This document shows positions 1 through 64,000 of a DNA stretch of 64,000 nucleotides, in pieces (the first letter of the stretch is position 1; the number at the start of each line of letters is the position of its first letter). This stretch comes from Antedon mediterranea (lineage: Eukaryota; Echinodermata; Crinoidea; Comatulida; Antedonidae): the NCBI RefSeq assembly GCF_964355755.1, contig NC_092674.1, forward strand, positions 22,348,001-22,412,000, read 5' to 3'. The notes beneath the pieces were generated by a model. The model had not been told where the DNA came from. It did not search any database and was given only the letters and a program-made list of their open reading frames with translations. Position numbers and translations under genes: made by a program.

Positions 1-436
1 GTTTCATGGGAGTGACATGGTCACCGTTTATTTGAGGGGAATTTATTTAAAGATCGACGTTTATTCGGTGAGTGAACATTGAGGTCAAATATCAAAAGTG
101 ATATTATTCTTCAAGTGTACAAAAATACAAATGACAAATTTGAGACAAAAAGTAATTCTTTTAAGACTAGTGGTTATCGAAGCATTGTCCTGACGCAAAA
201 ATTATTATTATTATTAGCGAACCCAGTCTTTACAGTAAATACACGGAGTACTATATAATACGTTCGACTATCCTATGATCATGTGTGACAATCTTCAGTT
301 TATACGAGGCTATATTTATGTTCAATCTTTTACTTTTGTTTACAATAATGAATAGTAATTCGTCAAAGTAACGAATTAAAATATAGTTATTAATTCCTAT
401 TATACACTGTTGCAGAGTCAGGTTGTTGAATGGTCT

Positions 437-720
437 GGGTGGTTAGGGTGTTCTAAAGGGATAGTTTTCTGGGTGGTAATTGTCCGGGGGGTAATTGTCC
501 GGGGGGTAATTGTCCGGGGGGTAATTGTTCCTAGGGGGTAATTGTCCAGGGGGTAGTTGTCCTAAGGGGGTTGTTGTCCTAAGGGGGTTGTTGTCCTAAG
601 GGGGTAGTTGTCCGGGGGGTAGTTGTCCTAAAGGGGTAGTTGTCCTAAGGGGGTAGTGGTCCAGGTGGTGGTTGTCCGGGGGGTAGTTGTCCGGGGGGTA
701 AATGTCCAGGGGGTGAATAT
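437..720. repeat. G-rich 15-bp minisatellite
   Basis: About 16-18 degenerate copies of a 15-base unit (GGGGGGTAATTGTCC type) run in tandem. The plus strand carries a run of four to seven G every 15 bases, interrupted in later units by CTAAG. The minus strand reads as a proline-rich open frame, which is a by-product of the repeat rather than a gene. Strong confidence for the repeat. Confidence 0.93.
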
Positions 721-945
721 CCGGATAATCATCAAAAACAATTATTTGTTCAAATATCGATTTACGATTGATTTTGTTTTTATAGACATTACATTGTAAC
801 ATTGAACAGGAATACTGTATTAAGTTAATTATTGCCGTTAGAGAGAAATATATTTTGTATAGACCCGTATACATTGTAAAAATTGACATTCGAAAGGAGT
901 TTTTAGGAATGTATTAGTATTACTATTACACACTGATTTTAGAAA

Positions 946-1062
946 CTGCGCCGCCTATCGATACACTTTTTGACATTATTGCCAATAGAGGGCTTAAACA
1001 GAAAACAAAGTGCGCCGCCTAATGACAAAATTAAATTATTGCCGATAGAGGGCTTATAACAT
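946..1062. repeat. Two 65-bp tandem copies with GCGCCGCC core
   Basis: The phrase TGCGCCGCCTA followed by ATTATTGCC and ATAGAGGGCTTA occurs at 946 and again at 1011. The related word GCGCCCTCTAT appears near 3430 in the other orientation. It looks like a dispersed repeat fragment; no gene is visible. Confidence 0.7.
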
Positions 1063-2176
1063 AAAAAGATGATGATGATATGGGGCTCAATATTATATTC
1101 AATGATGAGGTGGATTTTTTTATTTTTTTTTATTTTGCAGGATCCGATCTTAACTTAACTGTCTTTGTCATCTTTGTTTTCATTTATTTTTGTTACATTA
1201 TCTACGTGGGGTTTTTTTTTCATACATTTTTTACCGCCATATATGATCAAAATTGGGGATCACCAAAACTTATAAATTTCCAAATTTCTACTATCTTTAT
1301 TTCCATTCATTATACACATACATAAATAATCATAGTACAAATACTAAGAAAGTCTATTATCCGTTTTCAGAAAGTTTTAGATAATAATTTTTAAAAAGAG
1401 ATGTGTTTTGAATTAGTAACATTTTTGTCGTTGTAGTATAGCGTTGGTGTAGTGTAGAAAATGTGCATTAGTGTACTTGACAAAAGTGTCACAAACTAAG
1501 CAGCTAGAATTCAAATGACATAGTTATGTAAATTAAGTCTCGCGAAAATTGTAGTATCTGGCGCAAGGTATTACAATAACAATAGAAAGCCGGGGATGTC
1601 AACTAAATCAAACGTTCCATGGTTTTGTTATAACCACGTACATGGAGCCTGTGTATTTTGCTGGGTATTTTTAGCTAGATGTTGTATATAACAAGACTAC
1701 AAGGCAAGATAAGTCATATTTTATAGGAATTAAGTTGCTGTGGATTGGACGGAATGAAGCTTGTGTAAGTCTATAGTCTACAAACACAAAATTAGATTAT
1801 TAAAAGTAGATTATTTTGGAAGTATAACTTTTGTACAAAATGATCTTACAACTGTAAAATATCATTACATTTAATTTTCACTATGTTTAATAATTCAACA
1901 GTCATATAACATTTGAGGCTTACAGTACCGTACTTAATGTTTATGTTATGAGTTAATACTTAGTGACATCAAATATGACTACATCAAATTAACATTTAGT
2001 CGCATGCAATGCGACTCTACAGCTCACTATGTTGGTAGGTCGGTTTGTTGGTTGGTTAATACTTGGAGACAAATATAAATGTTTTTAGCAATTTCGGTCG
2101 GTTGGTCGGTCGGTCGGTAAACACTAACTCAAATTTGCGCACGCGACTGCCGCCATGTATATATGGCCTTGTTATA
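1063..2176. other. No supported gene; short GGTC/GGTT tract
   Basis: AT-rich sequence with no long open frame. A simple tract of GGTY units lies at about 2033-2118. I see no splice-bounded exon or promoter here that I would defend. Confidence 0.5.
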
Positions 2177-2446
2177 ATGTCACATTCATACGTGGTTCAA
2201 GCCTTTTTTTTTTCGGAGACCAACGTCACCAAAGCTGATTATAATAACTTATTCATACGGACGCTGAAGTATAACGTTTACATCCAGTGGTTACACTGCA
2301 TTCGGGTGTATAACGATCGTACCGAAACTAAACGTCGGCATTTTTTGGTTGTCTGTTTAGTAATTGTTGACGAGGAGTATTTTAAGGCCGTCAGTAGTAT
2401 TTCTAAATCCAGGTCTGATAATACTCTTTTGAGAGTCGATCGGTAG
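2177..2446 (+). CDS. Hypothetical 89-residue open frame
   Basis: This frame opens at the first in-frame ATG (2177); the open stretch itself extends upstream without an ATG. It has more G+C than its surroundings and codes for a mixed-composition peptide with a phenylalanine run arising from a T-tract, a hydrophobic stretch (LVVCLVIV) and a basic C-terminus. I recognise no domain. A possible donor (CCAG|GTCTG) sits within it near 2411, so it could instead be part of a spliced exon or a chance frame. No paralogue is seen elsewhere in the window. Low confidence. Confidence 0.2.
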   Translation: MSHSYVVQAFFFSETNVTKADYNNLFIRTLKYNVYIQWLHCIRVYNDRTETKRRHFLVVCLVIVDEEYFKAVSSISKSRSDNTLLRVDR

Positions 2447-5400
2447 TCGCCGTGTTGAAGAGCAATTAACTACTCACATTGTTAAATATGTATTCATAAT
2501 AATTATAGTTAAATGGCAATGGATTTATTAGAATTGTGTACCCAATATCGTCATTGTCGCCGTTTACAAAGGTGTAAAGGATATGCCTTGCATGTCTGTT
2601 AGTCTGTTGTTAGTCAGCGATATAAAACTAGTTATTTCGCTTGCAACAGATAATATTGGAATAAAGAATCGTACATATTTGTTTAGTTGAATATAACATC
2701 AATAAAAATCAAATAAAGTTACGCGTTATATTGTGAACGTTGAGAACGTTCAAATATGTCCAAAACAATTTTGCGACGTGTTGTATTTACTATAATGAAT
2801 TGTTTTCTTAAATAATGACATTTGACCTGTTTTCAGGCAAATTATCATATCTCATTATTGGGTTGGAGTGGAAAGTTCATTTTGGTGTCAGATTGTTCAG
2901 AATATATATGTTTCTATTCTGCTTAATAGAAGATTTTAAAAAAAGATTCCAATTACATTTACAAACATTTTATCAAATTATGACTGTTTATTGATGCATT
3001 TATTATACTTATAACTTTATGCGAAATGTCTAACTTGATTAATTTTTGACTAATTTGTTTAACTATAGTTATTCGTTAACGCACAATTTTTTGCTTGATC
3101 AAATAACTTTTACACTCATTATAATATGTGTGAACAAAATAAATAATTCAGATAGTCAAACCTTAACTTAATACAGTAAATATATCCGTTGGTTGAACAT
3201 TCGCTTATTGCATTTAAAATCGTATATTTCTCGATACGAAGAAACACTGGTACATTATGCTCAACTAACTAAAACTGGAAACCTGAGTACATTTTAACAT
3301 GCAAAACATGTCATAGTATTATATTCAGTGCTTAATAATTGTATTATTAACATAGTATATTATATTCAATGTTGATTACATCATAATGGCTACTTTGAGG
3401 TTTACCTGATACGCTTAAAAAATCATATGGCGCCCTCTATTTTAAACAGTTCAAACGACAGCCTTAAAAAAATACAATACAATAGCGTATCTTCCTGCAA
3501 ACAGGTCTATATAATTTAACTCATCATAGAAATTTAAAACAAAGGAAAATTATAATTTATAAAACACATCAAAACATACTATGATAAAACTGAAAAGCGC
3601 GAATTTTATAAATTAAAACGTAAGTTGTCGTACTTACAAAGAAAGTCATATCAAATTACATTGTCGATCTACTCCATGGTTATACCTAATCATTTTTTTA
3701 AATATTTTGTGTATTGAACAATTAATAGATATACATTCACAATGTTGGCCTATATTATATAGGCCTGCATTTTCTTGTATAGTTTAAGCTTTTTCTGGCC
3801 AAACAAAATGGCAAACGTGCTTGCGACATTTTTATTTTTATGAGCCCATCCCTAGTTGACTTGTTTTAGCATTTCCTCTGCGTAGGTTTTGAAGCTGTTA
3901 TTATCAAAACGTATTCGATAACCATAGATGTCGCATAGCATTTAGAAATATCTCCGTATTTTAACTTTTACAGTCTCGGCTTATGCAATTTGGAATATAT
4001 TCTCTAACCTATCCTTTCACCGATTTTCTTAGAAATTTTTGGGTAAGTACTTAAGTTATTTATGTTGTTTCTGGAAATTCCCATTATTTTAATTATTACT
4101 ATGAAACTGATTGGTGTAATAGTGACAAAATCGATCATGTTACACGTCCATTGTTGTATATTATTTTAGAACACATTTCAGAAGGGAGGTGGGGAAAATA
4201 GTGTAATAGTTGTCATAATGGGGAAAGTTGTTTAAGAAAATATTACAGTTACGTTGAAAACCATTAATTATATTATTCCGTGTATGCATAATATAGGCAG
4301 GGTGAACTTTTTTTTGTTCCAATCAACTAACATACATAAAATGAATCGCTTCATAAATACGCGTTTAATTTCAACGTTCGATTTACATAAGGTCTATGTC
4401 TGCTGCCAATAAATAAAAGATTAATATAATCGGTTATTTTGATAAGTGGTTATTGTTTACCAGTATAAACTGGACCAGAGCAGTATTACCAAATACTAAT
4501 AATTTATTTGGAAATCCATGGCACGCCTCTTGAGAGAAGGTACTTCCAAAATAATTAAAAGTTTAAAAAAAAGTGAAAAAATCTAAATTATATACAAGAT
4601 ATAAAAGTAACAAAAATACATGCACATAAATACTATCTTAGAAATTGCAACCACATGGATATTTAATGTTTATAGTCTTACAATATAACAACGAATTTAC
4701 TTTATTGATAATATATAAGAAAAGCATTGGTGGTGACATTTCATCTAATTTCTAACAGTTTTTGTATACATAACTATAAGTAATTATACGATATTGCAGA
4801 TGTTAGTCCTTCTTACATTTATGTTAAGAAAATGCAAAATTGTTTTTAAAATCGTAATCATTTTCGGTAACACATTTTGAGAAATAATAATTGTATTGAA
4901 TTTGAATGGAGAAATACAAAACCACTGAAATACAGTATAACAATGTAACGAATTTAGTTATTTATTGGCTCATATTGGTTTGATTTAGACCATATTATAA
5001 TTATAATATTCTAGTGCGTTTAAAAAGTATCAATGGTTTCTATTAAACATTACTATATACAATATTGACCGAATTTTTACCATCTATCTATACTGTAATA
5101 TCTGGGAAAATGCCACTTTACTTATTTAATAATAAATATCAAGAAGATAGAAATAGGCTAGTTTCATAATTGGCGATTGTTTGTTTTGTTTTAAATTAAA
5201 ATCAGTACATTAATGCAAAATAAAATGTATTTACGTTATGAATTAATTTACAATACGATACAGGTTAAATGTACACCTACTAATGGTATAATCATTATTT
5301 TTCTAAACAGTTAGGATCACTGTGTTTCGGAATTAAATTACATTGTAAGCTTTACAACAAAACGTTCAAATATTCTTTAGGCCTATTTATATAATTTGGA

Positions 5401-5544
5401 ATATTGTTTTTTTTATAAATAATTCAAACGTATAATTCTAATTATGATAATTATATAAATTAAAAAACAACAGAATAAACAGTACTAGTCAACTAACTAT
5501 ACTTAACTAAAAAACATTCGTATTATAATTGAATACTAATAGCC
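2447..5544. other. No supported gene
   Basis: AT-rich sequence with many stops in all frames. I see no exon flanked by convincing splice sites, no RNA gene and no transposon ends. It precedes the left boundary of the duplicated block at about 5545. Confidence 0.45.
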
Positions 5545-5559
5545 ATAATAAGTATGAAG

Positions 5560-5637
5560 TCAAAGATGAACGGTCTGTATACGGTGATCGTGAATAAGCA
5601 AGTCCTCTTTTCTATCCGTTGTCTTCAATTCTTACAC
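5560..5637 (-). other. Putative 3' exon of gene A
   Basis: On the minus strand a T-rich tract ending TTTACAG is followed by GTGTAAG. The same junction recurs at 16199 in the second block, downstream of A'. It pairs with the donor CAAG|GTAATG at 7360, giving an intron of about 1.7 kb. Because exon 1 already contains the stop codon, this exon would be untranslated. Its 3' end is not defined. Confidence 0.6.
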
Positions 5638-5649
5638 CTGTAAAAAAAC

Positions 5650-7360
5650 AAAATGAACAGTAAGTACCGTTTACTATTAACGGTTTGTCATCATGTTATT
5701 TGATAGAACTATATTTATACAAGATGATATTTATTAATGAATTGGTGTTCAAACTTAAAAAAAACTACTATATAGTGTATTCGATAACTTGGTCTTTTTT
5801 AATTCAAATCAACAGGCTTATCCTCTGTACCGTATTCTACATTATTTCAACATTGATTGTGCACTCTCAGTCTGTATATACGATTTATTGGGTTGTTTCC
5901 ACGTACAAGCAATGCCAACGATTTTTTAATGGATCGTCCTCCACATACAAACAATGCCAACGAAGTTTTTCAGGGACCGTCCAAATACAAATTAACGACA
6001 TTTTTTTAAGGGATCGCATCAATTAAAAAATTCAGTGTCTTTCAGATCTTTAATGTTTTCTTATTCAGGATTAATTTTTCGTTTAACATTATGAGGACAG
6101 TATCATTTTGTTGTGAATATTGGAATTACTTTTACTATCGTTTATTTATTTTATTTTAAACCTAGTATTGTGATTTCCCAAACATGGTCATTATTTCTCA
6201 GTAATAACATCATAACAAGTATTAGAATCATACTTATATATGTATGTATGTCTTTTTATTATTAACAAATTTTGTTAATAATTGGATTCTAGACACTTTA
6301 TACGAATTCCAACCCTTTACACCGTAGTAGCAAAAAAACACAAAATTGCTAAGAAGACAAGAACACATTATATTAGTTACTAAGTGTTTTTTAATCGACA
6401 TATTTTAAAGAATATAAATACATCTTGATGATAAGTATCCATAAACTACAGTACGTGTTTATTATTCTCATTTATATAAACTTGTTCTAAACAAAGCCAG
6501 TAGACCATATCATTATAATAATATTTATTCGGCATGTAATATCATCAAGCAAAATCTTGCCAGGAGCAGGCATAGGCACAGGCCTGAACCGAAGTAACTG
6601 CTCTTCCTCCAAGAAAAATGAAATGAAGTAATATATAGTTGGGTTCAATTAGTATGTCATTGTGTATTATGGTAATTAATTGCTTGTTTTAAAAATAACC
6701 AGTACAGATTTACATAGCATGATTTGCTTCTAGACTATATATCGTTTTCTAGTAACACTTATTATTTTATAACTAGTAAAGAACAAAAATTATGTTTATC
6801 AATAATGTGACGACATTTATTTTTTCACTAAAGATACATATTATCGTCTTGTTATTTTGTAAACATGCCTACGTTTATGAAATGTATTTCATTTGGTTGT
6901 TTCATGTCTTTGTCCTTTGCTCATATCATAATATAAACAAATTAAATATTTAAATGTAGGCCTATTATACTTTTAATAATATACATCTATGGTTTTTTTT
7001 GTTACAATAGTCATAAACAAAATATTGTATTATCTGCTGAACAGTTACACTTAGATGCATTTGTGTTATCTTATAGTGTTTTAATTTATATTTTTAAATT
7101 GTAGTCGTACAGTACTAAGTACCGTAAAAAATAATCAAAAAATTGTCTTATCTGCTGCACATTCCCAATTTAGATTGTTATTTAGGCTTATACGACGCAT
7201 TTAGTAATTGGTAAATTATATTCGTTACATTTTAGAAGATTTATTTAAACATTCTGTTGCTTCAAGTTAATAACATTGGTTTCTTTCGTTAAATTAAATG
7301 TACATTTTAAACTTAAATTTGCAATGATAATATCTTATTATGTCATATAATTAACATTAC
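5650..7360. other. Intron of gene A
   Basis: AT-rich sequence between the putative 3' exon and exon 1 of gene A. It is partly collinear with 16200-16979 in copy 2 (for example the AAACATGCCTACGTTTATG stretch near 6862 and 16270), but longer. No independent gene is seen. Confidence 0.5.
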
Positions 7361-7371
7361 CTTGCATGGTA

Positions 7372-7630
7372 CTAGTCATTTATATCAGCTGCTGGCCCTA
7401 CGCCTGTGTGGTAGTTTCCACAACTACAGTTTCTCCTTAGGATATATATTACCCGACCTCTACGATTCTCCCGAGTACGGTTGTACTGGCAATTGTAAAG
7501 AGACTTGTGTACTTCACGTTTGGCTCTTAACCCTTTACTACAAACACATTCTATTGTTAATAATATCTTGACCATTGGCCACCTCCTTTTTCCATTTGCA
7601 GTTTGCTTGAGTATGTTCTTCAGAAGCCAT
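7372..7630 (-). pseudogene. Gene A: six-cysteine small protein, frameshifted
   Basis: Paralogue of A' (16990-17235). The ATG that matches the A' start is at 7630 and begins M-A-S-E-E-H-T with the conserved C-x-W, but that frame ends after about 30 residues. The spacer between the TGG codon and the LTxxCxC segment is 31 bases here and 30 in A', so one inserted base shifted the frame. The remaining frame keeps CVC, YILRRNCSCG and the tail GVGPAADIND. A downstream in-frame ATG (P-M-V-K) could still give a shortened protein, so complete loss is not proven. TATA-like TTTATA at 7679 and CCAATCA near 7699 are in the family position. The donor CAAG|GTAATG follows the stop at 7361. Confidence 0.7.
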
Positions 7631-7957
7631 GATGTCAAAGCATGGGAGTTCAATTACTTTCATTGAAAATCAGCATAATTTATACTTAACCATCAACCAA
7701 TCAACGCAGCTGAATACAGTCTTTTCAAAAAGTATAACCAATTAAACATTGAATTAATAGTAATTTAGAAAATAAGTTTGAGTAAAATATAATTAATGAA
7801 TATGTCAACTAAGTTGAGTCTAACTAACACATTTTCCAGATTTAGTCATTTATGAGTGTTACTACACCTCTACAAGTAATAAAAATCAACCACCACCACC
7901 ACCTTTAAAGATTCAAGAGTTGCGAGAGTTGACAGTATTCATTTTAATTTGTTTATT

Positions 7958-8121
7958 TCTGAGATAGAAGAAGTTTGCTCAATTGTTTTACTTGACCATG
8001 GCCTGATCGAAATCGACGGACTGGCTCACCTTTCCGTATTCTTACGATCAATACGATTTATTAATCATACAATACCAACATTTAATTTGATTTTTAACCG
8101 AGTATACAGTATAATGATACC
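7958..8121 (-). other. Intron and start of 3' exon of gene B
   Basis: The donor AAG|GTATCAT at 8121 lies one base after the stop of gene B. A good acceptor (CTTCTATCTCAG) on the minus strand places the next exon at 7958 and below; it starts AAATAAAC, which contains a polyadenylation-type hexamer. The corresponding acceptor in copy 2 (about 17560) reads ATCTCAT and has lost its AG. Confidence 0.5.
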
Positions 8122-8367
8122 TTAATTCTTTGAAGCGCCTGAACCAGAATGGCTTTTGAATTCTCCACAGTAACAATGTCGACGAAGTATGTTTCTTATA
8201 GGGTATTTTCGGAATTCCAAGCTCCAATAGCAATCCGATCGCCTATGGTCTTCACTTTCGTGATCATTGTCTCGATCACAGCAGCATTCGAGTATTATTT
8301 CGTTGGTACCAGTTTTTTTCCATTTGCAATCTTCATCACGATGCGTCTCAGTCTTGCTGTAGTCCAT
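8122..8367 (-). CDS. Gene B: six-cysteine small protein
   Basis: An 81-residue single-exon coding frame, unrecognised by any family I know. It keeps the family layout: C-K-W near residue 14, a cysteine run (ECCCD) near 28, a histidine-rich acidic middle, D-C-Y-W near 47, then N-I-L-R-R-H-C-Y-C-G and a short tail ending GASKN. No signal peptide or membrane segment is visible. The stop is followed after one base by a splice donor. The ATG at 8367 is supported by the matching (mutated) start in B'. The plus-strand open frame at 8149-8493 is its antisense shadow. The promoter is less clear: TTTATA near 8385 but no nearby extended CCAAT element. Confidence 0.65.
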   Translation of the reverse strand: MDYSKTETHRDEDCKWKKTGTNEIILECCCDRDNDHESEDHRRSDCYWSLEFRKYPIRNILRRHCYCGEFKSHSGSGASKN

Positions 8368-8369
8368 CC

Positions 8370-11300
8370 TTTTTCGTTTTCTTTATATCTTGATTATGAT
8401 TTTCAGTATGATGAAGCCTTCTTATGTTTGGTAAAAATATACGCTTACAATTTCGTTGACAAACACGCAACTGTCAACAATGCTCTGATTTAGAATATGT
8501 TTATTTATGATAGGCCCTATGTCTATTGTGACTCATGCGAAAATAATATCACTTAATTAACATAACTCGGACAGCCCACTATTTCGTATAATATTTTTTT
8601 TTTTATTTGTAAAATAGATATTTTTAGATCAGTAGATTCTGATTACTATTACTTATTATCATGTTTTTATGTACAAACGAATGTGATAAAGATATTTAAT
8701 AAATAACTGTAAAATACATCAATTTCATGTTATTCTAAAAGCTGGATTTGTTGTAGATAGTGTATATTAGTAAGAATGTGTGTAAATGGTCAAATTCCTC
8801 ACCAAAACTACATTGATTACCCTTGAAAATATACTTTGTTGCTACAACAGTAGGCCTAAGGGATTTTGTAAAAGTATCAAAGAACTACTTTACTTTTTGA
8901 AAACATTTGCTTAAGTCATTAGTATTTAATAGAATATCTTTCAAGGAAATCAGTAGCATTTTTTAATAGATAAATTAACGTATTTGATCACAACATTGAA
9001 AGATAATTTCGGTTGACAAAATTACAATTGTTACTTGTTGATAACAGATCCCATATGAAATGTTAAAAGAACATAATATACTTGTTGGCTTAGATATAAT
9101 AAACTTCCACTTATTACTTCCATCACTGTATGAAACCACATTCAGCATTTGTTACAGATGACAAATAAATTTACATTTTTAAATAACGTTTCTACATAAC
9201 TAAACGAATTTAATTAAACTAATAACGAATCACATAATTTCAATATGTTAATATTTTCTTAGGTCATAGTGAATAAATAAAATATTGTTGAAGGAGATAT
9301 AATATTAGCATTTATAAACAGAAAAATAATGATTTTATCGAGCAAAAACACGTTATAGAATTTCGGCCCACAAAATGAAACCAATGGTACAATGATACCG
9401 TAGTACACAAATAAATATAATGGTAAATTCTATACGCTTTAGTATGGATACTAAATGACGAATGACTTTTGATGACACAAATAATTTTAAACCCACTGAA
9501 CTTAGAAGCATTGTGAATACAAAATTCCGATTTGGTTCACAAAGAAAATCTCTCGTGTTGTATATTATTTGCAAATAATGGTAAAGAACTTTCTGTAAAC
9601 GAAGTTATTTAGCAAACGAGAGAACAGCCACGTAAGCTGTAGTAAGCTATTCAGTTTGTTCTTATTAAGCAGTACATGTCTAGCTTTCAATCAGGTCACG
9701 AATTACCGGAAATGTTGACATTGGTGGATTCCCTTATGATCCGTCAAATAGACAATACCTAGCCTGAATACGTCATATATTTTTTGTTATGTATCTGAAC
9801 TTTAACGAATTTATTAATTTAATCTTAAATTAACATGTTTTAATTGATTTCAAAAGATTTATAAACATTCAACGAACATTATTTTAAAGCTATTGCAAAA
9901 TAAAATTAATTTTACAGATTACACCGTGTTCTACATTAACCTGTATGACATAAAGTATATAAGAAATCTACATGATTTCCATTTTAGTTTACATCATTTC
10001 TTCTAACCTCTATTTTCCTCGGTTATTCTATTTGACGTAGTTGCTGACATTGTACTTTCATAATATATATTCCATTTGTTAATTTCTGTATGATTTTTAT
10101 TTGTAAACTTTGTATAACATATAATTATATTCTCAATGAAATTATAACAATATGTTTATTTTATGTATGTCCTTACAATATTAACGAATATAGTTAAATT
10201 ATTAGTCAATTAGCTAAATTAAGCATGTTACTATTTTCTTAGACAATTGTAGTTTAATAAAATGTTGTTAAATGATATTCAGATAAAAACATGTTTGTTA
10301 GCGAGCTAAAACATTGTTGTAAAATTTCGGTTGTCAAAATTACAGATCGTATGATGCAATGCTAGAACAGCTATATCATGTAGTTGATTCCAGTTCTATC
10401 CGCTTTTGTTTAAAAAAAACGCTGTTGCAGTCCTCCAGTGTTTGTATAAAAACACAAATTAGTTTACAAAAGAGATAAAACCTTGTAATGCATACCGTTA
10501 TTTTGAGATAATATTGATTATCGTGGAAATCCCTTTCCTTATGTATTAAAAAAAAATACACTTTTGTTTGCGAAAATTTAAAAAAAATTGATAAGGAATA
10601 TAATGAAATGAATATTGATTATTTGTGGAAATACCAGGCCAACTAAATTCGATTTGATTTACTTTAAAAAAATATACCTCGTGATGCATTAATTATAGTG
10701 CAAAAATCATATCTGGTAAATTCCAGTTCTAGCAGCATTTATATGTAAACAAATTCCAAAACATTGTCGTGATGAATAATATGATATTAATTCGCTTTGA
10801 AATTCCAATTCTATAGTTAGCAAGCTATTCACGTTGTTGTTATTTTAAAAATCTTTGTCTAAATTATTCTTTGTTATTAATCTGAACGTGAACGAATTTA
10901 ATCTTTTATTATAGACTAAAATTATTTATATTAATATTTTTTAATATATTTCATAATAATTTATATTAAATTTAACGAAAATCTTTTTTCATCTGTTGCC
11001 AATATACAAAAAAAAATAAATGAACATATATTTTTTTGATGTATTTTGTTGATTTTTACCTATCACAACATATTATTTGCTATAAGAGTTACTGCTGAGA
11101 AAAATCAATGAGGCATATTATATTTAAAAGAATATTGATTATTGTAGAAATTCTAGTCCTGATAGCATTTGCATTTAAAAATTCCGATTTGATTTAACAA
11201 AGACAAATATACCTCGTGATGCATTATTTATAGTGCAAAGTCATATCTGGTAAATTCCAGTTCTAGCAGCATTCATCTGTAAACGAATTACAGTTTGTTT

Positions 11301-12560
11301 TACAAGAATATTGATTTGTTTGGAAATTCCAATTTTAAGTTAGCAAGTAATTCATTTTGTTATTTAAAAAAATAGTTTTTGTTATTAATCTGAACGTTAA
11401 CGAATTTATTCATTTACAAACTGAAATTATTTATAGGCCTATTATTATTATTTATATTATTATTATTTCATAATTTAGATTGTCAACATACGACAATTGA
11501 ACGAAAATTATTTTTCATTTGGACGGTTGCCAATATACCAAAATTCCAAAATTCCAATCTGTATTACAAAAGAGAAAACCATCTGTCGATAAATAATACC
11601 TTAAAAATTCCAATCCTATAGTTAGCAAGCTATTCGTTTTGTGGTTATTTTTTAAATATTTAAAAAAATATGTTTTCGTATTATTCTACTTTAACGAATT
11701 TATTCATTAATGGACTTAAATTATTTATATTAATATGTTTTAATATATTTCCAAATAATTTAGATTGTTAAAATAGGAAAATTTAACAAAAATTATTTAT
11801 ATCTGTTTCCAGTATACCTACAAAAATGTTAAGAACATTTGAAGTTGGTAAATTTCTTTTTCATATAATACGTTATGGTTTGCGTATGGTAATTATTTTA
11901 GTTGTATTTGTCTGTTTTGGATTGGCCAACCTCTAGCAGTAGCATATGTGCTTAAGAAATGTTTGGTTTTTCCTTGCTTTTTTTACATTCGTTTTAGATT
12001 GTAATGGCAGAAAATTTAAGTCTTAACAAACGTTCTTTACTTATTAATGGACTACAATAAATTAACATCAATTAATACATTACATTTAAAGATGTATTGT
12101 CCCTCTGAAAAAAATAATTATAAAAAAAATGTCTGTTGAATATGCCATTTTAATTTCACATAGGCCTAATAGTTATCCACTTTGACCAAGAATTAGATCG
12201 AAAAAAAAATGTATTTACCCGATAAAATAGTAATTTAAAGCAAACAATCGTCAAATTGGCTGCCAGCCAATGGATTTTTGGTTGAATTTAACCATTTATT
12301 TTGTTATTTTATAAGTGAAAACATTTTTTTCTACGGAAGTGATTAACTTTATTAAAATGACAAAATAATCTATTCAAAGTCTGATTTTATTAATCTTTAT
12401 TTTTCATGTTTTTGGGGGAAAATACATCTTTAAGAATCTAAATAAAGATCGGCTTTTGTTTCATCTGTTGACCTATTTCATATAAGCAATTTAATGTAAT
12501 TTTTTAAAAAATCCTATTAACAAAAACAACACACATACCACAACATGTCCACCGAAAACA
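8370..12560. repeat. Degenerate internal repeats, no gene
   Basis: From about 9200 to 11800 the sequence is built of decayed units. Recurrent phrases are AATTCCAGTTCTA(GCAG/TCCG), CAATTYTAWRGTTAGCAAG, and CTGAACKTTAACGAATTTATT, seen near 9796, 10880, 11391 and 11690. Copy 2 holds only the first part (about 19040-20640). The longest open frames here do not carry family motifs or splice context and I treat them as chance. Confidence 0.6.
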
Positions 12561-12567
12561 TTTCTCG

Positions 12568-13122
12568 TTAGCGGATGCGGCGTGTCCTTCTGGAAGAGCC
12601 AACTGCAATAATAACATTTTTTAAATTATTTTGTAAGTTTTACAAATGTATCCTACTGCACGCATCATATCATCATAACCGCAATTGAACTGAAAAGGTT
12701 TAAACGACATCAACATAGTTCATGAGGTGGAGGGGTGTTGCAATGGCTGGAGTTGTGTTATCAAAAATGTTTACCTCTTGGATGCGGTTAGATTGGGAGG
12801 GGAGTGGTTATTGGGATTGATAAGTCAACATAACTATATTTTTTACTACTGGAAAGGTTTGAAACTATATTTTCGAGTTTGTTTGGAAGAGGGTGGAGGA
12901 ATGCCGAGGTATATCAAATAGATACTGGCTTTAAGATCAATCGTTTCTTCTAGTAGCTTTAGAAAAAAATATATACTTACAGTTCATTGCAGTATTCGGT
13001 CCACGAGTACAGATAGTAGAAACAGCTGGGTAAAATTTTCGTAAGAGGGAATTTACGGATATATAAGCAAACCGAAGCGTATCTTCAGCTATCCTATGCA
13101 TCACTCTAAACAAATTAGCCAT
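12568..13122 (-). CDS. Gene L: two-exon small protein with basic tail
   Basis: Exon 1 (12981-13122) encodes 47 residues starting MANLFRVMHRIA and ending in C-T-R-G-P-N-T-A-M-N, then a phase-1 donor AACT|GTAAGT. The best acceptor (TTATTATTGCAG at 12603-12605) joins in frame to exon 2 (12568-12602), which adds F-G-S-S-R-R-T-R-R-I-R and a stop, giving 58 residues with a strongly basic end. I chose the ATG at 13122 because the longer frame upstream contains the TATA-like box (TATAAC near 13200), with an inverted CCAAT at about 13229. The RGPNTAMN tail matches gene N. Function unknown; the basic end could bind nucleic acid or membranes, but that is speculation. Confidence 0.6.
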
Positions 13123-13229
13123 CTTTTTGTCCTTTGTTACTTTAATTAGTATTGAACTTACTTTAGTAAATAACAAGTGAATAAACCTATCTATGATGTT
13201 ATACATCCATTCGGCCCTAATTTCGGAAA

Positions 13230-14574
13230 CTTATCCAATTACATTTCTACACGTAACTGTTAATTTTCAGACCTACAGTAAGTAACACATTTCGATTCCA
13301 ATTTGATTAATTGAATGACGTTACAGTATTGATCTTGTTGAGATGTAGAATGTAGATTGTTATAGAATCACTAAATAGTAATAATATTCAGTTTGAAATG
13401 GTTTGATGACTTTTCCCATTATTATTATTATTATTATTATTACATTATTATAGTAAAATTATGTAATACAACATAACTGAGATATTTTATTGAAAGACGA
13501 TCTATCATGGTAGTACATGTCATTCTGGAATAAACTGTCTGTCATTCTTTCTATTCCTTTCCAAAGGCTATACAAGTTTCGGATGGTGATGTTGATTTGA
13601 TAATTATAAATTCAAAAATCATTAGGCTTAAATACAATTTTTTGAATGATCAGTTTCTCAAGTTTAATGCTACTCTCAGCTTCAGTGACATGCATTTAAC
13701 CTTCGTCAATATGTACCTCATTACATCTAGTTGTATTCGTTTGTTTTTATTCTATGCTTCGTTGCCCATTATTTCGTTCATTTACCATCGTCTTTGTTTA
13801 TCTACAGTATAATCATGTTCAAATTCTAACCAATATAACTTCATCCTCATTATCACCAGCAAAACAGTTATAACCAACAAAACGGCATTTTTTTCCCTTG
13901 TAATCAACCATTTTAGGCCTCATTACCATAATCAGTATCACTGTTATCATCAACACTAACACCATCAATTAAATCTATCTTATCGACCGGTAATCACTTA
14001 TAATTGTTCGTAATAGTAATTAGTTTTTCATTGATGTCGTCATCGTCATTACAAAATACACAAACAGATTTCCTCCGATTTGAAACAGCATATTTATTAG
14101 ATTGTAACGTTTGTTAGTAACATAGAATTACCCATCATTATTTTTTCTAAATTAACTACTGTCAATAATTTTCAATATCACTGTCTGGTTTATAATTCCG
14201 TGTGCCTGTAAATTATGTTAGTATCTATTCTTCGGAGATCCCACATAAAAGCCAAAGTGGTTCAATGGTCAGTTAATAATGCATATCAAGTAAAAAGTTC
14301 CGAGTTCGAATCCAGGTCAAGCTGATTTTATTCATTCTGACAGATTTATCATTTCTAAATTACGGGTTACTAATTAATTTCCAGAGAGTAAATAAAAAAT
14401 AAATATTGTTGTTGTATGATCCGTATGCCAAAATCTACCGCCTTTATTCATAACCACGTTTCACTACATAATAATTACGTTGAAACTAAACTAATAATAA
14501 CAATAAATATGTTTGAATATTTGTCATTTAATATCGTCGCAAAAATATTATTTTTGAAAATAAGTTGTGAGTAA
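13230..14574. other. Spacer between L and C
   Basis: Sequence shared with copy 2 (22330-23690). It contains an (ATT)n run near 13420 and a tRNA-like unit at 14251. No coding exon is seen. Confidence 0.55.
14251..14325 (+). repeat. tRNA-derived (SINE-like) unit
   Basis: An A-box-like TGGTTCAATGG and a near-perfect B box GTTCGAATCC (14304-14313) are spaced as in a tRNA promoter. The ends do not form a proper acceptor stem, so this is a tRNA-derived relic, not a working tRNA. A second copy lies at 23393 in the duplicated block. Confidence 0.55.
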
Positions 14575-14668
14575 GTCCACATATTCCGTGCTCAGATCAG
14601 TTATGTACTTAGAATACTGCCACTCCCACTTGTAAACTGTTAACTTAATCTTCTTGAGATTCTATAAC
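14575..14668 (-). other. Putative 3' exon of gene C
   Basis: The minus-strand acceptor TTTCTTTCAG precedes TTATAGAATC. The same junction type (CTTTCAG followed by RTATAAA) occurs below C', E and F and at the orphan site 16031, which is strong evidence that these are real 3' exons. It pairs with the donor at 14961, an intron of 293 bases. Untranslated, since exon 1 has the stop. Confidence 0.65.
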
Positions 14669-14962
14669 TGAAAGAAACATTGGAATATTCATCATAGTTT
14701 ACTTGCTTTAGTCTTTGTTAAATATTCAATTCATTATTTATATTTTATTATGTATATGTTTTATTGAGTCTCATAAATTAATCTACACAGAACCTGGATT
14801 GGCCATCCATAACAAATATGGCAATACATAAATATTTTTTGTTTCTCATTGAATCCTTTACGATCGATTAAAATGATCAAATTTTCATTTTGATATATTA
14901 AAAACTAATTGAAATAATATCTTTAAGTGAGTACACTATTATTTATGTAGACACCACTTACT

Positions 14963-15196
14963 TTAATATAATTGATTAGGTCCTATATTATTGTGAAACT
15001 TTCCACATACGCAGTTTCTTCGTAAAATGTAACGCGTTTGGCCATGGTGGTATGCATATCTGGGCTCTTTAATATAAGAACATGACCTGTGTTCCTCGGT
15101 TTGTATCACTTTACCAGTACCATCGCAATAGCATACCAGAATCCAGGTGTCACCATTTTTAATCCAATCGCATTTTTCAGAGTTATGTTCCATCAT
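14963..15196 (-). CDS. Gene C: six-cysteine small protein, ILRRNCxCG type
   Basis: A 77-residue frame: MMEHNSEKC-D-W at the start, C-Y-C-D-G near 22-26, T-E-E-H-R-S-C-S-Y near 33-41, then R-Y-I-L-R-R-N-C-V-C-G-K-F-H and the tail NNIGPNQLY. Six cysteines are arranged as C, CxC, C, CxC with conserved histidines, so zinc binding or disulfides are both possible. There is no signal peptide. I took the ATG at 15196: the upstream ATG at 15211 is not conserved in C', whereas MMEH is. The stop abuts the donor A|GTAAGT (14961). C' at 24049 is its disrupted duplicate; E and F are close paralogues. Unknown function. Confidence 0.72.
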   Translation of the reverse strand: MMEHNSEKCDWIKNGDTWILVCYCDGTGKVIQTEEHRSCSYIKEPRYAYHHGQTRYILRRNCVCGKFHNNIGPNQLY

Positions 15197-15239
15197 GGAA
15201 GACTCAATCATACGAATTCTAATTGCGCTAACTAGTAAT

Positions 15240-15288
15240 TTTATAAAGTTATTTCTTAAAATCGACTGACCAATCAGCTTTAAGAGTA
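15240..15288 (-). promoter_or_regulatory. CCAAT/TATA promoter of gene C
   Basis: TTTATA (15240-15245; TATAAAA on the coding strand) is about 45 bases before the ATG and the extended element CCAATCAGCTTTAAGAGT begins at 15270. The same pair with the same spacing precedes C', E and F, implying very short 5' leaders. Confidence 0.7.
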
Positions 15289-15289
15289 A

Positions 15290-15955
15290 TGATCATTCGT
15301 TATAAAAAATCATTCAACTGTTTTGGTTCAGCAACCACATCTCCACTGTGATATGATTTGACAAAATATAAATTATACGACAAAATATTTTTCTGTGGAA
15401 ATGTATATTTTATTGGAATTCTTTTTGATATACATTCTAAATATATAAAACAATTAATTAAAATATACACTATTTGTGAAATTTTCGATTTGCCTTTTCA
15501 TAATAAACAGGTTTGAGTTGCTGGAAAATATAAAATGAGTTATTGTTGAGAAATGCATTGATAAAAAGAAAACAGAACTTGATTTTTATTTTTAATTGAA
15601 CTCGCTAAATATCAAAAACATAAAATAAACTTCATAATTGATTAATTTAGAGTAGGGTAATATTTTGTAATAACTGTTCTTATTGTAAATTTAATTTTTC
15701 ATTTCCAATATTCTCGTAATGATATACAAGAAACTAACGAATATTTTATGCAGGCCTACAGTATGTATTAAATTATAATTTTGTAATAACTGAAAGAGAA
15801 TAATGCATACAGTGTTGACATTCCCTCGTAGGATCTCAAATGTTATATTATATCTCTTGAATTAGGCGATATCTGTATAATGTTTTATGTAAGAGAAATT
15901 CTTCTCTGGTAATATAGACAAAGTTATTTTCTGAATTCAATTTGATCAAATCAAA
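15290..15955. other. Spacer near the duplication junction
   Basis: The first 220 bases match the C' upstream flank (to about 25190). From about 15600 it matches the interval between E and F (26130 onward). Gene E, present in copy 2, is missing here. No coding exon seen. Confidence 0.55.
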
Positions 15956-15959
15956 TCAT

Positions 15960-16031
15960 TTCGCTGTGTGTCATATTCCGTGCTACTTCATTTGGGTCCA
16001 CTAGAACTGAACTGGATGTTCCATTTTATAT
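15960..16031 (-). pseudogene. Orphan second exon of an F-type gene
   Basis: The minus-strand TTTTCTTTCAG acceptor followed by ATATAAAATGG matches the second exon of gene F (27073), including the TTTGATCAAAT-type flank. There is no matching exon 1 upstream: the next gene, A', uses its own 3' exon at 16199. I read it as the remnant of F in copy 1, left at the duplication breakpoint. Confidence 0.6.
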
Positions 16032-16139
16032 CTGAAAGAAAATAATAATAATATAATATTAATTATTTTAGTTTATCACTAATAATAGCAATGTAAGTTT
16101 AATAATAGGAAGTTGTCGGAACTTGACGTGTGAACTGTA

Positions 16140-16199
16140 TGACAGTGATCTTGAACATACACAAGCGTCTATTCCGTGTCCAACTTTCTCTTCTTACAC
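16140..16199 (-). other. Putative 3' exon of gene A'
   Basis: The acceptor TTTTTATAG followed by GTGTAAGAAG matches the site at 5637. It pairs with the donor CAAG|GTAATG at 16978, giving an intron of about 780 bases. Untranslated. Confidence 0.6.
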
Positions 16200-16978
16200 C
16201 TATAAAAACAATAATGTGACGACATTTATTTTTTACTAAAGATACAATTTATTGTCTTGTTATTTTGTAAACATGCCTACGTTTATGCAATGTTTTTCAT
16301 TTGGTTGTTTCATTTGTCCTCTGCTCATACAGTATTAATGTAGAATTTCCTTCTTCTTTATTGTATCAAACAAAAATGTCAATGCAAAAGGTAGCCAAGA
16401 TATAGCCGAAGCTAGGTACCTTTTATCTTAACTAACTTAAGCTACGAAATTAACAAATAAATAACAGAACTTAAAAGAAAATAAAAATGTGATAACGTCA
16501 AAAACAATAATAAGTATCATAATATAAATAAATTACATATTTACATAATAACGTTTCATATTGAATTTGGAATGTTATTGAATGGTATATTTATATTGAA
16601 AATATCAATAGTACTAGTTACAGTATAGACATATTTAAAATAGTGTAAGCTGGATTTAAACTATAGATTAATTTCTGTAGGCCTATACTTTTAATAATAT
16701 ACATCTATAGTGCCCATGTTTTTTTTTTATTGCAATAGTCATAAACAAAATATTGTATTATCTGCTGCACATTCCCAATGTTATATTGCTGTTTAGACTT
16801 GGTAAATTATATTTTTTACACTTTATAAGATTTATTTTAACTTTATAAGATTTATTTAAACATTCTGTTTCTATAAGTTAATAACATTGGAATTTGGTTT
16901 CTTTGGTTAAATTAAATTTACATTTTAAACTTAAATTTGCAATGGTAATATCTTGTTATGTTATATAATTATCATTAC
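16200..16978. other. Intron of gene A'
   Basis: Mostly collinear with the distal part of the gene A intron. A stretch of about 180 bases (roughly 16335-16515) has no counterpart in copy 1 and includes an imperfect inverted repeat (AAAAGGTAGCC ... GGTACCTTTT), so it may be a small mobile insertion. Confidence 0.5.
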
Positions 16979-16989
16979 CTTGCATGGTA

Positions 16990-17235
16990 CTAGTCATTCA
17001 TATCTGCTGCTGGCCCTACCCCTGATTGGTATTTTCCACAACTACAGTTTCTCCTTAGGATGTAAGATGCCCGACCTCTAGGAATTTGATAGTAGTTGCA
17101 ATTGAAATTAGACTTGTGTTTTTCTGTTTGAACGCCTAAATGTTTACTACATTGACAGTTCCTTGTCAATACTCTTTTACGACCGACCACAGATATCTCC
17201 CATCTGCAAAGTGCGTTAGTATGTTCTTCGTCCAT
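16990..17235 (-). CDS. Gene A': six-cysteine small protein, intact
   Basis: An intact 81-residue frame: MDEEHTNALCRW, R-N-C-Q-C-S-K near 25-31, T-E-K-H-K-S near 36-41, N-C-N-Y-Y, then S-Y-I-L-R-R-N-C-S-C-G-K-Y and the tail GVGPAADMND. The cysteine pattern C, CxC, C, CxC equals that of C, E and F. There is no signal peptide or membrane helix. The stop is followed nine bases later by the donor CAAG|GTAATG. The upstream region has CCAATTAACG near 17300, a weaker version of the family CCAAT element. This is the functional counterpart of frameshifted gene A. Confidence 0.72.
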   Translation of the reverse strand: MDEEHTNALCRWEISVVGRKRVLTRNCQCSKHLGVQTEKHKSNFNCNYYQIPRGRASYILRRNCSCGKYQSGVGPAADMND

Positions 17236-17723
17236 GATGCTAAAGCGTGGAGTGTAAATTACTTCTTTTGAAAATCAGCATAAAGTATATGTAACAATCA
17301 ACCAATTAACGACTGCAACTGAAGAAAGTGTTGTTTTCAAAAGGTACAACCAGCCAATCGAAGGTTGCATAGTCATTTTTTATTTGATAAAAAGTAGTTT
17401 GAATAAAATATAATTTCAGGGTGTTCACGTGGTAAACAACTCAAGTCAGGCCTAACTAAAACACATATTCAATTCAATTTATCATAAACTACCACCACCT
17501 TTAGAAAGTCCAGAGTTGGAAGAGTATAAATAAATGTAATATTTTGTGATTATGAGATAGAAGTTCGCTTAATTGTTTAGTTAATATTTTAAAAAATTCT
17601 TTTACTTGAACAGTAATCGAAATCGACGCACTGGCTCACCCTTCCATATTCTTACGATTGATACGATTTAGTGTTATTAAGGATTTGCAAAAAAAAAAAG
17701 AAGAAATAGCAGTATTATATACC

Positions 17724-18036
17724 TTAATTCTTTGAAGAGTTTGAACCAGAATAGCTTTTAAATTTTCCACAGTAACAGTGTCGACGAAGTATGTTCCTTA
17801 TAGGGTATTTTCGGGATTTTTATTTGAAAAAAAGTAGTTTGAATAAAATATAATTTCAGGGTGTTCACGGTGTTCACGGGATTCAAAGCTCCAATAGCAA
17901 TCTGATCGCCCATGGTCTTCACTTTCGTGATCTTTGTTTCGATTACAGAAACATTCGAGTATTATTTCGTTGGTACCCGTTTTTTTTTCATTTTGCAATC
18001 TTCATCACGATGCGTCTCAGTCTTGCTGTAGTGCAT
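17724..18036 (-). pseudogene. Gene B': broken duplicate of gene B
   Basis: The start matching B is at 18036 (ATGCACTACAGC versus ATGGACTACAGC). An altered A-run after the D-C-K codons shifts the frame, so the TGG codon of C-K-W is lost. Farther on, about 60 bases (17817-17879) interrupt the region before the ILRRH segment. That insert is nearly the same as 17381-17437 nearby (TAGTTTGAATAAAATATAA and the GTGTTCACG end), so it is a templated insertion from a few hundred bases away. The tail codes for an altered end, and the acceptor of its 3' exon is mutated as well. Clearly a pseudogene. Confidence 0.78.
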
Positions 18037-18431
18037 CCTTTTTCGTTTTCTTTATATCTTGATTATGATTTTCCGTATGATGAAGCCTTCTTATGTTTGG
18101 TAAAATTATACGTTTAGTATTCGTTGACAAACAAGCAACTGTCAACAATGCTTTGATTTAGAATATGTTTATTTATGATAGACCCTATTGTGACTCATGC
18201 GAAAATAATATCACTGAATTAACATAACTCGGACAGCCCACTATTACGTATAATATTTTTTTTAATTTGTAAAATAGATATTTTTAGATCAGTAAATTCT
18301 GATTACTATTATTTATTATTATGCCTATTAAATTCAAATTTATGATTATGTTTTTATTTACAAATTAACTAATTGGTGAACGCCTAAAATCGGATTGCTT
18401 TGAATGTTATAAAGATATTTAATAAATAACT

Positions 18432-18624
18432 TAAAACGACCTAATTAATTTGCGTGAGATTGCCAGCAACAGAAATAAGTGGCTTTTGTTATTTTGAATC
18501 TTTATTTTTACGTTATTTTATATTTTTTGTTGTTGTAGGATGCATGCATGTAAGAAGGTATCAGATTTTGTAAATCCACAGTGCGTGGTTTTGTTACATT
18601 TTTTGGAATAAAGTTACCTATATA
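18432..18624. mobile_element. 193-bp retroposed insertion with 12-bp target duplication
   Basis: The 12-base word TAATAAATAACT flanks the segment on both sides (18420-18431 and 18625-18636) and occurs once at the matching empty site in copy 1 (8697-8708). A long exact target duplication is typical of LINE-mediated retroposition. The insert carries AATAAAG near its right end. I recognise no coding sequence or tRNA head in it. Confidence 0.75.
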
Positions 18625-18639
18625 TAATAAATAACTGTA

Positions 18640-20840
18640 AAATACATCAATTCCATGTTAGTTTAAAACCTTTGGCAGCTGGATTTGTATTATATTAGTC
18701 AGAAAGTGTGTGAAAGGTCAAATTCCTCATCAAAACTACATCCATTACGCTTGAAAATATACGTTGTTCAAATAACAATAAGGGATTTTGTAAAAGTATC
18801 AATGAACTACTTAACTTTTTGAAAACATTTGCTTAGGTCATTAGTATTTAATAGAATATCTTTCAAGGAAATCAGTAGCATTTTTCAATAGATAAATTAA
18901 CGTATTTTATCACAACATTGACAGATAATTATATAAATAATTTTATTAATAATAAATTAAATAATAATAACAGATCTCATATGAAATAAACGTATACTTA
19001 TTGGCTTACATATACAGTAATAAACTTCCACTTATACAGTAGATCCCATGATGTAGTAATAGTATACAGCAAATTTCAGTCTGCCCACCTCTGTAGGAAA
19101 CCAAATTCAATTTACATTTTTAAATAATGTTTCTACATCACTAAACGAATTTAATTAAACTATCAACGAATCACATAAATTTAGCATGTTAATATTTTCT
19201 TAATAGGTCATAGTGAATTAATAAAATATTGTTGAATGAGATATAATATTAGCATATATAATATTAGGATTTATAAACAGAACATTTTATCGAACAAAAA
19301 CACGTTATAGAATTTCGGCCGACAAATTTAAACCAATGGTACAATGACACCGTAGCACACACATAAATATAATGGTAAATTCTATCCACTTTAGTATGAA
19401 TACTAAATGAGGAATGACTTTTGATGACACTAATGATTCTAAACCCACTAAACTTAGAAATATTGTGAATACAAAATTTCGATTTGGTTCACAAAGATAA
19501 TCTCTCGTGTTGTATTATTTGCTTTCATCTCTAAACGAATTAAAATTTATTTAGCAATGGAGGAAACAGAAACGTAAGCTATAGTAAGCTATTCAGTTGT
19601 TCTTATTTAGCAGTACATGTCTAGGTTTCAATCAGGTCACTAATTACCGGAAATGTTGACATTGGTGGATTCCCTTATGATCCTTCAAATAGACAACAAT
19701 ACCTAGTCTAAATACGTCATATATTCTTTGTTATGTATCTGAACTTTAACGAATTTATTAATTTAAACTTAAATAAACATGTTTTAATTGATTTCAAAAG
19801 ATATATAAACATTCAACGAACATTATTTCAAAGCTGTTAACAACATATTTCTTTCAAAAAAAAAACCTGATTTCACAGATTACACCGTGTTCTACATTAA
19901 CCTGTATGGCATACAGTCATAAAAGTAAAATAAGAAAACTTTATGCTTTCAATCGTACTTTGTCATAACCTCTATTTTCTCGGCTATTCTATTTGATGTA
20001 GTTGCTAACATTGTAATTTTAAAATGTATATTCCATTTGTAGATTTCTGTGTGAGTTTGATTTGTAAGCTTTGTATAAAGCAATACATATTCTCAATGAA
20101 ATTATAACAATATATTAATGTATGTCCTTACAATAGTAAAGAATATAGTTAAACTATCAGTTAATTAGCTAAATTGAGCATGTTACTATTATTTTAGACC
20201 ATTATAGTTTAGTAAAATGATGTTAAATGAGATATATTAGCATTTATATTTAGATAAACACATGTTTGTTAGCGAGCTAAAACATTGTTGTAAACTTCGG
20301 TTGGCAAAATTACATATCGTATGATGCAATACTAGTACATCTATAGTATCTAGTTGATTCCAGTTCTATCCGCTTTTGTTAAAAAAAAAACCACCATGTA
20401 TAATGAAAAACAATTTTGTGATGACAATGTTGCAGCTTCTCTAGTGTTTGTATAAAAACACAAATTGGTTTACAAAAGAGATAAAACCTTGTAATGCATA
20501 CCGGTACTTTGGGATATTGATTGTCTTGGAAATTCCATTTCTGACCTCTTTGTATTAAAACAAAAAATGCAATTTGGTTTGCGAAAATTAGAAAATATTG
20601 ATGAGGAAAATATTGAAATGAATATTGGTTATTTGTGGAAATTCCAGGCCTAACACTAATGGTTTTTGTATGCATATAAATAAAACACTATATGTAAAAT
20701 GTAAAAATCAGAAAATAACGAAAAAAGTATAAAACGGAAATTTAATGTACGAAAATGAAATGTGAACGAAACATGTATGAAATATTGAATGAATAAAGGT
20801 GATGGTTAACCACAAAAGAGAAAAAAAAATATTTTGTAAG
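18640..20840. other. Copy-2 spacer with degenerate repeats
   Basis: Homologous to 8710-10640 of copy 1, then jumps at about 20640-20835 over the segment that in copy 1 holds more repeats and exon 2 of gene L. No gene is seen. Confidence 0.55.
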
Positions 20841-20843
20841 TTA

Positions 20844-21725
20844 GGGTATGTTCAGACTCACGGAGTTACGGTGGAGTTATCTACGCAAGGCGTACGGTAA
20901 TCCGTGGCGTTAAAAGTCAAGGTGTTCAGACACAACGATTAGCATTCCAAACGTCTTGCGTTTAAAGCGGAAGTTCCGTCATACCGAAACGGCCGATGGG
21001 ATACATACACAATAACAACAACAGAGAGCTGAGAGTGACACGCGCGAAAGTTTACAACACTAGCTAGGCCTAGCAATATAATACAATGTTACCTTCAAAT
21101 GTAATGGTTTTTTTGCCGATTTTTTTTGCAAATCCTTACAGAAGATAGTAATTTCGAACATAATTATTACACGGACAATGACTTTGCCATTATTTGTATG
21201 ATTTTAATTAATTTTGTGAAATCATGTCACCGACGCCAACTTCGTCAGGAAGAATTTTGCAGTTTAGATGCAATTTCTTTAAAAACAGCCATCTTGTTGC
21301 AGGCGCTAGCTTTCCAATTCCTAATTTCTATCTTGTCTATAAATTCAGGGCTGCCCCATAATGAAATCAAATCAGCCACTTCTGTACTTTTCCATGTAAC
21401 ACGTTTCATTTTAATTCGAATGTTGCTGTTGATCTAGGCTAGCTCGAGGAATAGCTATATTGTTTTGCTATTAAAAAAAAACCTCGCGAATAGACTGCTG
21501 CTAATTGCGGTCGTGTCTTTTCATTGGCTGACGTTGACCGGAGGTTGAAATCACTGATGCATCAATGGATTAGCCTTATGAAATCTACCCTCTCCCGCTG
21601 GAGTTATTAACGCCACTGGCGCGGAGTAACAGCTCCCTAACGCTAATCCGCGGCATGGTTCAGACACAAAAATATGTACGCCGCGTACATAACTCCACCG
21701 TAACTCCGTGAGTCTGAACATACCC
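20844..21725. mobile_element. PIF/Harbinger-like DNA element, 882 bp
   Basis: Perfect 37-base terminal inverted repeats (20844-20880 and 21689-21725), which begin GGGTATGTTCAGACTCACGG and extend imperfectly inward, with a 3-bp TTA target duplication (20841-20843, 21726-21728). The empty site is visible in copy 1 near 12630. The TTA duplication and the internal Myb/SANT-like frame are both typical of PIF/Harbinger elements. It lacks a transposase, so it is non-autonomous. It sits in the intron side of gene L'. Confidence 0.88.
21245..21409 (-). pseudogene. Myb/SANT-like fragment inside the Harbinger element
   Basis: A 54-residue frame beginning MKRVTWKSTEVADLISLWG and continuing to a KMAVFKEIASKLQ end. 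The spaced tryptophans (W6, W18, W33), the acidic or Leu-rich first helix and the final V-F-K-E-I-A-x-x-L helix resemble the Myb/SANT-like DNA-binding protein that accompanies PIF/Harbinger transposases. It ends in a TGA after the third-helix region, so it is a truncated relic rather than a complete protein. Confidence 0.6.
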
Positions 21726-22081
21726 TTAGTACAGAGTTTTACAAATCTGTCCTCTACTGCACGCATCATATCAGTAACCGCAATTGAACTGAAAAGGTTT
21801 AAACGACATCAAAATAGTTCATGGGGTGGAGGGATGTGGATTGTTGCAAGGACTGGGGCTGTGTGCTATCAAAGTGTTTACTTCTTGGAGGCGGTTGCAT
21901 TGGGAGGGAGTGATTATTAGGATTGTCAACATAACCATAGTTTTTACTACTGGGAAGGGTTGAAACTACATTTCCGAGTTTGTTTGGAAGAGGGTGAGGG
22001 ATTGACGAGGTATATCAAATAGATACTGGCTTTAAGATCAATCGTTTATTCTAGTAGCTTTAGGAAACATTACATACTTAC

Positions 22082-22220
22082 TGTTCATTGCAGTATTCGG
22101 TCCACGAGTACAGATACTACGAACTGTCGGGTAAGCTCGTAAGATGAAATGTACGGATACATAAGCAAACCGAAGTGTATCACCAGCTATCCTATACATC
22201 ACTCTAAACAAATTAGCCAT
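22082..22220 (-). pseudogene. Gene L': exon 1 retained, exon 2 missing
   Basis: Exon 1 encodes 46 residues (MANLFRVMYRIAGDTLRF ... RSICTRGPNTAMN), 1 codon shorter than L, and keeps the phase-1 donor AACA|GTAAGT at 22081. The region that should hold exon 2 is deleted: copy 2 jumps from repeats at about 20640 to sequence matching 12620, and a Harbinger element lies in the remaining intron. Reading through the donor would add a short peptide ending ATRIND. It may still be expressed with a different end, so pseudogene status is probable, not certain. Confidence 0.55.
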
Positions 22221-22329
22221 CTTTTTTCTCTGTATTAATCTTACTTTAAGTAGTATTGAACTTACTTTAGTAAATAACAGATGAATACACCTATCTATGA
22301 TGTTATACATCCATTAATGTCTGAAACTT

Positions 22330-23690
22330 ATCCAATTACATTTCTACACGTAGGCCTACCTGTTTATTTTCAGACCTACAGTAAGTAACACATTTCGATT
22401 CCAATATGATTAATTGAATGACGTTACAGTATTCATCTTGTTGAGAGGTAGAATGTAGATTGTTTATAGAACATTACAGTAGTTCGTATACCTTATATGA
22501 ACATGTTATAGGGAATGCTAAGCGCCTGTTATTTTTATTGTAAATTGCGATTGACATTCACTGAATCTATAATCTTTTCATACTAAGCTGGTTTGATGAT
22601 TTTTCCCACTATTATACTATAGTAACATTATGTAATACAACATAACTGAAATATTTTATGGAAAGACGATCTATCATGGTAGTACATGTCAGTCTGGAAT
22701 AAACTGTCTTTTGTTCATTCCTTTCCAAAGGCTATAAAAGTTTCGGATGGTGATGTTGATTTGATAATTATAAAGTCAAAAACACAATTTCTTTAATAAT
22801 CAGTTTCTAAAGTTTAATGCTACTCTCAGCTTCAGTGACATGCATTTAACCTTCATATTGACCTCATTGAATCAAGTTGTATTCGTTTGTTTTATCTTAT
22901 GCTTCGTTGCCCATTATTGTTATAAATTTTCGTTCATTTACCATCGTCTTTGTTTATCTACAGTATAATCATTTTCAAATTCTAACCAATATAACTTCAT
23001 CCTCAAACGGTCGCCAACAATACGGATTTTTTTTTTATTTATAATCAACCCTTATAGGCCTCATTACCATAATCAGTATCACTGTTATCATCAACACTAA
23101 CACCATCAATTAAATCTATCTTATCGACCGGTAATCACTTATAATTGTTCGTAATAGTAAGTTTTTCATTGATGTCGTCATCGTCAATAAAAAATACACA
23201 AACAGATTTCCTCCGATTTGAAACAAGCATATTTATTAGATTGTAACGTTTGTTAGTAACAGAGATTTACCCATCATTATCTTTTCTAAATTAACTACTG
23301 TAAATAATTTTCAATATCACTGGCCGGTTTATAATTTCGTGTGCCTGTAAATTATGTAAAATTATCTATTTCACACATGACAGCCAAGGTGGTTCAATGG
23401 TTAGTTCATAATGCATATCAAGTAGAAGGTTCCTAGTTCGAATCCTGGTTGTGCTGATTTTACTAATTCTGAAAGATTTGTCATTTCTAAATCGTTTTCG
23501 GGTAATTAATTCGAGTAAATAAAAAATAAAGTTTATTGTATGATCCGTTTCACTACATAATAATTATGTTGAAACTAATCTAATAACAACAATAACTATG
23601 TTTGAACACAACATTTGTCATTTAATATCGTCTCAACAATAGTGTAATAGTGTATATAATAGTATTTTGGACAATAAGTTGTGAGTAAGT
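22330..23690. other. Copy-2 spacer between L' and C'
   Basis: Collinear with 13230-14574. It contains a tRNA-like unit at 23393. No gene is seen. Confidence 0.5.
23393..23457 (+). repeat. tRNA-derived (SINE-like) unit, copy 2
   Basis: Duplicate of the unit at 14251, with TGGTTCAATGGTTAG and the B box AGTTCGAATCC. No cloverleaf acceptor stem. Confidence 0.55.
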
Positions 23691-23780
23691 CCACATATTC
23701 CGTGTTCAGGTCAGGTATAGTTTTGACTATATATATACTGCCACTCCAACTTTTAACATAATCTTCTAGAGATTTTATAC
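23690..23780 (-). other. Putative 3' exon of gene C'
   Basis: The acceptor TTTTCTTTCAG precedes GTATAAAATCTC, aligned with the 3' exon of gene C at 14668. The open frame across this exon is incidental. Confidence 0.55.
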
Positions 23781-24048
23781 CTGAAAGAAAAAATGCAATC
23801 TCTATTAACAACATAGTTTACTTGCTTTAGTGTTTGTTGAATATTCAATTCAATATTTATATTTTATTATTTATATGTTTTATTGAGTCTCCGAAATTAA
23901 TCTACACAGAACCTGGATTAGCCATCCATAACATATATGGTAATACATAAATAATTTATGTTTCTCATTGAATCCTTTACGATTAAAATTATCAAATTTT
24001 CATTTTGATATATTAAATAATAATTTAATACGACTTACTGTAAGATAA

Positions 24049-24876
24049 TTATTGATTAGGTCCTATGCCACTATGAAAGTTTCCACATACGCAGTTTCGT
24101 CGTAAAATGTAACGCGTTTGGCCATAGTGTGTATATCTGCGCTCTTTAAAGCTCAGGTACAGGCATGAATTTTAAATATAATATTTGGTTAATTGTACAT
24201 AAATCAAATATTTGTAACAGAAATCGAAACGAAAAAACATGAATTTCCCTTAATATGGTATCAAATACAAAATTTGGCAAAATTCTTCCATAAAAACCAG
24301 GAAGACTTTTTTTCAGTAGTTAGGTAGTTAACCTAATGTAATAACATATCTGGTGACTCCCTAGATGGTGAAAAAAGATGGTGGATATACGGTGGATAAT
24401 TTTTGCTATAGCATGAAAATAAAAATCTGAAGTTGAATAAAAATATCAGAAATGTAATATTCAAGTTATATTACCTATATTTAGTCATCTGATAACATTT
24501 TTTACCACACCGTTTATTTTTCATAGCTTTTTTAAATTCCTCTCTATTTACAAAATGTGTGTACAAAAGAATAGAGATTTTACTGTGTAATTTGAACTAT
24601 CCCCCCACTGATAAGAAAGTGCTTATTTTCAAAAAGCTCGTGTAACACAAATAAAATCCCAAAAATTATGAAACATAGGGGAAACTATAGATCGATAATT
24701 ATTGGAATGTATGATCAATAGAAATTTTTTGCCCGCACCTGGCCTTTAATATAAGAACATGACCTGTGTTCCTCGGTTTGAATCACTTTACCAGTACCAC
24801 CATCGCAATAGCAAACCAGAATCCAGGTTTTTTCATTTTTAATCCAATCGCATTTTTCAGAGATATGTTCCATCAT
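24049..24876 (-). pseudogene. Gene C': duplicate of C split by a transposon
   Basis: The two halves match gene C: MMEHISEKCDW through S-C-S-Y-I-K on the right side, and R-Y-T-H-Y-G-Q-T-R-Y-I-L-R-R-N-C-V-C-G through GIGPNQ on the left. A 594-bp element (24150-24743) with a 6-bp CTTTAA duplication separates them. The flanking codons are in register, so precise loss of the element plus one duplication would leave a 75-codon frame. The insertion therefore came late, when the gene was otherwise intact. The CCAAT/TATA promoter and splice donor (A|GTAAGT at 24038) remain. Confidence 0.82.
24150..24743. mobile_element. Non-autonomous DNA element inside gene C', 594 bp
   Basis: Imperfect terminal inverted repeats CAGGTACAGGC (left) and GCCCGCACCTG (right; CAGGTGCGGGC reversed), flanked by CTTTAA on both sides. 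Gene C at 15072 shows the uninterrupted site. The CAGG ends recall hAT elements, but hAT usually makes 8-bp duplications and only 6 bp are exact here. There is no transposase frame. Confidence 0.75.
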
Positions 24877-24949
24877 GGAAGACTCAATCTTACGAATGCT
24901 AAGTGAGCTAACTAGTAATTTTATAAAGTTATTTCTTAAAATCGACTGA

Positions 24950-24968
24950 CCAATCAGCTTTCAGAGTA
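24950..24968 (-). promoter_or_regulatory. Extended CCAAT element of gene C'
   Basis: CCAATCAGCTTTCAGAGTA, nearly identical to the elements of C, E and F. A TTTATA box lies at about 24920. Confidence 0.7.
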
Positions 24969-25319
24969 AAGAATCATTCAAATGTTATGGTTCAGCAACT
25001 ACATTTCCACTGTCACTATCATATAGGCCTACATAAGTTGACAAATATAAGTCATATAAAAACATGTTTTCCTGTGGAATTTTATATTTTATTGGAAAAA
25101 ATGATTTAAAACACAGTCTAAATATACAAACAATCGAATTAAAATATACATTATTTGTGCGATATATTATGTTCGATTTACCTTTTCATTTTAGATACAA
25201 TATTATTAGACATGGTACTTGGTCATACGTCGAGAAACATAAACGATTAGTTCATACCAAATTATGCTAATACTAAGTGATTATTTAGATATCTGGATAT
25301 TAATTTTAGTTATTTTTTC

Positions 25320-25409
25320 CTTGTCAATGTATCTGCACCGTCCGCTTTTACTTGCTGCAGTTGTCATTTTTCCACCAGTAAACTTCAAAATTCATGATGT
25401 GGTTTATAT
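25320..25409 (-). other. Putative 3' exon of gene E
   Basis: The acceptor GTTTCTCTCAG precedes ATATAAACC. It pairs with the donor GCAC|GTGAGG at 25562, an intron of 153 bases. Untranslated. Confidence 0.55.
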
Positions 25410-25566
25410 CTGAGAGAAACAATAATAATAATTAAATAAAATAATAATGTTAATACCGTCTTTTTTTCGTAGGCAATATTATTTATTGTCTTCAAAATTG
25501 ACAAATGAATGCGTAAATTAGTACAACATTTAAGCTATCAAAATGACCTACTCTTGCCTCACGTGC

Positions 25567-25803
25567 TTATTGAATGTTTGGTCCTATACCAGAATGATAT
25601 TTTCCACATATACAGTTTCGACGCAATATATAACGCACTTTACTGTAGTACTGAAAAGAATGTCTATAATAAGAGCAGGTATCAGACCGATGAACTTCTG
25701 TTTTTATTTCATTACGAACGCCATTGCAATAGCAAATCAATCTCCAAGTTTTACCGTTTCTATTCCGTCGTTGCCAGGAGCAAGTAATTGATTTATGTAA
25801 CAT
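25567..25803 (-). CDS. Gene E: six-cysteine small protein
   Basis: A 78-residue frame starting MLHKSITCSW, then L-I-C-Y-C-N-G near 22-28, T-E-V-H-R-S-D-T-C-S-Y-Y in the middle, and V-R-Y-I-L-R-R-N-C-I-C-G-K-Y-H with the tail SGIGPNIQ. The cysteine layout equals C, F and A'. The longer frame starting at 25854 is rejected because its first codons contain the TATA box itself (TGTATAAAG). TATA and CCAAT elements are in the family positions, predicting a leader of only 10-15 bases. No counterpart exists in copy 1, where the interval is deleted. Function unknown. Confidence 0.72.
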   Translation of the reverse strand: MLHKSITCSWQRRNRNGKTWRLICYCNGVRNEIKTEVHRSDTCSYYRHSFQYYSKVRYILRRNCICGKYHSGIGPNIQ

Positions 25804-25843
25804 CGTAGAAAAGGTAATTATACGAATGTTGATGTGAGCTGAC

Positions 25844-25892
25844 TTTATACACATTTCGCTAAAATTCGACTGACCAATCAGCTTTCAGAGTA
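25844..25892 (-). promoter_or_regulatory. CCAAT/TATA promoter of gene E
   Basis: TTTATA at 25844-25849 and CCAATCAGCTTTCAGAGT from 25874, 41 and about 71 bases from the ATG. Confidence 0.7.
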
Positions 25893-25899
25893 AAAGATG

Positions 25900-26980
25900 A
25901 TTCATAATAAGGTATTCTTGAATAAAAGTTGTACGGTTTGGGTCATGATAAATACCATGTACACGCTTTGCACCACAGGTCACTAGACATGATACTTTAC
26001 GAGACTGAATTGAGCCCATGTCTAGGCCCAATTATTGTCACTTTTATCTTTCATGATTTGCTTGATAATATGAAATTAATAATTATTGACAAATACATCG
26101 ATACAGACACTAAACAAAACTCACTCTTGGATTGATTTTATTTTAAGTTAACTCACTAAAAATCGAAAAACATAAATAAACTTCATAGTTGAATATTTTA
26201 GACTATACGTAATCCCATGATGGTTCCGGATCTCGTCTTTTGTCAATTTTATTTGTTCGTTACAATATACTGTTAAACTTATTGTTAGTGAAGTGAATAG
26301 GCTGAGCGTGTATATATCTAGATTGACACTGGTTTTCAATCGCTGAACATCGATGCATAATAATAAAAAAGTATACTTAAATTTCATACCACATTAAACT
26401 AAGTTACTGATCTGATAAATAAAATTATTAAATAATAAATTGCGTTTAATAATCATTTCCCTCTTAGCAATAATTTGTTCCTGTAAATCTATTTTTCCAA
26501 TTCTTTGTTTAAATTTGTGAATTAATTATTTTAATCATCATTACTTTGTATTATTATATTGGGTGATCTGTAACACAATCGTGTTCCAATGATTTGCATT
26601 ATCTTTTTCACATTTATATCAAAATCAACATCATCATAAATTAAATCTATATAATATAGATGCTTTAGTCTTCAAGTCTGAAGTTTGCACTAAATTGGAA
26701 GAAGAAGACCGTACAGTTATAATTAATGATAATTGTTTGTAATAATCAATGCAATTTCCAATATTATTGTTAAAAAGATTTCCTCTGATTTTAAATAATT
26801 ATTATATTAATAATAATTATTAAATTATAACTACCATAGTTTTAAATAGAAATGCATAATATTTTGGTTTCTAGAAACACTAATCTTATCAAATCTCAAA
26901 TTTTATACTGTGTTATCTTATAATATACAGTGAATAATTTTTTCCGAATTTGATCAAATATAATCATTTGGTTGTGTGTC
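25900..26980. other. Spacer between E and F
   Basis: The part from about 26130 is homologous to 15590-15950 of copy 1. No gene is seen. Confidence 0.5.
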
Positions 26981-26984
26981 TGTC

Positions 26985-27073
26985 AGTCCATACAGAGTTG
27001 ACTTCAGTTAGGCTGGTACACTAGAATGCTTGATGAATCCTTTTGAAATTTGAATTCTTGATGTCTTTTATAC
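26985..27073 (-). other. Putative 3' exon of gene F
   Basis: The acceptor TTTTCTTTCAG precedes GTATAAAAGACATC. It is spliced from the donor CACG|GTAAGTG at 27627 (intron of 554 bases). The orphan exon at 16031 is its duplicate. Confidence 0.6.
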
Positions 27074-27634
27074 CTGAAAGAAAATAATAATAATAATTCT
27101 ATTACATATTAATTTTTTCTGTATTAAAAAAAAGTGTTTTTAAATGATTATAAAACTAGAAATAGAAATTATTCGCCGTAGAATTTTAGTTTTAATTTAA
27201 TTTTTATATTAGGCCCATAATAATAATACTTGTCATTAATGTGACCAACAAAGAGCCGCGGATCATACTTTGACCAATCATAAGTTTTATTTGATCGCTC
27301 GTCGTCATCGACTTTCTAAAGTACTCATGGAATATGGCTAAAAAATAAACAAATAAACAAATAACATTGAAGTTTTCTTCCAACAACACCAGTATGCATG
27401 TCGACGCCATTTTACTTAGTTTACTTAGTGAGTTGAGACATAGTAATGAAATTATTCATGTAATTTATAATATGAATGCTTAAGTGTATTTTTTAGATAA
27501 ATAGAATATGACCGGGTCACATTCTTGCCGTTATTGGAAACTGCCTTTGCAACTTATCTCTCTTTTTGCTTTGAAAATAATTAAAGGACAAAGCAATATA
27601 CAATACTCATGTTGACGTATCACTTACCGTGGAA

Positions 27635-27871
27635 TCACTGATTTGGTCCTATACCACTATGGAATTTTTCACATAAACAATTTCGTCTCAGTATATAACG
27701 CACTTGGCCATAGTTATAAAGTTTTATTTCTTTAGAATAAGAACATAAAGGACCCCAATGTTCCTCCGTTTTTATTGCTTTAGGAATACCGGTACCATCA
27801 CAATAGCAAGCCAGTGTCCATGTGTATATGTTATTTCTTAGCCAATCACATTGGGCATTTGCATGTGCCAT
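27635..27871 (-). CDS. Gene F: six-cysteine small protein
   Basis: A 78-residue frame: MAHANAQCDW, A-C-Y-C-D-G near 21-26, K-T-E-E-H-W-G-P-L-C-S-Y, then R-Y-I-L-R-R-N-C-L-C-E-K-F-H with the tail SGIGPNQ. It differs from its paralogues in having Glu for Gly after the second CxC. The start at 27871 fits the aligned starts of C and E and the TATA box 37 bases upstream; the longer frame to 27940 runs through the promoter. The stop is seven bases before a strong donor. Function unknown. Confidence 0.72.
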   Translation of the reverse strand: MAHANAQCDWLRNNIYTWTLACYCDGTGIPKAIKTEEHWGPLCSYSKEIKLYNYGQVRYILRRNCLCEKFHSGIGPNQ

Positions 27872-27907
27872 CGTGGAAATGTGAATCATACGAATAATAA
27901 TTCTGTG

Positions 27908-27963
27908 TTTTATACACTTACACTTTAATCTTAAAATCAACTGACCAATCAGCTTTCAGAGTA
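27908..27963 (-). promoter_or_regulatory. CCAAT/TATA promoter of gene F
   Basis: TTTATA at 27908-27913 and CCAATCAGCTTTCAGAGT from 27945. Same spacing as in C and E. Confidence 0.7.
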
Positions 27964-28764
27964 CAGTAGTAATGATTTATTAATGCAAAAATGCATGGAT
28001 GATGTTATATGAAAAAGGAAAGCACAGTTTTTGTTCACCACTCTTACTATCATTTGATAAATATGAGTTAAAAATTAAAAATACATATTTTCATGTTGAA
28101 AGTTATTCTTTTATTGGATAAACAATTTTAAAAATAATAGATATGCATTTTCATATTGGTGCTGCATTACAAGTGAAGTGCTTGTAAATAGAAAATGAAT
28201 TAGGATAATTGAATCGATTCCAATTTAATTAAACTCATTAAAAGCATAAACGTAACACATAATTGAATATATTTATTGAATATATTGATTATTATTGGTC
28301 CCACAATTGTTTTAAACGTTGATCTTTCCCTTTTATTCAAACTTTTGTATTTTCAGATGTACTTGTAAAGAGATATTATAATAATTCTATAGTATAACTA
28401 GAAAGCCTATGTTCTGAGAAAAGAATTGCATTAATTTAAATTATTTTCAGATAATTAATTACCATATTTATTCGAATAAACGCCTCGCTCGAATAGACGC
28501 CACACCACATGCAACAACACATTTCTATTTGTTTTTTATTCATTGATTGGCATCTACAAATTACTAAGCATTTTGATACAGTTTTTACTGTATTTTATCC
28601 CTCTCGATATTTATTGTGTTGCATTTTTTAAATCTAAGCTAAGCTAACAGTGTTCATTTCAAAATTTAAGATAAATATTTAGAAACGCAGAAGAGTTATT
28701 TGATATTCAATAAACTAAAAATAATTAAATAAAATATATGTTGTGTGCTTTTCACCCTACCTAA

Positions 28765-28965
28765 TTAATTGCTTGGCGTAGTTGATCCCTTTGCAGAATG
28801 ATATACTTTCGGTACACTGCTTCGTAATATTTGTTCAGAACTCTTGTACTGTACAGCACTAGATTGCTGTTCACTTACATCCTCCTCCTCCTCATCATCA
28901 GGTTCTTCCTGTTTAGTTTCTTCTTCCTCATGTTCACCAATCTTCTTTTGCTGATAACTTGACAT
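28765..28965 (-). CDS. Gene P: Glu-rich small protein with the family tail
   Basis: A 66-residue frame. Residues 1-35 are almost wholly charged (E-H-E-E-E-E-T-K and D-D-E-E-E-E-D runs), and residues 46-66 read ILRSSVPKVYHSAKGSTTPSN. That tail aligns without gaps with those of the Gly-rich genes M and O, although the bodies have nothing in common. The stop TAA is four bases before the donor TTAG|GTAGGG (28760), the same arrangement as in the six-cysteine genes. There is no signal peptide and the protein is likely disordered. Unknown function. Confidence 0.68.
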   Translation of the reverse strand: MSSYQQKKIGEHEEEETKQEEPDDEEEEDVSEQQSSAVQYKSSEQILRSSVPKVYHSAKGSTTPSN

Positions 28966-29070
28966 ATTTTTTATTGTTTAATATCTTAGTTATAGCAAAA
29001 TTGTGTTTGTACAAAATCTCCTCCGATAAAAATTTCAAACCATTTGCAAATGTTTACAAGTTGCTCGCTT

Positions 29071-29105
29071 ATTTATAGGACCTAAGTTGTCAATGATTAA
29101 CCAAT
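29071..29105 (-). promoter_or_regulatory. CCAAT/TATA promoter of gene P
   Basis: TTTATA (29072-29077; TATAAATA on the coding strand) and AACCAATAG at 29099-29107, about 108 and 138 bases upstream of the ATG. Confidence 0.55.
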
Positions 29106-29109
29106 AGAA

Positions 29110-30245
29110 AATATATATTAAACTATATTATTGTTTTTTATTATTTACATTATAAACACGATGTTTCATTGGATGCACCGTTGTTTATCTTACATTTACG
29201 AAGTCAACCTTTCACCAATGCAACCAATAGTGTTAGAGTATGTTAATTTTAAATGCAAAAGATACAAATGTAGGATTGGTTGATTAAAGATTTTCTAAAT
29301 TAGGTAATGTTGTAATGTAACCTGTTCAAAATTTAATAAACAGAGCAACTCGTGTAGTATCAATCTCATGATTTATTTGAACGACGGGTATCACAAATTA
29401 CTTCCAATTTCTCAGTTTAAAGTTATTCAGTTATTTTTTAAAGAATATCTCCACAGTAACACAAACCATGATATAATTTTCTAGCCGTCACGTTATAGTA
29501 TTTGAAATGTTAAAAAAAAATTATAATTATGCAATTAGTATAATTGTGATAAACACGGATGTGTTTAACGACATAATAGGCCCATTTACAGTACAATTAT
29601 TATGATTTTGATTTTTTATAATTTTCACCGGTAAATTTAATTTTGTCATTATTTAGTAAGTGAAAGAAATAGAATACAATATGTATAGTAGTAATTCTAC
29701 ATATTTATTAGATGGATTTGTTAATAAAAGAAAATGTCAACATTGTATTGTACTCTAAAAGTCTAGGCCTAACATGTTAGCGGAAATATACACTTGTCCT
29801 TGAACTCTCGGCAGTGTCATTCAATGAAGCAGGTAATATTCGACTACATTAATAAGCTTACTGGAAATAATTTATAAACTTCACATGCTGTACCACGAGT
29901 CGCCTATACAGTTATTTAGAACATAAATAAAAGTCGTTCTTAACGAACTTAACTGGTTATTATGGTACTATTAATTGAAGGAATTTAGTTGTTAAATAAC
30001 AAGTTATTACGACTTATGCATATAAATAATAATAATGTCCATTTTTTGAAAAAGCGTTTATATACCGTATTGGCATAGGCCTATATGAGCAACTAAATAT
30101 GTAATTTATATTTCTACAGTTTACTGATTGACATTGCATGTTTTCCACTTGGTTTTGAATAAGAATCTCACATTTTCCGATCTTCGTGTTCTTGTTTTCA
30201 CAAAAGTAGCACTTTTAGTCTCTGCCTGCATCTTAGATACATTCC
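29110..30245. other. Spacer between P and J
   Basis: AT-rich sequence without a supported exon. Confidence 0.45.
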
Positions 30246-30249
30246 TTCT

Positions 30250-30977
30250 TTAGAGGATGATGCAAGAACAACAATCTCCACTTCTAAATAAAACAATGTA
30301 TCATCATTTATTTTGGCTTGTTAGATGTAGAAACGAAGTATCCAGTTAATATGTTTATTTAACCCATACATTATAATACAATTATTAAAAAATGTATAAT
30401 TATAGAAATTAACCATTAAAATGTTCTAAAACGATATAGTATTCTTCTCACTATAAAATAATAGCCTCTTTTAAACTAACGATTTAGCTGCCTATGTTAA
30501 AAGTTATAGTTTTGTTTTTCTATCACGCATGCTAGGCCTAAGTAATGTTTATTTAAAAATGGATCTGTTTTTAAGACAGAAATCAGCAGACGCGAGATCG
30601 AATACTGGCCCAAACATTTTTGCGAAAGTACATTTTTTCTTCATCTAAACGTTATTTCGATACACTTAATGTTTCTATTACAATTTTATTCTAATATTCT
30701 TGCATTATTCCTAAAGTAGTAATATATACACTCTGCTATTGTACTATGGAATACACTTATATAATTATATCTCTCTAGGTTAAGGAGAATTTTGTTCCTT
30801 CTTTCGCCCTAACGTACATAAAATTTCTCCCTAACGGTCAATTTTTTTTTATCCTGAACTCTATGGCTAGTCAGTATGAATAATGTAGTTTTCTTACCTA
30901 TCCTCACCGCAATTCCCACATGTATTTGATCCTCTGACGTTAACCGAATTGGATGCTGAATAAGTCACAGGTGTCAT
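30250..30977 (-). CDS. Gene J: 37-residue protein with a CaaX prenylation box
   Basis: Exon 1 (30898-30977) encodes MTPVTYSASNSVNVRG then S-N-T-C-G-N-C-G-E-D and ends in phase 2 at ATAG|GTAAGA. Exon 2 (30250-30283) follows a clear acceptor (TTGTTTTATTTAG) and adds R-S-G-D-C-C-S-C-I-I-L before the stop. CIIL is a textbook CaaX box; a final leucine favours geranylgeranylation, and the two upstream cysteines could be palmitoylated. Both statements are established for the motif; modification of this protein is inferred. If the intron were retained, translation would stop at the TAA formed by the donor itself. The GSNT..N.GED segment links it to H, I and K. Confidence 0.62.
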
Positions 30978-31048
30978 TATTGCATTCCTTTAAACTGTTT
31001 TTGTCTATGCTGCAATGTCTTATAAATTGTTTTTAAAGTAAACTGTCG

Positions 31049-31092
31049 TTTTATATGGAGCCTTCATCAAATCTATCCAATCATCATACAGT
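31049..31092 (-). promoter_or_regulatory. CCAAT/TATA promoter of gene J
   Basis: TTTATA at 31049-31054 and CCAATCATCATACAGT from 31077, a variant of the shared extended CCAAT element. Confidence 0.6.
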
Positions 31093-31099
31093 GCAAATC

Positions 31100-32320
31100 A
31101 GACGTTTTATTGTTATAGTTGATTGGAGTGGATATTTGCAAATCGTCATAGTAACGAAAATAGACGTTTGATACAAATTACATAATTTTAGCCTAACGTA
31201 TTTCTTGGTGTTCGTCATCGTTTTTTTATATAGAATATTGTGTTTAAAAAACACCTAATGTTATTTTTGATACCAACTCGTTTATTAAATGATTCCAAAT
31301 TGTGAAATTTGCAATTTATTATCAGATAAAATTAAAACAAACTATTGCAACAATGATAATTACAAAATATGACACATTTATTTATATCTATTTAAAAGAT
31401 AAATTGTACAATTATTATTATTGTAAATGACCAACAAGTACTAAATCTACTAAACTAAATGACGTTCTTTATACCGTGGCGCTTACTAGTCTATGTGTGC
31501 TTTATAATTTTAGCATTTACAAGTTCAAGACATATATACCTATAGAGACATACTATATACCTATATTTTCTTTTAAACTAAAATTTGGTTTTGCACGCAT
31601 AACTAATACTTTATTATTTTTTTTAATTAGGCCTAATTAAAATTATTTCATTTTATTTCAAATTACTAGTATCAATCAAACCCACTATTTGAGAAACTAT
31701 TCGAGCATTATGCTAAAATAGAAGATACAAAGGTTTTCAATAAGTTCCAGTTTCCTTCTAATTAGTGAAACGCCGTTAACGAATTTAATTGTTTATTTAT
31801 TTAAAATATTTTATTCAATATTTTTTAGCAAAGTTATATTTTTGTTAATTTAAAATAAGGCACAGTTTTAAATATCATTTTACAATAAGGTACGGTTTAC
31901 AATACCCACAAGGTGTATTTCTAATCATATTTTGGTGTTCCACCAAATTATAATTTTTATATTTTTTTTTTGTAAAACGCCGTTAACGAACTTAATTGTT
32001 TAATAATTTATTTTAAATAAATTTCTTTAATATTTTTAAAGAAATTTCATAATTGTATTGAATTAATATAAAATATAATTTTACACGTCGTTATATACCG
32101 GTAATTATATATACAACGGATAAAATCTCGTGCTACAATTGTATACTTAATTTCAAATCAAAATTCAAATTGTTTATCATAAAATACTGCTCTTTATTGT
32201 TTACTTATTATTTCATTTTTAACAATATAATTATGGGTTTTTTTTGTGGCACACGACCACTTTTATACACAAATATTGCATCACCAACAAGGCTATCAAT
32301 ATGTTTCGCAGATAAAAACC
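31100..32320. other. Spacer with CGCCGTTAACGAATT repeats
   Basis: The phrase AACGCCGTTAACGAAYTTAATTG occurs at 31770 and again at 31977 followed by related AT-rich sequence; related copies lie near 37428 and 44100. No gene is supported. Confidence 0.5.
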
Positions 32321-32403
32321 TTCTGGAGGCTGTTAAAATTCCACTTATCAATATTTTATGCTTTGAAAATAATATGTTTTCTCAGGGAAGAGGATTCCTC
32401 TAC

Positions 32404-32507
32404 CTGGTTTCACACCTCCACTGACCCAACGTAAGATCGACATTATTATGGCAGTCATGATAAAATAATTTGGGTTTATAAAATAAGACTATGTAACCAA
32501 TCGTCAT
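32404..32507 (-). CDS. Gene Q (doubtful): possible exon 1
   Basis: A 34-codon frame plus two bases, starting M-T-I-G-Y-I-V-L-F-Y and ending W-R-C-E-T, runs into the phase-2 donor ACCAG|GTAGAG in which the intron supplies an in-frame TAG. Exon 1 of N and K has the same 104-base coding length and the same stop-in-donor arrangement. The ending R-C-E-T resembles RCETKV of genes H and I. TATAAAT lies at about 32580. A possible acceptor (TTTTAACAG at 32330) would add ten residues. It lacks the GSNT/GPNT motif, so membership is uncertain. Confidence 0.3.
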
Positions 32508-32659
32508 TGAGAATAATACAATAGCGAGTTTTCGTGAAAGCGAAAGGGGACGGTCAAAATGAAAGGTCAAATGAAATTTATACACAATATTAATCTGCGC
32601 ATGCCTATAAGTCCAGTATACTCGGTTAAGTTTTCTTGAGGACTATAATTGGTCGATAA

Positions 32660-34310
32660 ATAGGGGAAAAATGTTTTGTAGCTTTGTACCTGAGTTGCTA
32701 ATTATTAATTAAAATAGTAACATCTTTATTCCATTAGTCACTGTTAACAATCACCAATATATTGTAAACTAGCAACAAAAATGAATTTGTATATGAAAAC
32801 AAACAAAAATACAGGAAGAATTTTAGTCGTAACAGAAAATCGTCAAACAAATCAAATCCAATTACTAAAATTGTTTAATATCACGGATTTGAAGAACCGC
32901 TAAATCGAGTTAGGATACATTATTGTTTTTTTCAAGGCAAGTGAAACAGCTCTTGATTAAAAATAACAAGACTTAACAGAAAGGTAGCAGTCGCGTACAA
33001 TTATGTTTGAAACGTATGTACTATGTACTAACTAATACTTTGATAGGTCAATTCGTTTACAACTTTCATTCTAAAACATCTGTCATAATGAATACTTATA
33101 TGTCACAGTTACGTTAAAGATTACATTTGACATAGAAGCGTAAACGAATTTTAATTACTACCTAAAACTAACTAAACAGAAGTGCAAGTAAGCCATAGTA
33201 ACATCGTTATCGACTTGGTCTACTTGTTAAGTCTTATTCAATTATCATCGGTTAAATTTCATTTATATGTATCTTCCAAAAAATCTATCGATCATACAGT
33301 GTACATCAGATGTAGGCGTTTTATATTTACCAATCGTAGAAAGATTATTTATTGTTATTAGTTGTATTGCTATAGTTCGTTGAAATGGAAAATGTTTTTA
33401 TTGTATTTTAAGATATTCATTGTCTTCGTCATCACAACTGTTGATATTTTTTACCTGTAACCTAGGAACCAGTTATGTTATGATAAATTGTGTGCAACCA
33501 GCAACATTGGTAGGTTTATGCTTGTAGTCACTTGAGTCCCCGATACAGACTATCGGGTTCAACTAGTTGACGACAACAACACAATATGCGTTATCCTAGG
33601 TTGTCAAAAATCAAAATAATTATTTATATTCACATCATATATTTGAATTAAATAAAGAGATTTTACATGGTTGTTATTCTTGGATCAGAAAGTTTTAATA
33701 TTTCATTTTCTATCTAAATATAACCAACAACAAAAAAAGATAAGAAATAGTATATTAACTAGTTAAACAATAATAAGAACACATTTTAAGCCTAGCTCAC
33801 ACTCCAGGTGAGAATGAACAACCTTAAACATATATAGAATGTAATAATAATCAGCTGTTAAAAAACTTTTCTTAATAGTTATAATGTGGATCAAAGAAGA
33901 ATATATTTTTACATAGAAGTACAAATAAAAAGTTATGTTAAATTTCACTGTTACTTTAATCGATTATTATGGGATTATCTAAGCAATACAGATATATTGA
34001 AACCAACATGATTTTGATTTCATTACCGTTGTTTTTAACTGTTCAAACCGTTTCAGTGTAGGGCCTATACAATTTAAATGTTACATTCTTCTTCTTTAGA
34101 TGGAAATGTAGTAATGATATTTAAACTGCTTGAACTAACTGGGTAAAGATAACAATCATTGGTAGCGAAGTTTACCCCTGAATCAGCAGACAACCAATTA
34201 TATTTCTCCAAATCTCAATAATTAACAAGAATATACATTATCAGAAATTTAAAATTATGTATTTTCATTTAATTATGAGATCCTTTTTTTTCAGTAGAGA
34301 ACAATATTTT
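32660..34310. other. Spacer between Q and H
   Basis: AT-rich. The segment 33580-33830 is a diverged duplicate of 34610-34860, which lies in the intron of H (shared GATATATTTGAATTAAATAAA-type and TTCTTGGATCAGAAA phrases). No gene is seen. Confidence 0.55.
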
Positions 34311-34319
34311 GAATCATAA

Positions 34320-35043
34320 TCATTGCTTGTAATTAGCAAATATCATAGATAAAGCTAGGAGGAGTGACGGGTGTTCATAAACGTGTTGAGACTGCCAATT
34401 AACGAATCGCACTTTGGTTTCACATCTCGTCGGGGCTGTTTTCGTTGTAGTTTGTTTGGTGATATTCAGGTTGATAATTCCAAAGACTTTATACAGTCTA
34501 GCCAGGTTAATGTAAATATGTTTCTTCCTTAGAGAATAGTACACCACCAACCACTAAAGAGTTTTTCAAAATATCAATTGTCAGTTTGAATTTTTACAAA
34601 ACAAAAAATGGTACTCAAAAACGATATGCGTCATCGTAGGTTGTCGCCAATCAAAATAATCATAAATTTAAATTGACATTATATATTTGAATTAAATAAA
34701 TATATTTTACACTGCTCTTATTCTTGGATCAGAAACATTTAATATTTCATTTTTATTTAAATATAACAAAAAGAAGATAAGAAATAGTTTATTAACCGGT
34801 TTCACAATAATAAGAAACATTTTAAGCCTAGTTCACATTCCAGGTTAGAATGATCAGTCTTACTCAAAAGTGTGTGTTTCTTTCATTTTACTATTATACA
34901 TATATTATATTATGTTTTTACCTTGAAGAAGACGACGACGTTTGATCCTCCCCTTCATTCTCATCAGTATTCGATCCTTTACCTTTGTGAAAATTAATTC
35001 CGATATTTTCTTGTAATGTTTCGAGTCCTAATGTGGTCGCCAT
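34320..35043 (-). CDS. Gene H: two-exon protein with INLNIT/RCETKV exon 2
   Basis: Exon 1 (34922-35043) encodes 40 residues: MATTLGLETLQENIGINF, then H-K-G-K-G-S-N-T-D-E-N-E-G-E-D-Q-T and five serines. It ends in phase 2 at CAAG|GTAAAAA. The acceptor TATTCTCTAAG at 34528 continues the frame into exon 2 (34320-34527; 68 codons): KKHIYINLARLYKVFG, I-I-N-L-N-I-T, R-C-E-T-K-V, and a hydrophobic end (SLLLALSMIF). Total 109 residues. Exon 2 is homologous to that of gene I, while the last 60 bases of exon 1 are almost identical to gene K. This is direct evidence of exon exchange. No known domain is recognised. Confidence 0.62.
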
Positions 35044-35163
35044 TTTGTTTGAATAATTATTATTTACCACTATTTGTCAAATAATATACGAAGTCCCACA
35101 CTCAATATGACAATTCTAAGTAAGAACAATATAATATATGCAACTTCTGCAATATCTATCTAA

Positions 35164-35179
35164 CCAATCATCTTACAGA
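35164..35179 (-). promoter_or_regulatory. Extended CCAAT element of gene H
   Basis: CCAATCATCTTACAGA, the same plus-strand arrangement as in the other family promoters. The TATA is weak (ATATAATATATG near 35130-35141). Confidence 0.5.
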
Positions 35180-35184
35180 CTACT

Positions 35185-36180
35185 GTAATCTGATGCGTGT
35201 TGCATTTGCCAATCACAAGCTGTTGGGTTTCCTAGTTATTATACTGTACATTGATTTCTTTTAATTTATAGCAGTCGATTTTCATCATTGTATTATTTAT
35301 CATCATATCCGAATTGTAAAATATACATTAAAAGTAATTTTATTCGGTTGGTAGTTTACATGCTTGTCCTCCGATCTAAGATCATTTGTTCAAATCCTTG
35401 TCCCGTCACAGTATACATTCTGTAATTTGGAAAACAGCTTCACACTATATCAATACTTATTTTTTAAATCAATGGGTTATTTCTCATCTTGTTTGTAGTT
35501 GTATTTTTATGTCATGGTGATACTATTATAAACAAAATTGAGAGAGTTTTTTTGCAGACCAAGAGAGGGGAGGGAGTAATTTAAAATGTTTAAATTATGT
35601 AGCAGTAATATAATAATAGGAATAGTAACCAGGTGGTCGATATAGATAAAATGAGACTCGAAAGATGCACTGGGCTTTTTTTTAAATATTTCTACGTTTT
35701 TCTTCCTTTTCTTAGTCAATGTGAACAAAATCCGAAATTCTTTAGTTTCCAGATATGTGAACGATTCAAACTGTAAATATATTTCTAATAAACCTTAGAA
35801 ATCTTATTACTACTTTTAAATATCATTTTATAATTTAAATTATACAATAAACACAAAAAGTTGTACAATATTTATGAAAATTTGATTTCGAATAACCTTT
35901 TATTGGATAGATTATATTCCATGTGTTCTAAAACAAAACCATATTTTTTTCTTTAGCAGACACACGCTAATACACAAATTAATAGGTCTAATTGCTTTTC
36001 CTTCATTTAGTTTAGCAGTTTCATTCTTTATCTCTATGTCTTGAGTGTCTTGAGTTTTAAATAAGAAGCATAATGTTCAGAACATAAAACCATTCATTTT
36101 ACAAAGTAAAATTAGCCGTTTAGCAATTAAAAGTTTATAAAGAATTATACTGTATTTGTCTTTTTTGTTTTCTTTCCTTC
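35185..36180. other. Spacer between H and N with tRNA-like remnant
   Basis: 35345-35405 resembles a decayed tRNA-derived unit (GGTTGGTAGTTTACATGCTTG and TTGTTCAAATCC). The whole stretch 35160-35680 is weakly collinear with 39480-39900 above gene I, including the GGGGAGGG tract, so H and I were duplicated with their upstream DNA. No gene is seen. Confidence 0.5.
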
Positions 36181-36184
36181 TTGA

Positions 36185-36731
36185 TTATTTCTTAATATTT
36201 CTTATTGGTTTTCCTGGGTGTTTTTCAAGCATATGCTTTTTTAGTTCAGCTTTGGACGTACACACCATTGTGCAATAACCACATGAGAAGGAGGAAGGAC
36301 CGCTGCCACTCAATCTAAATATTAAAAGATGTGATGTTAATCTGTGATTTTGCATGTACAGATACAATAATTATCGTCGTTAAAAATGGTTGCCTTGTCT
36401 TGATGATTTAATAAAACATATTGAATACTTATAATAAATTGCAACTGAACAAATAATAATAATTAATTAATACATTATACAAAATAATAAAGTAGATTGT
36501 TTATTGTATATTATAATAACAAAAAGGGGAGTATATAACCAATCAACAACCAATGATTTTGTATATAAAAATTACAGATTCTTGACCGTGTTGATAATAA
36601 TGCATGAAAAGTTTAAAATCTACCTACATTCCTTGATTCATAGCAGTATTTGGTGTTCTCTGGTCTGTATAATTTCCAGGAGTACTTTCTCTTAATCTGT
36701 TCTTATTTTGAGTAGGTCTTTGTTGAGACAT
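36185..36731 (-). CDS. Gene N: two-exon protein with a C2H2 zinc finger
   Basis: Exon 1 (36628-36731) encodes MSQQRPTQNKNRLRESTPG, N-Y-T-D-Q-R-T-P-N-T-A-M-N-Q-G and ends in phase 2 at GGAAT|GTAGGT. The acceptor TTTAATATTTAG at 36315 joins exactly in frame to exon 2 (36185-36314), giving 77 residues. Exon 2 has one classical C2H2 finger: F-S-C-G-Y-C, 12 residues, then H-M-L-E-K-H (C-x2-C-x12-H-x4-H), followed by a basic end. Single fingers can bind DNA, RNA or protein. The exon 1 tail L-R-E-S-T-P...R-T-P-N-T-A-M-N aligns with the family motif and gene L. The element CCAATCTCTCAGAATGA lies at 36820. Confidence 0.7.
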
Positions 36732-36819
36732 CGTAATAATGCTGCACGGTTTTGATATTCTTGCTTACAAAAGTTGAAGCAGTATGTAATGTTAATACAA
36801 CAACCCAATGACTGTAGAA

Positions 36820-36837
36820 CCAATCTCTCAGAATGAT
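36820..36837 (-). promoter_or_regulatory. Extended CCAAT element of gene N
   Basis: CCAATCTCTCAGAATGA, close to the CCAATCAGCTTTCAGAGTA consensus, 89 bases before the ATG. Confidence 0.5.
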
Positions 36838-36839
36838 AT

Positions 36840-38531
36840 ATACCAGTTTGCATCATAGGTCAGAGTTTATTCCACAGATTGATGGTTCTTTTGTATTTGT
36901 ATGCAAATTTTACGTATCGATTATTTGTAATTGTTGAGATGAAAAATAATTTTTGTAGTCACCAATATTTTAGTTACTAGAAAGACCATCATCAGCAACA
37001 TCAGCATTTTATATAGTAGCATCACCTGAATCATGTCAACATCATCACCAGCATCATCACGGGCATAATCAGCTCAAATTAAGTAAATAAAAATAAAATG
37101 TTACTATTTATTTATTGGTATAACAACAGGTTATTAAACAATATCATTATCTTCTTTTTTTTTCATTTATTCAATCTTCAAATTAATAGAAAGATTGGAA
37201 TGTCCCACTGTCCAAATGATAGTCAGACTGATACTATTTTAGTATCTGGTCTATTTTAAGCAGATCCCGTTTTTCAATATGTGTTAGCAGAAGTAAAACA
37301 TCGGGGTTAAAATCATTGAATTAATATACTTTTATAATTTTAACTAATATAAACATATTTATTATATTTGTTGACAAATGAATGCCAATAAAAGTTTTAA
37401 ATTATTCAATTAATTGGTTTAACTCTGTTAACGAAATTAATTGTTTAATAATTTATATTAAATATTTTTCTTTACTATTCTGAAAGAAAATTTATAATTA
37501 TATTAAATTAATAACAAATACATTTTAAATATTGTATATAATTTATATTATACAGCAAGTACAACAACGTGTACAATATTTGTGATAATTTGCTTTTTGT
37601 TCTACCTCTAGAAGCTTTTCTTGCTTTGATTTGTTCAAATGAGAAGGAATTTATTTGTGTACCTTAATACATGTTTAATATCTAAATATATAACTAATAC
37701 CTTAACACGATTATTCAATTTTGTTTTATATAATTTTTGTTTCAAATCATCATAATGTACACAAAAACTAAGTGATAGTTTAAACCATTTTAACGAAAAT
37801 AATAAATAAGCTATTTTGTAATATTAGTTGTTATTAGTGTTTTTACTAGATGAATAACAATTTAGAAAGAAAACAAATACAAAACATGCTTTTAAATAAA
37901 TTTGATTTTAGTCCAGTTTTAATACAATGAAAATCTATCTAAAACTATGGTGTTTAACACAGATATCACCAAACAAGATAAACTTTAAACACTAAAATAA
38001 TTTACTAGTTTGAAAATTAAGCATGACAGTATTACTATTATTAATTTATATTTAATATTGATACAAATGCAAATCCCATGTATTCTTAGATGATGTATTT
38101 TTTTTTCGCTTTATTTCAGAGTCTTGTTATTGTTATTTATTATAGCATTAAGCTAAAATCTATAACACTACATGATCCAAATCAAAAGTTACTTAACATA
38201 TTATCTATATTGACTCTTGATTTCATTTTTTTATACTAGGGAATTGGCAATGTTTAGACATTAGTATTCATTTTAGGTAATGTTATATTATATGCTACGA
38301 TAACTTTTCAGCTGGCACCATAAGACGATGTGTTAAAGAAACCTTATTCATACTGTAGTTGTATATCACACCTCAATAAGGTTGTAAACAACTATTATTA
38401 TATTCCACACATTTTACAGATTAAAGGAATTAACGACATACAAATCATAGAACAGTCAATACAATGCTTTTACAATTTACTATTCTATAATACAATAATT
38501 GACAAACATGTTAAAATTAACGTTAATTACT

Positions 38532-38562
<31 letters not shown>

Positions 38563-38820
38563 AAACATTTATTTCTCTTGTCTTTCATAGAAAATAAAAA
38601 TTAACAGTAAAAATTATTAAAATAAGAGGGGCAACATTCCTAAAAAGCAAAGCTTGTATAATATTGATATAGACCTAATAGGTTTTATAATGTTTGACCT
38701 AAAAGTAATAATGTAGGCATAATAATATTTTTCAATAGGCATATTTACCTATTCGAAATTACAACAATTTGAATAATAACATTTTAAAAATTATTTCTTT
38801 TAATTATAAGTAAATATAAA
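36840..38820. other. Spacer between N and I
   Basis: AT-rich. It contains a TTAACGAAATTAATTG repeat copy near 37428 and a (TCAA)n microsatellite at 38532-38560. No gene is supported. Confidence 0.5.
38532..38560. repeat. (TCAA)n microsatellite
   Basis: About seven tandem TCAA units. Confidence 0.9.
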
Positions 38821-38824
38821 TCAG

Positions 38825-39358
38825 TCAGTCATTGTAAAGTTTACCGGAATTCATACACGTTTTGTAGGCTGCTAAATAACGAATCCACACTTTGGTTTCA
38901 CATCTTGACGTGGTTGTTTGCATTGTAGTTTTCAAGGTGATATTCAGGTTGATATTTCCAATGATTATATAGCCAGAATAATTTAGCATAAATGTGTTTC
39001 TTCTTTACAGGATAGTACACCAGCTTAATAGTAAAACATAAAATCAACTGCTTTTATTTTCTTATCATCAACAATAATATAGGCCTATACACCGTAACCA
39101 TTTAATAAAAGATAAACATTAACAAACTAAAGAATAATATTGAGATAAAAATGTGAGGTCTTGTGTAATTAGATAGAACTATAAAGTAAAGAGGTCAGTT
39201 TGAAAAAAACATGCTGAATTTGACATTTTATATAATAATACAGTTTCACATAAATCCATATCATATGGTACAATATTATGTTCTTACCTAGAAGAAGAAG
39301 AAGAAGAAGAAGACTTGGTATCCTCGTCTTCATTCGGATCGGTGTTTGGATTAGGCAT
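38825..39358 (-). CDS. Gene I: two-exon protein, acidic/poly-Ser head and INLNIT exon 2
   Basis: Exon 1 (39288-39358) encodes MPNPNTDPNEDEDTK followed by eight serines (TCT repeats) and ends in phase 2 at TAG|GTAAGA. Exon 2 (38825-39002) continues in frame: R-N-T-F-M-L-N-Y-S-G, I-N-L-N-I-T, R-C-E-T-K-V, then W-I-R-Y-L-A-A-Y-K-T-C. Total 82 residues. The acceptor is weak, with two options three bases apart that keep the frame. It shares exon 2 with gene H, except that a one-base difference after RCETKV puts the ends in different frames. The plus-strand arginine-run frame at 39278 is the antisense of the serine run. Confidence 0.55.
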
Positions 39359-39439
39359 CTTGTATTATTTACCAATGTTTTGTCGACTATACGGCGACTT
39401 ATGCTCAATATAATAATTCCAAGTGACGATTTATATTCA

Positions 39440-39505
39440 GCTTCTACGTTTTATAACGAATTACATTACAAACTAAAATGTCACAAGCTCTTGATTGGCT
39501 GGTTA
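39440..39505 (-). promoter_or_regulatory. Putative promoter of gene I
   Basis: TTTATAACG (about 39453-39460) and an inverted CCAAT (GATTGGCTGG near 39491-39500) occupy positions comparable to the other genes. Confidence 0.4.
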
Positions 39506-39509
39506 CCTT

Positions 39510-41690
<2,181 letters not shown>

Positions 41691-41699
41691 ATTTCATCT

Positions 41700-41982
41700 T
41701 TATAGCACTGTGCAGCATGAAGATGGACTACCTTGATCTCTGAAATGTAGAGATTTAGTATTTAATATAAAGGTCATATTGATTTTGTATATAGGCAATT
41801 TGGCTTAGATTGCAATTTCCTTTTATTTTAAATAATGAAAACATTGAAAAACACTACATAAACATTTATATTTCTTACCCAGTCGTTTGATCCTCCCCTT
41901 CATTCCCATCAGTATTCGATCCTTTACCTTTGTGAAAATTAATTCCTATCTGTAAAGTCTGTAGTATTAAATTTTTCGCCAT
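41700..41982 (-). CDS. Gene K: 47-residue protein with a CaaX prenylation box
   Basis: Exon 1 (41879-41982) encodes MAKNLILQTLQIGINF, H-K-G-K-G-S-N-T-D-G-N-E-G-E-D-Q-T-T and ends in phase 2 at CTGG|GTAAGA. The acceptor CTCTACATTTCAG at 41740 adds exon 2 (41700-41739): G-D-Q-G-S-P-S-S-C-C-T-V-L, then stop. CTVL is a CaaX box of the geranylgeranyl type with a neighbouring cysteine for possible palmitoylation. The intron is only 139 bases. Exon 1 is near-identical to gene H from G-I-N-F through E-D-Q-T, but exon 2 matches the gene J type. There is no signal peptide, so a cytosolic protein anchored to membranes is the simplest reading. Confidence 0.68.
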
Positions 41983-42030
41983 TATGGTGGATTCTATAAA
42001 TTACTAATGTGTTTACCCAAGGAGAGCTAT

Positions 42031-42105
42031 TTTATACGTTAATTCTAAATCATTTATCCAACCAGCTTACAGAATGAAATCAGGTGTTTAGAATTGACCA
42101 ATCAC
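42031..42105 (-). promoter_or_regulatory. CCAAT/TATA promoter of gene K
   Basis: TTTATA at 42031-42036, CCAACCAGCTTACAGAATGA from 42059 (a variant of the shared element with CCAAC for CCAAT), and a second GACCAATCA at 42097-42105. Confidence 0.6.
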
Positions 42106-42109
42106 AATT

Positions 42110-42950
42110 CACAAGATGGAGACCCTCTTCTAGTGGTATCGGATTTTATAAATCATTGTAACGAGCATTGTATTTGAATATAGCATAAATGATTGCCATT
42201 TGTTGCGTTTGTCGTTTTTGTCAACGCCAATTTTAAATCATAATTTACCATTTAATAGAATAACGAAAATGTTTACAATACTACTGTAATAAAACTTGAA
42301 TGTGAACATCTTTTTCATTGAATATAAGGTAGTATTGTAGCCTCTTTTGCATGATAAATATAGTATCCTTCATAATTAAATTATTTGGTACTGGTGTTTT
42401 GTTGTGCATGCCATGAAATAATACACTAAATAACTATATAATAATAGTTAGTAAACAGATATTTTGATTGAAACAGCTATGGTTCTGTATTATTAAGGTA
42501 ATAGATGTGGAGTGATATAATACAAATAAAAAATAAGTTAAAAAAACAAAATGACGGACAAACTTTTACCAAATTACTTCTCAAAATATTATAGAAGGTA
42601 CTAAAGTATGTGGTTTAGAGCATCACATTGTTAATAAATAGTATCTTTATTTCAGACTTTTTGCCAATTAGCTAACAATAATTGTTTATCCTTGACTGCA
42701 ACTGACATGTTAAATAAGTTCAATCAATGTCACTTGCTCTGCTGAAGAGCTAATGTTGCCCAAAAGCTCTGCTAATTTTTCTGGCTGTTTTACGTTTTGA
42801 TTTAGCTTTTTGCATATTTTATTGTGTATCCCCATTGAGATCCAGCCACTGATACCCACATCATTGTAAATTTTTCAGTAATTTACTTCTTGTATTATGC
42901 ATTATTAATAATAATATGCAAACAATTCTATTTCTATAACTTTACAAAAG
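42110..42950. other. Spacer between K and M
   Basis: No supported exon. It may contain a 3' exon of M below the donor at 42960, but I cannot choose an acceptor. Confidence 0.4.
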
Positions 42951-42974
42951 CACAAATTACCTGATGATAATTAA

Positions 42975-43202
42975 TTAATTGCTCGGATTATTTGGGCCCT
43001 TTGATGGATGACATCCAGAAGGTACATTGCTTCTTAGTGTCGATGAAGATTTTCCGTGTTGATTTCCAGCAGGACAGTGCTGGCCTTTCGACCCACCATT
43101 TCCGCCGCTTTTACCGCCACCTCCACCTTTGCCGCCACCGCCACCTTTTCCACAGCCTCCACCCTTGCCACCACCTCCGTTACCTCCTTTTCCACTTGGC
43201 AT
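42975..43202 (-). CDS. Gene M: Gly/Lys-rich small protein with the family tail
   Basis: A 75-residue frame. Residues 1-43 are glycine-lysine repeats (MPSGKGGNGGGGKGGGCGK...), and the last 30 read H-C-P-A-G-N-Q-H-G-K then S-S-S-T-L-R-S-N-V-P-S-G-C-H-P-S-K-G-P-N-N-P-S-N. The tail is the conserved part; it aligns without gaps with P and O. I start at the ATG at 43202, since the extension to 43211 has no ATG. The stop is 14 bases before the donor CATCAG|GTAATT (42960). The plus-strand frames over this region are antisense shadows. Low-complexity glycine body; function unknown. Confidence 0.68.
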   Translation of the reverse strand: MPSGKGGNGGGGKGGGCGKGGGGGKGGGGGKSGGNGGSKGQHCPAGNQHGKSSSTLRSNVPSGCHPSKGPNNPSN

Positions 43203-43269
43203 TTTTGTCAATTTATAAACAAATTTCCGATAGTTGTTAATATAATGTTGTATCGCATTTTTGGGCTAA

Positions 43270-43760
43270 TAGTTTGGACATTTATAGAAAACTGTTGCCA
43301 AAAACTGACCAGTTAGTAAAGAGTATTTTCTTGACGTTTATTATTGTAGGTGTCTGATTGGATTAGTATTTATAGATTGGAGAAAAATTCTCAAGTCGTA
43401 AGTGTTGTGCAAGTTTACACATGTTTATTTTTGAACGTGTTAATTATCAACCTAATTAATAGCGTTATAATATGTATCCACGATACGAATAAACAAATGA
43501 AATAAACACGTGTATACTTCGTAACAATTTATTCAATACGTTATCCAATTTTAAGTTTGTTAATAACATTGTAGCCTGACTAGCCTGCTCTCTATACATC
43601 AATACAGACGCATACTTAAATGATTAAAATCAATAATTATATTTGACTTGTATACAGTGACATGTCTTATTTGTACCATATGTGACATGTACAGTATCTC
43701 CTTCGTATTGACAGAAGTTGGTCTACAGACTCTCTCAAATTATATTTAAGGATTTAACAG
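43270..43760. repeat. Upstream segment of M, first of three related copies
   Basis: Holds ACATTTATAGAAAACTGTTGCC, TTGACGTTTATTATTG, GATTGGATTAGTATTTATAG and GTAGCCTGACTAGCC in this order. The same order of phrases occurs at 44985-45950 and 48690-50110. The first TTTATAG is a likely TATA box of M. Confidence 0.6.
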
Positions 43761-43769
43761 ATAATCTGA

Positions 43770-44980
43770 TTCTATTAAATAAGAAAACAATCAATTATGA
43801 AGTTATTGCATATCTATATAATGCAATTATAGTAAACTTTACTACGAATTAGTTTCAATATAATATTTGATCTGTATGTCAGTAGTAGTGACACAATGAA
43901 ATGTCCTCCTTACGTACACAATAATGTGTATTTTACGATTTTAATTCCCTTTACTACCATTTTATATCGTGATTAATATTTTTCGTTTAATTAAAATTAC
44001 CACACAACAAATTTACCCGCTGAGAGAACCAAATAACACAAATCATTTAACAACTTCTGGATTCGCAAATAATCAATTATAAAATAAATTGGGCAATTGC
44101 TGTTAACGAATTCAGATGTTTAATAATTCATGTTGTTATTTTAACTTACTATATTTGGATAAACTTATTTTATTTTTATTAAATGTTATTAAATAAATGT
44201 CAAATATAATTTATAAAACTGCAATATGGCACATATAACAAATATATTAACATCCAGTGAGATGTGTTTTATTATATTTTGAAAGGTTCTGATTGGATTA
44301 GGTTGTGCTGCAATGCGCAAAAGTGAATATCTGGAAGATTCCATTCCTTGTTGAAATACTGTATGTCATAAGGAATGTTATCTTTCTTTTAAGCAGAAAA
44401 GTACGTTATTTTTCAAATGTAAACAAATCTAATTTGTATTGCCGCCTTAAAGATATTAAATTAGTATTACAAATATGTTACTAAAATACAATCAAAATGT
44501 GGAAGCAAATATCAGTTTAAAAACAAATTGGAAATTATGATATATTTAAATATGCAATTAAAAAAATACATTATTCATTGGTAATTGAGATGTATTTATA
44601 TTATATTTTAATATTTTTTCTGTATCGAGGATTCCTATAGAACACGCTTTTGTGTTTATATTGTCTTTTTACTCTCGTGTTTTAGTTATCTCTATATTTC
44701 TATTGTCTATATTTGCTTTGTATTTAGATAAAGAACAATACATTAAAAAATATATATATATTGTGTTACATTTTTCTGGGGACAATATATCTTTAAATAG
44801 TATTGTCACCATTTTAGTATAAAGTTGCCAAATTTTAAATCAGTTAACCTTACAAAATACGTGGACATTAAAAATATAAAAGTATTATAAAAGTAAAAAG
44901 TAAATATTGATACTCCTTTTAAATTAATGTTTAACCAAGCTTCTACTGTAGTTCAGTTTAGAAAATGATCTGGGAAGCTG
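43770..44980. other. AT-rich spacer, no gene
   Basis: Includes a GTTAACGAATTCAGATG repeat copy near 44100. No supported exon. Confidence 0.45.
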
Positions 44981-44984
44981 ACAT

Positions 44985-46480
44985 CATGTCTATTTGAGTG
45001 TTTTTGACGTCATATTGCCGATATTGGATTGGTATTTATAGATTCGAAGATTCTCGTATAGTAACTGTAAATTACGAATGTCTATTTTCGAATGTATTGA
45101 TTATCAACATTATTTAGAATTGACACTATTTAATGTAATTTTAAGAATATATATTTATTATTATACAAAATGTACACATTACAGTATACATCTATTTAGT
45201 CAATTGTGTAAGGATAAGTTATATTAGAAGGTTATAATAATAATAATAATACGAATTTGTAATACGCCAATTCCAGCAGACGTCATTATAGTACGTCGAT
45301 AATTATTGTGTCGATAACGGATGTCCCCACACATGGTATCTTTAGTTAGAGGCACACATTTCTATATTTTTTCTTTTATATACCTTTTTCGTGTATTTTA
45401 ATGTTAATTTAGACGAGTAAGTAAACAACGTACAACGTTTTATACTTAAGAACAATGTATTCGTTTATTTTGAATTCCGTCTACTTTTTCATTGAAATAC
45501 ACAACTTAGCGTCAATCTGTTTTGTTAAAGGATTTTTTTTTTAAATTCTGGTAACCTTACTTTATTAAAGATGGTTTGTAATTATGGGAACTTAGGGAAT
45601 ATGCAGATATCACGTTAATTCTTGAAAGCCAAACTTCAGGAGAATATACAGTGTTTATTGTAGAGCATTAGCTTATAAACATAACACATTTTACAGTATT
45701 AACATTTTTTGTGTGCTCAAACGCATCATTGTACATTCAATTCAACCAGTATAAAGAGCTAGGTTTTTCATGTCACTGTAGCCTGACTCTTTTGACCTCT
45801 ATACCAATAGAAATTATTCAGGTTATTAAAGTCAATGACTGCAAATGGTTGACTTGTATATAATGAAGTACAATAGAACATATCTCCTTTGTATTTTCTG
45901 CATTTTTCGTTTGTAAACTTAAAACGTTTAGATAAACAGAAGTTTGCCACCATCTCTTAATATTTCATTACCACATACTTGACAGACTGACACAAAAATT
46001 ATATGTTTATATTCAATAAGAAAAAAATGATGATTGAAAGATGAAGTTTTAGCATGCTCTATATAATGCTATTAAAGTTCTAATGTGGCACCTAGTTTCA
46101 ACTTTTGTTTATTTTGTAGGTAGAAAATATATTAAAACTCTAAATCTGTATTGTTTATTAATCTTTTATCTTTTATATATATTCTAGGCCTACTTATATT
46201 GCTTCTTTTCTTGTGTTTTGCTGTAATTCGTTTAATAAGATAAACCAGCTCGTAGTAAATGCTATCTAAAATACTTGTTTTTAAATTATTATCATAGTAT
46301 ATGATATAATATCATGGTATTATTATATTATTATTATTATTATACTCATATGGTTTTTCATCTGAAGCAAAAATTAACTATTGTTTGGGTGAGGAAATAT
46401 AACCATCTGTAAGTTCTGTCAATGGATAATAACTCGATGTACTGTAGACTTGGGTTACCATGACTACCACATCCTTTTTT
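44985..46480. repeat. Second related segment, gene lost
   Basis: Matches the sequence above gene O: TTTTTGACGTCATATTGCCGATATTGGATTGGTATTTATAGATTCGAAGATTC at about 45000-45060, ACGTCGATAATTATTGTGT at 45295, GTAGCCTGACTCTTTTGACC at 45778. Homology stops at about 44985, just where the O-type TATA box and gene would begin, so the coding part was deleted or never copied. Confidence 0.65.
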
Positions 46481-46489
46481 TTTTTCTAA

Positions 46490-48390
46490 AATAAATAAAC
46501 AGTTAGATTTTAATTTATTTTGCAGATATTATTATGTAAATTTACAAACAAATTTTTGATTATTAGTTTAAAAATATGTTTAAAAATATTTGGATATACA
46601 TATTTTACTATATTAGTCTTTATAGTAATACAGTATAATTCTGGAATTTCATACTGTTCTAAATTCAATACTAGAAGTATGCAAAATGAATGAATGAACG
46701 GTTCATCATTCTGTAAATAAACTTTTGGGAATTTTAACCACGCAATTAATTAAATTAATAATAATAGTCGTTCCATTATAGCAGAAAATACATTTACATT
46801 TTGTACATGTTGTTTGTATCAAAAATTATAGGATAAATAAAACGTACTCATATATTGAAGAAAAAACAATATAAATATTCATTTTAGGAACTTTATTTAT
46901 TTATAGCCTACATCTCATAATAAATTGAATGTCGACGATTTAAAGGCCTATGACTAAAACACATGAAAAATACAATGTACCTACTTCTCTGGGTTAGATC
47001 ACAGTCTCGTTCAAAAATTAGAATATGGATTACAATATCATTAACTTCGTTTGAATCCAACATTAAATGTATGTTTTCTTTGTGTGGTGTTATATATAAA
47101 GGCCTTACATCTATATCTTATATCTAATCTATCCTAATGCTTATGTATATTTCGCTATATTCTCGATGTACTTAAAGTAGTTTTTAAATATTTACTTCTT
47201 TAATTTCATGTTAAACCAGGCTGGCCCAAAATTAGTAAAAAATAAATAAATTTTACAAGGTTAAAAAACAAATCATTGTTTAAATAATAATAATATTGAT
47301 GATAACAAAAAAAAAACTATAATATGTCTTATGTGCACTAAAGGTTTGTGCATTTATATGCAGTATATTTGTTATATATTGTAAAATGTCATGTACTTGT
47401 TGTAAGGTTAATATTGGAAGTACAAATTATATAAACCAATTTACTTTGTCAATGGTGTACACTGAACTAATGTTCATAAAACTATATACAATTATTATAC
47501 AACAATATCTCAAAGTTATTCTTCCATATAATTATGTTGGATGTAACAAAGAAAAAAAATTTATTTCAAAGTTTATTCTACAAGTTCTGGACCATGTCAA
47601 ATAAAAAGTACAGAAGTCAGGATCATATTGAAGTTGTTTCTAGTGAAGTATATCTGCAGTCCCATGTAGTTCAGTTTAGCAAATTATCTGGAATCCAACC
47701 ACAACCACTGTTGCATTTCATTCTACCTAAAGTAACAGATAGATAATCAACATTTAGAATAATAATACAATTTAAATAAATGTAGACTCATGTTGATACA
47801 ATTAACTATTTTAACATTAGATATTATTTTCGATTTAAGATGTATTGACCCAAAAACATGAAAAATAAAGATTATTACAATCAGACTTAAAAAAAAAAAT
47901 CTTTATTATATAATTGTAATATGAAATAGCCTATTCAATTTTTTTAAATCCAAATGTCTTTGTCACAGAGGCATATTCAGCACAACTTGTTTTCCATGGG
48001 TACAACATATTTATTCAACCAACAGAAAAGCATGATTCAACGGATAATGTTGATATCCTTTTTTCAATGGTAATTCTATGTTAATTATTTGTTGCAAATC
48101 TTTTAACATTTTGAGAAAGATTTGTTTATTATTTAAAAATAAAAGAAACATAAACTAGGCCTCCCTTTCATTTTTCTTTGAATGTAGCCTATGCCTATGA
48201 TGTGGTATAACAGTCTAGGTTAATCGAATACACTTTCAGAATCACAGATCAATTAATTATCAAATCGTTGGATAATTTGAAAATTGAAAATACAGTTAAA
48301 CCAATTAAATATTTGTATATATGCCTACTCTTCAAACCTAAGCCTAAACCCCCTCTTTTTGTGTTTCTTAATTAATAGAAGACCAACATA
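46490..48390. other. AT-rich spacer, no supported gene
   Basis: Several short open frames without family motifs. A possible 3' exon of O should lie below the donor at 48393, but I cannot identify it. Confidence 0.4.
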
Positions 48391-48400
48391 TACCTGGTGA

Positions 48401-48598
48401 CTAATTTTTTGAAGTGTTTGAGCCCTTCGACTGATGCGATCCAGAAGGTGCATTGCCTCTTAATGTCGATGAAGATTGACCATAATGACCACCACATTGG
48501 CCTCTCATCCCGCCATATCCACCATTTCCACCATTTCCACCATTTCCACAGCCGTTACCACGACCTCCTTTTCCTCCACTTCCTTTTCCACCTGGCAT
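48401..48598 (-). CDS. Gene O: Gly-rich small protein with the family tail
   Basis: A 65-residue frame: MPGGKGSGGKGGRGNG and further Gly-Asn repeats, then S-S-S-T-L-R-G-N-A-P-S-G-S-H-Q-S-K-G-S-N-T-S-K-N. Paralogue of M; the body has changed from GGK to GGN/GGR while the tail is held. The stop is seven bases before the donor ACCAG|GTATAT (48393). The TATA-like CATTTATAGAAATT near 48693 matches M. Function unknown. Confidence 0.68.
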   Translation of the reverse strand: MPGGKGSGGKGGRGNGCGNGGNGGNGGYGGMRGQCGGHYGQSSSTLRGNAPSGSHQSKGSNTSKN

Positions 48599-48689
48599 TT
48601 TCAGTAAATTGTATAATAGGACAAAATACAGAGTTGCTACCTTAAATTTGATGTTGAGATGCTTCTTAATTTAATTTTTCGCCATTCGT

Positions 48690-50750
48690 TCGGACATTTA
48701 TAGAAATTTGTTGCCATAAACTAGCCAGTTATTTGAGAGTATTGTGTTGACGTTATATTGTCGATATTTGATTGGATAGGTATTTATAGATTCGAAGATT
48801 CTCGTATCGTAACCGTAATTTACGAATTTCTATTTCCGAATTATTGTTGTTTATTTTTTTTGTTTTTTTATTATGTTTGATTTGAGTTTTCACTGTTGTA
48901 CGTAATTTTTCAAATATTATATTAATAAATACAGTATACAAAATGTAACCATTACGCCTAGTTAAACAGTCAATGTATGTAAGCAGGTTCCAAAGTTAGT
49001 GCAATACGTCGATAATTATTGTGTTGATAATGGATGTTCCGACGCCTAATAGATTTAGTTTCAGGGGCCTTTTAAAATATTGTTTTACTTTAATATACTT
49101 TTTTCGTGTATTCTACTCTTAATTGAGACGAATAAAAACAAAAAAAATACAACTCTTTATACTTAGGACAATTTATTCGTTGCTTTGAATCCATCTGCTT
49201 TTCAACGAAAAACACTAATCAGCGCCAATCTATTCTTTTGAAGGTTTTTTTTGTTATCCTGTTAAACGTTAATTTATGAAGCACACTTGCAATTATCACA
49301 CATTTTTATTTTATCAGATATTAAGGGATACAGGAATATAAATTTTACAACGTATACTGTAACATGAGACACGAAAATTACATTTTTATGCTTACTTTAC
49401 ATTATTTATTATAAAAATATTGCATAGAAATTTAAAATGAGACTAATTGCTGCAATATGCCTTATGCCTATGTGTTTTACACTTGAGCATAATTATTTGT
49501 TATGAAAATGAGAAAGCTAATTATTTTTTTTGCAAACAGTGGCATATTAAATACAATATCAGATTTTAATTTATTCAATAATGTATTAAATTATTATAAA
49601 TTCTAAAAATATAACCTTCTAAACTGGGGAAAGCTGTGAACATGTTACATTACCCAACGTTTGAACTAGACAAATATTGTTTTATGTTTTATAGGCCATC
49701 ATTTCATACAATAGTTAGTTCAGTTAACAGGTTTTAAAAGGTATTATCTTGTACATTAGCAGGGCAATATGCAGTTATTGTGTGTTAATTCTTGGCGGCC
49801 AAAATATGGAACCTAGGCAGTGTTTGTTGTTTTAAAAAATAGCCTACTGAACATAGTAACACAATTTTGCAGCAAAACATTGTGTATGCTCAAACGCACC
49901 ATTGTACATTTAATTCAACATGTTTAAACAGCAACGTAAAGGGATTTCCATGCCATTGTAGCCTGACCCTTATTGACCTCTATACTAATACAACCTTATT
50001 TAGGTTATTGAAGTCAATAACTGTAAATAATTGACTTGTATACAACGAAATAACTCCTTTGTACCATATTGCATCTATCTCCTGCATGCTGTAGACGGTG
50101 TTTCTTATTGTAAACTTTAGTTTAGCACAATCTTTAAATTTAGTTCATTTCATTCACAACATCTTGGCAGAAGTAGACTTACACTATTCACCAACAAATG
50201 ACATGTTTCTATTAAAAAATGAAACAATAAATTATGATTTTTAGAGTTATTTCTTTCTATTAATGTGCATTTAGAACGAATTAGTTTCAATTTGCTAACT
50301 TTATATTATATCAAGATACACCAATTTGTAGGTGGAAAATCGCACAAATTCTAGCAGTACATCTGTATTGTTTATTATAGTCTTTCAAATATTTTTATTG
50401 TTCCACTTTCTTTTATAATGTAGACCAGATCGCAATAAATACTCTTTTTAATGTATCACTATGCATTTTATGTACGCTACTATTATTACTTTAATACTTA
50501 GGCTATAATGATTTTGATATCATTTTTAAAAGTTTAGTTGTTGAATGAATGTGTTTTTCAAAAGGAAATAAATTGAGGTTGAGAATATCTTATTGTAATT
50601 TTATGTCTTAAGCATACATTTAAATATTGAATAAGTGAATATAACTAATTGTCTGCTCTCTGATAACAATAACTCTTGTAAATCGATTTAGGCTTGTGTT
50701 ACTGTGAGTAAAGGTGGTATTATACCCTCATATTCTAGAAATAAAAAAAC
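48690..50750. repeat. Third related segment, upstream of gene O
   Basis: Collinear with 44985-46480: the TTTATAGATTCGAAGATTCTCGTA stretch at 48780, ACGTCGATAATTATTGTGTTGATAA at 49007, GTAGCCTGACCCTTATTGACC at 49968, and TTAGGCTTGTGTTACTGTG at 50688 (compare 46446). Confidence 0.65.
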
Positions 50751-50759
50751 GAATGTACA

Positions 50760-52950
50760 TTATGTTTTATTTTCTCTTGTCATAAACAAATTAAATTAAT
50801 TTTGCTACATTGTTAGTCATTAGTGGATGGAATTTTCACATGCAAATGTACAATAAAACTGTAAGACTGTAAAAAAAAGTGTATTTTGTATGTAAATGAA
50901 TGGTTGATTATTCTAAAAATAAACGTTGGAAAATTTAATCACACAGTAGGGTAAATTATTGATGATAATACTCATTTTTTATGAACCTTAGTTGTTCATG
51001 TTTTTTTTTTTGGAGGGGGGTGGGGCAATAAATCTTTTAAGTAATCAATACACACCTACACACTAGGATCAACAGCTGCAAATTTCGCTTGTGCAAAAAA
51101 TAGAATTTTTGAATTTAGCAATTGGGATAATTATAATGTTATTTAGATTATAAATTTAGTTTCTTCTTAGTTTTAACATTTTCTTGCATTTGTATTGCCC
51201 CGAAGCAGGTTTAAGTTATTGATTATCTTCTCAACATTAAAATCCATAGAATTTATTTTATTTTAAATGGCAGACGTTTAGCAATGATTCTATTTTAACT
51301 GACTAGTAACTTTAATAAATAAAAGAATGACATCAAAATAATTAAAATAATATATTCTTTCCTTAATTCAAAATACACTGTACAGTGAAACTGAACTTTG
51401 AACTTTTTTATTCAAACGAATACAAATACAATTTCGCATCATAACGAAGGCAACGTGCGGAAATGTAAAACACACATTATTAAACATCCAGAGCCATGTT
51501 ATGTCAATCGTGCTTTAAAATTGTTTTTGATTAAAAAAAAAAATTGCTTAAATTTTTAATCTTGTATAAACCAACACAAATTGGTTTTTTTCTTTTCCTT
51601 TTCTACTTGTACTACTAATACTTTTTTTAGTTGTGGGTATCGCCCACCATTATTGTTTTTCTATTACCTTCATATCATTAAATCATTTTCTCTTCATATT
51701 ATTATTATTTTTGTTTTTTGCTGTTTTTTTCAGCATGGTTTCTTCAATATTATTTGAAAGAAAGTAATTAAGTGTGTCCTAATTCTAGCATGTAGTTATC
51801 ACACATTATATTTGTAGTGGATTTTAAACTTAATAACTTATATTTTAATCCTATATTTTCTAATAAAGGTATTAGAGCATTTGTAATTTTTAGCTGTTTT
51901 ATTTTGATATCATTTGCAATATAATTTGTTATTTCGTTAATTTACTTCTGTAGTGATACATTTTTAGTATTTTACAATTGAAATTCAAAACAGTGAAACA
52001 AGACAAAAATAAGACAAACATAGACAACACTGATTGACAAATAGAAGTACCTCAAAGTATTATAGCTGGCATAATTTTAACCGTCATATTTTATATTGTC
52101 ATAAATATTGATAAATTTACCGAGTGCTAAATTAGGTAACTTTAAATATTATAAATAGTCTCAAACGAAAAGTATGTACACATATTTTGAAAAAGCATAA
52201 TATGACGCTGAACTGTAATACTGAACTTTGAACCAGCTAAACTGAACTCAATGGAATTTTCCGTCATTCTAAATGTATATGTGAATGTTGTTGCTGTTTA
52301 GGCTAATCGATATAAATTAACACACACTAGTTGCATTCATAGTATTTTATTATTAAAACAAAATGGTAGAAAAAAAATAAAAACAAAAACAAAGAAAATA
52401 TAACTTTTTTCCTTAATTATAAATATTATATTAAAATTAAGACTAAACTCAATTTTAGGATATTGCATCAGACTAGAAATGCACTACTTTAAAAATATAT
52501 TTATGGTTTTAGATCTGGCTGAAATTGTATTTTAAGTAGCCCCAACCTTCTAGTAATAATTTCTAATGTGATATATTGTACAATATAACTCTATAACCCT
52601 ACAATCTATACATTTTACAGGCAGTATTATGTGTTATGTTATTTTACTATTTTTACTTTAGTTCTATTTAATATTTTTATTAATTTACTTAATATAATAA
52701 ATCAAATTCGTATGGAAAGTTTAGTTATATTTTATTATAAAATACAATAAATAAATGTTAAATTATCAAGTATTTTGAAAATAAACTATATCAAAAACAT
52801 TTTGTAGGCCCTACATATATTATCATTGAAGTTTTTTACAGTTTCTATATTAAATTATCATCATTATTCCTAATCTATCTTCCTAATTTTATTAATTATT
52901 TATTTTTTAATATTTATTTTAGCCACTGAAAATAGGACATAAAAGCTTAA
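50760..52950. other. AT-rich spacer, no gene
   Basis: Short AT-rich frames only. I see no splice-bounded exon or repeat ends. Confidence 0.45.
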
Positions 52951-52959
52951 TTAATGGTT

Positions 52960-53800
52960 ATAACATAGTGAGTTGCGTAGTTTAGCCTTTATCTATGAGT
53001 TCTTAATCTCAATAAACAAGGCTATACAGTGTAAATGGCGGAAATAGGTACAAACAGTACGGCCAGTGACGACGAAAACGGTCGAGTTTTTGTTTATCAG
53101 TGTGTTACAATAAATAATCTTAATCTTTTTCACTTTCTGAATTCAAGTAATTTCGTCAAACATTATTGTTTAAGTCAATGTATTTATAGGCCTATAAAGT
53201 GTAGAGAGAAGGATTGGTAAGCTGAAATCTATTGTTAACTTGTAATATTCGATGTTATGATATCTATGCAATGCTTTAGATGTTGTGACTAACGAACCAA
53301 CACTTCAGCCATTTTGAATTACAAGTTGGCAATGAACGAATTGTGAAACCTTTCGCTAATAACCTTTGTGCTACTACCGGCATTTAACGGTAGTATCGTC
53401 CTTAGGGGGAAAGTGCATATGCATATTCAATAGGATGCTATATTAGTTTGGCAAAGTTAACCTGAGCTTTGCAGTAGTTATATTAATTCCAGCTGCTATT
53501 GAATAATATAACGGGTTTTGTTAGAAATAATGTAATTTAATTGTACGCTCTCTGGTTACAATTTCCCGAATAATAATGTCCACAAAAGTTACTAAATTGT
53601 CTGGTATATTAATATCTACTTCACACTATGTGAGTAGATAACTATAATACTGTAGTATCTGGCCAAACAGCGATTATATTGCCACCTTATATAGTATTTT
53701 GTGCCCGTGAAGCGCACTATAAGTAAAATGTTAACTTTTGTTCTTTAGTTGTTGCCAAATTTCATAAAGTATGATATTGCATAGTAATTTACTTGCAAAT
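52960..53800. repeat. Duplicated first-exon segment, copy 1
   Basis: Homologous to 54345-55030, starting at GTTTAGCCTTTATCTATGAGT and running through the exon, the donor GTAAGCTG, the ACTACCGGCATT phrase and GTGCCCGTGAAGCG. Confidence 0.8.
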
Positions 53801-56800
53801 ATGTTTGTTTTCATAGCAAATAAATTTAACATTTGTGAATGCATAACTGAACTGATGAAACATGCTAGAATGTTCTACAATTCTATAAATAATTCTGTGG
53901 AATTTCAATCATTCTAATTCAGATGAACCCTATAATAATTATGAATACTTATTTTTATCTACTTATTTATATCTATGAATCTCCAATTAACATACTAATT
54001 TTAGCAGGGCTAACAGCCCACATGTATTTTAGAGACAGAATGTTTTATTTTACCATTTAATTTACTACATTCGTATGGAATGTTATTTTTAAGGAATGCA
54101 ATAGATATATCTATATGATTTTAACGTAACAGATATTGTAAAAAAAAAAGTCATTGAAGTAAAGTAAACATCCTGAGTTTGTAATATTAAATTGTTATCA
54201 ATAAAACATAAATTGATGAATTATTGTCAATCCACTATTATTCTTATTCAAATAAGAATATAAATAATTACATTTTTGTTAAATACTTTCTTGAGCCACA
54301 GGAGGTACTGTAGTAAACCTAAAAGCTAAATGGTTATGACTTTATAGCGATTTCCGTGTTTTAGCCTTTATCTATGAGTCCTTAATCTCAATAAACACGG
54401 CTATATGATGTAAATTGAATGGCCTTAACGAATACAAACGGTACGGCCGAAAGTGTATGTTACAGTAAAATATACCACCATTGTCTGAATTCAATCAATT
54501 TCGTCAAACGTTAATTTTCAAATTTAATTATTTCTATAAAGTGTAGAGAGAATGCATAGGTAAGCTGACAATCTTGTGTTGACTTGAATTAGTCGATGTT
54601 ATGATATTTGTGCAAAGCTGCAGATAACGAACCAATCGTTTTGCCACACTTGCAGCCATTTTGAATTAGTTGGCAAAATCACGAATTGTGAAACCTTTCG
54701 CTAATAACCTTTGTGCTACTACCGGCATTCAACGGTATTATTGTCCTTAGAGGGAAAGTGGATATGCAGTAGTTATAATCCCAGCTGCTTTTGAATAATA
54801 TAACAGGTTTTATTGGAAAGAATGTAATTTAATTGTACGCTGATTACAATTTTTCCGAATAATAATGTACACAGAAGTTACTAAAATTGTCTGGCATATT
54901 ATTATCTACTTCAGACTATGTGAGTAGATAACTATGATACTGTAGTATCTGGCCAAGCAACCGTTATTATGACATATTATAGTATGTTGTGCCCGTGAAG
55001 CGTACCTATGGGTAAAGTGTTAACTTTGGTTCATGATAAAACTAAGACCAGGATTTCGCAGATCCTAGTGTGTCACGGGTGCCTCTGAAAATTAAATGGT
55101 GAATGACATTGTTTCTAGCGAAACGTTATAGTGTACACTTTATAAAATGGTCGTTTAAGTTCCTAGACTTATTTTGGTGAATCTTGCAGCATACCACTTC
55201 TGCCTAGATTATTATATCATACTTCGTTTGCATTGCCATAATTCCCCCGTTATTCTTTTTGTATTGTTGCTGAAACTACAACAGCCAATAAATTCGACAT
55301 GCATTTATTATTCTATTAGAATGTTCGAATATTAATGACTTATTTCAATATTCCACTTGATCTAAAATGCAAATAATACTGTACAACCGGTCTTTGTTTG
55401 CATCTTGTTCTATAATCAGCATAACAGACACCATTCTGGCACCTTTTTTCGACAATTACCCTTTGTCTGAAATTCATACCCCCTCTGTTAGTTTTAATAC
55501 ATTCAAAATATGATATTTCTATCAGTATTCCTTATTTTCTCAAGCAAGGGGTGGAGAAACATTACATAGAATTTCCTTGTAACATCGTGTGATGCCAGCA
55601 AATGTTGGCCTATTGATCCCGTCGCCTAGAAACCGGTCCGGAACAACATCTTCTTTTACAATTTTCGAAAGTTCATGTCCTTTGTCGAACCCCTTGGCTT
55701 TTAGTTTTCGTTGGCATAACCAAATATGGAAGTGAAAAGCAGCTTGGTTCAGATAAATCGTCATTAAACATTCATATTTCGGCAGGGATCGTCTGAAGAT
55801 CTCGTTTCCCGACCATTTTTGGAACAAAAACGGGTGGACCTAACTGTATACTGAGCAATATTACCTCTGCGAACAAGCTGATTTCTTTACAATATGGTTT
55901 GAATTTCTACGAAAGTTTGTGAACCTGATTTTGTCATTTTACCATTCTTTACAACATTACACTACTTGCTTTGTTGTAGGAGTAGTACTATGGAGAAAGA
56001 ATCAGAATCAAAGAGTGAAGCTGTCTCCAAAAGCGAAGCTACTAAAAAGGAGTTGGAAAATGACCCAAATTATAAGAGAGCGACGAGTCTAACTACACCC
56101 GACTGTAATGACGATTCTCCGAGACGCAAAAAGAGTAAGTCAGCCATTTATATTACGATATTGTATTTCATGACTGTAAACCATTAAGAAGAAAAAAATA
56201 TGGTAGATTTGCAGTCATTAACAAAGAATCTGTTCGATTCTCATTAACTTACTATTTCCTAAACTATTATCCAAAAGTAGCATCTAATTTACCCACTATG
56301 TCGATAGGAAACGCTCGGCAATGTACAGCAGACCTCAAACGTTAAATATTATTATGCGTAGGCTTAAATTCGGCAGTATTCTAGTCTATGAGCGGTAGTA
56401 GTGTTCACCCTGTCTAAAATACAATTCTTAATATAAATTTTCAATATATTCGTTTAGTAAAATTCTAGTTGTTGTTGCATGCAATTTGAAATGCAATGCA
56501 TGGATTTTTTTTTTTTTGTTGTTCAATCATTAATTAGCCATTAATATTAATTGTAATGATTATTCATAAAGACCAAAAAGTTATTTTTAACATGTTACTT
56601 GACCTGCTGGTAGTATTACTAAAATTATTTTAAAACTCGGTTCGAATAGTACAAATAATGCTCATTATACATTTGGACTCATAAAATTTAAATGATGTAC
56701 TGCTGCTTTACATATTATATGAAGTTACAAAACGTATATACTGATATACAGTAACAATGGACATTTCAACAAACAATAGCCATGCATAGCGATATATATT

Positions 56801-57157
56801 AGTATGTTTGTAATTAAATATAAGATTGGAATTAATTCACATGAATTGGTTAATATCAAACAAAACCAGCCTTTATATATTTGATTTCTAGCCGTAATCA
56901 CTGTATATTTAACGTCTACTGTGTTTTGTGGATGTCTTAATACTACCACAAAATTATAATTAGAGAAGAAAATGCCTATTAACCTGAATAAAATTATAAC
57001 CCTTACATTTTAACGATACCCGGATGTTCAATTTAATTCAATCGACCTATTCTTATAAGTGGTTTCCTTGTGTGGTTTTTTTTTAAACAAAAATTCATGA
57101 TATTTAACTTTCCTTTCTATTTCAGAGGAAGATATGAAGCCGGTGACCAAAAACTAG
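53035..57157 (+). CDS. Three-exon gene for a small charged protein
   Basis: Exon 1a (53035-53216) opens MAEIGTNSTASDDENG and ends in phase 2 at ATTG|GTAAGC. Exon 2 (55980-56134) has a good acceptor (TTTGTTGTAG) and donor (AAGA|GTAAGT); exon 3 (57126-57157) follows TTTCTATTTCAG. The joined frame is open for 122 residues. Exons 2-3 alone, from their own ATG, give 58 residues rich in Lys/Glu/Ser with S-P-R-R-K-K-K, a plausible nuclear localisation signal, ending KPVTKN. An AATAAA lies at 57275. A duplicate first exon (1b) exists at 54419. I do not recognise the family. Exons 2 and 3 are well supported; the coding role of exon 1a is less sure. Confidence 0.55.
54345..55030. repeat. Duplicated first-exon segment, copy 2
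   Basis: Second copy of 52960-53800. It carries exon 1b: ATG at 54419 and the donor ATAG|GTAAGC at 54559. Its main frame ends early at a TAA, but a late ATG (54552) is in frame with exon 2 after splicing. Confidence 0.75.
55540..55827 (-). CDS. Unrecognised 95-residue open frame
   Basis: It lies on the opposite strand inside the intron between exons 1b and 2 of the plus-strand gene and has clearly higher G+C than its surroundings. The peptide is well mixed, with aromatic and charged residues (LPKYECLMTIYLNQAAFHFHIWLCQRK, shortened here to its start LPKYECLMTIYLN, then KLKAKGFDKGHELSK and RFLGDGINRPTF). I recognise no domain. It could be a relic of a mobile element or an exon of another gene. 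Confidence 0.3.
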   Translation of the reverse strand: MFQKWSGNEIFRRSLPKYECLMTIYLNQAAFHFHIWLCQRKLKAKGFDKGHELSKIVKEDVVPDRFLGDGINRPTFAGITRCYKEILCNVSPPLA

Positions 57158-57289
57158 AACGAATTAATATAAGTGCCTTCCGAGTTTATTTTATCATACA
57201 ACACCAGTTCTCACAATAGTTAAGTCACCGTGTCTGTTTAGTTTGATATCTTATGATCAGTTAAAGTCGTAAAAAATAAACACAATTAA

Positions 57290-58915
57290 CTACTTCCTTT
57301 ATCGTTTTATCCAATTTAAACAAGAACAATCGTCATTAAAATATTCACTTTATGATCAAGATTCAAGGTAATATGCTTCACTATTTTGTATTAAATAGAA
57401 ATAGTAAAGTAAATCATCTTATAAAAAGTATACATTAATTGGATATAAAACCATAAGAAAAAAAAATGCAGCCTGTGTAACATAAAAATACAGCTGCTGT
57501 GCGATAATGGTTATTATGTATCATTACTAAACATATATGCCTATACTGAACCAAGGTGCCAAAGACAGTATATTTTATTGTATTAATAAATAAAAATAGC
57601 ATTACAATCTATATTTTATAATGTAATCAAACAATATATATAGGTCTACTAGCTATATAATACAATATACGAATACAGTTATGCATAAATGAATATTGTA
57701 TTGCAGTACATTTGGTTTGTATGTTCATCATATTTATATATCATATACTATCATTATTGTTTAAGTTATGATTATCATTTTTGTTATTTAAAGCGTTTTT
57801 ATATTAATTTAGTGTATAATAAATAATTGAAATTGTATAATATATATACACGATTATAATAGATTTATGTTACTTGATTAAAAACAGTACTTACTAACAA
57901 ACTAACTAGCAAATTGAAGTTTATAATGTTATAATAATAATTGTGTACATTATTACTAGATTTGCAACGAGCGATCGTTATTGTAAAAAAAAAGGTTGTA
58001 GTTTTAAAACTGCCCTCTATAGCGGCACCATAGTTAGTGTTGGGAACTCAACGCCAGAGGACGCCCTTTCTTATTAATCCAAACTGTAGAAATTTAATAA
58101 TAGAGTATCTATTTTTAAGTCGTTTAATATTTTTATATTATGTATATGTCGTCATTTTTATGGTACTGAGATATTATTATAATTATTTTAATGTATTTCC
58201 CCCATAGCAATCCGTATTCAATTCGAAACTACTTACCTTTATAATTAGGCCTAGTATAATGTGGTTATCATAACATTTATAATAGTTAGTTATTTATTTG
58301 TTTATAATTTCTTTTCAAATTGATACATACCGTCGTGTAAAGACATTGCATAAAACAATTTTAATTTATTTAAACAAGTATTTGAGGAAATTTTTGTTGC
58401 GATAGAAAGACAGTATAATATATATATATATCAAAGTCATGTTTCATATGGAAATGAATCATAATATTATTCAAATATTACTTGTTCTATTGTCATTTAT
58501 GATAATCATCTTTATAATTTTGCTTTATTTTCAATGTATTAATTCCGGCGCGTTGCTGGTACACAGTCCCTAATATAGTATTATAAGTGGTTGATCGGTA
58601 TTATGACCCCAATCATCCCCAGTCCATATCTTGATGACTCTAATGTCAATAGTCAAGGTCTGTTCGCCATATGAATGCATGTTCCAGTTTTTTTATTTTA
58701 AAATGATCTTTTTCTCATGTCAAAAAAGAGGCCTAATAAGCAAATTTTTTTTCATTATTCTTCATGAAAGCTTTTTTTTTATGACTAAACACCAACGGCA
58801 TGATATTTTTCTTGTTTACAAATAAGCAAACTGTGTTTAGAATCCTCTAGAAGAGACTTCAGAAAATCTTTTAATCCTGAATATTTTAGGTCGTATATAT
58901 TTATATTAGTTTGAT
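57290..58915. other. AT-rich spacer, no gene
   Basis: The only notable patch is 58010-58070 (CTGCCCTCTATAGCGGCACC and ACGCCAGAGGACGCCC), an inverted-like GC-rich island resembling the GCGCCCTCTAT repeats near 950 and 3430. Confidence 0.45.
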
Positions 58916-58919
58916 AATG

Positions 58920-59590
58920 AGCACTTTTTTCAGAATCTGAAAATCGTTTTGAATAATATTAAAATAAGGAAACATTTCAAAATCCGTTGCCCAATGAGCA
59001 AACCTCGTTTAGAATCTCAGACGCGATCTCTTTCAAAATCTGTTCTCTAATGAGCCAACCTCGTTTTGAAACTTAAAGATATTTAAGATAATCTTACACG
59101 CAACTAGGCGTTCTCTTTCAAAATCTGTTGGCTAATACGCAAACTTTGTTCAGCATCTGGAACATCGTTTAAAATCTGAGAGATATTTCAGATAATCTTA
59201 CACACAACAAGGTGTTCTCTTTCAAAATCCGTTAGCTAATCCGCAAACTTTGTTCAGCATCTAGAACATAGTCCAAATCTGAGAGATATTTCAGATAATC
59301 TTAAACGTAGGAAGGCGTTCTCTTTCAAAATCCGTTAGCTAATACGCAAACTTTGTTCAGCATCTAGAACATAGTGTAAAATCTGATAGATATTTCAGAT
59401 AATCTTAAACGCAACAAGGCGTCCTCTTTCAGAATCGTTTGGCTAATAAGCAAACTTTGTTCAGCATCTAGAACATAGTCAAAAATCTGATAGATATTTC
59501 AGATAATCTTAAACGCAACAAGGCGTTCTCTTTCAAAATCGTTTGCCTAATAATAAGCAAATTTTGTTCAGCATCTGGAAGGAATTTCTT
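58920..59590. repeat. Tandem array, 103-bp unit, about six copies
   Basis: Unit starts at 59111, 59214, 59318, 59421 and 59524 (GTTCTCTTTCAAAATC, then GCTAATACGCAAACTTTG, TTCAGCATCTAGAACA, TATTTCAGATAATCTTA), with older diverged units to the left. The spacing is regular at 103-104 bases. No gene. Confidence 0.9.
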
Positions 59591-59599
59591 ATAATCTCT

Positions 59600-60810
59600 C
59601 AATTCTTGAAAAACGGAGCCAAGTACCTGTATGCCCACTTTATCTAACAACATGGAAACTTTATTATATGTTAGTTATCGGGTTTTTTATTGCTATCTAA
59701 TGAAGCTAATGTTCTCTTAAAATCGGTTGGCTAATATTCAAACTATCCAGCTTATAAACCTCTTAATAATTTTCCATTTGAAAGTGGCAAAGGTTTGTGT
59801 TCTGCACTATACTTTTCGGTTCTGAAACAAATTTCAGATAATCTTCAATTGCTACTAATCCGCTAGCATTATGGTGCTTTAATCTTGTAGTTCAAAATAA
59901 CAGACTTGAATCAATAAGCCCTTGTTATTCATCTTCATCTGAAGATGTATCGGTTTATGGAACTACTACTGCATCCGTTTCCGTCAACTATGTGTACCTT
60001 GACAAACACACTTTAGTCGATGACTATGCACATAAAAGTGTAAATTCTGGATTGAAATTTAAATATTATCGCTAGTCCTGATAATCACCAGTCCTGTCAA
60101 AATAATGGCAAATTTAATTCTTCTGGTATTCTTCTTCTTTTGGACAATTGCCAAATGACACCCTAAAAACATTTCTGTAGAATCTGTATTCGTTTTTTTT
60201 TCTCGTAGGCCTACTAATATTTGCCAATCTTTAAGAATATATATTGTTATTATATTATGATTATGAACAAATAAAGCATTTTAGTGTTCAATATATATGA
60301 TGTATCTGTTCTTAATTATAAAAACGATGTGTTCTGTCTATGGTATCTCTCAAATAGACCACCCTCTAACGAATACACTTTCCTCATATCTTATATTCGA
60401 AATGCAATTTGGAAATCGCACAGTAGCGTCTACAAGTCACGCAAAACGTGTGGCGGGATACTTAGGAACGCTAAGAAGCAAAGTGAAATATATGACAATA
60501 CTAACATATTCAACAACTCATGTTTTCCAGCCCTGTGTAGACTAATTAATAAACCAAAAATAAAAACATTTCGGGCATAACAACAATACCAATTACAATA
60601 GTTCTCTCAAATAATATTTTGTATAAAGTACTTTCATCAGTAGTCTTTTCCATGTGTAATATTTCCTTTTAAAAATAATTATTTAACTTTTTAATGTTGT
60701 GAACTTTGATGTTTGAAATCTTGTACCGATTTTATATGTAAATCTCGCGCAATTCAGTTTTATTTTATATATACTACAAAGAGAAATATTGAATAAAAGC
60801 AGAGTAATGA
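59600..60810. other. Spacer, no supported gene
   Basis: Two overlapping plus-strand frames at 60284-60580 have no domain, start context or splice support. Nothing else is seen. Confidence 0.4.
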
Positions 60811-60814
60811 ATGA

Positions 60815-62190
60815 ATGAAAAAATCGGGTAAAAATTGCCAAATTTCTACCATTTGCTTTTTTTGTCATAATTGGGTACTATATCATAATTTACATGCGCA
60901 AACGGACACAATGTGTTCTGCGCATGTTACTTCAACATATTTTAAAAAGTCATATTTTGGGAAATATTTGGAAAAATCTCTGTACTATATAGTACAGGAA
61001 CATTTTCTACAAATGGCAAAATTTTGACCCATTGCTTTTTTGACATAATTAGTCACTATATCATAATTTACATGCGCAGACGCACATAATGTGTTCTGTG
61101 CATGTTACCTCAACATATTTTAAAAAGTCACATTTTAACAATTTCCGAAAAAAATCCGGTAAAAATTGCTTATTTTCCACCCTTTGCTTTTTTGTCATAA
61201 TTGGGTATTATATCAATTTACATGTGCAAATACACATAATGTGTTCTGCGCATGTTACTTCAACATATTTTAAAAAGTCATATTTTGGGCAATATTTGAA
61301 CAAATCTCTGTACTATATAGTACAGGAACATTTTCTACAAATGGCAAAATTTGACCCATTGCTTTTTTGACATAATTAGTTACTATATCATAATTTACAT
61401 GCGCAAACGCACATAATGTGTTCTGCGCATGTTACTTTAACATATTTTAAAAAGTCATATTTTGGGCAATATTCGGAAAAATCTCTGTACTATAGTACAG
61501 GAAAATTTTCGAAAAATGGTCAAATTTCGACCCTTTGCTTTTTTGTCATAATTGGTTACTATTATAATTTACATTCGCAGACGCACATAATGTGTTCTGC
61601 GCATGTTACCTTAACATATTTTAAAAAGTCATATTTTTGGCAATTTTCGGGAAATACCTGTACTATAGTACAGGAAAATTTTCGAAAAATGACCAAATTT
61701 CGACCCTTTGCTTTTTTGTCATAATTGGGTTCTATATAAATTTACATGCGCAAACGCACATAATGTGTTCTGCGCATGTTACTTCAACATATTTTAAAAA
61801 GTCATATTTTTGGCAATTTTCGGGAAAATCTCTGTACTATAGTACAGGAACATTTTCGAAAAATGACCAAATTTCGACCATTTGCTTTTTTTGATATAAT
61901 TGGCTACTATATCATACTCAGCATATTTTAAAAGTCATGTTTGGGTAATTTTCGAAAAAATCCCTGTACTTATAGTAGAGAAAAATTTTCATAAAATGGC
62001 CAAATTTCGACCCTTTGCTTTTTTGTCATAATTGGTTACTTTATCATAATTTACATGCGCAGAGGCACATAACGTGTTCTGCGCATGTTACCTTAACATA
62101 TTTAAAAATGTCACATTTTGGCAAATTTCTTTAAAAAATCCGTTAAAAATGGCTACCCTTTGCTTTTTTTTGGTCATAATTGGCTACTAT
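60815..62190. repeat. Tandem array, about 150-180-bp unit, eight copies
   Basis: GTGTTCTGCGCATGTTAC or close variants occur at about 60911, 61090, 61240, 61418, 61587, 61765 and 62073, with one decayed unit between the last two. Most units also hold TTTGCTTTTTTGTCATAATTGG and the perfect palindrome CTGTACTATAGTACAG or its 18-base variant. The repeated short open frames (MCSAHVTSTYFKKS) are produced by the repeat. Confidence 0.92.
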
Positions 62191-62199
62191 ACCATAGTT

Positions 62200-63010
62200 C
62201 TAGCAACAATATTTTTTAAAACTTTCTTAGATCCACCCCAATTAAGGTTGTCTGGTCCTGTAGACTTATAATTAATTCCGTTCATATTTCAATGTATAAT
62301 GCAATTTTCGGGGACTCTATATTAAAAATTGTCACAGAAGGAGGTTATTTTTTTTGCATTTTCAATTTTCCCATTTTTTTTGTAAATTCCCTGTATTATT
62401 TGTTTTTTATACTGGGTGACAGTAAAAGACTATTACTCCCAGAGGGCTGTGGCTGTGTAAACTAGAACAACAGGGTAACCCCATAGTCGTTTCGAAAGAT
62501 GTACAAGACATTGGTGTACACTGGACCCACAGTTTCGTTATACCACCAGAACAAGTGAGTGAGTGTGTGTTGAACTCTTGCTGGTATTATGGATACGTAT
62601 TATGGCTCTTAACAGCTCAACCAATCACTGAATATATACAGAAAGAATTTAATTCCTGTTTTTGATTGTGAAGTATAATACTTTATTATACAGAATATAA
62701 CTTGTTCAGAGAAAAATACCTATATATATATAAAAAACATATAGAAAAATATTTCAAATGTTTAAAACTTAGTAAAGTAGCAGCACATTATTGTTATAAT
62801 TAAACCTATTTTATTCAAATGGTATAAATATAACTGCATATTTTATCCAAAAAAATATAAATGTTTTAATGAATGTTTGGTAACCCATGCATGCCCCACA
62901 TTCTCGTATATTACCAATACAATTCTTCTTCAGCATTATCATATTATTGTAAGACCGATTATCAAATATTATCATCATAATTCATATCAAGGTAATGTAT
63001 GTCCTTTTTG
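62200..63010. other. 3' flank of the acyl-CoA synthetase gene
   Basis: A G+C-richer patch at about 62400-62580 has no open frame and may be a transposon remnant. A TTTATT (AATAAA on the minus strand) near 62809 could serve the neighbouring gene. Confidence 0.4.
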
Positions 63011-63021
63011 TAAAGATTACT

Positions 63022-63795
63022 TTATTTGTCTGATAAATTTTCTTCCATTTCTTTTCTCATGACATATTTTTTAACTTTACCGGTTACAGTGAGTGGGAAT
63101 GAACTCACAAACTGGATAATGTTTGGTATCTTGAAGTGAGAAATCTAAAGAAAAAAAATTGAAAGTTATACAAACTCTACAAATATCCAAATAAGAGTAA
63201 AAAATGTCTAGAAAACCAGATGTTTAAATCTGTTCTCCACCTTGTAAATGTTTTTCGCGCAAATCCAAAGTTTTACAGAGAAAAAAGCACACAACCCTAT
63301 TCCACTACAAGAGCGATTTTTATATGATGTCTGCTAAGCTTTTCGATCCGCATAAGTGCTCATAACGCATCATAGCTCACTTACTGAGTAGAAACAATTT
63401 GAAGTACCTATTTCGCTGAAGCGAAAAACTCATAGAACTATAATTCGATGCAGAGAGGAAATTGGAAAATGGAAAGACAAATACGCATGCGTATAAGCCG
63501 ACCTTTTCAATTCGCGCGAAAAAAATTCGCTTAGTGGAATAGTGAAAAACAGAATTTGAGTTGTGAAGCAAATAATTAAATTAACAATGTTATTACATCA
63601 ATCTATAGAAAAGTCTGCATTGAATCATTTTACTTGGCCCTCAAATCTTGTCCAAATTGTTTTTCTTGTATTAGAGATACCTACATTTCCTTTACAGAAT
63701 TGTTTAATGTCATCCTCTGTTGCCGTTTCACCAGCCTTTAACTTCACCCAAGCACATACCTCTTCACCCAGTCGTTTGTCAGGTATACCAATGAC
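63022..63795 (-). CDS. ACSF2: Acyl-CoA synthetase family member 2, last two exons (partial)
   Basis: Two exons encode the C-terminal end of an AMP-forming acyl-CoA synthetase. The penultimate exon (63685-63795, 37 codons) reads [20 protein letters not shown] and ends FCKGN at AAT|GTAGGT. The last exon (63022-63144) follows TTTCTTTAG and reads [19 protein letters not shown] to a stop. V-G-x-P-D-x-R-x-G-E-E, F-C-K-G-x-[IL]-[SA]-x-[FY]-K-[IV]-P and the T-x-[TS]-G-K-[IV]-x-K motif with the catalytic lysine near the C-terminus identify the family; the wording matches ACSF2, which activates medium-chain acids in mitochondria. The remainder lies beyond the right edge. The plus-strand frame at 63563 is its antisense. 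Confidence 0.9.
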
Positions 63796-63799
63796 CTAA

Positions 63800-64000
63800 A
63801 AAATAGAGATAAGAGAAGATAAGCTAACTATGGTTGAAAACAGTGGCGACAGCAACAAAACACTGTTTTATACTAGATGATTGGAGATTGATTTTGATCT
63901 CCTTTCTCAAACAGTTTAAGCTGAATCTATTTTGCTCTGCTTTTATATCAAGCACTTTTGTTCATGCCTCGCATCAAATCAAACACATACTGTAGATTAT
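63800..64000 (-). other. Intron of ACSF2-like gene
   Basis: Upstream of the acceptor TCTATTTTTTAG (63796-63797) no further coding exon is visible before the window ends. Confidence 0.6.

Follow-up and report, generated by a model that had tools for sequence, protein, structure and literature searches.

Organization of the Array

The window (the whole stretch of DNA analyzed, 64,000 nt) carries 18 small exon-1 loci between 7.4 and 48.6 kb, all on the minus strand, and 15 of them are intact at exon 1. This count agrees with the initial annotation, which had described a one-strand array of at least 18 tiny genes. The bodies of the predicted proteins differ by class, being six-Cys, basic, Glu-rich, Gly-rich, or Gly/Lys-rich. 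Of the broken loci, C7 is frameshifted, and C18 and C24 are interrupted by inserts. Each locus is labeled with a class letter and its position in kb, and slashes mark the exon-intron boundary at donors.

7361..7630, minus strand: C7 exon 1, six-Cys, frame broken, tail YILRRNCSCGNYHTGVGPAADIND, donor GCAAG/GTAATG
8121..8367, minus strand: C8, six-Cys, 81 aa, stop then donor TTAAG/GTATCA
12981..13122, minus strand: L13, basic class exon 1, end TRGPNTAMN, donor /GTAAGT
14962..15193, minus strand: C15, six-Cys, 76 aa, stop then donor TTAAA/GTAAGT
16979..17235, minus strand: C17, six-Cys, 81 aa, stop then donor GCAAG/GTAATG
17720..18036, minus strand: C18, six-Cys, broken copy containing 53 bases that recur at 17377-17429
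22082..22220, minus strand: L22, basic class exon 1, tail ILRAYPTVRSICTRGPNTAMN, donor /GTAAGT
24052..24873, minus strand: C24, six-Cys, copy interrupted by ~550 inserted bases
25567..25803, minus strand: C25, six-Cys, 78 aa with stop, candidate donor AGCAC/GTGAGG 7 bases past the start of the stop
27628..27871, minus strand: C27, six-Cys, 78 aa, stop then donor CCACG/GTAAGT
28765..28965, minus strand: P28, Glu-rich body with tail ILRSSVPKVYHSAKGSTTPSN and a stop, weak donor candidates (6 of 9) downstream
30898..30977, minus strand: K31 exon 1, partial tail VRGSNTCGNCGED, phase-2 donor
30250..30283, minus strand: K31 predicted exon 2, CIIL then stop
34922..35043, minus strand: H35 exon 1, tail TLQENIGINFHKGKGSNTDEN, phase-2 donor
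34529..34553, minus strand: H35 predicted exon 2, CTIL then stop
36628..36731, minus strand: N36 exon 1, tail RLRESTPGNYTDQRTPNTAMN, phase-2 donor GGAAT/GTAGGT (the alternative donor TGTAG/GTAGAT would yield a stop)
36185..36314, minus strand: N36 predicted exon 2, C2H2 finger (PF00096, E 2.4e-4)
39288..39358, minus strand: J39 exon 1, partial tail PNTDPNEDED, Ser run, phase-2 donor
39005..39023, minus strand: J39 predicted exon 2, CTIL then stop
41879..41982, minus strand: H42 exon 1, tail TLQIGINFHKGKGSNTDGN, phase-2 donor ACTGG/GTAAGA (a better-scoring GT sits within the tail)
41700..41739, minus strand: H42 predicted exon 2, CTVL then stop
42961..43202, minus strand: M43, Gly/Lys-rich body, tail TLRSNVPSGCHPSKGPNNPSN, stop then donor ATCAG/GTAATT
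48394..48598, minus strand: O48, Gly-rich body, tail TLRGNAPSGSHQSKGSNTSKN, stop then donor ACCAG/GTATAT

Self-comparison of the window reveals direct tandem duplication. The segment at 6.8-10.6 kb resembles that at 16.2-20.7 kb, and the segment at 12.6-15.7 kb resembles that at 21.7-26.2 kb; four locus pairs arose from these block duplications (C7/C17, C8/C18, L13/L22, and C15/C24). The raw sequence was searched by eye for further members outside 12001-13499, 18501-27999, and 58501-64000, and the count of members may thus be incomplete. Inspection by eye also brought up a minus-strand frame at 32459 (MTAIIMSILRWVSGGVKPG, donor CCAG/GTAGAG) and, near 33.3 and 45.0 kb, stretches resembling promoters; none of these is counted among the 18 loci.

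The Shared Tail

The tail has the approximate consensus [TI]LR-x-[NS]-x-P-x6-[KR]-G-[PS]-N-T-x-x-N and lies beside a splice donor. The seven tails originally quoted were all located, on the minus strand, in open frames and inside the interval proposed for the array; the description of a first exon ending at or just after the tail, with divergent bodies and second exons, is likewise supported. Ungapped alignment over all 21 columns is possible for six loci (L22, N36, P28, H35, M43, and O48). In L13 and H42 the match is strong over the [KR]G[PS]NT half, but the LR part aligns only with a gap; the eight six-Cys loci need about one gap, and the tail is partial in K31 and J39.

The statistical weight of the tail was assessed with position-specific scoring matrices (PSSMs) in a leave-one-class-out design covering five body classes, together with 100 dinucleotide shuffles of the window. 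Among 37,587 open positions, the held-out tail of each of the five classes was outranked only by training tails and their paralogues. The shuffled-sequence control that had been proposed for the tail alignment came out in its favor, as none of the 100 shuffles reached the held-out score in any of the five tests, a result to be read with the fact that the tails were chosen from the same window for their likeness, for which the test corrects only in part. Held-out scores were 18.6 for L, 26.1 for N (raised because NTAMN is common to N and L), 32.0 for M (28.0 for O), 29.0 for P, and 22.2 for H, vs. shuffle maxima of 16.4, 16.7, 15.7, 17.6, and 16.0 for L, N, M, P, and H, respectively, with L having the narrowest margin. 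A profile built from all classes gave 12 minus-strand matches above 10 bits, all within the array and six of them training tails, and a single match above that level on the plus strand (10.2 bits).

The link between the six-Cys tail and those of the other classes is only suggestive at the level of sequence. When the six-Cys class was left out of training, a gapped profile retrieved from it only C24 at E 0.098, C7 at E 0.78, and C25 at E 2.6; in the reverse direction, a profile built from six-Cys tails did not find the other classes. One ancestral gene for all classes, as initially envisaged, hence does not emerge from these comparisons. In the tail block of H35 and H42, the first 63 bases differ once, not synonymously, and similarity drops on both flanks, as if the tail had been copied as a module.

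Promoters, Donors, and Selection

A CCAAT box, which we take to be of the NF-Y type, precedes 15 of the 18 ATGs, compared with 29-31% of control ATGs (1,173 on the plus and 1,181 on the minus strand), and a loosely defined CCAAT-then-TATA pair is found at 14 of 18 loci vs. 12-14% of control ATGs. With a strict definition of the pair, the figures are 11/18 vs. 111/1,173 (plus) and 114/1,181 (minus); since four locus pairs stem from block duplication, the 18 loci are not independent and these counts overstate the enrichment. In the 11 strict-pair loci the ATG lies 43-159 bases downstream of the paired TATA box. C8, C18, and O48 lack CCAAT at -160 to -25, and in O48 the element occurs farther upstream than this stretch. 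The six-mer CCAATC is present in 11 of 14 representative promoters vs. 11.8% of background windows, its uncorrected p of 1.6e-8 being the lowest among six-mers present in at least six promoters.

A donor scoring at least 6 of 9 was found no more than 20 bases from the stop in all eight intact genes whose stop lies in exon 1 vs. 14 of 92 control ORFs; at a score of at least 7 of 9, the proportions are 6/8 and 2/92. A scan for CCAAT, TATA, ATG, open frame, and donor in succession, designed after the array was known, returned 24 minus-strand rows vs. two plus-strand rows and missed seven of the 18 loci. Of the minus-strand rows, five lie outside the array loci; the rest are 11 of the 18 loci plus alternative starts or frames at such loci.

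Estimated substitution rates place some six-Cys paralogues under purifying selection (dN and dS of 0.246 and 1.262 for C15/C27, 0.393 and 1.277 for C15/C25, and 0.405 and 0.819 for C25/C27). Other pairs look neutral, namely L13/L22 (0.138 and 0.125) and C7/C17 (0.259 and 0.266).

Predicted Second Exons

Four predicted phase-2 second exons, those of K31, H35, J39, and H42, end in phase with C-a-a-L, the C terminus expected of a geranylgeranylated CaaX protein. These exons were spotted by eye and tested afterwards: in the control, four of 99 donor contexts reached a C-a-a-L end, three of which are the array's own CaaX exons. Further CaaX-like ends are CFHL for L13 and CNLL for N36; prediction of second exons found no convincing exon 2 for L13 or L22. 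Likeness between CaaX exons was reached by 0/500 shuffles for H35-J39, 2/500 for K31-J39, and 14/500 for K31-H35, and kinship of the H42 exon with the others was not demonstrable (41 to 165 of 500 shuffles).

The second exon of N36 matches PF00096 with 21.8 bits, under the 25.2 cut-off, and shows the spacing C-x2-C-x12-H-x4-H by eye. A relationship between this finger exon and the CaaX exons was tested and did not reach significance (34 to 196 of 500 shuffles for DNA; 64, 97, 404, and 1,582 of 2,000 for protein, two of these comparisons lying at 3-5%). The earlier proposal of exon replacement is supported, by prediction only, for exon 2, where a CaaX exon, a C2H2-finger exon, or a stop inside exon 1 may follow the same tail.

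Searches for Relatives

Pfam matches of five six-Cys proteins (SWIRM, SWIM, DUF1922, and Recombinase) were rejected as chance level, the best E being 0.053. Among nine other gene models (all but L22), Pfam returned only the N36 finger and chance matches for P28; the four CaaX models gave no match at E up to 1. In the PDB, the best E was 0.59 with one six-Cys protein, and the six-Cys alignment had no match. Among 5.8 billion proteins, neither the six-Cys alignment (A1; 831 candidates) nor an alignment of 15 proteins (A2; 1,060 candidates) found a relative at E up to 10, a negative that says little if, as may be the case, the collection holds few such animals. AlphaFold2 modeled A1 at a mean pLDDT of 50, and the all-beta outline of this model was given no weight. 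There was no Rfam match at gathering scores, and no tRNA was found. Among the open-licence papers searched, no description of such an array was listed; crinoid genomes, TAGGCCTA, and the epidermal differentiation complex (EDC) were covered as further topics. Matches in ten scanned ORFs (nine flanking, one at 21.2 kb) were limited to a weak Myb/SANT hit and, at 63628-63795, an AMP-binding_C exon; S100A genes, beside which simple EDC genes lie, were not among them.

Possible Origin and Function

On balance we lean, by a little, toward a lineage-restricted tandem orphan family of very small genes, whose small products would be intracellular and combine a common docking tail with ends that can be exchanged. 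Each gene would have its own promoter, mostly with the CCAAT and TATA pair, and a first exon ending in or just after the common tail beside the donor, to which a predicted second exon would add a CaaX box in four genes and a C2H2 finger in one. The tail may dock on one common partner, and the variable head or second exon may set place or activity through a membrane anchor, metal binding, or an acidic or Gly/Lys-rich surface. Tandem duplication would enlarge the array, and the tail would gain new bodies when recombination or gene conversion takes place around it and the intron. It appears rather unlikely that the array is a modular diversity system for intracellular proteins, in which the docking tail is a cassette copied among neighbors by gene conversion and joined again and again to new heads and second exons (membrane anchor, zinc finger, metal-binding module) under one promoter type.

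The neighboring Gly-rich, Glu-rich, and Cys-rich genes, with their short conserved motif and TATA promoters, might instead form a structural-protein cluster working like the EDC. Their small products, biased in composition, would then be co-expressed, and the conserved tail would serve assembly or cross-linking instead of docking a regulator. The same pattern is described for simple EDC genes (PMC4245816), but there exon 1 is noncoding and a single exon carries the coding sequence, whereas exon 1 of the array is predicted to be coding and some of its genes to end in a CaaX box or zinc finger, and we regard this explanation as doubtful. An improbable alternative of similar standing is that several small families lie side by side, the likeness of their tails being convergent or due to gene conversion of short stretches, without one ancestor. 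The marginal retrieval of the six-Cys tail, the failure of the reverse search, and the H35/H42 block that looks copied without its flanks would fit such an assemblage, but five body classes carry the tail in the same place beside a donor, with similar promoters, on one strand.

That the array consists for the most part of copies in decay, or of noncoding first exons that have promoters of their own and incidental reading frames, seems very improbable. Three of 18 loci are broken and dN is close to dS in L13/L22; dN is nevertheless below dS in C15, C25, and C27, the tail is kept at the protein level across unrelated bodies, and Rfam gave no match. If the array is real, it would be an orphan family that keeps a short tail beside an intron constant while everything else is exchanged, and a natural case of exon-level recombination producing new small proteins; it would also allow a direct test of gene origin from one promoter-plus-tail unit.

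Comparison with Known Systems

The initial statement that no described family has this design stands only in part: it agrees with the sequence searches made, and is qualified by two systems, simple EDC (SEDC) genes and aphid cassette effectors, that share the design idea. Some G-protein gamma subunits end in CTIL or CIIL, and the array resembles these and other short CaaX proteins in its small proteins with a predicted CTIL or CIIL end; it differs in that its four CaaX models have no Pfam match at E up to 1. As for C2H2 zinc fingers, the below-cut-off match in N36 would be one lone finger in a very small predicted protein.

SEDC genes of amniotes are small and clustered, with a shared exon structure, a TATA box, and short conserved terminal motifs on bodies of very different composition; exon 1 is noncoding, exon 2 encodes the whole protein, and the N-terminal motif is MSYxxxxQQCKQPCQPPP (PMC4245816). 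Clustered small genes, a short motif, TATA boxes, and divergent bodies are also seen in the array. In contrast, its models place the ATG in a first exon predicted to be coding, its motif is another one, and CaaX and zinc-finger exons are predicted. The SEDC motif does not occur in the 15 intact exon-1 proteins, MSSYQQKK of P28 being a short resemblance.

The cassette effectors of the pea aphid (KQY and KHI) belong to a multigene family in which a conserved cassette is joined to divergent coding parts; this cassette is a signal peptide, one representative gene has 37 exons over 45.7 kb, and most loci lie scattered (PMC7495047). Over the first 28 residues, the highest 9-residue Kyte-Doolittle mean is 1.78 for L22 and at most 1.44 for the others of the 15 intact exon-1 proteins. 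Compared with the aphid effectors, the common part of the array is the tail, and its genes are compact and clustered.

Layout of the array and its surroundings

The initial annotation had proposed at least 18 tiny genes on a single strand, and 18 exon-1 loci could indeed be located, all of them minus-strand and spread over 7.4-48.6 kb. They are labelled by a class letter and their position in kb.

Loci of the array by class, with the nearby domain-bearing exon
C7, C8, C15, C17, C18, C24, C25, C27; minus; six-Cys body (eight loci)
L13, L22; minus; basic body
P28; minus; Glu-rich body
M43, O48; minus; Gly-rich body
K31, H35, J39, H42; minus; short body and a predicted exon with a C-terminal prenylation (CaaX) box
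N36; minus; predicted C2H2 second exon
63628-63795; minus; AMP-binding_C exon of acyl-CoA synthetase type (Pfam E 1e-5), upstream of the array and in the same direction

Blocks have been duplicated in tandem, the 6.8-10.6 kb region resembling 16.2-20.7 kb and the 12.6-15.7 kb region resembling 21.7-26.2 kb. C7 contains a frame break, C18 is broken and harbors at 17817-17869 a recurrence of the 53-base stretch 17377-17429 (98% identical, about 440 bases apart), and C24 is interrupted by an insert of some 550 bases; therefore, 15 of the 18 loci look intact. Array-like promoter stretches noted by eye on the minus strand at 32459, ~33.3 kb and ~45.0 kb, one with a short frame ending in a donor, may be additional members or relics.

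GC content across the window, taken in 2-kb windows, is 24-36%, which makes it AT-rich; it is free of N, and its longest stop-to-stop frame among those listed is at most 134 codons. It looks eukaryotic, judging from its short exons, GTAAGT-like donors and the AMP-binding_C exon. Searches of the window for tRNAs and, at gathering scores, for Rfam families returned no match. The palindrome TAGGCCTA is present in 18 copies where base composition would predict 0.45, and tandem repeats lie at 475-714, 59077-59580 and 61174-62048 (unit lengths include 15, 104 and 173 bases). Two blocks, 52937-53743 and 54317-55032, are 72% identical, the first holding a short plus-strand frame that starts MAEIGTNSTASDDENGR. 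A candidate two-exon gene outside the array (plus strand, 55990-56134 and ~57127, exons joined by eye) is rich in Lys, Glu and Ser and matches none of the Pfam families at E up to 1. A weak Myb/SANT-like match at 21248-21433, minus (PF13837, E 0.0017, below cut-off), is perhaps a transposon remnant.

Promoters and splice donors

Between -160 and -25, a CCAAT box precedes 15 of the 18 ATGs (all except C8, C18 and O48), a TATA-like word 14 and a loose CCAAT-then-TATA pair 14, counts that are not independent because the loci are partly duplicates of one another. Among control ATGs (1,173 plus, 1,181 minus) the corresponding frequencies are 29-31%, 39-40% and 12-14%. When the TATA word and the spacing were defined strictly, 11/18 array ATGs had the pair, versus 111/1,173 plus and 114/1,181 minus controls. 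CCAATC, which has the lowest p among six-mers present in at least six of 14 representative promoters, occurs in 11 of these versus 11.8% of background windows (p 1.6e-8 before correction). A scan for CCAAT, TATA, ATG, frame and donor, designed with the array already seen, yielded 24 hits on the minus strand (11 of the 18 array loci, eight additional start sites or frames within array loci, and five elsewhere) and two on the plus strand.

A test of splice donors gave a cleaner control. In all eight intact genes that stop in exon 1 (C8, C15, C17, C25, C27, P28, M43, O48), a donor scoring at least 6 out of 9 lies no more than 20 bases past the first base of the stop codon, and in six of them the top score is at least 7; among 92 control frames of at least 40 residues, these scores are reached in 14 and two.

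The tail motif

The tail, a short motif at or near the end of exon 1, was modelled from one ungapped example per class (L22, N36, M43 with O48, P28, H35), each class being left out in turn. In a ranking of 37,587 open positions from the two strands, nothing scored above a left-out tail except training tails and two of their paralogues, H42 and L13 (for O48, also M43, which was held out together with it). The likeness passed the shuffled-sequence control: in all five tests the held-out score was reached in 0 of 100 dinucleotide shuffles, for tails that had been chosen from the same window in the initial annotation. L passed by the smallest margin, scoring 18.6 where the shuffles peaked at 16.4, and the N score is raised by NTAMN, common to N and L. 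An all-class profile gave 12 minus-strand matches above 10 bits, all within the array and six of them training tails, and a single plus-strand match (10.2). The six-Cys tails belong less surely with the others: when they were left out of the training set of a gapped profile, C24 was matched at E 0.098, C7 at 0.78 and C25 at 2.6; a profile built from the six-Cys tails missed those of the other classes.

Possible modular exchange and predicted second exons

H35 and H42 have in common a 63-base tail block with one, amino-acid-changing, difference, beyond which identity drops to 25-71% in 30-column windows. The simplest reading of this pattern is that the tail was recently copied between the two loci; strong constraint on the bases themselves would be an alternative explanation of the block. 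No other observation in the array hints as directly at modular exchange. A GT with a donor score of 7 of 9 lies inside the H42 tail, with the same bases in H35 (41884-41952 in H42, 34937-35005 in H35, minus), and may permit alternative splicing.

In K31, H35, J39 and H42, splicing from a phase-2 donor that follows the tail region to an acceptor farther downstream would add 6 to 13 in-frame residues, with predicted ends CIIL, CTIL, CTIL and CTVL, respectively. These exons were spotted by eye and tested afterwards; a CaaX-type end was reached in 4/99 control donor contexts, three of these being the array's own CaaX exons. In shuffles, the second exons of H35 and J39 are clearly alike (0/500 as good), followed by K31-J39 (2/500) and K31-H35 (14/500), and that of H42 has no demonstrable kinship with the other three (41, 70 and 165 of 500). 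Further CaaX-like ends are reachable for L13 (CFHL) and N36 (CNLL). The phase-2 continuation of N36 leads to a predicted C2H2 finger (PF00096, E 2.4e-4, below cut-off), and an alternative donor there would yield a stop. A search for second exons of L13 and L22 gave none that was convincing.

Selection and proposed products

Among six-Cys genes, dN/dS (NG86, own script) was 0.246/1.262 for C15/C27, 0.393/1.277 for C15/C25, 0.405/0.819 for C25/C27, 0.627/1.881 for C17/C27, 0.665/1.147 for C8/C27 and, with few changes, 0.046/0.108 for the first part of C15/C24. Values were 0.095/0.375 for H35/H42 and 0.317/0.436 for M43/O48, the latter from a low-complexity alignment. L13/L22, at 0.138/0.125, and C7/C17, at 0.259/0.266 over the part that can be compared, appear to evolve neutrally.

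The array may encode small proteins that stay inside the cell and carry the tail as a shared docking element, a proposal based on the absence of strongly hydrophobic starts in the 15 intact exon-1 proteins (highest 9-residue mean 1.78, L22), the predicted prenylation of the K31, H35, J39 and H42 products, and the invariant residues of the five intact six-Cys proteins. These five Cys and two His (residues C8, C23, C38, C61, C63, H3 and H35 in the numbering of the C15 protein) would suit metal binding if the proteins are cytosolic.

Comparison with known systems

The claim that no described family has this design is right in part. Searches of Pfam, PDB and 5.8 billion proteins, collections that may hold few kin organisms, yielded no sequence relative, but the design idea recurs in the simple EDC genes of amniotes and in aphid cassette effectors (PMC7495047). 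Of the defining features of these systems, one, the EDC N-terminal motif, is missing from the 15 intact exon-1 proteins. Simple EDC genes are described as small neighbours that have a TATA box in common, along with their exon structure and terminal motifs, and differ in composition (PMC4245816), and it is these genes and the aphid cassette effectors that come closest to the array in design.
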